Positions 1 through 64,000 of a stretch of 64,000 nucleotides of DNA are shown piece by piece. The position numbers and the translations under genes were made by a program. The stretch comes from Bryopsis sp. KO-2023 (Eukaryota; Chlorophyta; Ulvophyceae; Bryopsidales; Bryopsidaceae). Where the stretch lies: assembly GCA_030272585.1 (NCBI GenBank), contig BSYQ01000004.1, positions 186,001 through 250,000 of the forward strand, read 5' to 3'. Below the pieces are notes generated by a model, which saw only the letters and a list, made by a program, of their open reading frames with translations, was not told where the DNA came from and made no database searches. Each line of letters starts with the position of its first letter. Position 1 is the stretch's first letter.

Positions 1-246
1 AGAAAAATTCTTCAGTCTTCATTGCTGTTTGAAATTGAATCCATCAAATCAAATTGCCCCTGTCTTCCTCCCCCTTCTTTTTTTTTTTCTTTCCAAAATT
101 ATTTTTTTTAAATCCGGTAGCTGTAAATTGGTTTCTAAGTCCATCGCATCAACTGACCTATCAATTTCCCCCACAAATTCAAAAAAGGTCCAAAAAAACA
201 CCCCTGAAACCAGGGACTCTGCAGGATTGGTTCCTCAGTCTGTCTC
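1..246. other. 3' flank of the THUMP methyltransferase gene
   Basis: Pyrimidine-rich, T-tract-containing sequence downstream of the minus-strand gene that ends at 247. It probably holds its 3' UTR. Short open frames here show no family resemblance and I see no gene. Confidence 0.5.
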
Positions 247-2142
247 CTAAGATCCACCCAGTCTTCCTGGCCATCCCTGTTCTTCTTGAACGGGTGCCGT
301 TTTCACCATTTTCAAACTCTCAGTATTTCCAGAGCGTCTCAGCTTTGCATAATACCGACCCAGCGGACTCTTTTTGTCAAAACCTTCATCGCACTTCATT
401 TTTGCACCACCCACCTTTTGTTTTCCTCCCCCCCGTTCAGAAGCCACCCCCTGCACCAGCGCTCCACCTTTCCCTCCACTCACTCCCGTATCGATCGATT
501 TTGTTACTCTCTTGTCAGGGGTTTTGACTGACCCCTTCCCTCCAACGTTTGAAAACCCAACATCCCAACCATCATTTACGATTTCGCCGACCTTTTCATC
601 AATTCTGTGAACAGCACTCGACTTTCCTTTTCCCATTGCTTTCGCAGCCACCGCCTTTTCATCTCGAAATGAGCGCCTCTCCATTGATGGTGTTCCTCCA
701 GCTGACCTCTTTTCCTGCCCCCACCCTTTCACACCAAATCTGACAGGGGCCGCAGCTGCTTGAGGCCTCTCGTACTTCCAATTTGCATCGATATCCAGCA
801 CATACACCATCGACCTCAATCCTCGGCACTCCACCTGCCACGATTTCCGCTCCCTCCACATTTTGCAATTGCGAATGGCATCCTCCAGAGGTCTGACATC
901 CTGGGTCATCAAAACTGCCCTCCCCGATCCTGGCCTGATCACCCGGGCAAATTCCTTCAATGCAGATTTGTACAGACTGAATGTGTACATTTTCTTATCC
1001 CCCTTGGGAAGCTGCTGCCCACATGGTAAATCAGTAACGATCGCATCCACGCTGGCTTCCCTCAATGGCAATCGCTTGGCGTTCCACTCCACGTTATCCA
1101 TTTGAAAGACGGCGTCCAATCTGTTCGCCTTTTTTTGAGTCTGACGGATCGGCTGGACGTAGACGTCGCCGGAAAGATGCCACGCGGTTGGCCATGCGAA
1201 AGCTCCTTCGACCCCTATCGAGCAGCTCCCGGACATGGGGTCCATGACGATTTCCCCAGGTCGGATCTTGGCCAAGCGAAGCAGCACATGGGCGAGCGTC
1301 GGAGCGAGTCGCAATCCTCCGAAAGGTCCCGGAAGGGATTCGCACCCCACTGATTTCTTGAGTTGGATGACGACCGTGACGTCCCGATCGCACACCACCA
1401 ACCCGACCACGATGTCGCTCGACTGGGTTTTGTTCGCGCGCCAGCCGAAGTGCACCCCCACGCCAACTGCGAAATACTCCTCCGCATCGACACACCCAAA
1501 GTTTTGCCTCCCGCTTTCAGGAGGGATGTAGCACTCCACCCGGAACGTGGGCGGCCGAGAGTCGTACTCTTCAGGATGGTCGAACGGGGAGCCACTGTAC
1601 CGACCGGAAAACTTCGCCCAAACCTCGAGCGCCCTCGCCCAGTCGACCCAAACGGCGGCTTCTTGGATTTTCTCCAAACACCGCACAGTGTCCTCTTCCC
1701 CTCGAGTCAGAAACCCCTCCAGCGTGCATGCCTTCACGTATATCTTATCAGAGCTGCGCAGGGCGTGCGCTTTTTGAGCATCCTCCAGTCTGTGGATTGG
1801 CACTGTGACGAACCCCGTTCGCCGCTCGAACGTCGACCGTCGCTCGAACACTTCGCGCATCTCCTCTCCAGCCTCCCTCTCGAAACCAGACGGAACATTA
1901 CAGCACAGCGTGCAGTAGGAACACTCATCCCTCCTCCACGGCTCCTTTTTCTTGCCACGCTTTTTTCCTAGCTCCGTTCCAAATTCTGACTGTGGAGGCG
2001 CGTCCCAGCCGTTCGATAGACTTGCGGCAACATCCGGTTCCTCCGCAGGAGCTGGTGGCTCCTCTTCCCAAACGCCCTCGCCTGGAGGGGGTTGGCCCCA
2101 GTTGTTACGCCGCCGAACCTGTGGCTTCTTATTTCGACCCAT
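247..2142 (-). CDS. THUMP-domain-type tRNA (guanine-N2) methyltransferase, THUMPD3-like
   Basis: A single uninterrupted 631-codon frame starting at ATG 2142. The central part is a Rossmann-type SAM-dependent methyltransferase. Motif I reads DPMSGSCSIGVEGA at about residue 300, and the catalytic motif IV position reads TDLPCGQQ at about residue 367. In this family (THUMPD2/3, archaeal Trm14, bacterial TrmN relatives) these motifs bind SAM and position the guanine base for N2 methylation of tRNA. The N-terminal half would carry the ferredoxin-like/THUMP region, which I cannot delimit confidently. After about residue 440 the protein turns into a Lys/Gly-rich, low-complexity tail of nearly 190 residues that is probably disordered. 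The first 70 residues are also basic and Pro-rich. The gene diverges from the MFS gene at 2629. It is one of only two genes here without an obvious intron (the Ycf20-like gene is the other). Confidence 0.8.
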   Translation of the reverse strand: MGRNKKPQVRRRNNWGQPPPGEGVWEEEPPAPAEEPDVAASLSNGWDAPPQSEFGTELGKKRGKKKEPWRRDECSYCTLCCNVPSGFEREAGEEMREVFERRSTFERRTGFVTVPIHRLEDAQKAHALRSSDKIYVKACTLEGFLTRGEEDTVRCLEKIQEAAVWVDWARALEVWAKFSGRYSGSPFDHPEEYDSRPPTFRVECYIPPESGRQNFGCVDAEEYFAVGVGVHFGWRANKTQSSDIVVGLVVCDRDVTVVIQLKKSVGCESLPGPFGGLRLAPTLAHVLLRLAKIRPGEIVMDPMSGSCSIGVEGAFAWPTAWHLSGDVYVQPIRQTQKKANRLDAVFQMDNVEWNAKRLPLREASVDAIVTDLPCGQQLPKGDKKMYTFSLYKSALKEFARVIRPGSGRAVLMTQDVRPLEDAIRNCKMWRERKSWQVECRGLRSMVYVLDIDANWKYERPQAAAAPVRFGVKGWGQEKRSAGGTPSMERRSFRDEKAVAAKAMGKGKSSAVHRIDEKVGEIVNDGWDVGFSNVGGKGSVKTPDKRVTKSIDTGVSGGKGGALVQGVASERGGGKQKVGGAKMKCDEGFDKKSPLGRYYAKLRRSGNTESLKMVKTAPVQEEQGWPGRLGGS

Positions 2143-2628
2143 CCCCCCTCAGCGCTCCTTCCACAGCGAACGCCAAGTTTGTGCATGACCGCGCGTTCCC
2201 TGCTCCTTCCGCGCTCCTTCTACAGCGAAAGCTTCAGGGTGAAGTCAATTTCTTGCAATCGATTGTCAAGAAAGCCACCGAAAAGAAAATCGAGCCACAC
2301 AATCACAATTTCCAATCAAACCTCCTAACCCCCCCCTTGCAATATGGCAGAAAGAGGATATCACCCAAACACACCAACTGGATTGAAACTTGCAAAATTC
2401 CTGGAGTCCTAGAGAACACAGGACAGTGGCTGCTGGGTGTAGAACACATTTATGAAATATCAACTTGGCATGGCATCCACTTTACGTAATCGAGCGAACG
2501 AATCGGGCACCAGGCCAAAAGAAAACAAAAGGAGTTTTGGGGGGGCAAGAGTTGCCGCCCTGTGGTGAATCCTATTTCCTGCTGCGACATATTTTTTCTT
2601 CCCGTCACGAGGGAGGGGGGGCGCAAAC
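2143..2628. promoter_or_regulatory. Divergent intergenic region between methyltransferase and MFS genes
   Basis: The 486 bases lie between two start codons pointing away from each other, so both promoters should be here. A direct repeat containing 'cgctccttc' with 'acagcgaa' occurs near 2153-2168 and 2211-2226. I see no TATA box that I would defend. Confidence 0.4.
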
Positions 2629-5600
2629 ATGGTCTTCTCGGCGCAGAAGAGAACCATGGCCCTTGTTTACTTTTCATCCATTGTTGAGCGTGCCGACGAA
2701 CAAGTGCTGCCGTCAGTTTACTTCTTTGTCGGTCGATCGCTGGGTGCGACGCCATCCCAACTCGGTGGCCTCACGTTCTGCCGGGCGATCGTGCAGGTCG
2801 GTTCGAACGCGCGATATGAAAAAAGACGACCCACTGCTGCGACTGAGGGCTGGACGTCGCGGTCGATCATATCGCATATTTTGTTGTTTCGCCTCGACGT
2901 GGAGTGCGACACGGGCGCATGGATCCGCGTGATACTCTCTTTCCTGTCGCGTGGCGCTGCCCAGGGTCCACCACGGGCGTCGTTTCCGCGAAACGTCCGA
3001 CTTTTTGCGCAAGCATCAATGGCATCCCTCACAAATTGATCGATCGAAGTCATCAAATTGTTCCACGCAAGGGAATTTCCTCCCCCCCAATTTCTCAAAG
3101 CCTCCTTCTCTGTCCCTGGGTGTTCATGTTGCCCTAGTTCCTGCATATAATTTCCAACACTGGCGGCCTGTAAGCTAAAATTCATGGTGGATGATCCATG
3201 AATGCTACTTTGCAGGCGCTGTCATCCCCAGTGAGTGGATTAATTGGCGATCGATTCGACCGCACCCATGTGATAGCAGCCGGCTGTTTTCTGTGGGGCC
3301 TGATGACATCAGCAATAGCTACAGCAAAATCTGTCCATCAGGTGAGGTTGATTCGCATGTGTTTTGAAGAAAAAGTAACCATATTATTCAGGGGTTGGAG
3401 TGAAGGGCAATACCACCAACACCATTTCTCCATTTCCTTTTTCTTCGTTTTCTTTTTCTTAGTAAAGGAGGTCGGTTGTTCAGGGAACATGGAAGCAATC
3501 AAATATTTTGAAGTTAGTAATGAAGGCAAACAAATAAAAATACAATGCAAGGCCAGATGATGACCTGATTGGGCTGTTGATTAAAAATTTGCAAATTTTT
3601 CATTAAAAACCTCTTCTGATGATTTTTTTTTTGGAGAAGAAAAAAATGGGCAGTAAAAAAGATGATGTGGTTTTGGATCTTAGGCAATGATATATGCTGG
3701 GGCTAATGGAGTTGGGTTGGCTTTAGTAATACCTTGTTGCCAAAGTTTGATTGCCGACTATCATCCAGCAGAAACGAGAGGGCGAGCCTTTGGATTCATG
3801 CAATTCATCGGATCGCTGGGTATAATGGTGGGAGGAGTGTTTTCGACAAATGTCGGCCACCTGACCCCCTTTGGAATGGATGGGTGGAGGGTCGCTTTGC
3901 ATTCCATTGCTCTCCTCAGTTTCGTCACTGGTGAGGGAGAATCTCGAGGGTGGCGTGTTTTTGAAAAAAAAACCCAAAAAACGTTTAAACAAGGGGAAAA
4001 GGTTAAAAAGCCGGAAACCTCCAGGTCTTCTGAAAGAAAGAAAGAAAGTGAAACAGACATCCTTTTCTTTCCAAATAAAGAAAAGGAAAGAATAAAAAAA
4101 GGACGACCTGGGAAATAGTTGGAGTTATGCAGGCAAGGTTGCAAATTCCAGCCTTGTTGGTGGTGATTTACAGGATTTCTCGTGGTGGCGTTTGCTGTGG
4201 ACCCTCGTCACGGATCGAAGGGGGCGAAAGAAGCCAAAGAATCGGAGGAGACGGTGTCTTTATTGGAGCAAGGGAAAGCGGTGAGTAATAACGGGCAGGG
4301 GAGGGCTAGGCCGAGGACCTCTTTGTCGCCGATTTCGAACAAGCAGATGCAATGGAGCGGACAGCAACAGCAACATGTCCCGATGAATTCGGATGTACCC
4401 AATGGGCATCAGAAAGCCTCGAAATTCACTTTAGGTGATACTGTGTTCCTTGAAGAAATGCAAGAAAAGTAAATAAATAAGGAGTAAAGGGGAAAAAGGA
4501 ATATAGTATCAATGAACTAAAGAATCGGCATTTGAAAAGTGGGCAGACAAGAATTTGAAGGTTGGTTGCAAGCCCGAACATTCATCAAGAATGTTTCAGA
4601 TTTTTGTTTTCTTGCCAAAATAAATGGAAAGGGTCATGGTCCGGTTCTATGGACTGTAGGAAATTACTGAACTTCGGAATGAGCAAACACACTCCTTCTC
4701 AGAGCTGAAACGTCTGTTTTGCCTGGAAAATATGGTGTTTCCAGGTCAGACTCTGAAGGAAATTCGATGGGTGCTGGGCATCCGGTCATTTCAAATTGTC
4801 ATTCTGCAAGGTGTCGTGGGCTCCACACCTTGGAACGCCATGGTGTTTTTCACACTCTGGTTTCAACTGCTGGGCTTTTCCGATTTCAATGCGAGTGCTC
4901 TGCTGGCCATATTTAACCTGGGAAATGCACTGGGAGGAATTCTAGGGGGAACGATAGCTGACAAAATGTCCATTCTGTATCCAAACAACGGCCGAATCTT
5001 CACCGCTCAGTTCAGCGTCTTGTGTGGTTTGCCGTTTTCTGTTGTTCTGTTGAAAGTGTTGCCGATGATGGGGGTGGAAGGGAATTTGACATTGTATGGT
5101 TTCGTATTATTCACAATGGGGTTATTAATTTCTTGGTGTCAGTCTGGATGCAACAGTCCAGTGTTTGCTGATATCGTCCCGGAGTCGCTGTACAGCAAAA
5201 TCTATGCCTTCGACAGGTCAGTTCTTCTGCTTTACTTTTCCCTGGCTCGTTTTTCTTTGAACTGGTGGTGGGGGGAGGTTATTGTCTTCATGCATTTGGG
5301 GGGACAGCCGGGGGGTTTCAGCGTGGCAATGATCTTTTTGCGCAAATGCATCTTGCAGGAACTTTTCTATGATAACCACAAGAATTGATATTTTTTTATA
5401 TTTTTTAATTAATTTTTATTGTGGACATTAGAGAATAATATTAATTTTGTTTTATTTTTTCTGTTTATATAATAACGAATGGCATCCTACTTATGGAAAT
5501 TTAAATTTCAAAATTACTGGAAGCTTACGCAGAGCATGTCCCAGAAAGGAGGGGTTGCATATCTTTTCGAAATATCTCTGTCTGTGTTTGGCAGATCTTT

Positions 5601-5853
5601 TGAAGGTGCGATTGCAGCCACAGCAGCTCCTCTGGTAGGTTTCGTCTCCGAACACTTGTTTGGATTTTCGGGGGATGTTTCTGAGGGTCGTGGGGAAGAC
5701 AAAAGCAACGCAGAATCGCTGGGAAACAGCTTGCTGTTGTGCCTGGTGGTGCCCTGGTTCCTGTGTTTCTTGTTCTACGGTGGATTGCATTGGTCCTACC
5801 CGAGAGACAGACTGGCAGCCAAAGATAAAGACTCCAGACGAGATGCCATATGA
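2629..5853 (+). CDS. MFS transporter, plant UNE2/At4g36790-type family
   Basis: Six exons: 2629-2796, 3216-3341, 3684-3930, 4174-4434, 4745-5216 and 5595-5853. They sum to 1533 nt (510 aa) and every junction phase closes. The first exon carries the family's ERADEQVLPSVYFFVG segment. It is followed by the first MFS loop motif GLIGDRFDR, a central hydrophilic loop of about 90 residues rich in Gln and Ser (exon 4), then SKIYAFDRSFEGAIAATAAP and the C-terminal YPRDR. This order matches the plant MFS family that includes At1g78130 (UNE2), At5g10190 and At4g36790, whose substrates are unsettled. About twelve membrane segments are expected. The start ATG 2629 opens exon 1 shortly before the first conserved block. 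The exon 1 donor (GTCGGT) is weak, but the phase and protein continuity support it. Confidence 0.82.
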
Positions 5854-7045
5854 AGGGGGGGGGGGGCCAATGAAACAAACACTGAAAAACTTCAAGACAA
5901 AAAATACTGCTGAACACCAGCTATCTGTTTATGTGAGATATGTACTGCTAGTCTGTAGTGTAGTGTGCTTGGGGGTGGGGATAGATTAGTTTGCTTGAGA
6001 AAAATGGAGTTGGATCCTAGGGTTGCTTACATCTTCGTTAAGTATGGAGTGCTGGCCTCAATTCACTGAGTGAACATCGCAGCACGGGGCTTTTTTTTTG
6101 TATTAACACATGTAGAAGGCATTTATTTGAGTGGGCCTTAACTGTGAGGCGGCTGACTTGGTTGAGTCATGCGTGTGTGTATTGGTTGGGTGCGCGAGTT
6201 CTGAGTGAATGGCACTGGACTGTATTGGATTGTACTGGGTTAGTTGGTGGTGGTAGTGTTGTTGTACTGCTTGTGAATTGGTTAGGAAGGTTATGGGGGG
6301 GATGGATATTTGGTGGGACTTGGACTCAGTGACTCTCAACAGTGGTTTGCAAAAATTGCCTTTCAACACACATCTGTTGCCTGAACTGTGACACTCACAA
6401 TCGCAATGTATCGTTCCCAACAGAGTAAAAAACTCAATCCCCAAAGTCCATCTCAAATCCTGCTTTTAAGAAAATCAGGAAATGGACAGTTGTATCTATG
6501 GAGCCCATCTACACCCAAGTCCAATTCTACACCCCCAAGGCCAGCTCGATCAAACTGCATCGAGAGTTGGCAGGCAAAGTTTATTCAGCGCTAGAGGAAG
6601 GTAAATTCGATCGCAGAAGGTCGTTTCCTGGCAACATGGTGAACATCACATACACCATTGCCAGAAGTTCCGCATGCCCCAAAAAGAATGACTTTCCAGA
6701 CAAACGAGGGTGGTCCTTTCCGCTGCTGTTCCCTGGGTGGCCAGCGAGGTGTTGGATAACGAACGGAGGGTGACGGGCGAAAGGAAGGCGGAGCATATCG
6801 TGACCAGCTGCGTGCTTCTGTTTTGCGGTGCGGCGAAGGGGATGACCAGTTTGCTGTGGACGCTGTTCAGTTTTATTCCGTAGTTCAGACTCTTACCTTA
6901 CAGCTGCTCCTGAGAGGAGGTAGGACTCGAACTACCTTTTCCGTGCCTGTCTGTGACTTTCAATTGTCCAACGCCCCTTTCCATCTCGAAACGAAAAGAG
7001 AAATATACTTGCTCAACTGACGAGTTTTTTCTATCCACAGAAAAG
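5854..7045. other. Intergenic region between MFS and rhomboid genes
   Basis: Contains the MFS 3' UTR and the rhomboid 5' region. A G-run follows the MFS stop at about 5857, and a GT-rich stretch covers 6170-6330. Apart from the small frame at 6498-6773, no coding signal is convincing. Confidence 0.4.
6498..6773 (+). other. Unassigned small ORF (91 codons)
   Basis: Opens with ATG 6498 and encodes a basic 91-residue peptide without a recognisable domain. A second open frame runs on from about 6720 to 6885, rich in Leu and Val. The pair might be exons or a frameshifted remnant of one protein, or a 5' non-coding exon of the rhomboid gene. I do not recognise it. A transcript covering 6498-7046 would decide between these. 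Confidence 0.2.
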
Positions 7046-10042
7046 ATGGCGAGTCCACACGAACTGATGAAAAGCGACAGTCAGAGGAAGAGACTGGATC
7101 GAGCCGCGGCGTTTGGTAGTCTCGTGCCTGTCGACACGAGTTGTCGACAAGGGGCGGTATGTGTTTCTTTTTTGTGTGTTTATTTTCCCCACATTGCTGA
7201 GACCACCCTGTCCACACGAGGCAGAGGTGGCGTTAGCTTCTCGAAGGAACCTTGGCTCAGTTCAGCGTTTCTCTATCGTGGGTGTACATGTTACGACGTC
7301 TTGCGCTTCAAATACATCTTTGTATTGCGTACTGGCGCACATTCATAGGAACTTGTAAAAAAAGAGTACAAAAAGGTTGTTTCCTGCTGACCCCCCCCCC
7401 TTCGGAGATATGCGCGCCTGCCCCATTGAGTGAGGGTATGTAGTGTTGGCTGGATAGAGCCTGACGAAGCTGATTTTGCCCCCCACAATTGTACTACTAA
7501 AAGGATAGACATCCACTGCAACCCAGCTGTACACAATTCCTTGCTAAGTTATCTCCAATCTTGCCATCAAGTGAAGCCATCGAAGCAGGAAAATCTCAAT
7601 GATCACTGTGCATATTTGGTGATGTTTCCCACACATTGTCTAGATCGTGAATGGAAGAAGAGCAGCCAACGATGTGGAGGCACAAAACCTTGAAAGCTTT
7701 TCTCGTGGACTCGACCCAAAACAAGAATCCATCCCGCTGGCATCCCTACTCTCCCATTACGTTTCATTGGTGTTCTCTGAGCATCCCTTGAAATCCCACC
7801 AGAAATGGCTCCGGCACAATTCGGGAAGGAAATCCGACAGCGTAGCCATGTCAGAGGCGGACATTGAGAACGTGGACCCCAGCTCCAGGGGGTTGAGGAA
7901 ATTACCGAGCGAGAATGAAGAGGAGGTGGTGGCTCGAGGAGGGAGTTTCACGTCGGTGATGGACGACCTTGGGGATGTTCTCAAAGGTGGTATGGCTGAG
8001 GGTTGCAAAAGGCTGAAACGAAAATCTTCGGAGCCAATCATTCATGGGTCTAACGAAGCTAACATGGGGGGGTCGAAGGTAAGACTGGGAATTTTAGAAA
8101 TTTTCATATTTGTCTCTCTCTCTCTTTCTTTACATGTATTCATGTGCCAGGAGGAAGCAGAACAAATTCTCAGACAATGTCCGAAACCCCTAAATCCTGG
8201 AATGTGGCCCCTTCAGCAGTCTAATGCAGTTAAAATCTCAGAAATATGATGATTTCTTGCCGACTCCAGGGTAGTCAGCAAGGGTTTGCGGAGGATGCCC
8301 TGGTGTTTACCTCCAGATTCACAGAGCCTCTGGAGTGGCTGACACAGAGGGCTCAGCAGTCACCATTGAAGCCTCGGCTGATCGCAGGAATAGAGAAATA
8401 TCGATGCAATGAGTATGACTCCGCGATCGAAGCTGCATTGACGAACATGTACATATACAGTCATTACTTTTTCGAAATCATGAGCCCCACGAATCGGAAA
8501 AAGCGGCCGGTATTCACGTGGGCATTTCCTTTCTTGGCACTTCTTGTGTTCACCTTTATGGCCGGGGAGTACGAGGCTTGGGCCAAATCAGAGGTGTGTG
8601 TGACTGCATTTGAATAATTTTTCGCATCAAAATCAAGGAAGATAGCGTGACAGTGCGACAACTGCAATTTTAGACTCGATCAAAACGTTCATTGGTAGAG
8701 ATTCTCCCAAAAATTATAAAAAACAACTCAGGCAACTGTAGCTGCTTCCAGAAACTTTTGCCAGCAAGAGAACTTGTGCTCAGAAGAGAGTCAGACATTT
8801 GTGGAAAAAAGTTGGGAAATTCCAACATTCAGTGATGCCCTGTATCAGTTTTTTCACATTCCGGTATTTTTCTAGTTGTTAAACTGACATTGATCGACAA
8901 AGGCAAAAAGGGGAAGGAGAGAGTGTGTACAAGGTGCATAAGTTTCCTCTTTGTGATTTCTTCCGTGTCATGATTGGTTATCAGGCAACAGGAGATGTTG
9001 GAAAAATGCCTTCATCAGGGTTTGGACCCATGCACCTTGTGCATTGGCTGGAATCTCTCAGGTCAGACAGCAAACGCACGTTTCTACCGGAATTTGTGGT
9101 GCTGTGGGGAGGTCGATTTTTGCCGAAGGTCAAGCACGAAGGCTGGCGATGGATAACATCCATGTTGATACATGAAAACGCAGTCCATTTGGTTACAAAT
9201 ATGTTTCTATTTATGGTTCTTTCAAGCACACTGGAGAGGAGGTTTGGATTCTGGTGAGTGTCAGGGATGCCCTGATTTGCCTTTGTTTTTTGGTTGAATT
9301 TGCAATCTTTCTATTTCTCTCTTATAGCTTGGACAAGCCAAAAGCTGGGGCAAAATTAATCATGAAAACAGATACTGACCGCAACCGATCTGGCACCTGT
9401 GAATTTTGTTAAAGATACAGCCCTGGTTGCATATCCTGAGTTATCTAGAAACAAGATTTGATTTCTCGACATTCTTCCCTTGCCGTTTCTCTTTCCTTTG
9501 CCGGGATTTCATTTTCCCAAATTTGAAAAGGAAAAGGATGATAACATTATCTCGCTGTTTCTCCGCACACGATATTAAACGCAGTTTCATCAATTTTCGT
9601 ACGATTCCACAGGAGAGTGACTGCCGTGAGCTTGCTGTCTGGTCTGGGTGGCAATTTCTCCAGTGCATTGGGTGAAGACCCCTGCCTGGTGGTGGTCGGA
9701 GCATCGGGGATGGTTTTCGGTCTGTCGGCCATGTACCTTCTTCACGTTTGCACAGAATTCGTCCGAATTCGGTACCCTTTATTTCGCATTGTGGGTCTGG
9801 TGCTCTTCTGGGTGACTGTGCTGTCCTCAGTCAGTCCAGAGAGAACCTCAGGTATGTCTCACATTGGGGGTTTCCTGGCCGGACTCACGATGGGGATAAT
9901 CATGATGCCTTCCGTTGTCACGGAGACGATCGAATCTCTTGCAGTAGGGAGCTCCGTGGTAGGGGGGGTGGTATTCTTTGCGATTCTTCCATGTCTGACG
10001 TATTTCAATACCATCCCTGGTTTGGTTTGCAGACCACCATAG
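7046..10042 (+). CDS. Rhomboid-family intramembrane serine protease
   Basis: Five exons: 7046-7156, 7644-8078, 8270-8593, 8985-9253 and 9613-10042, spliced to 1569 nt (522 aa) with consistent phases. The first roughly 200 residues are polar, with an acidic Ser-rich region, and probably cytosolic. Transmembrane segments begin in exon 3 (a hydrophobic stretch after KKRPVFTW). Family signatures follow in order: a WRWITSMLIHENAVHLVTNM block holding the conserved W/R and HxxxN, GASGMVFG with the nucleophile serine, and SHIGGFLAG with the catalytic histidine. The Ser-His dyad is intact, so this should be an active protease and not an iRhom. The compartment cannot be read from sequence, since no clear transit peptide is visible. 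The first exon is supported only by phase (phase 0 into exon 2) and an ATG, so the N terminus is the weakest part. It is convergent with the Ycf20-like gene. Confidence 0.83.
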
Positions 10043-11486
10043 CTGGGTGGATGGTGTAGTGAGTGTGTTTTTTTCTCTTTAATGTTTTTTTGGTCCCTCC
10101 CCGAACCAAAAAGAAAGGGAAAACAGAGAAATATGGACGAGAAAGATAACCAGAGAAATCCAGAATGAGAAGCAGGAAAAGGGAAATAAATCATCTGTGT
10201 TTTCTTCGGTGTCTCCAATTGTGAAATAAAAGAAGGAATCAAATTGGCGAAAGCAGAATTACTGGTTCGCATACAGTGCAGAGTTAAGTAGCTGGACAAG
10301 GCATCTTATCCGAAAAGTCCAAGCTTTTAAGGGGAAAAAGGAAGAAAAAAAAAACACCACCTTCATCGGTGAGCGTTCAATTTCATTAGTATGATTTTTT
10401 ACATATATCGTTTTCTTATCATTTTATAAAAAAATACAACAGAGGTGACTTCAGGCTCGAGGCTTTTAAGTTTCTTTTTCGAGGGTGGGGATAACGAGGG
10501 TTGGGGAAGTTTCGGACGAAAACTCTGGTATGTGGTGGATGAAAGGGAAAGAAGAGAAAAGGTGGAAGTATGTATGCATAAACGAATATATCGGAGTTTC
10601 GCCGTGCATTGGACATGAACAAAATATTGGGTAACCATGAGATTGATGTATATTCAAACACCAACGGAGTATATGGAATGTAAAAGAGATACGGAATTTT
10701 CGAGGAGGAATTTCAAGGAGGTTGATCGGCTTTCTGAATGTATCAGTTACAATGTTCGATTAAGTTTGTTCTTTCCTCAGTGGAGCCCCATAATCGAAGC
10801 GACATCTCCCTTCCAAATGAATCTTGTGATCTTACTAATCTTATCAATCAATCCTATCTTGAGGATTAACTCAAGATTGCCATTTCACACTCAACGGATG
10901 TGTCAGACATCGACCTTATAACAACTCCTCACCAGGAAAGCAAGTTGAGAAATACCCCAATGGCAGCCCCTCTTTTACCAACAGCACGACTTGTTGAAAT
11001 ATCCTTAAAAGGGGTACTGGTAAAAGCTCAGCAACCCAACAGGGGTGATCAAAAAACAGCAAGTACCGAATCTCGATTTTTTATCTTTTTTTTGCGGTGC
11101 AACCATAAGACCCAACCAGAAATGTTGCTCAAAAGAGTTTGAAATGGACATCTTCCCCATCTAGACGGGTCGATCAACTTCTTTCTTTCCTGGCCAAAAG
11201 GTTTTCTGATCTGGCATCCCCATTTCTAACAATTAACACAGCCAGGCCCAAGGGGAAGAAGAGTAGTCCCTTCTCCCCCAAAATCATTAAACCCAACAAT
11301 AAGCCATGTGGAAAACATGAAATAGTTTTGAGGCACCTTTGTCAGCACCCTAACTTGTGAAAAATATCAGGAGTCTTGCTGGAGGGAGGTCAGTTTTTTT
11401 TTCCTGCCTAGGAAGTATGGTGCATCGGTCGTCATTCCTTCCCGCAGGAGTTGATAAGTGATTCCTCTACATTTTTCCCCTATCAC
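10043..11486. other. Convergent intergenic region
   Basis: Lies between the rhomboid stop and the stop of the minus-strand Ycf20-like gene. It is A/T-tract rich and holds the two 3' UTRs. No protein family or RNA gene is recognisable. Open frames near 10400-10660 (minus) and 10640-10920 (plus) look random. Confidence 0.45.
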
Positions 11487-12086
11487 CTATCCGGACAACT
11501 TGATACAATCGGCAATCACAGCTCCCATCACCCCATTTTTGAACCAGTTGAGGAGCTCCAGTTTGAAAGATCCCTTCGGAGCGCTCCAATACGCGCGCGA
11601 TACGTACTCGTAAAAGAAAAAAGTAACGAACGCGGCAACGACGTCGTTGACTGCTAGGGTTCCAAAGGTTAACGCGACCATGTTTGTACAGAAAAAACCC
11701 GCCCCGAAACTCGTCACCCTCCACATCCACCGTCGCACAGGTCTACCTTCGAAATAATTGTCGACTTGCTTCGGCAAAGATAACAGATATCTCGCCAACC
11801 GCCGCCTGGTGGGTGGACCTCTAGACAAGGTCGCCTTCGTCACCGTCCGACTTCGCAGGGACGTCTTACGACAGACATTGCGACGCCGGAGCAAAGCGCA
11901 ACTGCGCCGCGAAGCACCCGTGCAGGACAATATTGGTCCAGAGAGCTTGTCGCACCTCGTCGTGAAACCGGCGGCAGGAAATACCGTCGTCATGAGAATT
12001 ATGGAGCTGGCGCTCGCGAGGGTTGTAAGGGTGTGTTTGGCTGCGTGAACAATAGATGTGCCAGAAACAGGGAGTACGGCATGCAT
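11487..12086 (-). CDS. Ycf20-like plastid protein, nuclear encoded
   Basis: A single-exon frame of 199 codons from ATG 12086. The first 90 or so residues are rich in Ser, Thr, Arg and Ala and nearly lack acidic residues, as in a chloroplast transit peptide. The mature part starts near RRLARYLLSLPKQVDNYFEG and contains two hydrophobic segments, then EYVSRAYW and LLNWFKNGVMGAVIADCIKL. This matches the Ycf20 family, which is plastid-encoded in red algae and nuclear in plants and green algae. Land-plant members have been linked to non-photochemical quenching, but the molecular role is not established. The gene is divergent from the kinesin with only 145 bases between start codons. Confidence 0.78.
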   Translation of the reverse strand: MHAVLPVSGTSIVHAAKHTLTTLASASSIILMTTVFPAAGFTTRCDKLSGPILSCTGASRRSCALLRRRNVCRKTSLRSRTVTKATLSRGPPTRRRLARYLLSLPKQVDNYFEGRPVRRWMWRVTSFGAGFFCTNMVALTFGTLAVNDVVAAFVTFFFYEYVSRAYWSAPKGSFKLELLNWFKNGVMGAVIADCIKLSG

Positions 12087-12231
12087 GGAAAAGTCGTCGG
12101 CAACGGAAAAGCGTCATAGAAAATCACTTCGCTCGCGAACACTTGGGAAAGAGGGTGTTTTCAGATTGAGGGGTGTGTGTTGAGCGTCGACCTACCGCGC
12201 AAGCCGACGCCAAAGCGCAGCTCGCGCCAAC
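12087..12231. promoter_or_regulatory. Compact bidirectional promoter (Ycf20-like / kinesin)
   Basis: Only 145 bases separate two divergent ATGs at 12086 (minus) and 12232 (plus). It is GC-richer than most other intergenic DNA in the window. Both 5' UTRs and both promoters must overlap here unless a start lies further inside a gene. Confidence 0.45.
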
Positions 12232-15200
12232 ATGGAGGATATTAAAAAAATGCGGCTGCAAGTCACCATGAGGCTTCGGCCGACTGCTGAAACGGGAATA
12301 GTGTCCACTGAAAAGCGCATTCTCACCATCAAGGACCCCAGCAAAGGTCACAACAGTGAATTTGTTTTCGACAACGTGTTCAACAGCGAGGCGAGCCAGG
12401 ATCGCGTTTTCACTCATGTCGGGGCGCCTCTGGTGGAAAATGTGCTGCAAGGGTACAATGCCTGCTGCTTTGCGTACGGACAAACCGGCAGTGGGAAGAC
12501 CTACAGCATGTTTGGGAAAGAATCGGGGGAATGGGGACTTCGAGGGCTAATACCTCGAGTGGCGGAGAGTTTGTTCAAAGGGGCGACATCTTTGGTCGAG
12601 GGGGGACAAGCCCGATTCTCTTTCTTTGTTTCGTTCCTCGAAATCTACTTGGAGCATGTGCGGGATTTGGGGAAAGCGTCAAAAGCCTTGCTACCGGCAT
12701 CGCGAACGAAGCCAGGGATTTCGCGCAGCCGCCCAAGCAGTGCAAACGAGGGAGCTTGGGACTACACAAAGGAGAGTCTTGACATTCTTGAGGACACAGA
12801 CGGAACGACTTTCGTTAAGGATCTGACGTATATTGAGGTACAGAGTCCACCTCCGTTCGACCAATCTAGCGAGCCGCCAGGTCTCTGAAATCGTTGGCGT
12901 GAATCTGTCCAGGTTAAGACTGTGGAGGATATTCTCACAGTCCTGAAAGCGGGCTATTCTTTGAGGCAAACGGCAAGCACAGGGCAAAACGATGTGTCGT
13001 CCAGATCTCACACAGTGTTCACCATCACCACAGTTCAATTCCCTCGGGAAGGTATTCCCGGACAACCTAAGACTGGTCGCCTGAATATGGTAGATTTGGC
13101 TGGATCCGAACGGCTGAAGAAGAGCCACTCTTCTGAAATGAGGTACTTGAGATGAGTTCAGCTATTTCTGGAGATAAGAATTAAGACTCTTGAGCATTAG
13201 GTGAAAAGTGATTTGGGTACAGGTTGCAGGAGGCCAAAGCAATCAACACTAGCTTGACGGCTCTGGGGAAGGTTGTTATGAACCTCAGCCAGGAGGGAGA
13301 CAGAGGCCACGTGCCATATCGAGACTCGAAGCTGACCAGGATTCTGAAAGAGAGTTTGAATGGAAACTCTTACACGACTCTTTTGGCGAACCTCAACCCC
13401 ACTGCAGACAATTTTGAGGAGTGCTTCAACACCCTGCAATTTGCTCTGAGATGTTCATCAATCTCCACAGTTCCCCACGTGAACATTTTGGTATGCAGCA
13501 CAGCAAGCAAGCAACAAAGACTGCTATCTTTAAATTTCTTAAGCCAGTCTTGAGGATGCTCCTTTCAATACGCCAGACTGCAGGCACGGCCCAGGACAAA
13601 ATGATTGAGCAACTGACGCACAGGGTTGCACAATTGACGGAAGAGGTGGAATGCATTCATGTCCACTATCAGAAGCTTATTGAGGAAATAGCAGGACCAG
13701 GATACACAGTTGATATGGGCCCTCTCGAAAGAGGTAAATATTCTCAAGAATTTGTGGGTTTCAGACTATGCTGGTATTTCTGTTGTTTCTTCTGGTCTCT
13801 GTTGAAACGTTTTGCCGTGTTGTGTTGTGACAGGGATGTCTGCGGTACTAGATGATATGTTGGCTCTAGATACTGAGACTGATGAGCAAAGGACTGATGA
13901 AGGAAGATCGCCATCCCACGCGAGACCACCGTCGTCTACTTCCAGTGCAAGGCGAAGCAGAAAATCAGGTTCTATGGCTGGCATTCAAAAGGTGACACTG
14001 GCTGCTGCAGTTTTTTGAAACGAATTTGTTGGTTCCACGTGTTTGAAGATCGAGACTGAAGGGGGAAATATTGCACTGACTCTAGGTGGAGCAGGAGAAA
14101 CGATTCTTAGACCAACAGTTGAAGATAGAGAAGAGACAGCATGCCGACTGTGAAATGAAGCTGAAGAGGACCAGACAAGATCTGAACGACCTGAAGTCGA
14201 GGATGTTGAGAGCTGAACAAGACCACAGGGATGAGTCTCGAAGAAATCGTCAGAAAATGAAGGAAATGCAAGAAAGATTTTCGGATGAGACCCAAAATCT
14301 GAAATACAAGGTACTGCCTGGTCCTTTGCAATGTTCGTTTTGAAATTGCAGACAGTGGCTCTAGGAGGCTCACGTTTGGCTTCACTAGATCGAAGACGAG
14401 CACACAAATGCTGAAAGCGAAAAGGGCAGATTGACTGGAGCCAATGATACTCTGAGATGCCAGTTGAACGATCTTGCAAGCTCCATTGAGAATATGGTAA
14501 ACAAAAGATCGCGAGAAGCCGAGGTGGCTGAAGAGAAGGCCAGAAAACAGAAGAGAGAATTTGAATCCAGATACAAGGTGCCTATACTTGGACGCCGTAG
14601 GTGCGCTATGACAACGGTCACGTGCTTGAACACTAAATTGAAAAGCTTCGTTTGGGGGAGAACCTCAGCTTCCTTATGCACCCCTTAGCCCACAAACCAG
14701 AAAGTGCCAAAATTTGGCTTGGTTTTTCTCCAGATGATGACGGAACTTGTCGAAGAGCAAACCGTGAAGGATCTGGAAATCGCACGTCGAGAAAGCGCTC
14801 AGTTACTCAAAAGAAAAGAGGGTGAAATTAAGAATCTTCGTTTGGAGATGGAGGTCCTGCAAGACAAGAGCACCACCCAAGTTTGCGAGCTCACTGAAGA
14901 CGTTCAGTATTTGATGGAATACAATGAGAAGCTCTGGCACATCTTCCGACACATCCAAACTCATCAATATCCAGTTCAGGTGGCTAAGGGAATGAAGTCT
15001 CTCAAGATCCCCCCGAAAGATAAACCTGAGGACCCTGCCCTAACTCCAAGAATTCGAAATATCAAAAAAACTGTCCAAAAGGCACAAGCATTTCTTTCAG
15101 CGCTGGAAATCGAGCCCCAGGTGTCATTGCCCATCGATGTAGCAGCAGTAATCGAGCTGAGCAGTAAACATGGTTCCAGCAAGAAGGGGACAACCATCAG

Positions 15201-15994
15201 TGAGGGCGACTCCAGGTCTTCCAAAAGCTTCCACACTGAATATCAAGAGAGACCTGAAACGATACTGGAGGATACTCGAAGTGAACCACCTGAAGAGACC
15301 GGTAATTATCTGGGGGTACAAGATGCGCAAGAAACGATCGTATTCGACAGTCTTACCACCTGTGTTTTGTCTAGACGCTGAAATATCAACAGCCGCTCTC
15401 GAAGAGGAAGTGGAACATCTCAAATCCATAATTAAGGGCCTTCGCGAGCAGAAACCATTGGAAGTTGTTCGTGAACAAATTGAGAAGGAGGTGAAGGAAG
15501 AGCTGGAAAAACAAGTCATTTGTGAGCTTCAATCCCACGAAACGGTGCACTACATCAACAACCTAGAAGAAGAAATTTCAAGGTGAACGAACACCTCGTT
15601 GAACAGGAGATTTGAAGGGGGGGGGGCAAACATCGAAATTCAATTAATGGCGAAGGTGAACAACAGGTATCGTGAAGAGCTTCGAGAAGAGAGAAAGAAG
15701 AACCATGATTACATGGTTGCTCTACGATCGTCACAGAGGGTCGACAAGAGAACGGCAACTCGTCCAAAGCCGCGAGTAACTCGTCCCACAACGGCTGTTC
15801 ATTCTTCCAGGACTGAGTATTCAACCTCAAGACTTCTGGGATTGTCAACCAACCGTCCCCGGTCCGCTGGTAACTTGGTCAGTCAACCCTCTCTAACTTT
15901 ACAGAGGAGCGCCCTTGAGCTGAGCGATACTGCATCGTCATCTGGGCCAAGCACTGAGGAAGCAACTTGGGCATTTAGAAGGGGTCGTTTTTGA
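12232..15994 (+). CDS. Kinesin-like motor protein with long coiled-coil tail
   Basis: Ten exons: 12232-12837, 12913-13142, 13223-13490, 13595-13733, 13834-13991, 14086-14310, 14389-14577, 14734-15301, 15375-15582 and 15607-15994. They sum to 2979 nt (992 aa) with all phases closing. The N-terminal motor has the P-loop GQTGSGKTY (about residue 84), switch I NDVSSRSH, switch II DLAGSE and the RLQEAKAINTSLTALG helix. It ends near CSSISTVPHVN, where the neck begins. Between VRDL and TTFVKDL there is a polar insertion of about 40 residues where most kinesins have a short loop. The rest is heptad-rich Glu/Lys/Gln sequence with a Ser-rich basic stretch near residue 460 and a Ser/Arg-rich C terminus. 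The motor is N-terminal, so plus-end-directed movement is likely. I cannot place it in a numbered family. A ciliary role is possible given the lineage, but this is inference. Confidence 0.88.
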
Positions 15995-17284
15995 TTGTGT
16001 AGAGAACTCTCAGTTGTGAACAACTTGGGAGAGATTAGGTTAAAAGAGAGGGCGATTTTCGGCATGGATGCATTCTGAATGAGTATGTTCGGCGTGTGCT
16101 TTTCCTCAACACATCCAATCGATCACAGTATCCTACCCCTGCCACCAGTTGGATCGGACTGTGAAATTCCAGACCTGCCCCACTTACAATTCGTTCGCCC
16201 AACCAGCTGCATCTTTCTCCTAAAGCCTTCTTTTGCTTCTCTGACATGGCTGAACAGTTCTTTCATACACGAAGGAGTCGGCCGGTTTTTTTTTTCTGTT
16301 TGCATTTACTGCTGGTGAGCCTTTTGTGACCTTGCGCAGGTTGAAGGCGAATTTCATCAGATGTTTGTGTGTCCTCGTTATACCATGTTCATTTTTGACC
16401 GGTGTTATAACTGCTGAGGAAAGGGAAGGCAGATTTTGGGGGTCCTGAGTTGACAAAGGCTGGTGATAAAAAACTGCTGAGGAAAGGGAAGGCAGAGAGA
16501 GGTTTTTCCTGTGTGGAAAAACTTCAAGTTTCTTTCTCTCGACTGATGTCGATTAATTTCATAATTTGGGGTTGAAAATCAACCGAATCGCTTTTCCTTC
16601 ATTTTATTAATCTTCCCCAGGACGTTGAGGTCGAAAACTGAGCGACGAAACGCGCGTTGTGTGAGTGAGAAGAGGCCAGACCTCTGGCGAGACGTTTCTT
16701 TCTGAGTTCTGATGGTGAACTCCTTTCTGGCGGTCTTGTCGGGTTGCTGCTGTGAGGGCGTTCGACCGGTCGGTGCTGCTTGTTTCGTCGCGGCAGATCC
16801 TGTCGACGGTCCTGGTTCGACTGGGGCTTTCGTCAAGCGTTGAGGAGATCCAGGCGATTCGTTCCTCCTCAACAACCAATGGTGGAACCAGACTGAAGTT
16901 CGACGAAGCAACGAAATAGAATACACAAGGATTTTAAAGCGATTGGGCGACCTCGGGAAGAAGTGGGAAGAAATACAAACAAAAGAAGGATTGCACAAGC
17001 GCAAAGCATAGAGGGAGAAGCCACGGAGAAAGGGGGACCTCTGATGAACCACGTAGTTTACCGAGGAGCGCTGTTGACTGTGGGTTCATCGATTGATTGC
17101 GGGTTGGGAAGGAGTTACTAGGAGATAGGGTTTTTTTCGCTCTTTGCTTGTCGGAAGTTGTTTGTGGGGTCAGTGACGACGAAGAGATTTCCGAAGGGAA
17201 AGAAAACACGCACGGGGCTAATCGGCCAAAGTGGCGGGAGGCAAACGCGTGGAAGTGGGGTTGGGGCTGGAAGACTTGACGCGA
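15995..17284. other. Intergenic region between kinesin and magnesium transporter genes
   Basis: Holds the kinesin 3' UTR and the transporter's 5' region. It contains the direct repeat listed separately. A long minus-strand open frame at 16934-17902 overlaps the transporter's first exon and has no family resemblance, so I treat it as antisense noise. Confidence 0.4.
16409..16495 (+). repeat. 24-bp direct repeat pair
   Basis: The same 24 bases occur at 16409-16432 and 16472-16495, beginning 'aactgctgagg' and ending 'gaaggcag'. They are separated by 39 bases, giving a 63-bp period. The match is perfect, so this is a recent local duplication or a paired binding site. Confidence 0.75.
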
Positions 17285-20200
17285 ATGGGAAAATCCGAAA
17301 AAGAAAACGGGCGTGGCACGCTGCTGCGACCTGGAAGCCAGCCTCGACGAGCGAAGTATCCAGCCGGAGGTCTCGCTCACGAGAAAAAGTGGATTCGGTT
17401 GGATTCGCAAGGAAAGACCAGTGTTGTAGCTATGGACCGGCAAAAGCTGACGCAGAGACTGGGGGTTCAGTTGCGCGACCTGAGAATCTTGGACCCCAAA
17501 TTCTGCACGAGCTATCCCTCTGCGATTCTGTGCCGAGAGAATGCACTCGTGGTGAACCTGGAGCACATAAAAGCGATTCTCACCCCTTCGTACGTTCTTG
17601 TGATGAATCCGGACAAGGAGGGGGTCGTCCCTTTTATCAAGGATTTGGAAGACCGGCTGTGCTCCAAGGAAATCCAAAAGTGCCCGTCGGTGCCTGTGTT
17701 GTCGGACGCATCCGATAAGAAAATGACGTCCAAGATGGGCTGGTTGCACGGGAGCGGGGGATTTCAGCTTGGGAATCAATCCCAGTCTGAGCACGGGCCT
17801 CCCGGGCACTACGCGGCGAGCGCGGGGGAATTGAGCAGCGCGCCCGACACTGGGAAGGATTCTGAGAAGATTGGGAATGGAGGAGTTAGCGAGAGGTCGC
17901 ACTGGGAACAGGCCCTTCCCTTCGAACTCAAAGCTTTGGAAGTGTGCTTGGAGTCGGTGAGGACAAAAAAAAACTCCTCCAGAAAGTTACAATGAATTAT
18001 GGAAGTTTTTCTTTTGGAAAATCGGGGATTCCATCAGGAATTAAAAAAAAAAAGAAAGAAGAAAGTATTGCACACTTTTTGGAGTTGTTTACAATCTTGC
18101 CAAGCATCTTCATCTCTTGTATTTTTTGTTGATGAAATTCTGATTACCACCAGAAGTATTTTTTTTTTCTTGTTAACACTGTGGGGTGGATATTTTTTCG
18201 TGTACCATTTTTTGTTCTCCTGCGACATTCAATTGACAGTATTGTTTCGAAAAAAAATGGATCAGTGAAACTTTTTCGTTTTCCTAAGTCTTAACTTTGA
18301 ACTGTTAAGAATTGGGTGGCTGTTTTGGAGATTTCTTTTTCCAGTGGGATAGTTTTCAGTTATATTGTTTTAATTCTTGTCAAGATTTGTGCCACCCTGG
18401 ATGAGTTGACCACCGAGCTGGAGGCAACAGCGTTTCCAGCTTTGGATGCTCTCACACTAAGGGTACGATGTCTGGATGGTGTCTTTTCATTATCTAATCT
18501 GAGGTAATCAACCCTCCCCCCCGAAACACCTTTACAATATGGAATAAAGAAACCTCAGCAAACAAATCGACTTTTCTTTGCCTTCCCATCAGCACTGTTG
18601 TGGATGATTTAGGAAAAAAACAAAGTATAAAGTATAATGTATTAAAAAAAAAAAAAGTATGAAGTATCTTGTGGTTGCACATCATCATTGTTTTTCTTGT
18701 ATTTTTGCCTGGTCCAGGTCAACACGCACAATTTGCAGCGGGTCAGGTCAATAAAGAGCAAAATGGTCAGGCTCCAGACCAGGGTGGAGACGGTATGATA
18801 AATTCGATACCAGGATTTCCTGGGAATCCCTTAAAACATCTGACCATGATCTCACTAACTTTGTTTTTGTTTTTTTTGGGGGGGGCGTTATCTGTAATGG
18901 AACAGCTGGTTGCTTCAGTGGGGATGTGATGTTGGAGCGTTTAGTCCAGATACCTGTCGACGGAGGGTTGAAAAACGTATTCTTTTCTTCAGGTTCGGGA
19001 AGTGCTGGAAAAACTGCTGGACGATGATGGAGACATGCGTGCTATGAGTCTGACAGCCAAATGGTGTGCCCATCAAACAACAAAATGAAAAAAGAAAAAA
19101 CCAATCAAAATTGAATTTTCGTATCAAATAAGACACGGAATGTAAAAAAAATATGTGATAGACAAAGGAAGACACCATTTTTTTTGTCCTGTGTTTGCGC
19201 ATGGACATCTATGGAATAATCGTGTCCAAAGCAAGATGCCACCGGCTATGTTATATTTCTGCTGAAAAAAACCTGAAAAAACCTGGAAAAAAAATCTGAA
19301 AAAAAAACTGGAAAAAAAATCTGAAAAAAACTAAACTGAAGAAACCTGCTAAGATGTGGCTAGCTCCCCATCCCTCTAGTAGAGATAAACCTTAATTTGG
19401 AAATTTCAGGCAAAGCCAACGAACGAGTGTCTGCAAGGAGCCAGTGGCGCCGATGGTGGGGGACTCCGCTGAGGAGCAGCAAACCCCAGAGAAAGGCCCC
19501 ATCTCGTCGTCCTCTTCGGACTCCTCCAGCGATGTCGACGAAGAGGTTCAAGAGGTGGAAATGTTGTTGGAGGCTTACTTCATGCAGCTGGACAACACTC
19601 TGAACAGACTCCATACCCTGTGCAATTACACGGACGATACAGAGGATTTCGTTAACATTCAGCAAGATAAACATAGGAATCAGCTGCTTCAGGTATTCTT
19701 ATATTTTATTTTCTCGGTCAGCTTTGTATGTTCGGGAATCGACATGGATTACTCTTTCTTTTCCTAATCTTTTCCCCCCAGAAAAGAAGTAAAATGAATA
19801 GAAATAATATAATTATGTGTGAAAATGTCAGAGAAAAAAGTGTAGATACATGAACAACAATATATTTGAATATTAAATGCAAAAAAAAGAAAAGAAAAGA
19901 ATAAACATCAAGGTTAAAAAGAACCTGTGTATCAGCGAAAGAGTGAAAGCTGCGATAACAGAATAAGAGTTTTTCTGTGGTCAAGTCAGAAATGATTCTC
20001 AACGAACATCTATGAAGCAAAAATATCATGGATTGGTGTCGACACTAGTGATTGTTTTTGTTTTGTTTTTGGTTATTTGTAATGGTTTCCTGCTTGTCTG
20101 ACACAGCTGGAGCTGCTGATTACTGCGGGGACATTTGCTTTGTCTTTCATTGCGGTTATTACGGGGATTTTCGGGATGAACCTCAAAAATCATATGGAGG

Positions 20201-20550
20201 AGAATGGCAAGACATTCACTCTGGTGAGAAGGGTTCTGTGTAACAGGGCAAAATTTACTGTGAAGATGTACATTCCTGCTGATGCGCTTTTCGTTTTCGT
20301 CCCTTTGTTCGGAAAATTGATGTTGATTTTGTTTTCGGTGGTCGATTTTTTTATTTATTATTATTACTCATTTATTTATTTATTTTTCTATCGTCTGCGT
20401 GTTGATTTCTGTAGTCGACTGTTGGTATACCTTTTTCACTTTTCTGTTTTCTTTTTGAATAACAGGTCAGCACTTTGACATCGTCAGGAGCTGTGTGTGT
20501 TTTGATTCTATTGATTGCATTTTCCCGTTGGAAAGGATTGATGTTCAATT

Positions 20551-20552
<2 letters not shown>
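17285..20552 (+). CDS. MRS2/MGT (CorA-like) magnesium transporter
   Basis: Seven exons: 17285-17956, 18385-18462, 18718-18792, 18993-19063, 19410-19692, 20107-20223 and 20466-20552, giving 1383 nt (460 aa) with closed phases. The diagnostic GMN tripeptide sits in GIFGMNL at the end of the first of two C-terminal membrane segments. This motif forms the Mg2+ selectivity region of the pentameric CorA/MRS2 channel. The N-terminal domain has the MRS2 pattern [24 protein letters not shown] and ICATLDELT. Between LDDDGDM and the long stalk helix there is an acidic Ser-rich insert ([14 protein letters not shown]). The first in-frame ATG, 17285, is used; the frame is open further upstream only through non-ATG codons. 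Targeting is unclear: plant MRS2/MGT members sit in plasma, vacuolar, mitochondrial or plastid membranes. Confidence 0.85.
19262..19345 (+). repeat. Degenerate minisatellite CTG(G)-A(n) inside an intron
   Basis: About seven imperfect units of 'ctgaaaaaa', 'cctggaaaa' and similar follow each other in the intron before the acidic-insert exon of the magnesium transporter. Confidence 0.6.
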
Positions 20553-20583
<31 letters not shown>

Positions 20584-21604
20584 AAAAAAAGAAAAACAGG
20601 GAGAAGGAAAGAAAGGAACTGCTGCTTGCAGATTTTGAACATCACGTTTTTTTTTAGGAAAAGAGAAAAAAATAATAATAGTTCCAGATTTGCAATTCTC
20701 AATTCCTAGTGTGTGGGGGTGTGAAATATGAAAAAGGAAAAGTGCTATTTTTTGTTTTTTTTATTTTCTGTATTCCATGAGGAGGTGTTTTTTTTTTTAA
20801 GGAAAAAAAAATATCGAGAATGCTGTGGTTTCTAGTTTTGGGGAAAAAGAAGAGATTTAACTTGGGGAGCACTTTGAAAAAGTTTTTTTTTTCCTTCTTT
20901 TTTTGAAACTAACTGAAGGGGATATCGGGACTCCCTTTTTAAGAAGCAAAAAAAAAAAAAAAAAAAAAAATAAAGAAAGAAAGAAGTGTTTTGGTTAAAA
21001 AAAAGGAGAAGTTGGAAGATCAAGTGTTGTTATTTAGTGTCCTTTTTTTTCTTCTGCTTACTTGTCTGTTTGGTGTTGGTAGGTTGAAAGGTGGTGGTGA
21101 GGTAAAAAAAAAAAAAAATAGTAAGAGAGAGAAAGGAAAGGATTTGGAATTGGGGGGAGGGTGTTTGGACATCAGAAATCAAAGGATTGAAAAAAAAAGA
21201 GAGAAGAAATACTAGCACTAGAATTCTGCTTTGATTTTCTTACGTCCTACCTCTCTATTCTCGTATTCAACAATGCTTGTTTTACAATTTTTTATGTGGG
21301 AAGGGTGTTTCCAAAAAATCAAGCAAAAAAAAAAAAACACCCAAGCCCACAGGCGGAAATGCTACTTTCGAGAAGGGTGCTATGCTGCATTTATACCTGT
21401 GATGATTTGACATTTCTTTTTTTTTCTTTTCCATCACAAAGAAGTTGGAGAGAGTTCTTTGTCATCCTGGTAGGCACAACATTAGAATCACTAAAAAAGT
21501 GACAAAAGAGGGGAGGGGAGAACTTCAGCAAGAAAAGACTTCACCAAGTCAGCAATCTTTCAGTTTCCACTGATCCAGCAGAGCTAATTTAAAATTTCCT
21601 CAGA
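20553..21604. other. Homopolymer-rich intergenic region
   Basis: Contains a C10-A25 run (20556-20590), an A23 run (20948-20970), another A-run near 21105-21118 and many T tracts. It should hold the transporter 3' UTR and possibly the 5' exon(s) of the AP2 gene, but nothing coding can be defended. Confidence 0.5.
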
Positions 21605-23598
21605 TCACGGATGATTCACCAGTTTTCCGTACTTTCGATCTGGGGGATTCGACCCAGCGGAAAGACGCCGGAGGTAGGCTCCTTGCTCACTCTGGAAATT
21701 GGACACTGTTCTAACTGTTGCACTGCTCCTCCAACTGTTGGGGTCTCGTTCTTTCCATCCAGTCCGACATGGTGCTTGAGTGCAACACCGAAATCGGTCA
21801 TGCCAACTGTTGGCGCCACCACAAATCACAGAAGTCGTCAACCTCCCCCCCAAGTGCGCCGCCTTTGTGAATAGCATCCGTGGAGAGCCTTCATTGCACG
21901 AAAAGACGTCACGCTGGAACGCCTGGACACGCTGCAAGATGGGTGTTGGCTCGACGGCCTGCGAACGGTCAGCGCCAAGGCAATCGCACAGAATGGCGAA
22001 CCACCCCCAGTTATACTCGGTGAAAATGAGGGGCGTCGAAAATCCAGAAAACTGAATAAGAAAGGACGCAGGTAAAACAGTTTTTCCGTTGGAGTATCAA
22101 CGACATTTTTTTCTTTTTTTTTCGTGAGAATATTCCACTTCGGATAGGAAACCTTTTTTTCTTAACTTTCTTCTTCTTCTTTTTTTTTTCAGTTCCAAAC
22201 ATTTCAACTCATTTGAAGTCAAGACAGTTAGTTGCTTGTTCACCTCCACCTCCAGACTTCCACGGAGTTCAAAAAATAGATTTCTCCTTCAACCTGAGCA
22301 TTGCTTTTTGTGGTTTTGAACAGCACTGCAAATGGAAAATCTCTGGAGCCGATGGAATATCATGGAGTGACTAGATCCCGAGAACGATTCAAAGCAAAAA
22401 TCAACGTGGCTGGAGATAATTATTACGTTGGATTTCGTGCGACAGCCTTGGAAGCAGCTAAAGCTTATGATATTGCGGTGATTGGATTCAATGTATGGCA
22501 GAGCAGCTGGAGCGGGCTGTCTAAACTGAATTTTCCGCCAAACAGTTTCACCAAAGAGGAAATTGAGAAAGTGAAGCAAGATCTGAAAGACAGGTATTGT
22601 ACGGCCAATTCCATTGTATTCATGCAATTAAAAAGAAAAATAGTTCAAAAATTTGTTTTCGACATAATATGGCCGGCTCCAAGCTGGACTCTGAGTCAGC
22701 CAGGCCATATCTCTGAAGGTTTGACTAATCCAATTTCCAAATGTATTTTTTTTCAAATAACTACATTTGGAAATTGTAGTTATTTGAACAAATGTTTCTA
22801 CCCCATCTATCTTTCTGTACAGGTCACTTTTTTTCTTTTCTTCTTTCTCATACTCTGGAGTGCTGTACCCCTCATTCAACCCTTCAATTTTGTTTCTTTG
22901 AAATCGCATGGGGCTTTTCCAGGTATCTTGATGACCTGCCAGCCTGGTATTTCGGAGCATACATTTCAGACACTGGGTTTGGTGCTTTCTTGGATATGGA
23001 GCTTGAAATATTGCATCTGGGGACATTCCCCACCGTAGAGGCAGCTGCCCGAGCCAGAGATCTTGCAGGCCTTGCCAACGGGAAATGGAAGCAAGGTGAC
23101 CTCATCATGAATTTCCCCGATGCGGAGTATGAGCAAGGAGAGTTGGATGTTTGGAAGGATTGGCTGATGAGACGTGGGGAAAAAAGGGGGCTGGAGCGAC
23201 TACCCGAAGGTTTGCCAAACAACAGGAATTCGTATTGGTCTGTGAGGGCGCTGGTAAACCAGTGTTTTCTGCCTAAGCTGAAAGTTGAAACGGAGGAGGA
23301 GGAGTTGTCTATCGTACCAACCCGGATGCCAGCAGAAATTTCGGACAGTGAAAATGATGGGATCGATGAAGGTGGGGCGGGCAGAGGCGATAAGAATTCG
23401 TCAGGAAGTGGGAGTGCAGATTTGATGAGAAGGAGAGGCCGAAAACGGAAAGTCAAAGTCATAAAGGAGGGAAAGGATTTGTTTGGTGAGGTGGTGGAGG
23501 GTTTATCTGGTGGTATGGTGGAGGAGGTCCAGCAAGGCCAAAAGAATGTTGATGGCACTGGGAATAATTCGGTTGTTAGGGGGGATGGCGGATGTTAA
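21605..23598 (+). CDS. AP2-domain protein with two AP2 modules (5' end unresolved)
   Basis: The core is secure. An exon ending at 22071 (phase 2) joins 22324-22593, then 22923-23598, which ends in a stop. The join gives a basic stretch (GRRKSRKLNKKGR) running into AP2 module 1: EYHGVTRSRERFKAKI, then YYVGFRATALEAAKAYDIAV and LNFP. A second, more divergent module follows: WYFGAYISDTGFGAFLD, then LGTFPTVEAAARARDLAGL and MNFP. The C-terminal 150 residues are acidic, then basic (RRRGRKRKVKVIK, a possible nuclear signal). Double AP2 modules are typical of plant AP2-type DNA-binding factors and of related algal proteins. Upstream, an exon at 21605-21673 (reading DDSPVFRTFDLGD) follows a good acceptor, but its link to the 21.87-22.07 kb exon and the start codon are not resolved. 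Module 2 may not bind DNA. Confidence 0.68.
22732..22788. repeat. Nested, mutually exclusive inverted repeats in an AP2-gene intron
   Basis: Two perfect 14-bp stems overlap. 22732-22745 pairs with 22762-22775, and 22752-22765 pairs with 22775-22788. The second stem's arms are TTCAAATAACTACA and its complement, with a 9-base loop. Because the segment 22762-22765 is shared, only one hairpin can form at a time. Confidence 0.7.
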
Positions 23599-24624
23599 CA
23601 TTCCTCCCCGTGATTCGTGGGGAGCTCAATTTGTTTCTTTATTTTTGTTCTTTTTTGGGGAGGAGGGGCAGGTCTTTGGTCGGAAGAACCGAATGCACTC
23701 TCTCACACGTTGTAATCTTATCGCCAATCGGTCAATCAAATGGTCGAGTGTGAACGGAGGGTGGCATGAAATATCATAGATCGGTGGGCATCGAAGTTGT
23801 CGACAGACCATGTGTCTGTCGGAAGACTCACATTTGACAAATGGTAAGAAAATTGAATGAGGCGGGAAGACTGACAGTTGGCAAGTGGTAAGAAAACTGA
23901 ATTAGGCAGGATGCCAATGAGACAAGCATAGATCCAAGCTGCTGAGACACAATAAGTTGAATGTGTCAAACCGAATGCAGAGATGCATGGATATACATAC
24001 ACAAACAAGATTGGATTGTTGGATATAACTGTTGAGTTGGACAACGATAACAAGACCTGACTGGACAATCATCCCCTCGGCTTCCCAATTTGAATGAACA
24101 GTTAATGTACTGTTGATGTATAGTTGATGAACAGTTGAGAAGTTGATGATGGGAGTGACATCATCTGGTTTCCCTGTGTGAGAACAGGTTGAATTTCCTC
24201 GGGGAGGAGTGCGGTTTGGGTTTGATTCCAGAATATCCTCGTGGGGTGCCTCGTGGGGTGGCCCGTGGTCTGCTGGGTCGAGTGCAAAGCACGGAAAAGT
24301 TGAGATTGTTTGGAGGTTGTCGCCATGTTCGACACGTCAAGGGTGGCGACGGCCTTTTCCAGCACGTGCCCATCTTTTCGCTTTTGGCGGCGGATCGTTG
24401 ACCAATGGGAGCATCCGTCGCTTTTCAACCGACACCCCCTGCGCGCTTTACGCTTGCGTCATACGACGTAATTTCTTTCCGCTCGTCACAAAGCCCCATC
24501 TCGCTACACGAATCGCCACTCTCTCCGCTTATCCTTCAGCCGGTAGCCGTGGTCGTTGGAGCATCGCTACGCTTTCCGTTTTGTTTTGTCGCCCATTCCT
24601 TTGAGCATACTTTCGAAGCGCAGT
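23599..24624. other. Intergenic region upstream of transketolase
   Basis: Holds the AP2 gene 3' UTR and the transketolase promoter and 5' UTR. From about 24400 the sequence becomes C-rich and resembles the leader of a highly expressed gene. An imperfect tandem repeat is listed separately. No gene is visible. Confidence 0.4.
23829..23917 (+). repeat. Imperfect tandem duplication of about 45 bp
   Basis: Two adjacent units share the pattern 'ttgacaaatggtaagaaaa' / 'ttggcaagtggtaagaaaa', followed by 'ctgaattaggc'-like sequence, with a handful of substitutions. Confidence 0.5.
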
Positions 24625-27600
24625 ATGTCCGCCATGCTTACCGGTACCGGCGCCCGCCCGGGAATTTCCTTTAAGACCTCCGTCTCCGGACCTAAGGTTG
24701 TCTCCAGCGTCAGGAGGTCGGCGCAGAGATGCGTGCGTCCAAGGGTTGTCGCTCAATCCGCCGCCGTGGCTGAGGCAGAGGTCGTCTCCACGGAGGTCGC
24801 CATGGACTGCATCAACACTATCCGTTTCTTGGCTATCGACGGTGTCAACAAGGCCAACTCCGGTCACCCTGGTTTGCCTATGGGATGTGCGCCGATGGGA
24901 TACTTGTTGTACAACGAGATCATGAGGCACAACCCCAAGAACCCAGCTTACTTCAACAGGGATAGGTTCGTCCTTTCCGCCGGCCACGGTTGCATGTTGC
25001 AGTACTCGCTCATGCACTTGACTGGCTACGATTCCGTCAAGGTAACGCAACGGCTCAAGTCCGCCTGTGTTCGTTTCGGCCCTCGGCGAGTTTCGAATTG
25101 GGTTGCGTAAATCATGGGTCGGGAGGAATTTGGAAAGTTGGCAACAGTGGGACCGACCCTTTCTAGATCACGTTACAACTGGAGGCTTGTGTTTCCGCGC
25201 GCGCGTCGAAACTTATTCTCAACATTATCTCCATAAACTTAATCAAACTGTGTCGAGCGGGTGTGGGGAAACTAGTAGCGTCTGTTGAGAATTGGGGTAT
25301 CGGGGAGAATTGTCGGCGTCCGACAGCAATGCTGCTCGCTTCCTATGGGTTAGGATTCACGTAGTGTTTTTTTGGTGTCGATCTTTTCAGCTCGATGACT
25401 TGAAGAGCTTCCGTCAGTGGGGAAGCGTCACTCCAGGACACCCCGAGAACTTCGAGACCCAAGGAATCGAGGTGACGACCGGTCCTTTGGGACAAGGTGT
25501 TGCCAATGCTGTTGGACTTGCCCTCGCCGAGGCTCACTTGGCCGCTCGTTTCAACAAGGCCGACTGCGACCCAGTCGTCGACCACTACACGTGAGTTGAG
25601 CCAAAAACCTCACCTTTTTTTGGTTCATTTCACCACTTGCTTGAACACCAAAACCAACAGCTAGGTGATCTGGGGATTGATGTGGAAATTTTTTACCATT
25701 CGGGGGAAAACTGTAGTTTGGATAGATGGATAGGTAATCTTTCAAGGGTAGTTTGGTGAATTGATCCAAACTGTGGGGTTGATTGCAGCTACTGCATCAT
25801 GGGCGATGGTTGCAACATGGAGGGAGTCTCCAACGAGGCCATTTCTTTGGCTGGTCACTGGGGTCTTGGCAAGCTCATCTGCTTCTACGATGACAACAAG
25901 ATCTCCATCGATGGACACACCGACATCTCTTTCACTGAGGATGTGTGCGCACGTTACGAGGCTCTGGGCTGGCACACCATCCACGTCGAGGACGGAAACT
26001 TGGACTTGGACGCCATCAGGAAAGCTGTGGAAGATGCCAAGAGCGTCACCGACAAGCCAACTTTGATCAAGGTACTGTACGAGCCGCACCGACGGAGTTG
26101 AGATGAATTTGAAACGCTTCAGATGGAACTGGTTTGAAGGGCTGGTTTATGGAGTTCTGGGAGGAAAGGGAGTCGCAATGTGTTTTGAGCTGAGTTTGAA
26201 TGATTGGTGGGGTTTTGGTGTTTTTAGGTTTCCACTTTGATCGGATACGGATCTCCAAACAAGGCCAACTCCCACGATGTGCACGGTGCTCCCCTCGGAG
26301 CCGATGAGACCACTGCCACCCGTGAGAACCTCAAATGGAACTATGGTGAGTTTGAGGTCCCAGAGCACGTCGCCAAGGTTATGTCCGCCCCCCAGGAAAG
26401 GGGTGCTGCCCTTGAGGCTGCATGGAATGCATCCATGGAGGCTTACACCGCTAAGTACCCCGAGGAGGCTGCTGAATTGAAGGGACTCTTGAGCGGTGAG
26501 CTCCCAGCCGGCTGGGAAGATGCTCTCCCCACCTTCACCCCTGAAGACGGTGGAGTTGCCACCAGGGTCCACTCTCAGACCATGTTGAATGCCTTGGCAC
26601 CAGCCCTCCCTGGACTCATCGGTGGTTCTGCCGATTTGGCTCCATCCAACTTGACCCTCATGAAAATGTTCGGTGACTTCCAGAAGGACACCCCCGGGGA
26701 GAGGAACGTCAGGTTCGGAGTCCGTGAACACGGAATGGGTGCCATTGTTAACGGAATGGGCCTCCACGGATCTGGTCTCATCCCATACTGCGCAACCTTT
26801 TTCATTTTCACCGACTACATGAGGGCTGCCATGAGAGTGTCCGCTCTCTCCCAGTGTGGTGCCATCTACGTGATGACCCACGACTCTATCGGTCTTGGAG
26901 AGGACGGTCCCACCCATCAGCCTGTTGAGCACTTGGCTTCCTTCAGAGCCATGCCCAACATGAACATGATGAGGCCATGCGGAGGAAATGAGACCGCTGG
27001 GTGCTACGCCGTCGCCGTCAAGAGCAGAAAGACTCCTTCCACTTTGGCCCTTTCTCGACAGGTGAAATTCCCACGCCATGGATATCCAAGCCCATAAGAA
27101 TTACCAACTGAACAAGCTTGGTTTTCGACGTTTTTGAGCGAAGATCGACCGCCAGGGGGGACTGGGCAACAAATGATGTTGTGTGAATGAGAAAATTTGT
27201 TGTGGGTCTGACAGGCAGTCTGTTATGTTCATACAGGGAATGCCAAACTACCCTGGCTGCACCAAGGAGGGAGCTGCCAAGGGAGGATACACTGTGGTCG
27301 ACTGTGAAGGAACCCCTGATGTGATCGTCATGGGAACTGGATCTGAGCTCGTGTTGGCTGTCGAGGCTGGAGAGAAATTGGCTGCTGATGGTTCCAAGGT
27401 ATTTAATCCCTCTTCATATCAGAAAAACTGTGGAACATCACCCCTCTGAATTTGAAATGCAACAGTCCCTGAGGTTGTATTAGTACTTCGCTCTTGCGTT
27501 GCCACCACGGGGTCGATGTTATTTTTCCTCGGCTGGAAACCTTTCTAGTTGGAGGTGGAGTCGTGATCTAAGCAGCTTGTGTGTACGTATGTAGGTCCGC

Positions 27601-27861
27601 GTCGTCTCCATCCCCTGCTGGGAAATTTTCGACAAACAGGATGATGCCTACAAGGCTTCCGTCCTCCCAGCTGATGTCACTGCCCGTGTCGCTGTCGAGG
27701 CTGGTGCCAGCATGGGATGGGAGAGGTACATCGGAGCCAAGGGTGAATTCGTCGGCCATGACGATTTCGGAGCTTCCGCCCCTGGACCCACTCTCTACGA
27801 GAAATTCGGCATCACCACTGATGCCGTCGTGGCTGCCGCCAAGAAGAGCATGGCTGCTTAA
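24625..27861 (+). CDS. Transketolase, plastid form
   Basis: Six exons: 24625-25041, 25391-25590, 25789-26071, 26228-27061, 27237-27398 and 27595-27861, giving 2163 nt (720 aa) with closed phases. Transketolase moves two-carbon ketol units between sugar phosphates in the Calvin-Benson cycle and pentose phosphate pathway, using thiamine diphosphate and Mg2+. The first 50 or so residues are Ser/Arg/Val-rich and nearly lack acidic residues, as in a chloroplast transit peptide. The mature protein begins near [15 protein letters not shown]. Visible family blocks are [17 protein letters not shown], the cofactor motif GDGCNMEG with a downstream Asn, [21 protein letters not shown], and [16 protein letters not shown]. 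The length matches plant plastid enzymes. Codon use is strongly biased to C-ending codons, unlike neighbours, which suggests high expression. A downstream in-frame ATG at 24634 is possible but less likely to be the start. Confidence 0.95.
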
Positions 27862-28326
27862 GAGATTGGGATTGAAAATCTAAGTTATGGTTTTGCGATC
27901 GTGTTCGATTTGTCTTGATGTTGGGGGCTCTATGAAGTGGAGGTAGTGAAGAGACTTTGGAATGTGTTTTGTTTTTGTCAGACCGATTTTATTCTTTGAT
28001 TTCGTTTGATTCTGGGCATGGTCTGGCTCTATGCGGTTTTTCGCCCAACACGGATCGTAAAAAAGAAAAGGGGGATTTGTTTTTGGGGACAATTTGTTTG
28101 TTTGGTTGCCTCCGATGAAGAGAACAGAAAAAGAAAAAAATCAGAAAAGATAATTATATGGGCAGCACCCTTGTCCGAAGTTTTGCTTTCTTGCTTTCTT
28201 TGTACAAGACAATTTTTAAAAGGTATACAAATTCACCACTCCCTTCTGTGTCCCAATATTCAAATTGCTGCCTGTTGGTGGAAATATACTAGTTATCTAT
28301 TGTGAGAGAAAGTGGGGTGATTAATG

Positions 28327-28361
28327 AACAAATCAACTTTGAACAAATCAACTTTGAACAA
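28327..28361 (+). repeat. 15-bp tandem repeat, about 2.3 copies
   Basis: The unit 'aacaaatcaactttg' is repeated perfectly and then starts a third time. Confidence 0.75.
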
Positions 28362-28383
28362 TGCCTTACCTGTGATTAAATTC

Positions 28384-28418
28384 GAATAGAATAGTAATAG
28401 AATAGAATAGAATAGTAG
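28384..28418 (+). repeat. AATAG pentanucleotide microsatellite
   Basis: About six units of 'gaata', one of them interrupted, lie directly after the 15-bp tandem repeat. Confidence 0.75.
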
Positions 28419-29055
28419 TTAGTCCGACGGCCAATTACTGAGAACTGTTCATACAAACATCCACATTTGGGTTGGCCTTCACACAGTCCATTTGGGTAAT
28501 TGTTCACATTTTTCCAAGCATGTTCTAGCGGTGATAAGTGAGTGGTAAAGATTTGAACATTGGGGGGGGTTGGGGGTCTTTGCAAGCAAGGTCACTTGAA
28601 GAAACCGTGGAGACAACTGTGATGTTTATTTCCTACATTAATTAAAGGGAAAACCCCCTCACAGGCCAAGGACACCCATCCAAAAAAGGATTTTTTTTCT
28701 TCTCTTCAGTGGCAGAGTGTGACCGGCCGAAACCACGATCCACTTCGCTAACCGACCGATAGGAGCCTTACATTCTGCTTTTCCATTCTGTTCGATTCTC
28801 CAGAAGTTGGAGAGTTCCCAAGCTGCACATTTCTGGGGAGACATTGAACTTTCTTCGAGCTGGTTCAGTAAGGACCGGAGAACATTTTCCCTCATTCTAA
28901 ATCACAACATTTGGGAGCGTAGCCAGCAATGTTCCTCCAGTTTGATTTGACTGTGTAGGTACATGTTGGATAGCTCTTTTGTCTCGATGGATGGGTTGGG
29001 CTGAGGGTATTTTCTGGTTAAGATTTTTGGTGGGTTGGAAAAATTCTTGTTTTCA

Positions 29056-29073
29056 AGTGTGTACGTACACACT
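29056..29073. repeat. 18-bp perfect palindrome, left-arm copy
   Basis: The sequence AGTGTGTACGTACACACT is its own reverse complement. The right arm keeps it, extended to 20 bp, at 63243-63262, although surrounding bases have changed. It may be a dimeric protein site or simply a cruciform-prone element. Confidence 0.75.
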
Positions 29074-29622
29074 CCGTACTTTAAACAAATTTTTTGGGGG
29101 AGAGATAAAGCACTCTCCCACAGGTAACTTTTGATAAGCCAATACTTGATTTGATTCTCAGCAACACTTGAAACCTAAGAAAATGCTTCAAAACTTATCC
29201 CCCCCCCCAAAAAAAAAAACAGAAAAGAAATTGAACAACAAGAAATCCAACCATTTTCATCAAGAGTCCCTGCAAACAGTTATGAGTGTATCCCGGAGTC
29301 CTTGACCAGTGTAATAAGGATGGGTAGGTCCAGGTCTGTGAGATCGTTATGGTGGATAGTTATGGTAATAGTCATGTGGTTCGATGTCTCACGCTTGGCA
29401 GTTGGCAGAGTGGGTTGGATAGGAACATGGATGGATGGTGGTAACTGTCGTTATCCCAAGTGTGGGTATAAAAGGGTGTCAGAACATTGAGTCTGTGCCT
29501 TCTATTGTAAGTCTTGCAACATTGAGTCGTCTCCTCATTGCATCAACCTACGAACCCAATAACCAGGCAGAGATTCGGGGAAACGTCTGCAGGGACCTCG
29601 TTCCCCCATCCGTTTCGACTGT

Positions 29623-29976
29623 TTGAAGGAATGCCAGGTTGATTTCGATCTTCTCAAGGTGGTGAATTTTCCAGAAGAGAAATCAGAGTTGACCAACTAC
29701 CTGCTGGCATGCAATGTGATGCGTGTGGTTGACGCTGGGGCCGGAAAACATCTCAACGATTTCAACAAACTAAGGAAAGAAATGGAGAGCATCCCAATGT
29801 TTTATGTTTTTTTAAGTGGTGCCGAACAAATTGAATATATAAACAAGCGGAAAACAGGGGTGGATTTGAACCCTGCATGCACCGAGAGCACAAGGTCCAC
29901 AGCAAAGAACATGTCTTGGATTGAAGGAAGCTATTGCTTGAAAAGGTATATGAAGCTTGAAGGGAAAAAGCAATGA
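29623..29976 (+). other. Unassigned ORF in the left-arm-specific segment
   Basis: A 117-codon open frame beginning without ATG (TTG in frame) and directly preceded by open codons back to a possible acceptor at about 29590. It reads as ordinary soluble protein (FDLLKVVNFPEEKSELTNYL, then FVFLSGAEQI-like sequence) and is not low complexity. It could be an exon of an unrecognised gene or a remnant carried by the inserted DNA. It belongs to no family I recognise. Confidence 0.25.
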
Positions 29977-30348
29977 GCTCCTACTACTAAGTTTGCCATA
30001 CAAGAGATGTCTTATTGAGACTTATTGTCTTTTAATGTGTTGCATTGGTGAAAAAGAAAGAGTGATCATGGATGGGTCCTGTTGTGTTGGGTGGAGCTGT
30101 GTGTGCTAATGTTGGGGCTTTTCAAAGGTGGCTACAAAAATGCTGCCGGCAAAGATCTTTGGCTTTTCCTCGTGTGCCTTTTTTCCAACCCAACCATTAA
30201 AAGTAATTCAATTGTGATAGATGGAAACAACTTAAGCATGGTCTGATGTTGTTGCTTCCAGCCATTGCCCTTCCACATTTGGAAAGGGCTGATGAGTTGA
30301 TGCGAGGTATGGAAAAAAAAACAAAAAAAACCCGTCAGGTTGAAACTT

Positions 30349-30383
30349 TCAACGGTCCCTTTCAACTTGAAAGGGACCGTTGA
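30349..30383. repeat. Perfect 17-bp hairpin with a 1-base loop
   Basis: TCAACGGTCCCTTTCAA at 30349-30365 is followed by one base and then its exact reverse complement at 30367-30383. It lies 52 bases inside the right edge of the left-arm-specific segment. Such a tight palindrome is unusual and could be the end of an element or a recent inverted micro-duplication. Confidence 0.85.
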
Positions 30384-31054
30384 TAAATTGATTTTCAACA
30401 TGTAGAACATGGTGGGAGGTGTTGTGACGGCTGGCGAACTGAGAAATTGAAGGAGGTTTTGAGGTAGTATGATTTAATGCATTTGCCATGGTGAAAAAGG
30501 TATTTCCACGAAACTGCTTGTGAGACTGCTCCTCAAGAGCAGGAAAAAAAAAATAAAGGGGGAATTGAAGGCACAATAAACTTACAAATCAGTGTTTTTC
30601 GTCCCAAGAAAATATTACTTGGCAAGGCGCCTATGGGAAGGAAACTCTGGTCCAGAGGTATCAGTTAAGAAAAGTGAGTGAGGCAAGGCCTTTCAGTTGT
30701 TCTTTTCGACTTTATGGCTTTTTTGGGCAACTGTTTGGACGTATTGCAACGATACTGCGACACCTCAAAAAAAACAAAAAACCGAAACAATACATTGCAG
30801 AGTGAAAAAACAAAACCTCCCACTTGCAGTTCAACTTGGGAAACTTAACCGAGATGCTCATTTCGTAGAATTTCTGAAATTTGCTGCCAGCAACTCTCGT
30901 GCAACTGCCCCCACCCAAGCCAATTGTTGACAACGACACAGCCAAATTTCATTGATTTTCTGCGCCAACCGTTTCCCGCCCTTTGGATATAATTATTGAC
31001 CCGACAAGGAATCCACCACCTTTCTTATCCTTCGACTGAGCGTGAATTGAAGAG

Positions 31055-34000
31055 ATGAGCAGACACGCAAGGGAGCTCCTTGGGATCCCCCATGGCGAAG
31101 GCGCCGGTGAGAGCGTTCGACGGGTATCCCAAGCTTGATTTTACAGTCGGTCGGATTGCAAAAGTTTGTAACAGGTCTCAAACATGCTCAGCGTTCACGT
31201 CGTTCTTGCTTATGTCCACACCTGAGCAGGGCAGCCAACGAGGATAGAAGCCTACACGCGCTTCTACTCGACGTTGTGGGACCAGGCCGTCGCGCGAGTC
31301 TTCCCTGGACCCATGAATCGTCAGCTGCCAGAAGAGGAACGACTTGACCAAGGCTAGCAAGTTGCGACAGACTCCAACCAACACTACGCTACTACAGCAG
31401 ACCAAAGTGGTAAAAAAACAAGTTGAGGAGCTGCGGGAGTCGAACTTCCTGTCCAAGTGCAGGAACCTCTTGGGTGTGTCCGACTTCAGCGCACGGGCTC
31501 CACACAACACAGAGCCACAGTACTAGTCTGAGAGCTCCAACGCGGGATCTGCGTCCTCCAAGATCATCAATCAGGTTCAACAGGAGACCGAGACCGACGG
31601 AGAATCTCGTTTTGATTCCACTTCTACAAAGAGAGGCTCACTTGGACACAGGGACAAAATCAAGTCGAGTGATGAATCCGACGACTCTGTTGAGTCTCTC
31701 CTAGCTGGCTCCGAGGTGGGTTATAGCTCTGGTGCCGCATCACTTCTCTTGTCCCTCTTTTCTCCGAATTCACAGGGTGCGTTTGTATCGCAGGCAAAAC
31801 GTCTTTCCGATTCCTTGAAGCTCCACACCATGGATGAATTCAAGCCTGAGCAAGTGGAGCGGCTGGACGCTGAGATTCCAGCTCCTGGCGAGTCGCCTGT
31901 CGCGGCTGACCCCAAGGTATGTCGGTTTGCAAAAAGAACGCTCCAGCTGTTCTTAACCGTCGATACAGAACAAAGCTCCTTATTTTTGTTGTGTTTTTGC
32001 ATCCAGCCCGTTCGGCACATATACCGCTATGAGGAATATGATGAGTGGGGGAGCAACGATTCGATGGCCGAGGGTATGGACATGCAGTGGCTCGACAATG
32101 TGGATGGGGATCCCAAATTCGTCCGCAGGATCGATGCTCTGGTACGTTGGCTCTTAAGCCAGCCCATCATGGAGTCGGTGTGGATTTCTCTGTATTTCAA
32201 ACAACAGTGAACAAGCAGGATTGGATCTCAATAAAAGTGAACGGAAAGAAAGTGTGGCTGGGCGCAAAATTGATCGTCGCCTTTGACGTCTCTGAATAAA
32301 CGATTCCTGTTTTGATTGGTAGGACTACTATTTGAGGATGGATGGGGAGGATAGCTCAACGACAGACGTGGATGGGCACTTGGGGATCAGCAGTGGAGGA
32401 AAACTCCATGAATCCCAGACGAGTGTGGGGATGGATCTCCGAGAACAGTTCGCTGGCGAGAATTGCCAAGGAAGTGCTGGCAACCACAACAGGAGGTCGT
32501 CAATTGTGCCGGTACCATCAGCATTCTTTGCGTCGAACACTCAGAAGGAGGGCGGAGGAGAGTATGATGAACTTCCACTGGAAAACTCTCTCGGGTCGAT
32601 GCAGTCGAATAACAACATGCTGGCATTGAGGATCATTGAGGAGGTTGTGAAAGATGAGGGTGGGTCCTTCGATTCCACATTGATGGATACTGACGACAAA
32701 AAATCGCACAGTGGGATAAAATCGTCAGAGAGAGTTTCTGTTATCGATTCGGACCAACAGGTCTATGCTGATGATGGCTACAAGCCCTCACTACATGGGG
32801 AGAATATTAAAATGGACAGCAAGATCACGATTCAGACGAGCGTTACAACCTCGTCCGAGTCAAGAAACCACAAAAACAGAAAGAAGACAGTGAAGCAGAG
32901 GACAGGCGAGGCCCAGACTTCTTTGAGGTTTTCTCAGACAAGTGCTGGCATACCTCGAAAAACAAACACACGCACCATTGATATTCAGACCGAAAGGGAG
33001 TCTTTGATACTGGGAAACATCGTAGACAAACAGGAAAACATCACTCTTGACACGTCAAGAAAGACTTCAAGCGCGGGCATCCCTCTGAAAAGCCCGAAAG
33101 CAAAAAAAGTTGATACCAAAAATCAGCAGGCAGGGACGGGGTGGCTATCTGAGCTGGTCCCAAAAGAACTTCTTGAAAGATTCGGTCTGGAGAAAATCAC
33201 CAAAGGAACCGCAAGGACGCCTGACCAGTTCCACATGCATCTACACTTCAAAGAGAAAAAACCCGCTCCACACCAGGCCGGAATCGAAAAAATGGCTGAG
33301 CAAAGGGACAAATCAGTAACACAAGGCGGCAAGCGAGCGGTGCAGGCGTCGATTCAACACTTCCAGGAGTCTTCAGCAACAGAGGAAATGCGATCTCGCA
33401 TTTCGACAGAGTCTTACCATGAATTTGAACCACCTGTTCAGGAACCTGATGGAGGTGTCGAGGGGAATGGAAATGGGGAAGCATCGTGGGATGCACTCCG
33501 CTCCTTGTGCAAAACAATGGGCGAGACAGTTCAGGAGGCATGTCAGAAATTATCTGAATCTGAGCCCACCACAGATCAAGACCAGAGCGATGGCGATCTG
33601 TATATGCACGAGCAAGAGGCTTACGAGGAGGAGGAGTCAATGTATGCGGAGACACCGAGACGATCAGATATGAGCCAAAATTATCGTCTGGGGAGAGAGG
33701 CGGAGTATGACCAACACCAGAGCAATAGGTCCAGGAGGACCGAAGCTCCTAGTTTTCAAGCAAGTTACCAAAGAGACGGATATTACAACGACGTAGATCA
33801 CCGTGGAGGATATTCCAAGGAAGCACACCACATCAGGGAAAGAGAGCACTTACGCAATTGCAATTATCACATCAGGGAAAGAGAGCAAAGTAACATACAC
33901 CACCAGAAGGGATACAGTGGTCGATCAAACTGGAACATGTCCCCAAGAGATTCCAGGCCGAGATACTTTCAGGAAGAGGTCCAATTTGTTGATCGAGAGG

Positions 34001-34506
34001 AGCATGGGTACAACAATGGATTTTCTGTTGGGGCCATGAGGCATTACGCCTCCGACCAACGAACCATCCATGAACATGCACCCAGAAGATATTCCCAAGT
34101 GCATCCTCCACAATATCAGCCCAGAAATCATCACTTCCAACCTGCCAATCACCGTGACTTCTACGAGGAATCCTTCGCAAGCGATCTCAACAGCTTGCCA
34201 AGCATCTTTTCCCCAGCTGTAATCGACCGATCGGTCGACGAGGCCGAGGAGCGATGGAGGATCCATCAGGAAAACCTGATGAATAAACTCAGAAAGGCGA
34301 ACAGCGTCTCTTCGGGGGGTCCATCCCGCAGTGGAAGACCCACTCGACCTGAATCGAATCGCAGAGAGAACCCACAAGGCAAAGGAAGAATGCACGAGGA
34401 GCGCAGGCAATCGAGAAGCACAATATCCAGCAGCAGCACCATCCAACAGGTTGCGAGGGACATGGAAATGCTTTCTTGCCGCCTTCAAAGGGGATCGAGG
34501 CAGTGA
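31055..34506 (+). CDS. Gene B, left copy: unknown protein with disrupted 5' coding part
   Basis: By alignment with the right copy, exons are 31055-31106, 31230-31916, 32007-32141 and 32323-34506. The last three-quarters is intact and nearly identical to the right copy, but exon 2 is not. A 2-base loss near 31285 and further indels shift the frame, giving in-frame stops near 31350 and 31526, plus an extra stretch of about 70 bases around 31500-31560. Exon 2 is 687 nt against 620 in the right copy, a difference not divisible by three. Either this copy encodes a shortened protein (first in-frame ATG at 31830, about 800 aa) or it is decaying. The protein is not recognised. Visible features are a short coiled coil (QQTKVVKKQVEELRES), acidic Ser-rich stretches and a long Arg/Tyr/His-rich disordered region in the last 300 residues, with two HIRERE repeats. 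Confidence 0.6.
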
Positions 34507-35773
34507 ACAATTCGGAGAACTCTGGGGTTGGGATATGTTTGGGTGGCTTTATGATATGTTTTGGTGACTACAGGAAGAATGAAATTCGGGTGGCTTTATG
34601 AAATGTTTCGGTGAATACTGGGGGAATTTACCGTCGTCTGGAAAGGAAACGACTGCTTGAGTGTGATTGTTTGAACTTTTTATGTATTTTTTACTTTTCA
34701 TTCTGTGTGCTCACTTCTTTTGCTGCCACATCGAATTGACCCATGGTCTACATGGCAATTCCATGTGTTTTGTGCACCCTTTTAGAAAAACAATAAATTT
34801 TTTCTCTTTCCTAGAGATGATACAAGCAAGACCAAGCTTTGAGCAATAAAGAAAATCAAATTTTTAAGTGAGAATGAGTGGTTTGTGGTCAAAAATCATG
34901 AAACCAAGCCAAACAGACTCCACAATTTATGAACACTGAGTCGACTACATTTTTGATTGGTTAAACAAAAATTATTGAGAATTACAGTAGATGCTCACCA
35001 CATGAAAGAAAGAATTATATATAATATCTATATATAGATTTTGTTTCAACCACAACGATGCAAGCCACTTTGATAGGGACGATGGATTGCATCACATATC
35101 TTTGTTTTAATTCCAGTTCATCACTCAAAGATTATACACCGTCAAGATCGGTGTCGCAAAGCTCGAATTACACACAGTTCCAGGCTTGTGATGCGATATA
35201 TGTGTTCTATGAAAGGATTGGTTACAACAAAAAAACTCTAATACACCTAAATCATCTGGTTGTGGACGGCCTTCGTTGGTCACTACCACAGGTGCACATG
35301 TATTTTAAAATCTTGGCTTTTGGGATAGTGCGTCCTGGAGTCGGGGATGATTCTTGGTTGTGTTCGTACGCGGTTAGCTGTTTTGGACTCGTGTTGGAAA
35401 AGCAGGAAGAAAAAAAAGAAAAAGAAAAAAAATCGTTCTTGACGCCTCGCCCCATCACCCTTCCACAGTGCTCCTGATACCAGAAACACTTCTGCGCAAT
35501 TAGTTTCACGGCACCAACCCATTGACGCCACAAAGCTGCTGGTTGGTCATCAACCCACCAGTTCATTCCAATTCGGCTGTCACAACTTTGGCAAGCACCC
35601 ACAGCCCTTCAGGCCGCGACGCTTACTTGAATCGTATGGAATGAGAGTTCCACACCGAACACAAGTGTGAGTTCTCCTTGGTCCCCTGTACTTGTACAAG
35701 TAATCCCACCCCCAACGCGCTCCATCGATCGAAAACTTGGTGTTCTGGTACGTTGGGAAGGGAGGACAGGTGA
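34507..35773. other. Region between gene B and oxidase, left arm
   Basis: The first 660 bases (to about 35170) match the right arm closely. From there to the oxidase ATG at 35774 there is no similarity to the corresponding right-arm DNA. The oxidase promoter must lie in this unique part. Open frames at 35058-35602 look fortuitous. Confidence 0.5.
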
Positions 35774-38593
35774 ATGAGAAAAAAGATGGGAGGCTGTGCA
35801 GGACTCTTTCTTTTCTTCGTGGTGTTCGCCGTGGTGCGAGACACCGCTACTGCGGCGAGCTTCACTTCCTTTTCAGGGAGGGAGACCTGCGAGTCCCCGC
35901 AACTGCTCAAACCCAGCTCTGTAGAGGAGATCCAAAATATAATAAAAAATGCGAGGGCGAAGGGACAAAAAGTGAAAGCGCTGGGAACGAGACACGCATC
36001 TTCAGATATCAATTGCGGAGACGACGTTTCGCTGGACTTGGCCAACTTCGCAAGTGTAGAGATTGACTCCGGAGAGATGCAGGCCACCGTCGGTGTTGGA
36101 GCAACGCACGAAATTTTGCTGAACTCGCTCCTGGAGCAAGGATATTCTGTTGTCCATCCGTCGGTAAAGTACCCAGGTAAGATAAAAAAATTCTGCGAAC
36201 GTGTCGGGGGTGAGTGCTCAGCCTGCCAGCCAAGTGTTTGGGAGCTGAACAGTTTATCGCTCGTACCATGGCCTCGGTTCTAGTGAGGGGGCGCCATCCT
36301 CCAAGAACGTGGCAAAAGCGCCGTCCATCCACAACTTTCCTTGTGTCATCATCATTAGCAAATAACGCTGACAGGCAAACCGCTGACTGCGAGATATGGT
36401 ATTTGGTATTTGGGCGTACATCAGATATTCGACTCTGCGTAAGGCAATCGTTTTTCAGACGGGATTTTTGTTTGATTCTTCTTGCGACCACGAGTGGTTG
36501 TTCATCGTCACTTTTACTGTCCGACCAGTCGATGTTTTCGCGTGCGCCCTGCGAATGTGCACCCATTACCCTGTTTTCGCTGCGAAGATACCCACATGAG
36601 GGGGGCCTTGTATGTGTGAAAGACAGAGCTAAACTTTTACCTCTTTTGATTTGAGAACAATCCACAAAGCTGGGCAATTGAACAATCAATCAAACACAAC
36701 CAATTGCCTGATATTCAAGTGCATCGCAAGTTCCAAGTTCTAAGCCACATTGACATATACATGCATACAAATCATATGATTATCCTTGCAGGACTTTCAG
36801 TGGGGGGAACCCTTGCCACAGGAGCCCACTCTTCTTCCTTGTTACACCCTGCAAGTATCTCTGATCAGGTAACCATCGATGAAATGGAAAAAACAGTGTG
36901 TGTGGGGGTGGTACCCCCCCCCCCCCCCCCCCAATTCATGTTGTCCAAATTTGCAAATTTGCTGCAGACAATTTTTGAGAATCCTTGAAAAATGCAAAAT
37001 GCTTGAAACTTAACCTTGGTGCATCTTTTCCAGGTGGTAGCTCTCACATTGGTGGATGGACGAGGGAAAGTCAGAAAAATAACTGGAGAAAAGCTGAAGG
37101 CTGCAAACGTGAACATCGGTGCCCTTGGGATCGTCATCGATGTGACAATAAAAATAGTCGAAAACTACAAAGTCAGCTTGGACTTCATTGACCGAGATGA
37201 CTCCATTCTGTTCAATGGAGAAGCTGTGGAGTGGGCAAAAAGACAGGATTATTTTGAAATGAGTTGGTTTCCCTCTGCCAGCAGAGTGGTGGTGTTCAAT
37301 GGTACTTATGTCAACATCAATACACCAGGTAATCCCAATGGCTCGCATCCAACTCTAATGAAATGTTGCAACTCACCTAAAACCCCCATTCCAAGTTTCA
37401 TGCTTCAGGATACCACGCTACTAATGGTGTCCTTTTTTGATATATCCTGAGGGCCCGTTGATTGCACAGCCACCACCTTCTTCAACTTTTCTCTTTTTCT
37501 GTTTTGGTATTGTTGCTTGTAGGGGATGGTAGAGTCAAGTTCGTGCTGACCACCACCCCAGATTTTATCGGAGTTTTGGAGCAAGCTAATGGTGATCGGA
37601 ACCAAGCCTTTTTCTGCGGATCGGAGGCGGCCAATCGTGATGGGCTGGCGTTCGGCAAGAACGGCATCCCTCAATCGTTCAACGGGAATGGAGAATTTTC
37701 CAGCAAAATCACCGGCACCATGAAAGACGTGCTGACCACGTTCTGTCCTGACGGCGGGTGTGCATGGGACAACCCTGGACCGAAGTTTATATCCAGCACC
37801 ATAGAATTTGCTTTTGACCTCAACACGCTGCCGCAAGCGCTCCTGGCCGTACGGAACATTATCGATAGGAGGTATGGATGGACATAAAGGTAGCACGTAA
37901 CACGAAAAACCAAAAGAACTGAAATGGTATATATCCATGGTGCTTTTCGAGATTTTTTTTTCAATTTCTTTCCATCTTTTGAAATTGAATCCTTGACCCC
38001 CAGGATCAAGACAGTGAACGATGGGGAAAATGATGTTAATTTTACATAAAGGATAAAACTTTTCTATTGTGCTTTTCTCTTGTTCACGCAGGCCATGGTG
38101 TGCCATTGCTGCGGAAGGCATTCAAATCCGATTCATGCAGAAGTCTGACAATTATTTATCCCCATCCAGTGGGAAAGACGTGGGTGTTTTCGAAATCGTC
38201 ATTCCGTTGCGGCAAGAAGAAAATTCCTCGCATTTCGGAATGTCGACCATGCAAGAAATCTATCAAACCATGCTGCTGGAGTTCAAAGGCAGACCTCACT
38301 GGGGGAAGAACGGCAGGTCATCATTCGCGGACCCCTGTCCGACGATGCCGGAGCTTTACCCAGATTGGGATAAGTTCATGGCGGTTAAGGAAGAGCTGGA
38401 TCCGGAAGGGGTGTTTGAGAATGAATTTTTCAGGCGATTGACTCGACAGCAAGAGCTGCCAAAATTCAAGTTCTGCGCGATAAACGATAAGTGCATTTGC
38501 AGCGAAAATAGCCATTGTGCATACGACCAGATCTGCGAGCCTCAAGTGATTGGTGGGAAACGAGTTGGAATCTGTATCGATAATTTTTCCTAA
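35774..38593 (+). CDS. L-gulonolactone oxidase-like FAD oxidase, left paralogue
   Basis: Exons 35774-36176, 36792-36868, 37034-37328, 37523-37871 and 38092-38593 sum to 1626 nt (541 aa). The enzyme class oxidises aldonolactones such as L-gulono-1,4-lactone with O2, the last step to ascorbate. A hydrophobic signal peptide (GLFLFFVVFAVV) precedes the mature chain, as in secreted plant GulLO proteins. The FAD-binding PCMH domain has GTRHASSDI, whose His is the usual site of covalent FAD attachment, and GLSVGGTLATGAH. The C-terminal ALO domain has the substrate/FAD motif HWGKN. The chain ends in a Cys-rich tail (seven Cys in the last 45 residues), again as in plant GulLO. The start is the ATG directly before the signal peptide, although another in-frame Met lies four codons on. 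The paralogue on the right arm has the same internal exon sizes. Plant GulLO activities vary, so the substrate is not certain. Confidence 0.85.
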
Positions 38594-40379
38594 TTTGAAA
38601 ATGAGCCCACAGTAATTGTTTTCGGCAGTTGGAGGATAATGTAGACCAGAGCTTTTCCTTCAGATCTCCAAGGGTTGAACTTCTTTTTTTTTTTTGCTTA
38701 AGTGTTAAAATAATTTATTTAGCATAGAGTTTGGTTGGACAATCGTCCTGGACATTCCGCTTCTGTGCTGGACAGGACGTTAGGAAATATTCACAAGTCA
38801 AAAAAGGGGATAATTCAAGATGACAGACATGGGATCTTTGTTATTATTAGGTTTGAATGTTTGGGTCAAGACAAACTTGTGTGCTTTTGTCCATTCGCTT
38901 CTTTCTTTCTTGCTTTTTTTTTTCAATTTACCCTGTAATGCACGAAATGAAAACACACTGGTCCCTGACTTGAACGACGATATAACGGGACAAAAAAATT
39001 ACGCTGTCTCTCTCTAGACAGGTGAAAAAAAGGTTTTTACTCTCTGGGGACAGGGATTGGGGGGAAAAACCCCTGTTGTCAAGTGAACAACTTGAAGAAG
39101 AAGAAAAAAACACAAGAGAGCGTAAAAGAAAATGAAAGCAAAGAAGGGGGAGGGGGGGTAGTTCTCTTATTTTGAGAATTTAGTTATCAACTCCCTCATT
39201 TCGAAAATTGTCTTCAATGGGCGAAAAAAAAAGAGCCAAAAGGCTGTACTTTTTCCTAAAATGTTGGTCGCTCAAGTGACAGGCCAGTGCAGTTGAATTT
39301 TAATTGAGGAAGCTGGTGGTGGTAGTAAACAAATGCACCACTCATAGTCGGTTAAACAGACATTTACACGAACTGTGCACAAACAGCCCTTTTCTTCAGA
39401 ATTAGGTCAATCTAAGATTCTTTTCTTGCAATGGTCTGCCCTGGTGACCTCATCTTTCCTCAACGGAGTTGTAAAACATCAGACTCAAGCATCTTGTTTC
39501 GAGGCAACAGAATAATTGATATTGATTCGAAACAGTTCCACCTTCCCACTGTTTTTCTTCTTTTTCTAATGCCTTTGAAACCCTGTCTAGGTGGTGACTA
39601 AAAGGATTCCAGTGCAATTTTTTTCAACGAAGTTTCGTTAACATAATGTATTGTTGTATTACTGCAACACAGCGGTAATATTGCAGTCTTAGCTTCTTCA
39701 CATAAAATAATTTTTGATTGCTGGTTGAAAAAAATTCTTGCAAAAAAGATTTCAACCCTGTTCAAGTATGGAGCAATGACTGCATGGGGACAAGTTATCC
39801 ACCACCACCTAATCAGATCCACCAATCGATTTTGCCCTTCAAAAAATGTATTTCATCTCCTCTTTGTTTGTGAATCAAAGGACACATGCTCTCTTTTCTT
39901 TCGTGAAAGAATTTAGTAAACTCCCGGAAACAGCGCAGCCCAGCGTGGCTGGATTCGTGCGGATGACTCATGTCAGAAGACAATCTGCCCAGATCTGCTT
40001 GTGCGTACGTGGTCCAGCTCAACCCAGCGAATGCCAAGGTCCACAAGTTTTTTGGATTGGAAATATCCTTTTGGAAAGGGTGGTTTTGCACAAAAGCTGG
40101 CGAGGTGTGGACTCTCGCAAGAAGAACTACGAGACGATGCTTGCGTTAAGTACTGCCATTAGTGGAGCTACGATATTCGTAGCCAAGTTTGCACTGTTTA
40201 CTCAAGCCCGAGATACGAAATTGTGTGGCTGGTCAGCGAGTTAGGAGGGACACTTTCGCTCCAAAACCATTCGTCGCTTGAGAATCGCCGATAGCATTCA
40301 TTCACCGACCGCGCGCAACGCGCGCGTCGCGTTTTGTTTCCTTTTCGATGCTCCTGACGACACCCACATTTTACTCTCA
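38594..40379. other. Spacer between left arm and NhaC gene
   Basis: A/T-tract-rich DNA without similarity to the right arm's inner flank. It contains the oxidase 3' UTR and the antiporter's 5' region. The open frame at 39846-40244 has no domain and no ATG that I would trust. No gene is seen. Confidence 0.45.
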
Positions 40380-43300
40380 ATGTTTCGCAGCTCGATGGGG
40401 CGGGGTTCTATTTGCCTGGTGGCGATTTTGGTGCTGGTGTGGCCATGCACGGGAGTTCCGACACCCCTGGAACTCAAAACGCCCAAAGTCGTCCTCAGCG
40501 GCAGAGGTTTCACTTTGGGCTTCTCCTTGCAGTGGCCAGCAGCGCAAAAGATAACGGGTGCGCCGATCACTCTTTCGCTCCCAAAACAATGGTCAAGTGA
40601 ATGCAGTTTTCGTCGAGAATGCCCCGTTGATGCTGATTGGCGAGTTGAAACCCTCAACTTTGAACCGCGCCGTCGAATTACCATTCGCGCGTGCAAGGGT
40701 GGTCGCCATTGTTTGAGCTGTATAGACCCATATATGCAACACATAACGCCCGAGAATCTTGGTGTGGCGTAGATGAGGTTTTCTACAGAGTGATGTTCGA
40801 TGGACGAGATATCGCGTCCTGCGAGCAGCCGCCTTGTTCCTTTCCTTCGGCGGTGGACGACGCCATCGTCGTCACCGGGGAGGCGCCAGGCCTGATCATT
40901 AATGACCACGGAAAACACACAGTTACTCTGCAACTCGCTGATGCCGAGGATTTCACCGGCTCGACGTCTTCTACGAAAGGCGTCTGGGTCGCCCCTGGCG
41001 GCCTGACGCTTTTTCCTCCGTTGCTGACGATCTTGCTCGCGGTCGTCACCCGTCACGTGCTCTTGTCGCTCTTCCTGGGGACGTTCGTGGCTGTTTTCAT
41101 CGTGGAGGAGTATAACCTGCTGTGGGCGTTCTTGAGGACGCTCGACAAATACATTCTGGGAGCTGTGGCGGACGCAGATCACGTTTTTGTCATACTGTTT
41201 TCGTGGTTTCTCGCGGGGATGGTAGCTGTGATCCAGAAGAACGGCGGGGCTCGAGGAGTGGCGGAGGCTTTGGGACGATACGCGAATACTCCGAAAACGG
41301 GGCAGCTTGTCACATACCTGCTCGGCTGGGTCATCTTCTTCGATGGTGAGTGCATGGCGGCTGACGCTGTACGAAACGCACGTGAATGGCGTTAGCGCAC
41401 GTCACCCCGCCTACATGTTGAATTCTTGAGATCTCTGATCTTTGATCTTGGTCTCAGAAAGATTTCACAAAATAAACTTGAATGGTTCACTGTAGGCTTT
41501 GCTGAAACCTACTTAAAAATATAAATCATCACTTTCTGTCGTGGAATGGTCAGCTGTTTAAAAAAAATAAGAAAGCCTTTCGAAGAAAGGCAGCCACCTC
41601 CAGCTAACGCACACAAACGATATATATCACCCCACTCATCCAGGTTCTCGTTGACTTCAGATTATGCAAATACACTGATCATCGGCCAGACAATGAGGCC
41701 CATCACAGATGCTCTCTGGATCAGTCGAGAAAAGCTGGCTTTCCTTGTGGATGCGACGTCAGCACCTGTCGCCTCCCTGGCCCCCATCGGATCTTGGATC
41801 GGCTTTGAAATTGGGTTGATTGGGGACCAAGGTACCGAGGATATCTCCCTGTTGTTTAGGAAAAATAACACTCATGCAGGAATATTAATTCCTGTTTTTG
41901 AGGTGTTCTTGTCAGGGTTTTCCTGCTTCCATGGATTTGCAAATTCAACCTTTCAACGTTTTTTTATTTTTCCCCGCACATGCCTAGGACACACATTGCA
42001 ATCACGTTTAGTGCATGTCAGTACCACAATGAATTGTTCCAGCTTTTTTTTTCTGATCCAGAAAAAAACCACAAAAAACTGTGACCGAATGAGATTCAAT
42101 ATGCCACCATGGTTCTTTTTTTTGTTATAGAAACAATGGGGCAGATTTTGAGGATCTGTATGTGCCATTTTGCGTAATTTTCACAGTGACATTGTTAAAA
42201 GAGGCCAAGGCAGATCTGAGTGGCTATGAAACCAGTAGCTACATAATTTTCTTGAGGACGATTCCATCTCGATACTATCCGATTCTGATGCTTATTTTCC
42301 AATTGACTTTGATCCTCACCAACCGTGAAATGGGACCCATGCTGGCTGCTGAACGAAGGGCCCGATATTCTCAACAGCTGTCAGACGAGAGTGCGAACAG
42401 AACCGTGAGTATCTGTTCCTCTGCTTGCTTGTGTTTTTTCTTCTTTTCCATCAATCGAATTAATCGGGGGGGGCGGGGGGGGGGGGGGGGGGGGGGGGGT
42501 ATCAAAAGAAAAGGATATAGAACTAAAGATATAAGTTATGTAAGTTATTATTGTTTGAGGATAGTAGTCCCATGCAGTTTATTTTCGTGAGGAATTTTTC
42601 CTCTCTGGATTGTTTTTCACAATCGATTGTGAAATGTACAAATTTTCCTTGCATTGTTTTTTTTGGGGGGGTGCTTCAGGAGGTTGAATTGGATAATAAA
42701 TTGCTGCCAAATGAAGACACTCCAAGGAAGTGGTGGAACAGCATAATCCCCATTGCCGTAACTGTGATTTTTGTGATTTTGGGACTCTTGCTTTCGGGAA
42801 ATTATGCTATCGATGATGGGGACAAAAGCATCGAAAATATCTTCTCCAACGCGGACTCGTTCGGGTAAATCTGCCCATTCAGCATGCAAATACCAAGGGA
42901 TTTCCCTGCGAATTTTCCTTTTCTTCTCCTTTCCTTTTTTTTTGGGGGGGTTCGTGTTCAACCTAGTATTCCACTGTCTTTTACCACCATAGGGCTCTTC
43001 TGTGGGCGGCCTTTCTTGGAAGCTTCACCGTTTGGCTGATCAACTCCATGCAATCCGTCCGTGGGGGGGTGATCGTTGGAATTCAGCCCCCCCTGCTGGC
43101 GAACACACCATGTCTGACCCATAACGACGGCCGGAGACCTCTCATGAGCTGGCGGGAAAGCTTCGACGCCTGGGTGGAAGGGATCAAGAATCTGACAGGT
43201 GCGATATTGATCCTGATCATGGCCTGGACGATTGGATCGGCATTCACGGATGCTGGGGTTGGAGAATATGTGGCGGATGCCATCAGCGAAAACGTGGATC

Positions 43301-44165
43301 ATAGAGCCATTCCAGCACTCACTTTTGTTATTGCTGCGGTGATATCTTTTGCCACTGGGACTTCCTGGGGGACCATGTCGATTTTGTTCCCGATCGCTGT
43401 TCCGACCGCTTATTATGCCAGTCCTGGAGATACGGACTTGTTTTACACCACCATATCTTCCATTCTGGCTGGATCGGTGTTCGGGGATCACAGGTATGAA
43501 CTGCTTAGCAGTTTGTTCTGCTTCTCAACAAACGCAACCCTGCGGAATATTTACCATCAACCTATATTTCGATCAGACCTTTCTCTGAATTTGAAGTCTC
43601 TATTGATTCCTGAACAAACCAACCTCGTTTCCCCCCCCCCAAAAAAAAATTACAACAAAAACTCACTCCATGAATGTGTACTGTCATTTTTGTTGGTGTG
43701 CCAACACATTTCATGAAGCTTTCTCTGTTTCTGCTGTTGAGTCGTTCATATCACAGCAAATATCTGAGTTTTTTTTGTTGTTTCTTTTACAGCACTGCGA
43801 TTAGCGACACCACCGTTCTTTCGTCCCTGGCAACAAAGTGCGACATTCGCCATCACGTTGCCACTCAGCTTCCTTATGCTTTGTGGGTTGCCACAATCGG
43901 TGTGCTGTTGGGAGACATTGGAAGTGGCTATGCCTGGCCAGATTGGGTTGGCCTCATTCTGGGGGCTATTTTTGTTGTTGCCTCGGTGTTTGTTCTCGCC
44001 GTCAGAGTGGATAAGCTGGAGCAGCAAGACCCCATCACCACCGTTGTGTCAAAGTTGAGGAGGAAGTTGGGATGGGGTCAGCCCAGCTTCAGTCTGACCT
44101 CCACTGAGCTGATCAAGGTTGATTTGCCCAATTCAATCAATGAATCCAAGCATTCCATTAATTAG
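40380..44165 (+). CDS. NhaC-family Na+/H+ antiporter
   Basis: Clear exons are about 40789-41344, 41661-41831, 42187-42404, 42680-42864, 42993-43493 and 43793-44165, with matching phases. The membrane domain matches eukaryotic and bacterial NhaC (COG1757) proteins: FPPLLTILLAVVTRHVLLSL, HVFVILFSWFLAGMV, FDDYANTLIIGQTMRPITD, SREKLAFLVDATSAPVASL, GTSWGTMSILFPIAV and FGDHSTAISDTTVLSSLA. These hold the Asp/Asn/Thr residues conserved in the ion-binding core. The gene opens at ATG 40380 with a signal-peptide-like stretch (SICLVAILVLVWP) and a Pro/Val-rich segment, which suggests a lumenal or extracellular N-terminal domain. The joining of this start to 40789 is unresolved: three frames are open in turn between 40550 and 40790, so one or two tiny introns or a frameshift must exist. 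It exchanges Na+ for H+, presumably at the plasma membrane or an endomembrane. Confidence 0.8.
42466..42499 (+). repeat. 34-base poly-G tract in an NhaC intron
   Basis: All G except one C at 42474. It lies in the intron 42405-42679 and is a likely site of length error in the assembly. A similar 19-base poly-C run is at 36914-36932 in an oxidase intron. Confidence 0.9.
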
Positions 44166-45662
44166 TGGTAAAAGAGGAGAAGGCATCAATCTAGATATGT
44201 CTGATGGAAGCCCCCGTAGTATCGTCCTGTTCTTTGGGGAGTGTGTGTGTTTTTCTGTTTTTCGACGCTGTGGGTTAACCTTAGTGAAGTCAAGACCTGT
44301 TTGAAACAGTTTTCATTATTTTTGAAGTTATGACTTGACCGGGAGTGATGTGGTGGAAAAGCAAGCTTAATTTGGTTTTCATATGGGAAAAATAGTGTCA
44401 TTTTTGGCCCTGCTGGGAAGATTTTGCTGTCGCCTCGCAGCATACAGGGATCGATTTGGAAGGATAGATTAATTGTACATTATTGTGTTGGTTGGATTTT
44501 GAGCATGGTTTTTGAGGAGTGTTTCAACTATTATGAGGGCATTTTCTTGTTTGGCTGAATCTGATGGCGAAAGATCTGGGGGAATGGTTCTGAGTGTTTT
44601 CAGGGGGACTGGATCTCTAGGGGGTTTTTTATTTGCTTCTATTTTGGGCTTATTAGCTGAGCGATATAATCATCCTACGGAGAGTGGATGCCAGAGTGTT
44701 TTTTCTTTGTTTTTTACTTTTTTTGTGTTTTACCAAATTGGACAGATGGAGAGTTTTGATAGTTTCCAACGAATTGACAGTGAGGAGAGGGGTTTCCCCC
44801 CCCCCCTTTTTTTTGGGGGGGTGTCGTCCTATGTATTGATGCGAATAATTTTCCATGATAGGGGCTGACATATTGGAACAAGTGTTTAGTAAAGAGAAGG
44901 GAGAGGTGGTGGGTGCAGTTTTTCTTCTCATGTGTTTTTTTGGGAAGGAACGAGAGGTTTTCTGGGTTTGGGGTTTTTCAGAAAATGAAGGGTCCCCACT
45001 GGCTGTTGCTTTTTTCTTTCTCTGAGTGAAGAGCTAAGATGTTCAATGAGTGATTTTTGTTTTAATGATGGAAAGATTTTAAAGATTTGAATGAACAACT
45101 AGGGACAAAACCAAGGGGTGCCGTTGTTGGGAAGGAACATGATGGGACTGCTGCATGTTTCAGCAGGAAACTACAGTTCATTCAGAATCTTCCCAACGGA
45201 TTGCATTTTCTGGTTGCTTTTCATTTAGAAAAGCAACTAATCACTGGAAATCCCTTGATCAATCGATCAATCAATCAATGATTACATGTTGCCTGGGAAG
45301 CCTACCAGCTCCTCACCAAACAATCACCTCATCAAAAATAAAATGGATCCATAAGCCCTTTTTCAAGAAAGAACCAAAAGAACAAACCTTCAAAAAAAGA
45401 GAACCCCTTCCCGGAGTCGTGTCGATCCTAACGCCTGCCTTCTTGATACTGTACCTGTGGGCATGAAAACTCCAAGGACACTCATTTTTCATGGGCGTAA
45501 ACCAATTTTTTGGATGATCCTGTGTCTGTCATAGATATCTGATAGAAAAAAAATATTACGCAATAATATTGATTGATTGATTGATTGAAAAAAAAAATCC
45601 CCGTCGAGTAGAAAACAATTTCAGAAAAGCTTTTCGAACTTCGGTAGCTTCGTTTTTTGACG
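44166..45662. other. Intergenic region between NhaC and ASH2-like genes
   Basis: Holds the NhaC 3' UTR. It contains two related tetranucleotide repeats in opposite orientation, (ATCA)n at 45257-45282 and (GATT)n at 45571-45588. A frame at 44512-44868 looks membrane-like by chance but has no family signature. Confidence 0.45.
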
Positions 45663-48252
45663 ATGGCAGACAGCGGCGAAGGTGAGCGAGACAAACGAGC
45701 TTTCCTTTGTTTTTCGCTCGCTCGAACTGTGAGTCGACCAAAAAACACACTGTCGTTTTTCACTCGACTGCTCTCCACCCTTGACGACTTTCGGAAAACT
45801 TATTCACGAAAACGAACGATCCTGGTGAGGTCAATGACGCCACCAGCACAGCGACCGTGTTAGTAGCGAACAGTGTGTTCATTTCGTGTTTTCGTTTCGC
45901 GTTTCTGATACAAGGCGCAAGAAAGAGAAGATTGACAGAAGACGACCCTGTTTCTGGCTCGAATGGAAATTTCTCTAAGCGTTCGAAACGAGGGAACAGT
46001 AACCCCGGTGGCAGCGGTGGGCATCCGAACAGCAGCAGCAATCCCAACAAGAAGAAATCCCTGGACACCGCAGAAACCAAGGTTGACAGCGAGGGGACCA
46101 AGCCAAGAGGGGAAAGGAACCCTGACGAATATGTGAGGGTTATTCCTGTGTCCAGAAAACCTCAGCCCAAGCCTGAAGTGAAACAGCAGGGATGGCATCC
46201 AGTTCAGCTGTCCAAAACAGATAAGGCTTCTCAAATGGAGGTTTCTGAAGAGAGGATGAGTGTGACCTCCCGCAAAGGGTACAGAATGGTGAGTAATTTT
46301 AACAAAATTGTCAAGATAGTGATGATGGTCATGATCAGTGTATTTTTTTTAACCTGTTGCCGTCAAAAAAAATAAAAAATGAAGCAAGCTCCTACAAATG
46401 CTGATTCAATCCTGGTCAGTCACACACAGACAAAGCATTCGCTTGTATCTTCCCTTTCCGAAATCCTTTAAATTTTTTCAGGCAATGGCGTGAATTTATA
46501 TTTCAAGGGGAGCTCAGAATATTATGAAAGAATTTCTGAATATGAAAGGGGCGCTTGTGATTGCAGGAAAAAAATTGAAGAATAACACTGCTGCAGGAAA
46601 AAATTAAGAAATAACACTGAAGGGAAATATTTATTTATTTTGTTTTGTTTATTTTTTATTTTTTCGTTTTAAATGACAGGTGCGAGCCACACACGGTTGC
46701 CATGAAGGGTGTTGGCATTTCGAAGCTAAGATGGAGCATTTGGGTGAAACTGGCCATTGTCGATTGGGATGGGCTACTCAGAGGGGAGAGGTCCAGGCAC
46801 CGGTCGGCTTCGACAAGTATGGGTTTTCTTATCGAGATATCGGAGGGACGAAACAACACAGGGCATTGCGAGAAGAATATGGCGAATCTTTTGCCGAAGG
46901 TGTGAAAAAATTAATCGTTTTTGAAATGCGATTTTTTGCAATGGTGTTGCTTTGGAGGGAGGAGGGAGGCAAAATGAATGAAAGCATCTGTGTGCGTGCT
47001 GGTGCATTTCTTAAAAATAAGAGAAATAAAAAATGCACCTTCTTTTTGTGTTTTAGGAGATGTGATTGGTTGTACCATTATTCTTCCTGAGGGGGGTCGA
47101 CCCCTGGAAAAGAAACCGAAAGAAATCGTTAGGTGGAGGGGTATTTTGCATTACGTGGATGAGCCTGACCCAGAACCCAACACTCTGCCCGGTTCCCGTG
47201 TCGTCTTTTCAAAAAATGGAGTTTCGCAAGGAATTGCGTACAAGTATGGAGACGCACTCGATGTTTTCGTGTCTGTATTGAAAAACACAGAAGCAAGGTT
47301 CTTTCTTTCGTTTTATCTTCTTTTTCTTTTTTTTTTTGGGGGGGGGTGTCTGTTTTATGAAACACCGCTCTGTGCCCTTTCGCCATTTTCACAGGATGAG
47401 TCATCTTATTCTTTTGTTTTTCCGAATGGATTATATCGTAAACAGGCTGCTTGTTCACTGTGCAAATGAGCGATATTGTCTGACTGCCCATCAACAATCA
47501 TAATCCAACTTCGCATGAATTGCTTTCGAGTTTTACCCTTCCTTTCTTTACAAGAAAATATCGACACCCTGCTTTGGAAAAAACACCTCTTTGATGCAGA
47601 CACTGTTGTGTTTGTATATTTTGACACATGCTTTCATACCCAACTCAAAACTCAAAAGATGGAGGGTCTGACCAAGGGTGCATGTTTTCACAGGGATTTC
47701 TTTGAGGGGACGTACTATCCATCTGCTTCTCTCTACACCCACCCAGATCAAAAGGAGGGTGCAACCATTGCATTCAACTTTGGTAGGCAATTGGTCCCTC
47801 CTTTATTTTAATTTTTCCTTCATGTGTTTGCAAAACTATTCAGGTTTTACGACCCCCCCACCTGCCTGTGGCGCTAAATCCACTGTCTTTTTCTATATTT
47901 TTTTTGTATGGCGGAGTCAGGTTTTTTTCTTGGCAAAAAAACACTTTTTTTTTCACTTTCCTGGAATATGTTGCACAGGGGCTGGAACATGCACAACCTT
48001 CGTTTCTTAGTGTTGTTTTGTTTCGTGCTTTCAGGTCCCGACTTTAAATACCCTCCTGCTGAGGTCGAGGGCTGGCCGAAAGCTGAACCGCTGTCCAGCA
48101 TTGCGGGCTCACCCCCAGAAGAAACACCAGAACAACAAGAAAAGGTGCAGGAAAAAAATCCTGGAGGTGCAGAACACCCACCTCCACTTGAGCCCCCAGC
48201 AGCCGCCACTACAGCTGCACCAAGACAAGAGCAACCTGGAGAGGAAAAATAG
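45663..48252 (+). CDS. ASH2/TRAUCO-like SPRY subunit of Set1/COMPASS
   Basis: Six exons: 45663-45681, 45915-46288, 46680-46899, 47057-47243, 47694-47782 and 48035-48252, summing to 1107 nt (368 aa) with all phases closing. The SPRY domain matches ASH2L and plant TRAUCO nearly block for block: GYRMVRATHG, the [14 protein letters not shown] box, [51 protein letters not shown] and IAFNFGPDF. In COMPASS complexes this subunit pairs with RbBP5 to stimulate histone H3 Lys4 methylation by SET1-type enzymes. The N-terminal 120 residues are basic, Ser/Gly/Asn-rich and probably disordered. The PHD-like and winged-helix modules of animal ASH2L are absent, as in plant proteins. The Pro-rich tail is low complexity. 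The first exon is only 19 nt, starts at ATG 45663 and would be missed by most gene finders. The protein should be nuclear. Confidence 0.9.
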
Positions 48253-48681
48253 AGATAGGACCCTTGGTGTTGAGTGTACCATAGTTGATGTGTATGGATC
48301 TTAAAGAGAGGGTTTAGGTTTAAGAGAATTGGTGGGGTCAGTCACTGCCAGGATGGGATGAGGCCCTGTGTAGTGGGTAGGTATGGTGTTTGACCAGTCA
48401 ATTCATCATTTTCTGTTTTAATGTTGAAGATCTCCCCTGGATGCTGTTGGTTGATCTACCATTCAATCTCACATGAACCTAGTGGTGGATGTAATTCCTG
48501 CTTTTCCGTGAAACCCGACTAACCGTCAAGATTACTCATCGAACCTGATGAATTCTACGGGATCTGGGTGGTGTTCGTCCCAAAATAAATGTCGGAGGCA
48601 CAGGATTTGCTGATCCCGTTTCGCCAAAACTGAACCCAGATATCGCACTGGAAAGCTCTCGTTGAGCGAAACTTGATCAAG
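48253..48681. other. Intergenic region between ASH2-like and LRR genes
   Basis: The two genes lie head to tail with 429 bases between them. Expected contents are the ASH2-like 3' UTR and the LRR gene promoter. No other feature is seen. Confidence 0.4.
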
Positions 48682-51600
48682 ATGTCACGAAGAAAATCGA
48701 CCCTCCACGAAAAGCTGTCATGGAATCGCTCGACAATACAGGACTGTTATGTCCCCCTACCTTCGCATCGCGCCGGCACTTCCCGAAGCTCCCCAATAGC
48801 TAAACCACAGAGTGACCTGGTCTCGGAGGGAATCGCATCCCCGCGAGGCTTGACACGCGGCGGCCCAAGGAGGAGGTCTCTGGCAGATTTGCCGCTGAAG
48901 TCGGAAGGGAATAATCGACCCAAGAGCGCCCCCTTTAACCGATCATCGAAGTTAGAAAGTCCGTTTGCAGCAAGAGCGATACCCATATCTTTAACACAGG
49001 ATGAGACGAGGTAAGACATGAAGCTTTACAGCGGCCGAGTTTTGAACACTCCTAACTTTGAATTTCAGCGGAAAGTCAGCAGCGACGAACTCCAAACCGA
49101 CAGAGCTTGAAAGATACACAAACGAAGTTTCTTATTATGGCGTGCGTATAATGCCTGCAACAGTGGCGCCGACAATGCCGAAACGGACACAGGAATCGCG
49201 GGGGCAAGTGAGTCGGAGAACGTGCTGCGAGCTTATGGCACGTTCCTTGAAGCTCAAGACAGTGCTAGTACAGGTTCCAATGCATTCGCGAAATGGGTTA
49301 ATGCAGGAGAAGGGGCGGCGGCCGCCGCAAAATTGGCGGAAAAGGTTTGTTTGGTCTCGAAGTGTCAATCGCCTGCATTTTTACGAGACGCAGCAGAATT
49401 TGCATGGAAGAAAGGGGATTTTTGTGGTCGGTTCAGACTGGCGATCAAGTGGCGCTGGCATCAGCTAGAAAGGCGCTGAAAGAAGTAAAGAGATGGATAG
49501 GGGAGCGAGAGGTGGAGATGATCGTGGGCCAGGTGCAAGCAGAAGGAATTCGAGGAGATATTGATGATAGGCTGGTCGATATGGTGGGTGGGCGGGGGGT
49601 GCTCTGTCAGTGGTGAAGTTGCCTGCAGAACCGGGTGTAGATTTTTTGATTTGTCCACTATAGAAATGAGAAAACAAAGGTGCCCACAGGCCATTCCACA
49701 GCAGCTCCAGATGGAGTCATTGGATCGGGATATCTTAAAGCTCTTAATGAAAGGGGGATTCGGCCATGCAGCGGATAAATTGAAGGCTTTGGGTGACGGC
49801 TCCCTGCTTGGCACCCCACGACAAGAAGGAGACTGGGACGACAGGTAAACACGGATGCTATCCAGCTAGGAAAAGCAAACCGGTGGCTTCTGCCCGCATT
49901 AACCTTATTCACAAAAAATGTTGAAGATCACTCGCGACCACGGACACAGTCGGGGAGGAAGATATGTTCTTAACCAACAGAATTTCCCGCTCGATGACGG
50001 CTGAGAAAAAGGATCCTCAAGGTGCAAATGAGTTTGAACAAAATGAAGAGCTGACGTACCACCAGGTGAGTGGATTGATTCTGTTTTGAAAACTTAGACT
50101 CTGGAGTCTAAGTAAATATCTCTGGACAGAGATATTTTCTCAGCACTTTTTATTGCCTGAAGGAAGGCCATCAGCCAATTGAAGATCCAAGTCCTTGTGG
50201 GACAACTCCAACGGCGAGCTGCGTTGCCCCGAGCAGTCTCAAGGGAGGGTCCATGTCAGCCAGACACCAAGAATCAAACCACCTTGCCACTGTCGAATTC
50301 GGGAGTGATGCCAGAACAACTCCCTGCTGTGATCGAAACTCTACTCATCACCCCCAATCTTTCGACTTTGGACCTATCGGGGAACCTGCTGACAGACGAC
50401 TCAGTGACAGACTTGATCCATTCCCTCCTTTCGTCCACCCAGGGTTCCAAACTGGAAGAGCTGAATTTGTCCCACAATGCAGCTCTGACCTGGCGGTGTG
50501 TGGATGGGATTTCCATATTGTTGGGCAGTGGGGATGATGAGGCATTGGGAAGAATCAGAGTCCTGTCCAAATCGCCGTCAAAAAGGGCTGCAGAGGGACT
50601 AAAGAGACTCAAGCTCGAGTGTGTCAACCTTGGAGACAAAGGAGCTCGAAAACTGGCGGAGCCCTTGAGGACAAACGTCTCTCTGAAGGTTGCAAACCCA
50701 AGTCACCCAGACGACAATTGATCTGAATAGAAATGTGGTCGGTTTTCGATTTCCAAAAGTGAATGGTACATAAATCTCAATGCGAATGGTCAGGAGCTCA
50801 ACTTGCGAAGGTGTGGCATTGGCGACGTTGGAGGGGCAGTCTTTGGTGAAATCTTGGAAGACAATTGCTCAATAACAGACTTAATTCTTGGCTGGAATGC
50901 CTTTGGATCAAAAACTGCTGCGGCGTTTGCTCATGGTCTAAAGCTTAACCCCGCTCTTGTCACTTTGGACATCGCCGATTCTGGAATCACTGACAAGGAT
51001 TGTGCGGTTCTTCTCCATGGCTTCTTAGCCCACGGTATGAAAGAGATAAAAACATATCTGAAAACCAAGGGGGAGCAAGATATTTGGTACTCTGGTTACC
51101 TCCATCCAAAAGTAGTCGTTACTATTAACGTTTTGTTCTGGGATAGAGAGCTGGCGGCGCCTCGACTTTTCTGGCAATCAATTGGCGGTTGGATCGTGTT
51201 TGATTGTTGGGCATTTGCTGGAGTTGTACGCAAAGCCTCAAGTCCAGAAGGCAATGAAGAGCAAATTCGAAAACCCAGAAGAACCTCTCGTGATCAATCG
51301 ATGGATTGTAATCGATAGAAACCCGATTACCTTTCAAGGACTAAGGTGCCACAAGTGTCGTGCACTCCACGAAAAAACAATAGGCAACCTCCCATCGATA
51401 TTTTGATCTTGTTGAACAAGAAAGAATATACTGTGAATTATCTTGCTCCCAAGAATTCAATGAAAAGCAAGAAGAGGTTGCTAATCAATTCAAACTATGA
51501 ACAATATTCAGGTATTTGTTCTCAAAGCTCGATGACATTGGGGATGTGAAGTCGAGAGTTCAGAAAGAGAACAGGACATACGTGCTTGTCAACTGGATCA

Positions 51601-54600
51601 ATCTGTCCATTGCTGATTGTCTTTTCTCCGAAGGGGAGCGAGGAATTGCACAAACTCCGTTTAAATTTGTTGACAACAGCTCATTGCAAGGTGTTGGTGG
51701 TGCCTGGAAAGATGTGTCTTTGGGTCTGATTAGTATCATATTTCCTCTGAAACCTTCAAAAATAGAAAATCAATTTACCCCGAGAAAGATTTGTTCCTAT
51801 TGATTGTTTCAAGACAAGGGATGTCGCCTGTAAACCTTTTCGTATTTCTTGTGGGGTCTATTTGTTGCAATGATTCGAAGCAGTCTCCCAAAAAGATGTA
51901 CCTGGCAGGTGTCCCTACGCTCTTCGACGCGACGAACAAGTCGAATTCAGAAAAGGTGGAAAAAGGAAAGAAGGGGGGCAAGGGAAAGAAGAAAGGAGGT
52001 AAATCCAAGAAGAAAGGGAAAGGAAAAAAGGGGGCAGCAGACGTCAATACTCCAACCAAAAAACCTATTGGTGCTGATGCGAAGGGACTGAATTTGGAGA
52101 GTCCCCAGGGAACTTATCTTCTCGAGCTGGGACATCCAGTGTGCCAACAAGTGCTTAAAGAATTTGTCAAAATGAAACGAGATACCACAACATCCAGTGG
52201 AAAAGAGGTCATGAGTTTTTGCAACGTGACACTAAATGGAAAACCTATTCCTTCGTCCCGCGTGGAGAGCCCTGAGTTTTTGTCGAGCCTTGAACAACCA
52301 ACTCTTTTAGTTCTGGGTTTCGACATTCAAGCGCCTGCAGTGATGGAGAGCTCTTTGGGTGGGCCAATTTCCTCCTGCGTTCTTCAATGGTGCATCAGAG
52401 AAATGAAAGAGGTCCGCGCCAGGGAGACCTGGAAAGGAGACATCATGGAAGCAATTTGCAAGAGCTTTGTACTGAAGTCCATCGAGGTCGCAAAGGTGAG
52501 ATTCAATGTCTGTCTGGAAGCATTTCATTGCAGAGTCTCATAGCAGAATGCAATGACCGAGCCCTTCTGGATTGCAGCTCCTGTCCACGTTCGACGACCA
52601 GCTGGGGCAAGATGAAAAGATCCGTGCTGGACAGGTTGGGTATGGATGTGTCGAAGATACAGAAGAGTTCTGGAAAGCTACAGATTCCTGCATTAATGGA
52701 ACAGAAGCAAAGGCCTTGCGACTCGGGTACTTGATGTGTCTCAAAGGGACGCCATCGAAGTTTTTGTGTTTGAAGCCTGACACACACGTTTCAATCAGAT
52801 TCATGCTTGCATTGTCAACTTGACAATTGAATGTTGCCTGAAAGGGTCCCAGAATTACATTCAATATAAAGTGTCTTGGGTGCACGAAAGCCACATGTTC
52901 AACCCAAATGTTCAGAATCAAGTTCAGCTCTTTTTCACATTGAGGTAAAATCTATAAGATCATCATTGTTGTTGTTGTCTTACAAAGAAAAGAACGGGGA
53001 ACTCAATTTTCAGAGTAGCTTCGTCAATGCATCAGAATGTTTCATTAAAGAACCTAACTTAAGGTGCTGACGAATCGTCATTTCTTCAAATTCTACGAGG
53101 CGAATTTTAGGTCTCTATGGCACTTGAACCACTTCAGAATATCATTCACTCACCAGGCGGGAGCGTGCTTGATCTGATGCTTTTTTTCTTTGCCTTGGAA
53201 AGGATTGGAGACTTACTGCACTTCCAAATCAACAACCCCACTGGTCGCCACTGCTTCAACTTGTCCAGGCAAATGGATCGCATCATGGCAATAAGACTCA
53301 GAGACAAAGCTATCAAGGCCCTCAACTGCGGAGACAGCACGACATCCCCCTGGCGAAATGTTGTTCTCAGTGGACATTCTGTCACAGGTGATATGGCGGG
53401 ACACCTCACGAAGTATTGCCTTCCAGACCAAGGGACTTTGACCTTCGACTACGTTGATCACAAAGTGAGTTCCGATAATAGTAGACGTGCAGAGGTATGC
53501 CGTAGCCTTGTTTATCAAATTGAGAACTGTGCTCTCTCCACAGATGGAATTTAGCAGTGTTGGAGAAATGGGAGAGGAGGAGCTGGTACAATTCCTTCAT
53601 TCTTTGCGGCAGGCACAACGCGCGTTCGCTGCTGATCTGCAAACCATTCGCCAAGAGTTCTTGACAGACGGTAGAATTAAGTCGGATCTGGTGTTTTACC
53701 AAGAGGCAATACCATTCAGAGTGAAGTGAGTGAATCTCCAAACATTTTATCCAGCCTGATTAGAACATGCACAACACTTCACATACTTTTTGTGTGACCT
53801 TCAGACGCATTCGTCGCAAGGCTGCAACTGCACAACCTGCCAAGAGCGATTTAGACGACCAAACACAGCATGAACAAGACATCGAAAAACGATGCTGGTG
53901 GGTCGATCTCGACTTTGATCCCAGTACCCTTCTAGAAAAGGTTAAAAATGCAGAGCGTACAGGAGGTTCGGGTGCATCTGGGAAGAAAGGGAAAGGAAAG
54001 AAGGGAAAAAAAGGGAAAACTGCAAAGCCTGAGGAGATTGAAATGGCAAAAGTAAGAATTGGGCACATGAATTTCATGTTGTACAAAACTCACCTTGAAC
54101 AGAAAATTAGTTTAGGGGTTGGACGCAGGCAGAATCTCTGACGGAGCAACTCGTCAAATTGAAGACGAGAGACGAGATGGGCATGGCTTTGTTCGCTGCA
54201 CATGACAGACAGATTTTGCTGGTCCTGATTATACTCCATGGATTCACAAATGGACCCAAGGTCGTCAGCGAGCTGTTGTCATCAATACCTCCTGTGCGGG
54301 CAGTGAGATTTCTCTACCCATCAAGCGAAGTTCCGAGTTTGGCGCTGAGTATTGAGGTGCTAGTATGTGAAACTGTCGAAACCAAAGTTAAGAGTCCCAA
54401 CTTCGGAATATTTGGACAAACGTTCTAACAAATGTCCTCTCCCTCAACCAGGCGCGCAGCAATGTTTTCAAGACAATGAAGCCTGAGGTTGTCAGCGTGA
54501 TCCAGAGCACGCAGAAGCGATTGGAAGAGGCCTCGCAACGCAGAAGCAAAGCGATTGCGGAAGTCTGCAGCAACACCTCCCATAGCTTCTCCATTACCAG

Positions 54601-55508
54601 CTCTCAGGTCAAATACCCGCGAGTCTGTCGTTTCGCTATGGTATCTTGTAAACATTTCCACCTCCAGGACGAGAACCACTGGTGCTAGTAGTTCCTTGTA
54701 CAAGGAACATGCTTGTTGTGTAAATATCCTTCAACCGTTGTTGCGTAGGTGCAGAGAGTCCTCAAGGCTCTTGGCAACGGTTCAGATCGAATCCGGGCTT
54801 TTGTCTATCTCTGGTCTCGTGTATTAGACAGGGCCAATCTTTGGAAGGTATTGGCAGAGCTGCATCCGAGGGAGCAGGACAACATAATGCAACGCCTTGG
54901 GTATATCTACGTGTGGGAGACATTTGAGAAGTCAAACGGTAAGATTTTAGCCTAAACTCACAACTCGTTGTCTTGGTGTAAGGAAAGCAGCTGGTTTCTG
55001 CAAAAGAATCTACAGAGATTGATTCCCACGGTGCATTATAGGTGTTCACTTCCATTTGGATCTGATGAATGATGAACACAAAGACGCTTGGAAATGCATA
55101 TTAAAGTTTGCTACACGAGCAGCCAAGCTGAAGGAAAACAAAGGCAAGGGGCCTCAGCTTACTCACATCAAAGTCGACGGGAAGGAAGTGATTGTCGACA
55201 ATGACAAACTGGACACGCTTACTGCAAAGTATGAATCTGGTTGAACTTGCGAACCTAGAACACAGTTTCAGTTCCACTCTCTCAACCACCTGAACTTTCA
55301 ATGCTTGATTGATGCAGCCTTTTTGTATTGTGTTTCCATGTACAGAGCTAGGGTGTTGGACTTCCACTACTGCATGGATGATGAACAAATACATCGCCAT
55401 ATGGTGAGGCAGACAGTGAAGATCCAACGATGGTGGCGGCGAGCTGCCCCCAGCCTCGCACTTCTTTCAGAACAAGATTCTGATGATGAGGTTCAGAAGC
55501 CAATCTAG
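48682..55508 (+). CDS. Large multi-exon LRR and IQ-motif protein, probable ciliary or cytoskeletal
   Basis: A long series of in-frame exons on plus, from ATG 48682 to a stop at 55508. I read the N-terminal exon as 48682-49010 (basic, Ser/Arg-rich), then 49069 onward, and an LRR block in exons from about 50165 to 50688, 50794-51034 and about 51150-51346. LRR units read LSTLDLSGNLLTDDSV, KLEELNLSHNAAL, LKRLKLECVNLGDKGA, ELNLRRCGIGD and LVTLDIADSGITDKD, which is the RNI-like (ribonuclease-inhibitor) type. Next come a region with Lys/Gly clusters (KGKKGGKGKKKGG at about 51.97 kb and a second at about 53.98 kb), long soluble segments without known domains, and a C-terminal IQ-like motif (VKIQRWWRRA), a possible calmodulin site. 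The middle exon borders are not all resolved. No family name is certain. The architecture resembles ciliary scaffold proteins, which is inference. It could also be two adjacent genes. Confidence 0.6.
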
Positions 55509-55723
55509 CCAGGGCAGTATCTTTCAAGATACACAAGCAGTCTTGACACAGCACTCCTGTCTCAAGTTGGACTTGAGATAGTTGGATTGGAAATTTTTAG
55601 CAAACGCCAATTCAGTGCAAGGGGGGCCACTGAACCATAAAAAACCAGATCATGTCAAGTTGACTTTCTTTAAAACAAAGTCAGAAATATTTATACATTT
55701 TTTCTAAACGCAAGGCCACCAGG

Positions 55724-58121
55724 CTAAAAGCTATCTACACATACCCCTACATCTCTACCGCCAATCACCAATGGCTCGCAAAACTGCCCATCTGCGCAGT
55801 GACTGCTCTCGCTGCAAACACACTTGTCTTTTACGGCGCAGTACTTAAATTTCGGCAACTCTTGTTGTCTGGTCAATCGCCTAAAAAAATCATTCTCAAA
55901 CACCCCTTCCGGGTCCAACTCTTCCTTAACTCCAATGAACTTATTCCACTCTGGGTAAATCTCCGACACCGTTGGAAAGGGGTCCGCAAACGTTGCCCTG
56001 GCGTTTTTTCCCCAGTGCGGTCTTCCCTTGAACTCCAGCAACATGGTATGATGGATTTCCTGGAGGGCTGACGTTCCATAATGGGAAGAGTTCTCCTTTT
56101 GCCTCAGCGGAACAATGGTCGTCACGATACCAGCATCTCGGCCGTTTGAAAACGATATGTAATTGTCCGTTTTCCGCTGAAACCGAATTTGAATCGCTTC
56201 CGAGGAGACTGCACACCAACGTCTGGACGCATAAAACGCAGAAGTATCAGAAAAAACGCTTCGTAGAAAAATGTACCTTCGGACGATACTTGTCTTTTGG
56301 AGTGAGATATGACCTGAATGCCTACCTCTTGTCGATTATGTTCCGCACAGCTTGGAGCGCCCTTGGGAGTGTCTCAAGGTCGAACGCGAATTCCATTGCG
56401 TAGAGCAAAAACTTCGGTCCCGGGTTGTCCCATGCGCACGTACCCGCAGCACAGAACGAGCTCAACACATCTTTTACGACGCCTGTAATTGAACTGGAAT
56501 ATTCTCCTTTGGAGTTAAACGATTGAGGAGTCCCATTTTTGCCAAAAGCCAAGACATTACGAGCAGCCGCCTCGGCCCCACAAAAAAACGCATTGTCACG
56601 GGCAGCGGAAGCCTGCTCCAAAAGCGCGACAGTCTCTGGAGTAATGGTCAAGGGAGCAAGCACTTTTCCATCGCCTTTACACACAAACGCAGCCACTCAA
56701 AACACTAGATCAGCAGAGAGAATTGCAACAGAAGCACCCAAGTGGAAATAATCAAACTCTACAGAAATCTCTTTGATCACTTGCCTGGTGTGTTGATGTC
56801 CACATAGGTTCCTCGCAACGCCACCACTTTCTTTGTGCTCGGGAACCAACTCATTTCTAAGTAGTCTTGGTTCCTTGCCCATTCAATAGCTCTTCCATCG
56901 AAAAGAATAGATTCATCATTGTCAACATACTCTAACTTTACTTTATAATTTTTAACAATTTTTATTGTCACAGTAACCACCACCCCAAGAACACCAATGT
57001 TCACATTCACAGCCTTCAATTTCTCTCCAGTGATTTTTCTCACTCTCCCTTGTCCATCCACCAAAGTCAGGGATACCACCTGGAAAAAAGGACAATGACA
57101 AAATTAATTGGATTACGAAAGCTTGAAAAGGCAAGACTTGCATATTATCCAATCCCTTTTCCATGTCAGCAATTCGTACCTGGTCAGATATACTTGCAGG
57201 GTGAACTAATGAAGATCCATGAGCTCCTGTAGCGAGTGTTCCCCCTATTGAAAGACCTGCAATAGAAAAACCAACAGTCGGTGTTCGAAATATGTACATA
57301 TTTCCCTCCTTCGGGCATTTGTTATGGAGGAAATCAATACGGTTTCGCTGTACTCCCAGCTCAAAGAAAGCGCACGAACTGTACGATTGAAGCTCAGCTT
57401 CGCGGCAGCCTTTTCGTACTCGCTTGGAGCTTACGGCGGCTTGTTGTTATTGGTTCCCACGTGTTTAAATCAAACAAACAGCGCAACCGTTCCGCCAACG
57501 ACAACGGAATTGTGGGGCGTCGCAACAAAACCAGAGCCCAAGCAGGACATTACTTGATCACTTATCGCGGTCATGACCGCAACGAGTCCTCACTTCGAAA
57601 CTTTCCGGAAAAAACAAACGAAATCAAGCAGTACGAAGTGCAGTTCCGGAACAACAGTGGATTGCCGCCCACGGACAAGAGTTTCTTATCTCAGACAAGG
57701 AAAACGACGGCGACCAATGATACCTACCCGAGAATTTCATCGATGGATGGATCACTGAATACCCCTGCTCTTGAAGGGCGTTCAGCATAGTTTCGTGTGT
57801 TGCTCCTGCACCGACCGTTGCTCGCATCTTCTTGGGGTCGACCTTGATGCTGGCTATGTTGGATAAATCCAGCGCAATTCCACCCGCGCAATTGATATCG
57901 GAAGACGAATGTCTTGTTCCAACGGCTTTCACTTTTTGCCCATTGTCTCTGGCTTTTTTGACAATGTTTTGTATTTCTACGACACTGGAGGGTCGAAGAC
58001 GTTCCGAAAACTCGCAGCGCTCAGCCCCCGACTGCGAAACGAAGGTCGTTTCGGCGGAAACCGCTTCTCCCACCACCGAAACAAGCACTGCTAGAGCGAA
58101 CGGAACGAAACGTGGACCCAT
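55724..58121 (-). CDS. L-gulonolactone oxidase-like FAD oxidase, right paralogue
   Basis: Exons on minus are 58121-57728, 57256-57180, 57079-56785, 56674-56326 and 56222-55724, summing to 1614 nt (537 aa). The three internal exons (77, 295 and 349 nt) are exactly the sizes of those in the left paralogue. A signal peptide (FVPFALAVLVSVVGEAVSA) leads the chain. GTRHSSSDI provides the His for covalent FAD, GLSIGGTLATGAH completes the FAD-binding domain, HWGKN lies in the ALO domain, and the Cys-rich tail ends in VCVDSF. It is about 70% identical to the left paralogue over the first PCMH segment by eye. The third intron uses a GC donor (CCAG|GCAAGT) where the left copy has GT. Both copies look intact, so two secreted or vesicular oxidases with different promoters are expected. 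ATG 58121 was chosen because it directly precedes the signal peptide; an upstream in-frame ATG exists. Confidence 0.85.
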
Positions 58122-59061
58122 GTTGCCTTTCGTCACCCGTAGTTTGTTGCGAACAGGTGCGTTTCTTAAGTGGAAGGGAACGCCCCCTGACGCATGGCCA
58201 TGGTACAAACACGCATATCCAATGCTTGTGTTGACAGGACGCCGCCGGTCCTCAACATCCATTATAACGCACTCTTGTGGGAAGGCTGGGGCGGGCGTGC
58301 GTCCCAGTATTTGTAATTCATTGACAGGTGCCTCCGCATTAATGACTCCTGTGGCACACGAATAGGAAGAATCGGACAGAATGAAGAGCATAAGATAACG
58401 CTCCGTCGGTTAGCAAAGTTAATTCAAGCTTTGTCACACCGATCTTGACGGTGTGTAATCTTTGAGTGATGAAGTAGAATTTAAACAAAGATATGTGATA
58501 CAATCCATCGTCCCGGTCGGAAAAAACTTGCGTCGTTGTGGTTGAAACAATCTATAATTCATTCTTTCATGTGGTGAGCATCTGCTGTAATTCTCAATAA
58601 TTTCTGTTCAACCAACCAAAATGTAGTCGAACCAGTGTTCATAAATTGTCGAGTCTTTCATGATTTTTGACCACAGACCACTGATTCTCACATGAAAATT
58701 TGATTTGCATTATTGCTGAAAGCTTGGTCTTGTATCATCTCTAGGAAAAAAAAACTTGATTGTTTTTTCCACAGGGTGCACAAAACACAAGGAATTGCCA
58801 TGTAGACCAGAGGTCAATTCAATGCGGCTCCAAAAGAAGTGGGCACACAGAATGAAAAGTAAAAAAACAAAAAATCTTAAAGTTCACTCAAACAATCACA
58901 CTCAAGCAGTCGTTTCCTTTTCAGACGACGGTAAATTCCCCGAGTAGTCACCAAAACATATCATAAAGCCACCCGAATTTCATTCTTCCTGTAGTCACCA
59001 AAACATTCCACAAAGCAACCAGACTTGAAACACATCCCAACCCCAGAGTTCTCCACGTTGT
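58122..59061. other. Region between gene B and oxidase, right arm
   Basis: From 59061 down to about 58420 it matches left-arm 34507-35170 at roughly 90%. The remaining 300 bases next to the oxidase start have no left-arm counterpart and should contain the right paralogue's own promoter. Confidence 0.5.
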
Positions 59062-62000
59062 TCACTGCCTCGATCCCCTTTGAAGGCGGCAAGAAAGCAT
59101 TTCCATGTCCCTCGCAACCTGTTGGATGGTGCTGCTGCTGGATATTGTGCTTCTCGATTGCCTGCGCTCCTCGTGCATTCTTCCTTTGCCTTGTGGGTTC
59201 TCTCTGCGATTCGATTCAGGTCGAGTGGGTCTTCCACTGCGGGATGGACCCCCCGAAGAGACGCTGTTCGCCTTTCTGAGTTTATTCATCAGGTTTTCCT
59301 GATGGATCCTCCATCGCTCCTCGGCCTCGTCGACCGATCGGTCGATTACAGCTGGGGAAAAGATGCTTGGCAAGCTATTGAGATCGCTTGCGAAGGATTC
59401 CTCGTAGAAGTCACGGTGATTGGCATGTTGATTTCTGGGCTGATATTGTGGAGGATGCACTTGGGAATATCTTCTGGGTGCATGCTCATGCATGGTTCGT
59501 TGGTCGGAGGCGTAATGCCTCATGGCCCCAACAGAAAACCCATTGTTGTACCTATGCTCCTCTCGATCAACAAATTGGACTTCTTCCTGAAAGTATCTCG
59601 GCCTGGCATCTCTTGGTGACATGTTCCACTTTGATCGACCACTGTATCCCTTCTGGTGGTGTATGTTACTTTGCTCTCTTTCCCTGATGTGATAATTGCA
59701 ACTGCTTAAGTGCTCTCTCTCCCTGATGTGGTGTGTTTCCCTGGGATATCCTCCACGGTGATCCACGTCGTTGTAATATCCGTCTCTTTGGTAACTTGCT
59801 TGAAAACTAGGAGCTTCGGTCCTCCTGGACCTATTGCTCTGGTGTTGGTCATACTCCGCCTCTCTCCGCAGACGATAATTTTGGCTCATATCTGATCGTC
59901 TCGGTGTCTCCGCATACATTGACTCCTCCTCCTCGTAAGCCTCTTGCTCGTGCATATACAGATCGCCATCGCTCTGGTCTTGATCTGTGGTGGGCTCAGA
60001 TTCAGATATTTTCTGACATGCCTCCTGAACTGTCTCGCCCATTGTTTTGCACAAGGAGCGGAGTGCATCCCAAGATGCATCTCCATTTCCATTCCCCTCG
60101 CCACCTCCATCAGGTTCCTGAACAGGTGGTTCAAATTCACGGTAAGACTCTGTCGAAATGAGAGATCGCATTTCCTCTGTTGCTGAAGACTCCTGGAAGT
60201 GTTGAATCGACGCCTGCACCGCTCGCTTGCCGCCTTGTGCTACTGCATTGTCCCTTTGCTCAGCCATTTTTTCGATTCCGGCCTGGTGTGGAGCGGTTTT
60301 TTTCTCTTTGAAGTGTAGATGCACATGGAACTGGTCAGGCGTCCTTGCGGTTCCTTTGGTGATTTTCTCCAGACCGAATCTTTCAAGAATTTCTTTTGGG
60401 ACCAGCTCAGATAGCCACCCCGTCCCTGCCTGCTGATTTTTGGTATCAACTTTTTTTGCTTTCGGGGTTTTCAGAGGGATGCCCGCGCTTGAAGTCTTTC
60501 TTGACGTGTCAAAAGTGATGTTTTCCTGTTTGTCTACGATGTTTGTCTTTCCCAGTATCAAAGACTCCCTTTCGGTCTGAATATCAATGGTGCGTGTGTT
60601 TGTTTTTCGAGGTATGCCAGCACTTGTCTGAGAAAACCTCAAAGAAGTCTGGGCCTCGGCTGTCCTCTGCTTCACTGTCTTCTTTCTGTTCTTGTGGTTT
60701 CTTGACTCGGACGAGGTTGTAACGCTCGTCTGGATCGTGATCTTGCTGTCCATTTTAATATTCTCCTCATGTAATGAGGGCTTGTAGCCATCAGCACAGA
60801 CCTCAGCCTGTTGGTCCAAATCGGTAACAGAAACTCTCTCTGACGATTTTATCCCACTGTGCGATTTTTTGGCGGCAGTATCCATCGATGTGGAATCGAA
60901 GGACCCACCCTCATATTTCACAACCTCCTCATTGATTCTCAATCCCAGCATGTTGTCATTGGACTGAATCGACCCGAGAGAGTTTTCCAACAGTTCATCA
61001 CGATCTTCTCTCTGGGTGTTCGATGCAAAGAATGCTGATGGTACCGACACAGTTGACGACCTCCTGTTGTGGTTGCCAGCACTTCCTTGGCAATTCTCGC
61101 CAGCGAACTGTTCTCGGAGGTCCATCTCCACACTCGTCTGGGATTCATGGAGTTTTCCTCCACTGCTGATCCCCGAGTGCCCATCCACGTCTGTCCTTGA
61201 GCTATCTTCCCCATCCATCCTCAAATAGTATTCCTGCCAATCAAAACAGAAATCGTTTGTTCAGAGACGTCAAAGGCGATGATCAACTTTGCGCCCAGCC
61301 ACACTTCTTTCCGTTCACTTTTATTGAGATCCAATCCGGCTTGTTCACTGTTGCTTGTAATACAGAGAAATCCACACCGACTCCATGATGGGGTGGCTTA
61401 AGAGCCAACGTACCAGACCATCGATCCTGCGGACGAATTTGGGATCCCCATCCACATTGTTGAGCCACTGCATGTCCGTATCCTCAGCGACCGAATCGTT
61501 GCTCCCCCACTCATCATATTCCGCGTAGCGGTATATGTGCCGAACGGGCTGGGTATAAAAACACAACAAAAATAAGGAACTTTGTTCTGTATCGACGGTT
61601 AAGAACAGCTGGAGCGTTTTTTTCCAGACCGACATACCTTGGGGTCAGCCCGGGCGGGCGACTCGCCAGGAGCTGGAATCTCAGCGTCCAGCCGCTCCAC
61701 TTGCTCAGGCTTGAATTCATCCATGGTGTGGAGCTTCAAGGAATCGGAAAGACGTTTTGCCTGCGATACAAACGCACCCTGTGAATTCGGAGAAAAAAGG
61801 GACAAGAGAAGTGATGCGGCACCAGAGCTATAACCCACCTCGGAGCCAGCTAGGAGAGACTCAACGGAGTCGTCGGATTCATCACTCGACTCAATTTTTC
61901 CCCTTTGTCCAAGCGAGCCACTCTTTGTGAGAGTAGAATCTAAACGAGATTCTCCGTTGGTCTCCGTCTCCTGTACACCCTGATTCATGATTCGTGCGCT

Positions 62001-62432
62001 GAAATCAGACACACCCAAGAGGTTCCTGCACTTGGACAGGAAATTTGACTCTCGCAGCTCCTCAAGTTGTTTTTTGACCTCTTTGGTCTGCTGCAATAGC
62101 GTCGTGTTGGTTGGAATTGGTTGCAACTCGCTAGTTTTGCCCATGTCGTTCCTCTTCTGAACGATTCCTGGGTCCAGGGAGGACTCGCTCGACGGCCTGC
62201 GGTCCCACAACGTCGAGTAGAAGCGCGTGTAGGGCTCAATCCTCGTTGGTTCTTGCCCTGCTTAGGTGTGAACATAAGCAAGAACGACGTGAACGTTAAG
62301 CATGTTTGGGACCTGTTACAGATATTTGCTTTCCGACCGACTGAACGATCGAGCTTGGTACAACCGTCAACGCTTCTCACCAGCGCCTTGTCCATGGGGG
62401 ATGCCAAGGAGCTCCCTCGCGTGTCTACTCAT
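59062..62432 (-). CDS. Gene B, right copy: intact unknown 992-residue protein
   Basis: Exons on minus are 62432-62381, 62257-61638, 61548-61414 and 61233-59062, summing to 2979 nt with all phases closing, so this copy looks functional. It starts MSRHARELLGIPHG, then YTRFYSTLWDRRPSSE, a short coiled coil (LLQQTKEVKKQLEELRES) and a SNFLSKCRNLLGVSDFS block. An acidic Ser-rich stretch, IYRYAEYDEWGSND and a long C-terminal exon follow. That exon has one probably folded segment (LSELVPKEILERFGLEKI, then FHVHLHFKEKK) and an Arg/Tyr/His-rich disordered end with a repeated HIRERE. No signal peptide or membrane segment is seen, so it should be cytosolic or nuclear. I recognise no family. Its neighbour in both arms is the oxidase, but they share no promoter, so a functional link is unproven. 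Confidence 0.7.
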
Positions 62433-63242
62433 GTCTTCAATCCTCTGTTTCACGCTCACTCTGGTTGTGAAGGATAAAAAAGGTGGCGGGCTCCTTGTGG
62501 GGTCACCTAACCGTGGGAAGCGGTTGGCGCAGAAAATCAATGAAATTTGGCTGTCGTTGTTAACGATTGGTTTGGGTGGCGACCAATTCAACGAAATCAG
62601 CAGCTCGGTTAAGTTTCCCAAATTTAACTGCAAGTGAGAGGTTTTGTTTTTTCACACTGCAATATAATGTTTATTCCTTCGTTTCGTTTTGTTTTTTTGA
62701 GGTTTGGACGTATCGCTGCGTTAAAAACCGTCCAAAACAGTTGCCCTGAAAAGCAACAAAGTCGAAAGAAACAGCTGAAAGGCCTTGCCTCACTCTTTGC
62801 TATCTTAACTGGGTACCTCTAGACCAGATTTTCCTTCTCATCGGTGTCTTGCCAAGTAATATTTTATTGGGACGAAAAAACACTGATTTGTGAGTTTATT
62901 CTGCCTTCAATTCTCCCTTTAATATTTTCGAGGAGCAGTCTCATAGGCAGCTTTGTGGAAATATCTTCTTTACCACAGTAAATGCAAAAAATCATACTAC
63001 CTCAAAACCTTCTTTAATTTCTCAGTTCTCATCAACTGTTTGCAGGGACTCTTGATGAAAATGGTTGGATTTCTTCTTGTTGAAATTCTCTTTCTCTCTT
63101 TTGTTTGGGGGGGGGATAAGTTTTGGAGCAATTTCTTAGGTTTTAGGTGTTCCTGAGGATCAAATCAAGTATTGGCATATTCAAAAGTTGAAACCTGTGG
63201 GAGATTGCTTTCTTCTCTCTCCAAAAAAATGTTTAAAGTACG
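62433..63242. other. Upstream flank of gene B, right arm
   Basis: Matches left-arm 30436-31054 in its inner part and 29074-29286 in its outer part, with the 1.15-kb left-arm segment missing at about 63029. It contains the gene B promoter. No additional gene is seen. Confidence 0.5.
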
Positions 63243-63262
63243 AAGTGTGTACGTACACACTT
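63243..63262. repeat. 20-bp perfect palindrome, right-arm copy
   Basis: AAGTGTGTACGTACACACTT is self-complementary over 20 bases. It is the counterpart of the left-arm palindrome at 29056-29073, which is perfect over 18. Confidence 0.75.
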
Positions 63263-63783
63263 TGATACAAGGATTTTTCCAAACCCACCAAAACTCCTAA
63301 CCACAAAATACCCTCAGCCCCAACCCATCCATCGAGACACAAGAGCTATGCAACATAAACCTGCACAGTCAAATCAAACTGGGGGAACATTGCTGGCTAT
63401 GCTCCCAGATGTTGAGATTTAGGATGAGGGAAGATGCTTTCCGGTCCTTACTGGACCAGCTCAAAGAAAGTTCAATAATGTCTCCTCAGAAAATGTAGCC
63501 CGGGAACTCTCCAACTTCTGAAGAGGAGAGCAGCCAGACTGCAAATTCGAATTCGTAAGTGCTGCTAGCCTCTATTAATTCACAACCTTCAGTTCCTTCT
63601 TGACAATCCCCCCCCCCCTTCTCTGCCCCCAGAAACACCAAAAATAACCCAGAAAAAATAATCCAGCGAAAAAGCCACCAAAACCAAATACTGGGAAAGA
63701 GGATATCCCCCAGGGTAACCATAAAAAGAAGATAAACAAGAAAATGTTGAGCAAAAAAAAATCAAGTTTGAATTTGTATCTTT

Positions 63784-63930
63784 CTAGATTTTCGTAACAG
63801 TTCCTTGGAAGAAGACGGTGTCATCAGTAGCATCCACTACAAAGTATAAGAACGGATGGCTGACCAGGAACTCATCTTCATAAAGCGATCTCAATCCTGC
63901 CCCGCCTGTCACAGCCCCTGCCTCCGTCCC
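63784..63930 (-). CDS. Serpin, last exon (gene continues beyond the window)
   Basis: A 48-codon exon ending in a stop at 63784-63786, preceded on minus by a good acceptor (TTGCAATTCAG). It reads GTEAGAVTGGAGLRS, then FLVSHPFLYFVVD and VFFQGTVTKI. These match the serpin hinge and reactive-centre loop, the strand s5B block (HPFLF), and the C-terminal strand (VLFxGxV). The small residues after GTEA are what inhibitory serpins need for loop insertion. The Leu-Arg-Ser in the loop resembles the P2-P1-P1' of plant 'LR' serpins, which inhibit trypsin- or metacaspase-like proteases. The exact P1 cannot be fixed by counting alone. The upstream exons lie past 64000. The remaining sequence 63931-64000 is intron. 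Confidence 0.72.
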   Translation of the reverse strand, partial: GTEAGAVTGGAGLRSLYEDEFLVSHPFLYFVVDATDDTVFFQGTVTKI

Positions 63931-64000
63931 CTGAATTGCAACCCACCCATCAACATTGCAAAAATGAAACAAAAAGCCAATTTCTGAACCCTTAGAAAAA

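Follow-up and report, generated by a model that had tools for sequence, protein, structure and literature searches.

A mirror-image gene pair in Bryopsis sp. KO-2023 that appears more composite than a single inverted duplication

Colour-sidedness in cattle, the subject of work by Durkin in 2012, reportedly goes back to serial translocation by circular intermediates, a segment having been reinserted through a circle as we propose for the locus described here; the cattle segments are said to be recent and much larger than ours. In human circular-DNA-mediated segmental duplications (cSDPs), according to the part of PMC7450558 available to us, the block order A-B is changed to B-A and the old ends are joined inside the derived copy. 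For cSDPs (PMC7450558) and eccDNA-mediated duplications (PMC7188851) alike, the accessible text describes junctions with microhomology or short indels only, and the latter paper, in the same portion, treats two insertions at one point without gap or overlap as very unlikely. The locus analysed here shares the permuted order and the short joint of these cases, and is placed in an unusual setting, a mirror-image gene pair.

Two ages within one inverted structure

The window, i.e. the whole stretch of 64 000 nucleotides analysed, corresponds to C4:186001-250000 of a 91-Mb assembly of 28 contigs (C with a number denotes a contig throughout). Self-BLAST of the window reveals inverted similarity between 28797-38556 and 63524-55758. 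The arms, extending over 28797-38587 on the left and 55727-63524 on the right, carry a gene termed here gene B and a gulonolactone-oxidase-like (GLO) gene in mirror order; this self-comparison bears out the mirror-oriented pair around three unrelated genes, as well as the arm lengths of 9.8 and 7.8 kb, given in the initial annotation. Its naming of the spacer genes also agrees with our searches. These are a part of an NhaC-type Na+/H+ antiporter gene (open frame 42967-43716, plus strand, matching PF03553), a part of an ASH2-like gene (open frame 46978-47469, plus strand; ASH2 chains in a phmmer search of PDB, best E 4e-4) and an LRR gene (50161-51318, plus strand; two open frames with LRR_6). 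Outside the arms, a pair of imperfect palindromes (about 45 bp) overlaps at 22731-22792.

The left GLO gene (35774-38587, plus strand; five aligned exon blocks from 35807) and the right one (55724-58100, minus strand; likewise five aligned blocks) agree in the placement of the splice sites that were compared. FAD_binding_4 matches both arms and ALO the right one, in keeping with the original identification as gulonolactone oxidase; the last left exon is 68% identical to its ALO-bearing counterpart. Over 540 aligned codons the two copies have 66.5% amino-acid identity, a dS of 1.37 and differences at 47% of 158 four-fold sites, which marks them as ancient, with synonymous divergence near saturation. 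Five GLO-like matches exist genome-wide, two of them being the arms; the rest, located on C6 and C8, are distant relatives with 38-45% identity, and over 1 Mb separates them from the gene B copies found on those contigs.

The gene B units, defined as the part common to both arms, lie at 28797-35170 (left, plus strand, main exon 32323-34506) and 58420-63524 (right, minus strand, main exon 59062-61239, with frames open in the pieces seen). Across 720 codons the copies show 93.2% residue identity and a dS of 0.059, with 3.5% of 259 four-fold sites differing; they are either recent or homogenised. Given GLO at a dS of 1.37 beside gene B at 0.059, a single duplication of the pair does not account for both genes unless gene B was later replaced or homogenised, so that the inverted duplication initially reported is present as a structure whereas its origin in one event is doubtful.

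The switch of age along the arm is sharp and falls at 35170/58420. On its gene B side (80-93% match in self-BLAST) the minus-strand self-matches pair 28797-29286 with 63524-63028 (87%), 30436-31495 with 63028-61993 (80%) and 31563-35170 with 61991-58420 (92.5%, E 0). On the GLO side they comprise five blocks of 71-79%, corresponding to exons, and self-BLAST reported no match between 35170 and the first GLO exon or within the GLO introns. High identity therefore does not run along the whole arm, and the matching non-coding flanks claimed earlier hold for the gene B part but not for the gene B-GLO interval or the GLO introns.

Much of the difference in arm length is due to a stretch of 1149 bp (29287-30435) present in the left arm only, missing from the right copy, from a third gene B copy (copy T, C4:557417-561911) and from a gene B fragment on C9; it has weak matches to C3:6083260-6083495 and to C1. 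It contains a 35-bp palindrome (97%) at 30349-30383.

An assembly artefact, with haplotypes or paralogous contigs wrongly joined, is highly improbable. The structure does come from a single assembly, but wrongly joined haplotypes are unlikely because the GLO copies are near synonymous saturation and the outer and inner flanks of the arms differ; moreover, the window contains no N letters, and the spacer half 38800-47600 gave, for 40 of 121 candidates scored, 41 genome matches that comprise, besides itself, a single dispersed repeat. This repeat (45258-45435) takes all 40 other matches listed at that scope. The pair exists as an inverted structure, has no obvious artefactual origin, and is more composite than one duplication would make it. 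Inversion of the spacer by recombination between the arms, as raised in the initial annotation, is conceivable. Elsewhere in the genome, the chlorophyll-binding-protein domain PF00504 has 107 matches, counted exon by exon, which mark the organism as photosynthetic; two of them (C9:482708-483292 and C9:551333-551917) are in opposite orientation, equal in score and about 69 kb apart, and possibly represent a further inverted gene copy.

Permuted edges of the gene B units

Adjoining the left unit on the outside, at its outer (5') edge, is a 55-bp sequence, X (28742-28796, plus strand). It recurs at 58365-58419 (minus strand), right after the inner (3') edge of the other unit and in the same orientation relative to gene B. 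The program alignment of the right X covers 58371-58419, the final bases having been placed by hand; the two copies match at 42 of 49 ungapped positions. When the 61 bases inward from 58420 were compared with the window, the best match after self was 28742-28799 (E 2.9e-7; the next had E 0.30), and none of 20 000 Markov-resampled sequences reached its score of 21.5 (highest 15.5). The order is thus W-X-unit on the left, W being the outer flank, and unit-X-V on the right, with neither gap nor overlap beyond a few bases. The right X begins one base past the 3' end of the unit and ends, as placed by hand, at about the point where the left X meets the unit; the site 35170/28742 is, again by hand, gapless within 1-2 bases. 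Between the copies the order accordingly changes from A-B/C-D to B-A/D-C, as in a circular duplication.

The left-type order recurs on C9, where W is followed by the 3' half of X and then by the start of the unit. W (28438-28741) is rich in dispersed repeats; its part 28512-28741 is common to C9:4529264-4529021, at 80%. The repeat at 28438-28627, just outside the left arm, occurs in at least 21 other places, of which 16 are short stretches, no longer than about 80 bp, at 83-85% identity. The left X agrees with that of C9 at 24 of 26 positions and is closer to it than to the right X, as a circle would lead one to expect, the comparison involving few bases. A genome search with 58300-58440 returned only itself and missed even the known left X, so it is no measure of how rare X is in the genome. 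Among the flanks of other family members (17 flanks, 136 pairs) no permutation was found with a loose scoring under which the known X pair falls within noise and pieces that short would go unnoticed; the pairs that stand out, C8e-C8d at the 5' side and C8c-C8e at the 3' side (letters denote copies on C8), are both same-side extensions.

The direction of the rearrangement is suggested by a relic of an importin-alpha-like (Arm repeat) exon at the 5' edges. On the right it occupies 63382-63561 (plus strand, antisense to gene B) and crosses the edge at 63524 to reach a splice donor; on the left (28797-28935, minus strand) it is truncated at the outer edge, where X adjoins it. An open-frame relative of the exon lies at C3:5371500-5373800 (PF00514), which we take from its translation to be importin-alpha. 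Beyond 63524, 24 of 25 aligned bases match the importin-like exon, including the donor GTAAGTG, with one 6-bp gap, and the right flank scores 16.0, compared with 6.5 for the left flank and no more than 11.5 at any other place among 25 584 windows scanned. In the left copy and on C9 the relic stops at the joint with X. Since the similarity extends to 63561, the right outer edge is not the end of the ancestral sequence; the sharp edges first placed at 28801 and 63520 are correct to within 4 bases as positions, but the right one is not an ancestral end. As the relic crosses the right edge only, the right order would be ancestral at the 5' edge and the X-unit joint derived.

The letters at this joint, read by hand, are GATT-CTTC-C at the right X and CCT-CTTC-AG at the right 5' side, GATT-CTTC-AG on C9 and GATT-CTCC-AG in the left copy. 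CTTC is hence common to both joint partners; C9 retains it, the left copy has it with a single base exchanged, and the closing joint bears microhomology only.

We consider it narrowly probable that the locus is a composite of an old inverted duplication of GLO, a copying of gene B through a circle, and subsequent gene conversion. GLO would have been duplicated long ago in inverted orientation, and the ancestral order upstream of the right GLO would have been the importin-exon relic, the gene B unit and X. The segment consisting of unit and X would then have circularised, the end of X becoming joined inside the importin relic via the 4-bp microhomology CTTC; the circle, opened between the 3' end of the unit and X, would have inserted upstream of the left GLO, giving X-unit, and gene conversion would afterwards have acted between both copies of gene B, its clearest traces being in the gene body. 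Both the circle and the direction of copying we infer from the permuted edges and the relic. What this leaves unexplained is the adjacency to the other GLO in mirror position, where a random circle would hardly land; either proximity or homology steered the insertion, or a gene B of older date already stood there and was replaced.

In two blocks of the unit flanks, 18 informative sites pair C9 with T and the left copy with the right, versus 7 sites for other groupings, whereas the circle would place C9 with the left copy. If the circle model holds, conversion between the left and right copies must therefore have reached the flanks as well.

Exchange between the arms and the gene B family

Conversion was assessed from the left and right copies with T as a third sequence, using the global left-right alignment from 30436 on, its earlier part being spoiled by the left-only stretch. 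In the upstream flank (30436-31685) left and right agree against T at 86 sites and differ from each other at 160, a nearly star-like pattern, versus 222 and 122 sites, respectively, in the gene body from 31686 (Fisher p 1.5e-12 for the excess in the core). The homogenised core spans 31686-34700 on the left (plus strand), with its right counterpart at about 61870-58850. The longest run of left-right agreement covers 15 polymorphic sites (34200-34501; permutation p 0.014), and a run of 319 identical bp begins near 34192; among blocks of 150 alignment columns, 34288-34437 is identical and three (from 31715, 32929 and 33529) reach 99.3%. Local identity between the arms thus exceeds what phylogeny predicts, the signal being concentrated in the gene body. 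These data suggest that the arms exchange sequence, the other arm being the presumed conversion partner. The longest run shared by left and T has p 0.61, and a run of nine sites shared by right and T (30661-30675, p 0.0007) possibly reflects exchange with T or a local misalignment.

The same signal would also fit one ancient inverted duplication of the whole pair, in which gene B and its flank were kept young by conversion between the arms and within the family, and X is a leftover of a tandem array (unit-X-unit) whose units were later lost, leaving X at the inner right edge. Gene B and GLO do have equal order and orientation in both arms, and this account, unlike the circle, explains why GLO stands beside both gene B copies. 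We nevertheless judge it rather improbable, as it needs chance breakpoints in the same phase at both ends of the copy (35170 by 28742, and 28796 by 28797), and X (42/49 between left and right) and W (80% between left and C9) are far less diverged than GLO.

A six-frame genome search with gene B yielded 16 candidates, of which 15 gave matches. Full-length main exons make up eleven of these and are distributed over four contigs: C4 has three, C8 has six (at 1.28-1.67 Mb, on both strands), and C10 and C6 have a single one each. The remaining four matches are fragments on C8 and C12, and relics at the DNA level occur on C3, C4 and C9. The ratio dN/dS is 0.32-0.54 in all 55 pairs of the 11 copies. 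A TGA interrupts the main exon of copy T, and in the N-terminal exon region of the left copy (about 31300-32210) there is a frame change and a TAG stop relative to the right one; the left gene thus looks broken near its N-terminus, in which case the two gene pairs are not equivalent.

The initial view of gene B as a gene of unknown function is upheld by database searches: Pfam yielded no trustworthy match for the main exons of 10 of the 11 copies (best E 0.062) and none for the left N-terminal frame, PDB no solved relative (best E 0.083), and IMG/VR no relative, with none of 73 pattern matches confirmed. Judged from its sequence, gene B is an orphan family. Its AlphaFold model has a mean pLDDT of 37.8 and is for the most part of low confidence; it shows helices at 387-413, 632-659 and 701-724.

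A dispersed family with internally deleted relics, whose C8 copies have a 5' boundary common within about 110 bp, could be pictured as a transposable element with X as a short terminal direct repeat, one end having been lost from each copy. We regard this as quite unlikely. No transposase, integrase or reverse-transcriptase match was found in the main exons of 10 of the 11 copies or in the left N-terminal frame, the unit retains its introns, and its right 5' edge runs into the importin-like exon. Common termini are likewise wanting: copies on C4 end differently from each other (5' at 28797 and 29066, 3' at 35170 and 34700) and from those on C8, copies c and f of C8 remain alike for over 3 kb past the 3' end, and no target-site duplication was seen by eye in the ends inspected. 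What first favoured a transposon was an apparent agreement of the C8 copies at both ends; at the 3' end, however, f is about 840 bp longer than c, and c about 840 bp longer than b, after which homology resumes (for c and f over more than 3 kb).

The C8 cluster itself (C8:1282264-1674000) holds six copies in about 390 kb on both strands. Copies c and f have over 8 kb in common there, and at one and the same point 3' of the gene the cluster has seen gains or losses of stretches of about 840 bp. A more general, tentative and rather doubtful reading is that gene B is a lineage-specific core duplicon spreading via small DNA circles: it would have acquired the piece of importin exon, circularised through microhomology, been reinserted in permuted form next to the mirror copy of its former neighbour, and undergone conversion between the arms, which keeps the copies similar.

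Comparison with known duplications

As to composite origin through a circle, the mechanism proposed is of a known kind. Among the circle-borne cases in the parts of the literature available to us (humans, cattle and yeasts) we found no earlier one in a photosynthetic host; none of the titles and abstract openings describes this locus, which does not show its absence from print. Such a case, if clear and resolved to the base in a photosynthetic eukaryote, would suggest that gene families there, too, grow with the help of small circles the size of a gene. The locus also calls for caution, since a mirror-image gene pair need not stem from one event: the neighbours within the arms differ here more than 20-fold in dS.

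With cSDPs, as far as the available portions of PMC7450558 and PMC7188851 describe them, the locus shares a permuted block order and a joint with microhomology. It differs from them in scale, about 6 kb here versus 22-3918 kb, with a block A of just 55 bp, and in setting: about 23 kb separate the copies, which take mirror positions next to paralogous genes, and the host is photosynthetic rather than human. The gene-containing palindromes of the human Y chromosome, going by the part of PMC6790999 at hand, resemble the locus in that inverted gene copies homogenise each other. Unlike in those palindromes, however, much of the arm is here 71-88% identical or unalignable, chiefly the gene B core having been homogenised, and the arms enclose a spacer with other genes over 17 kb.
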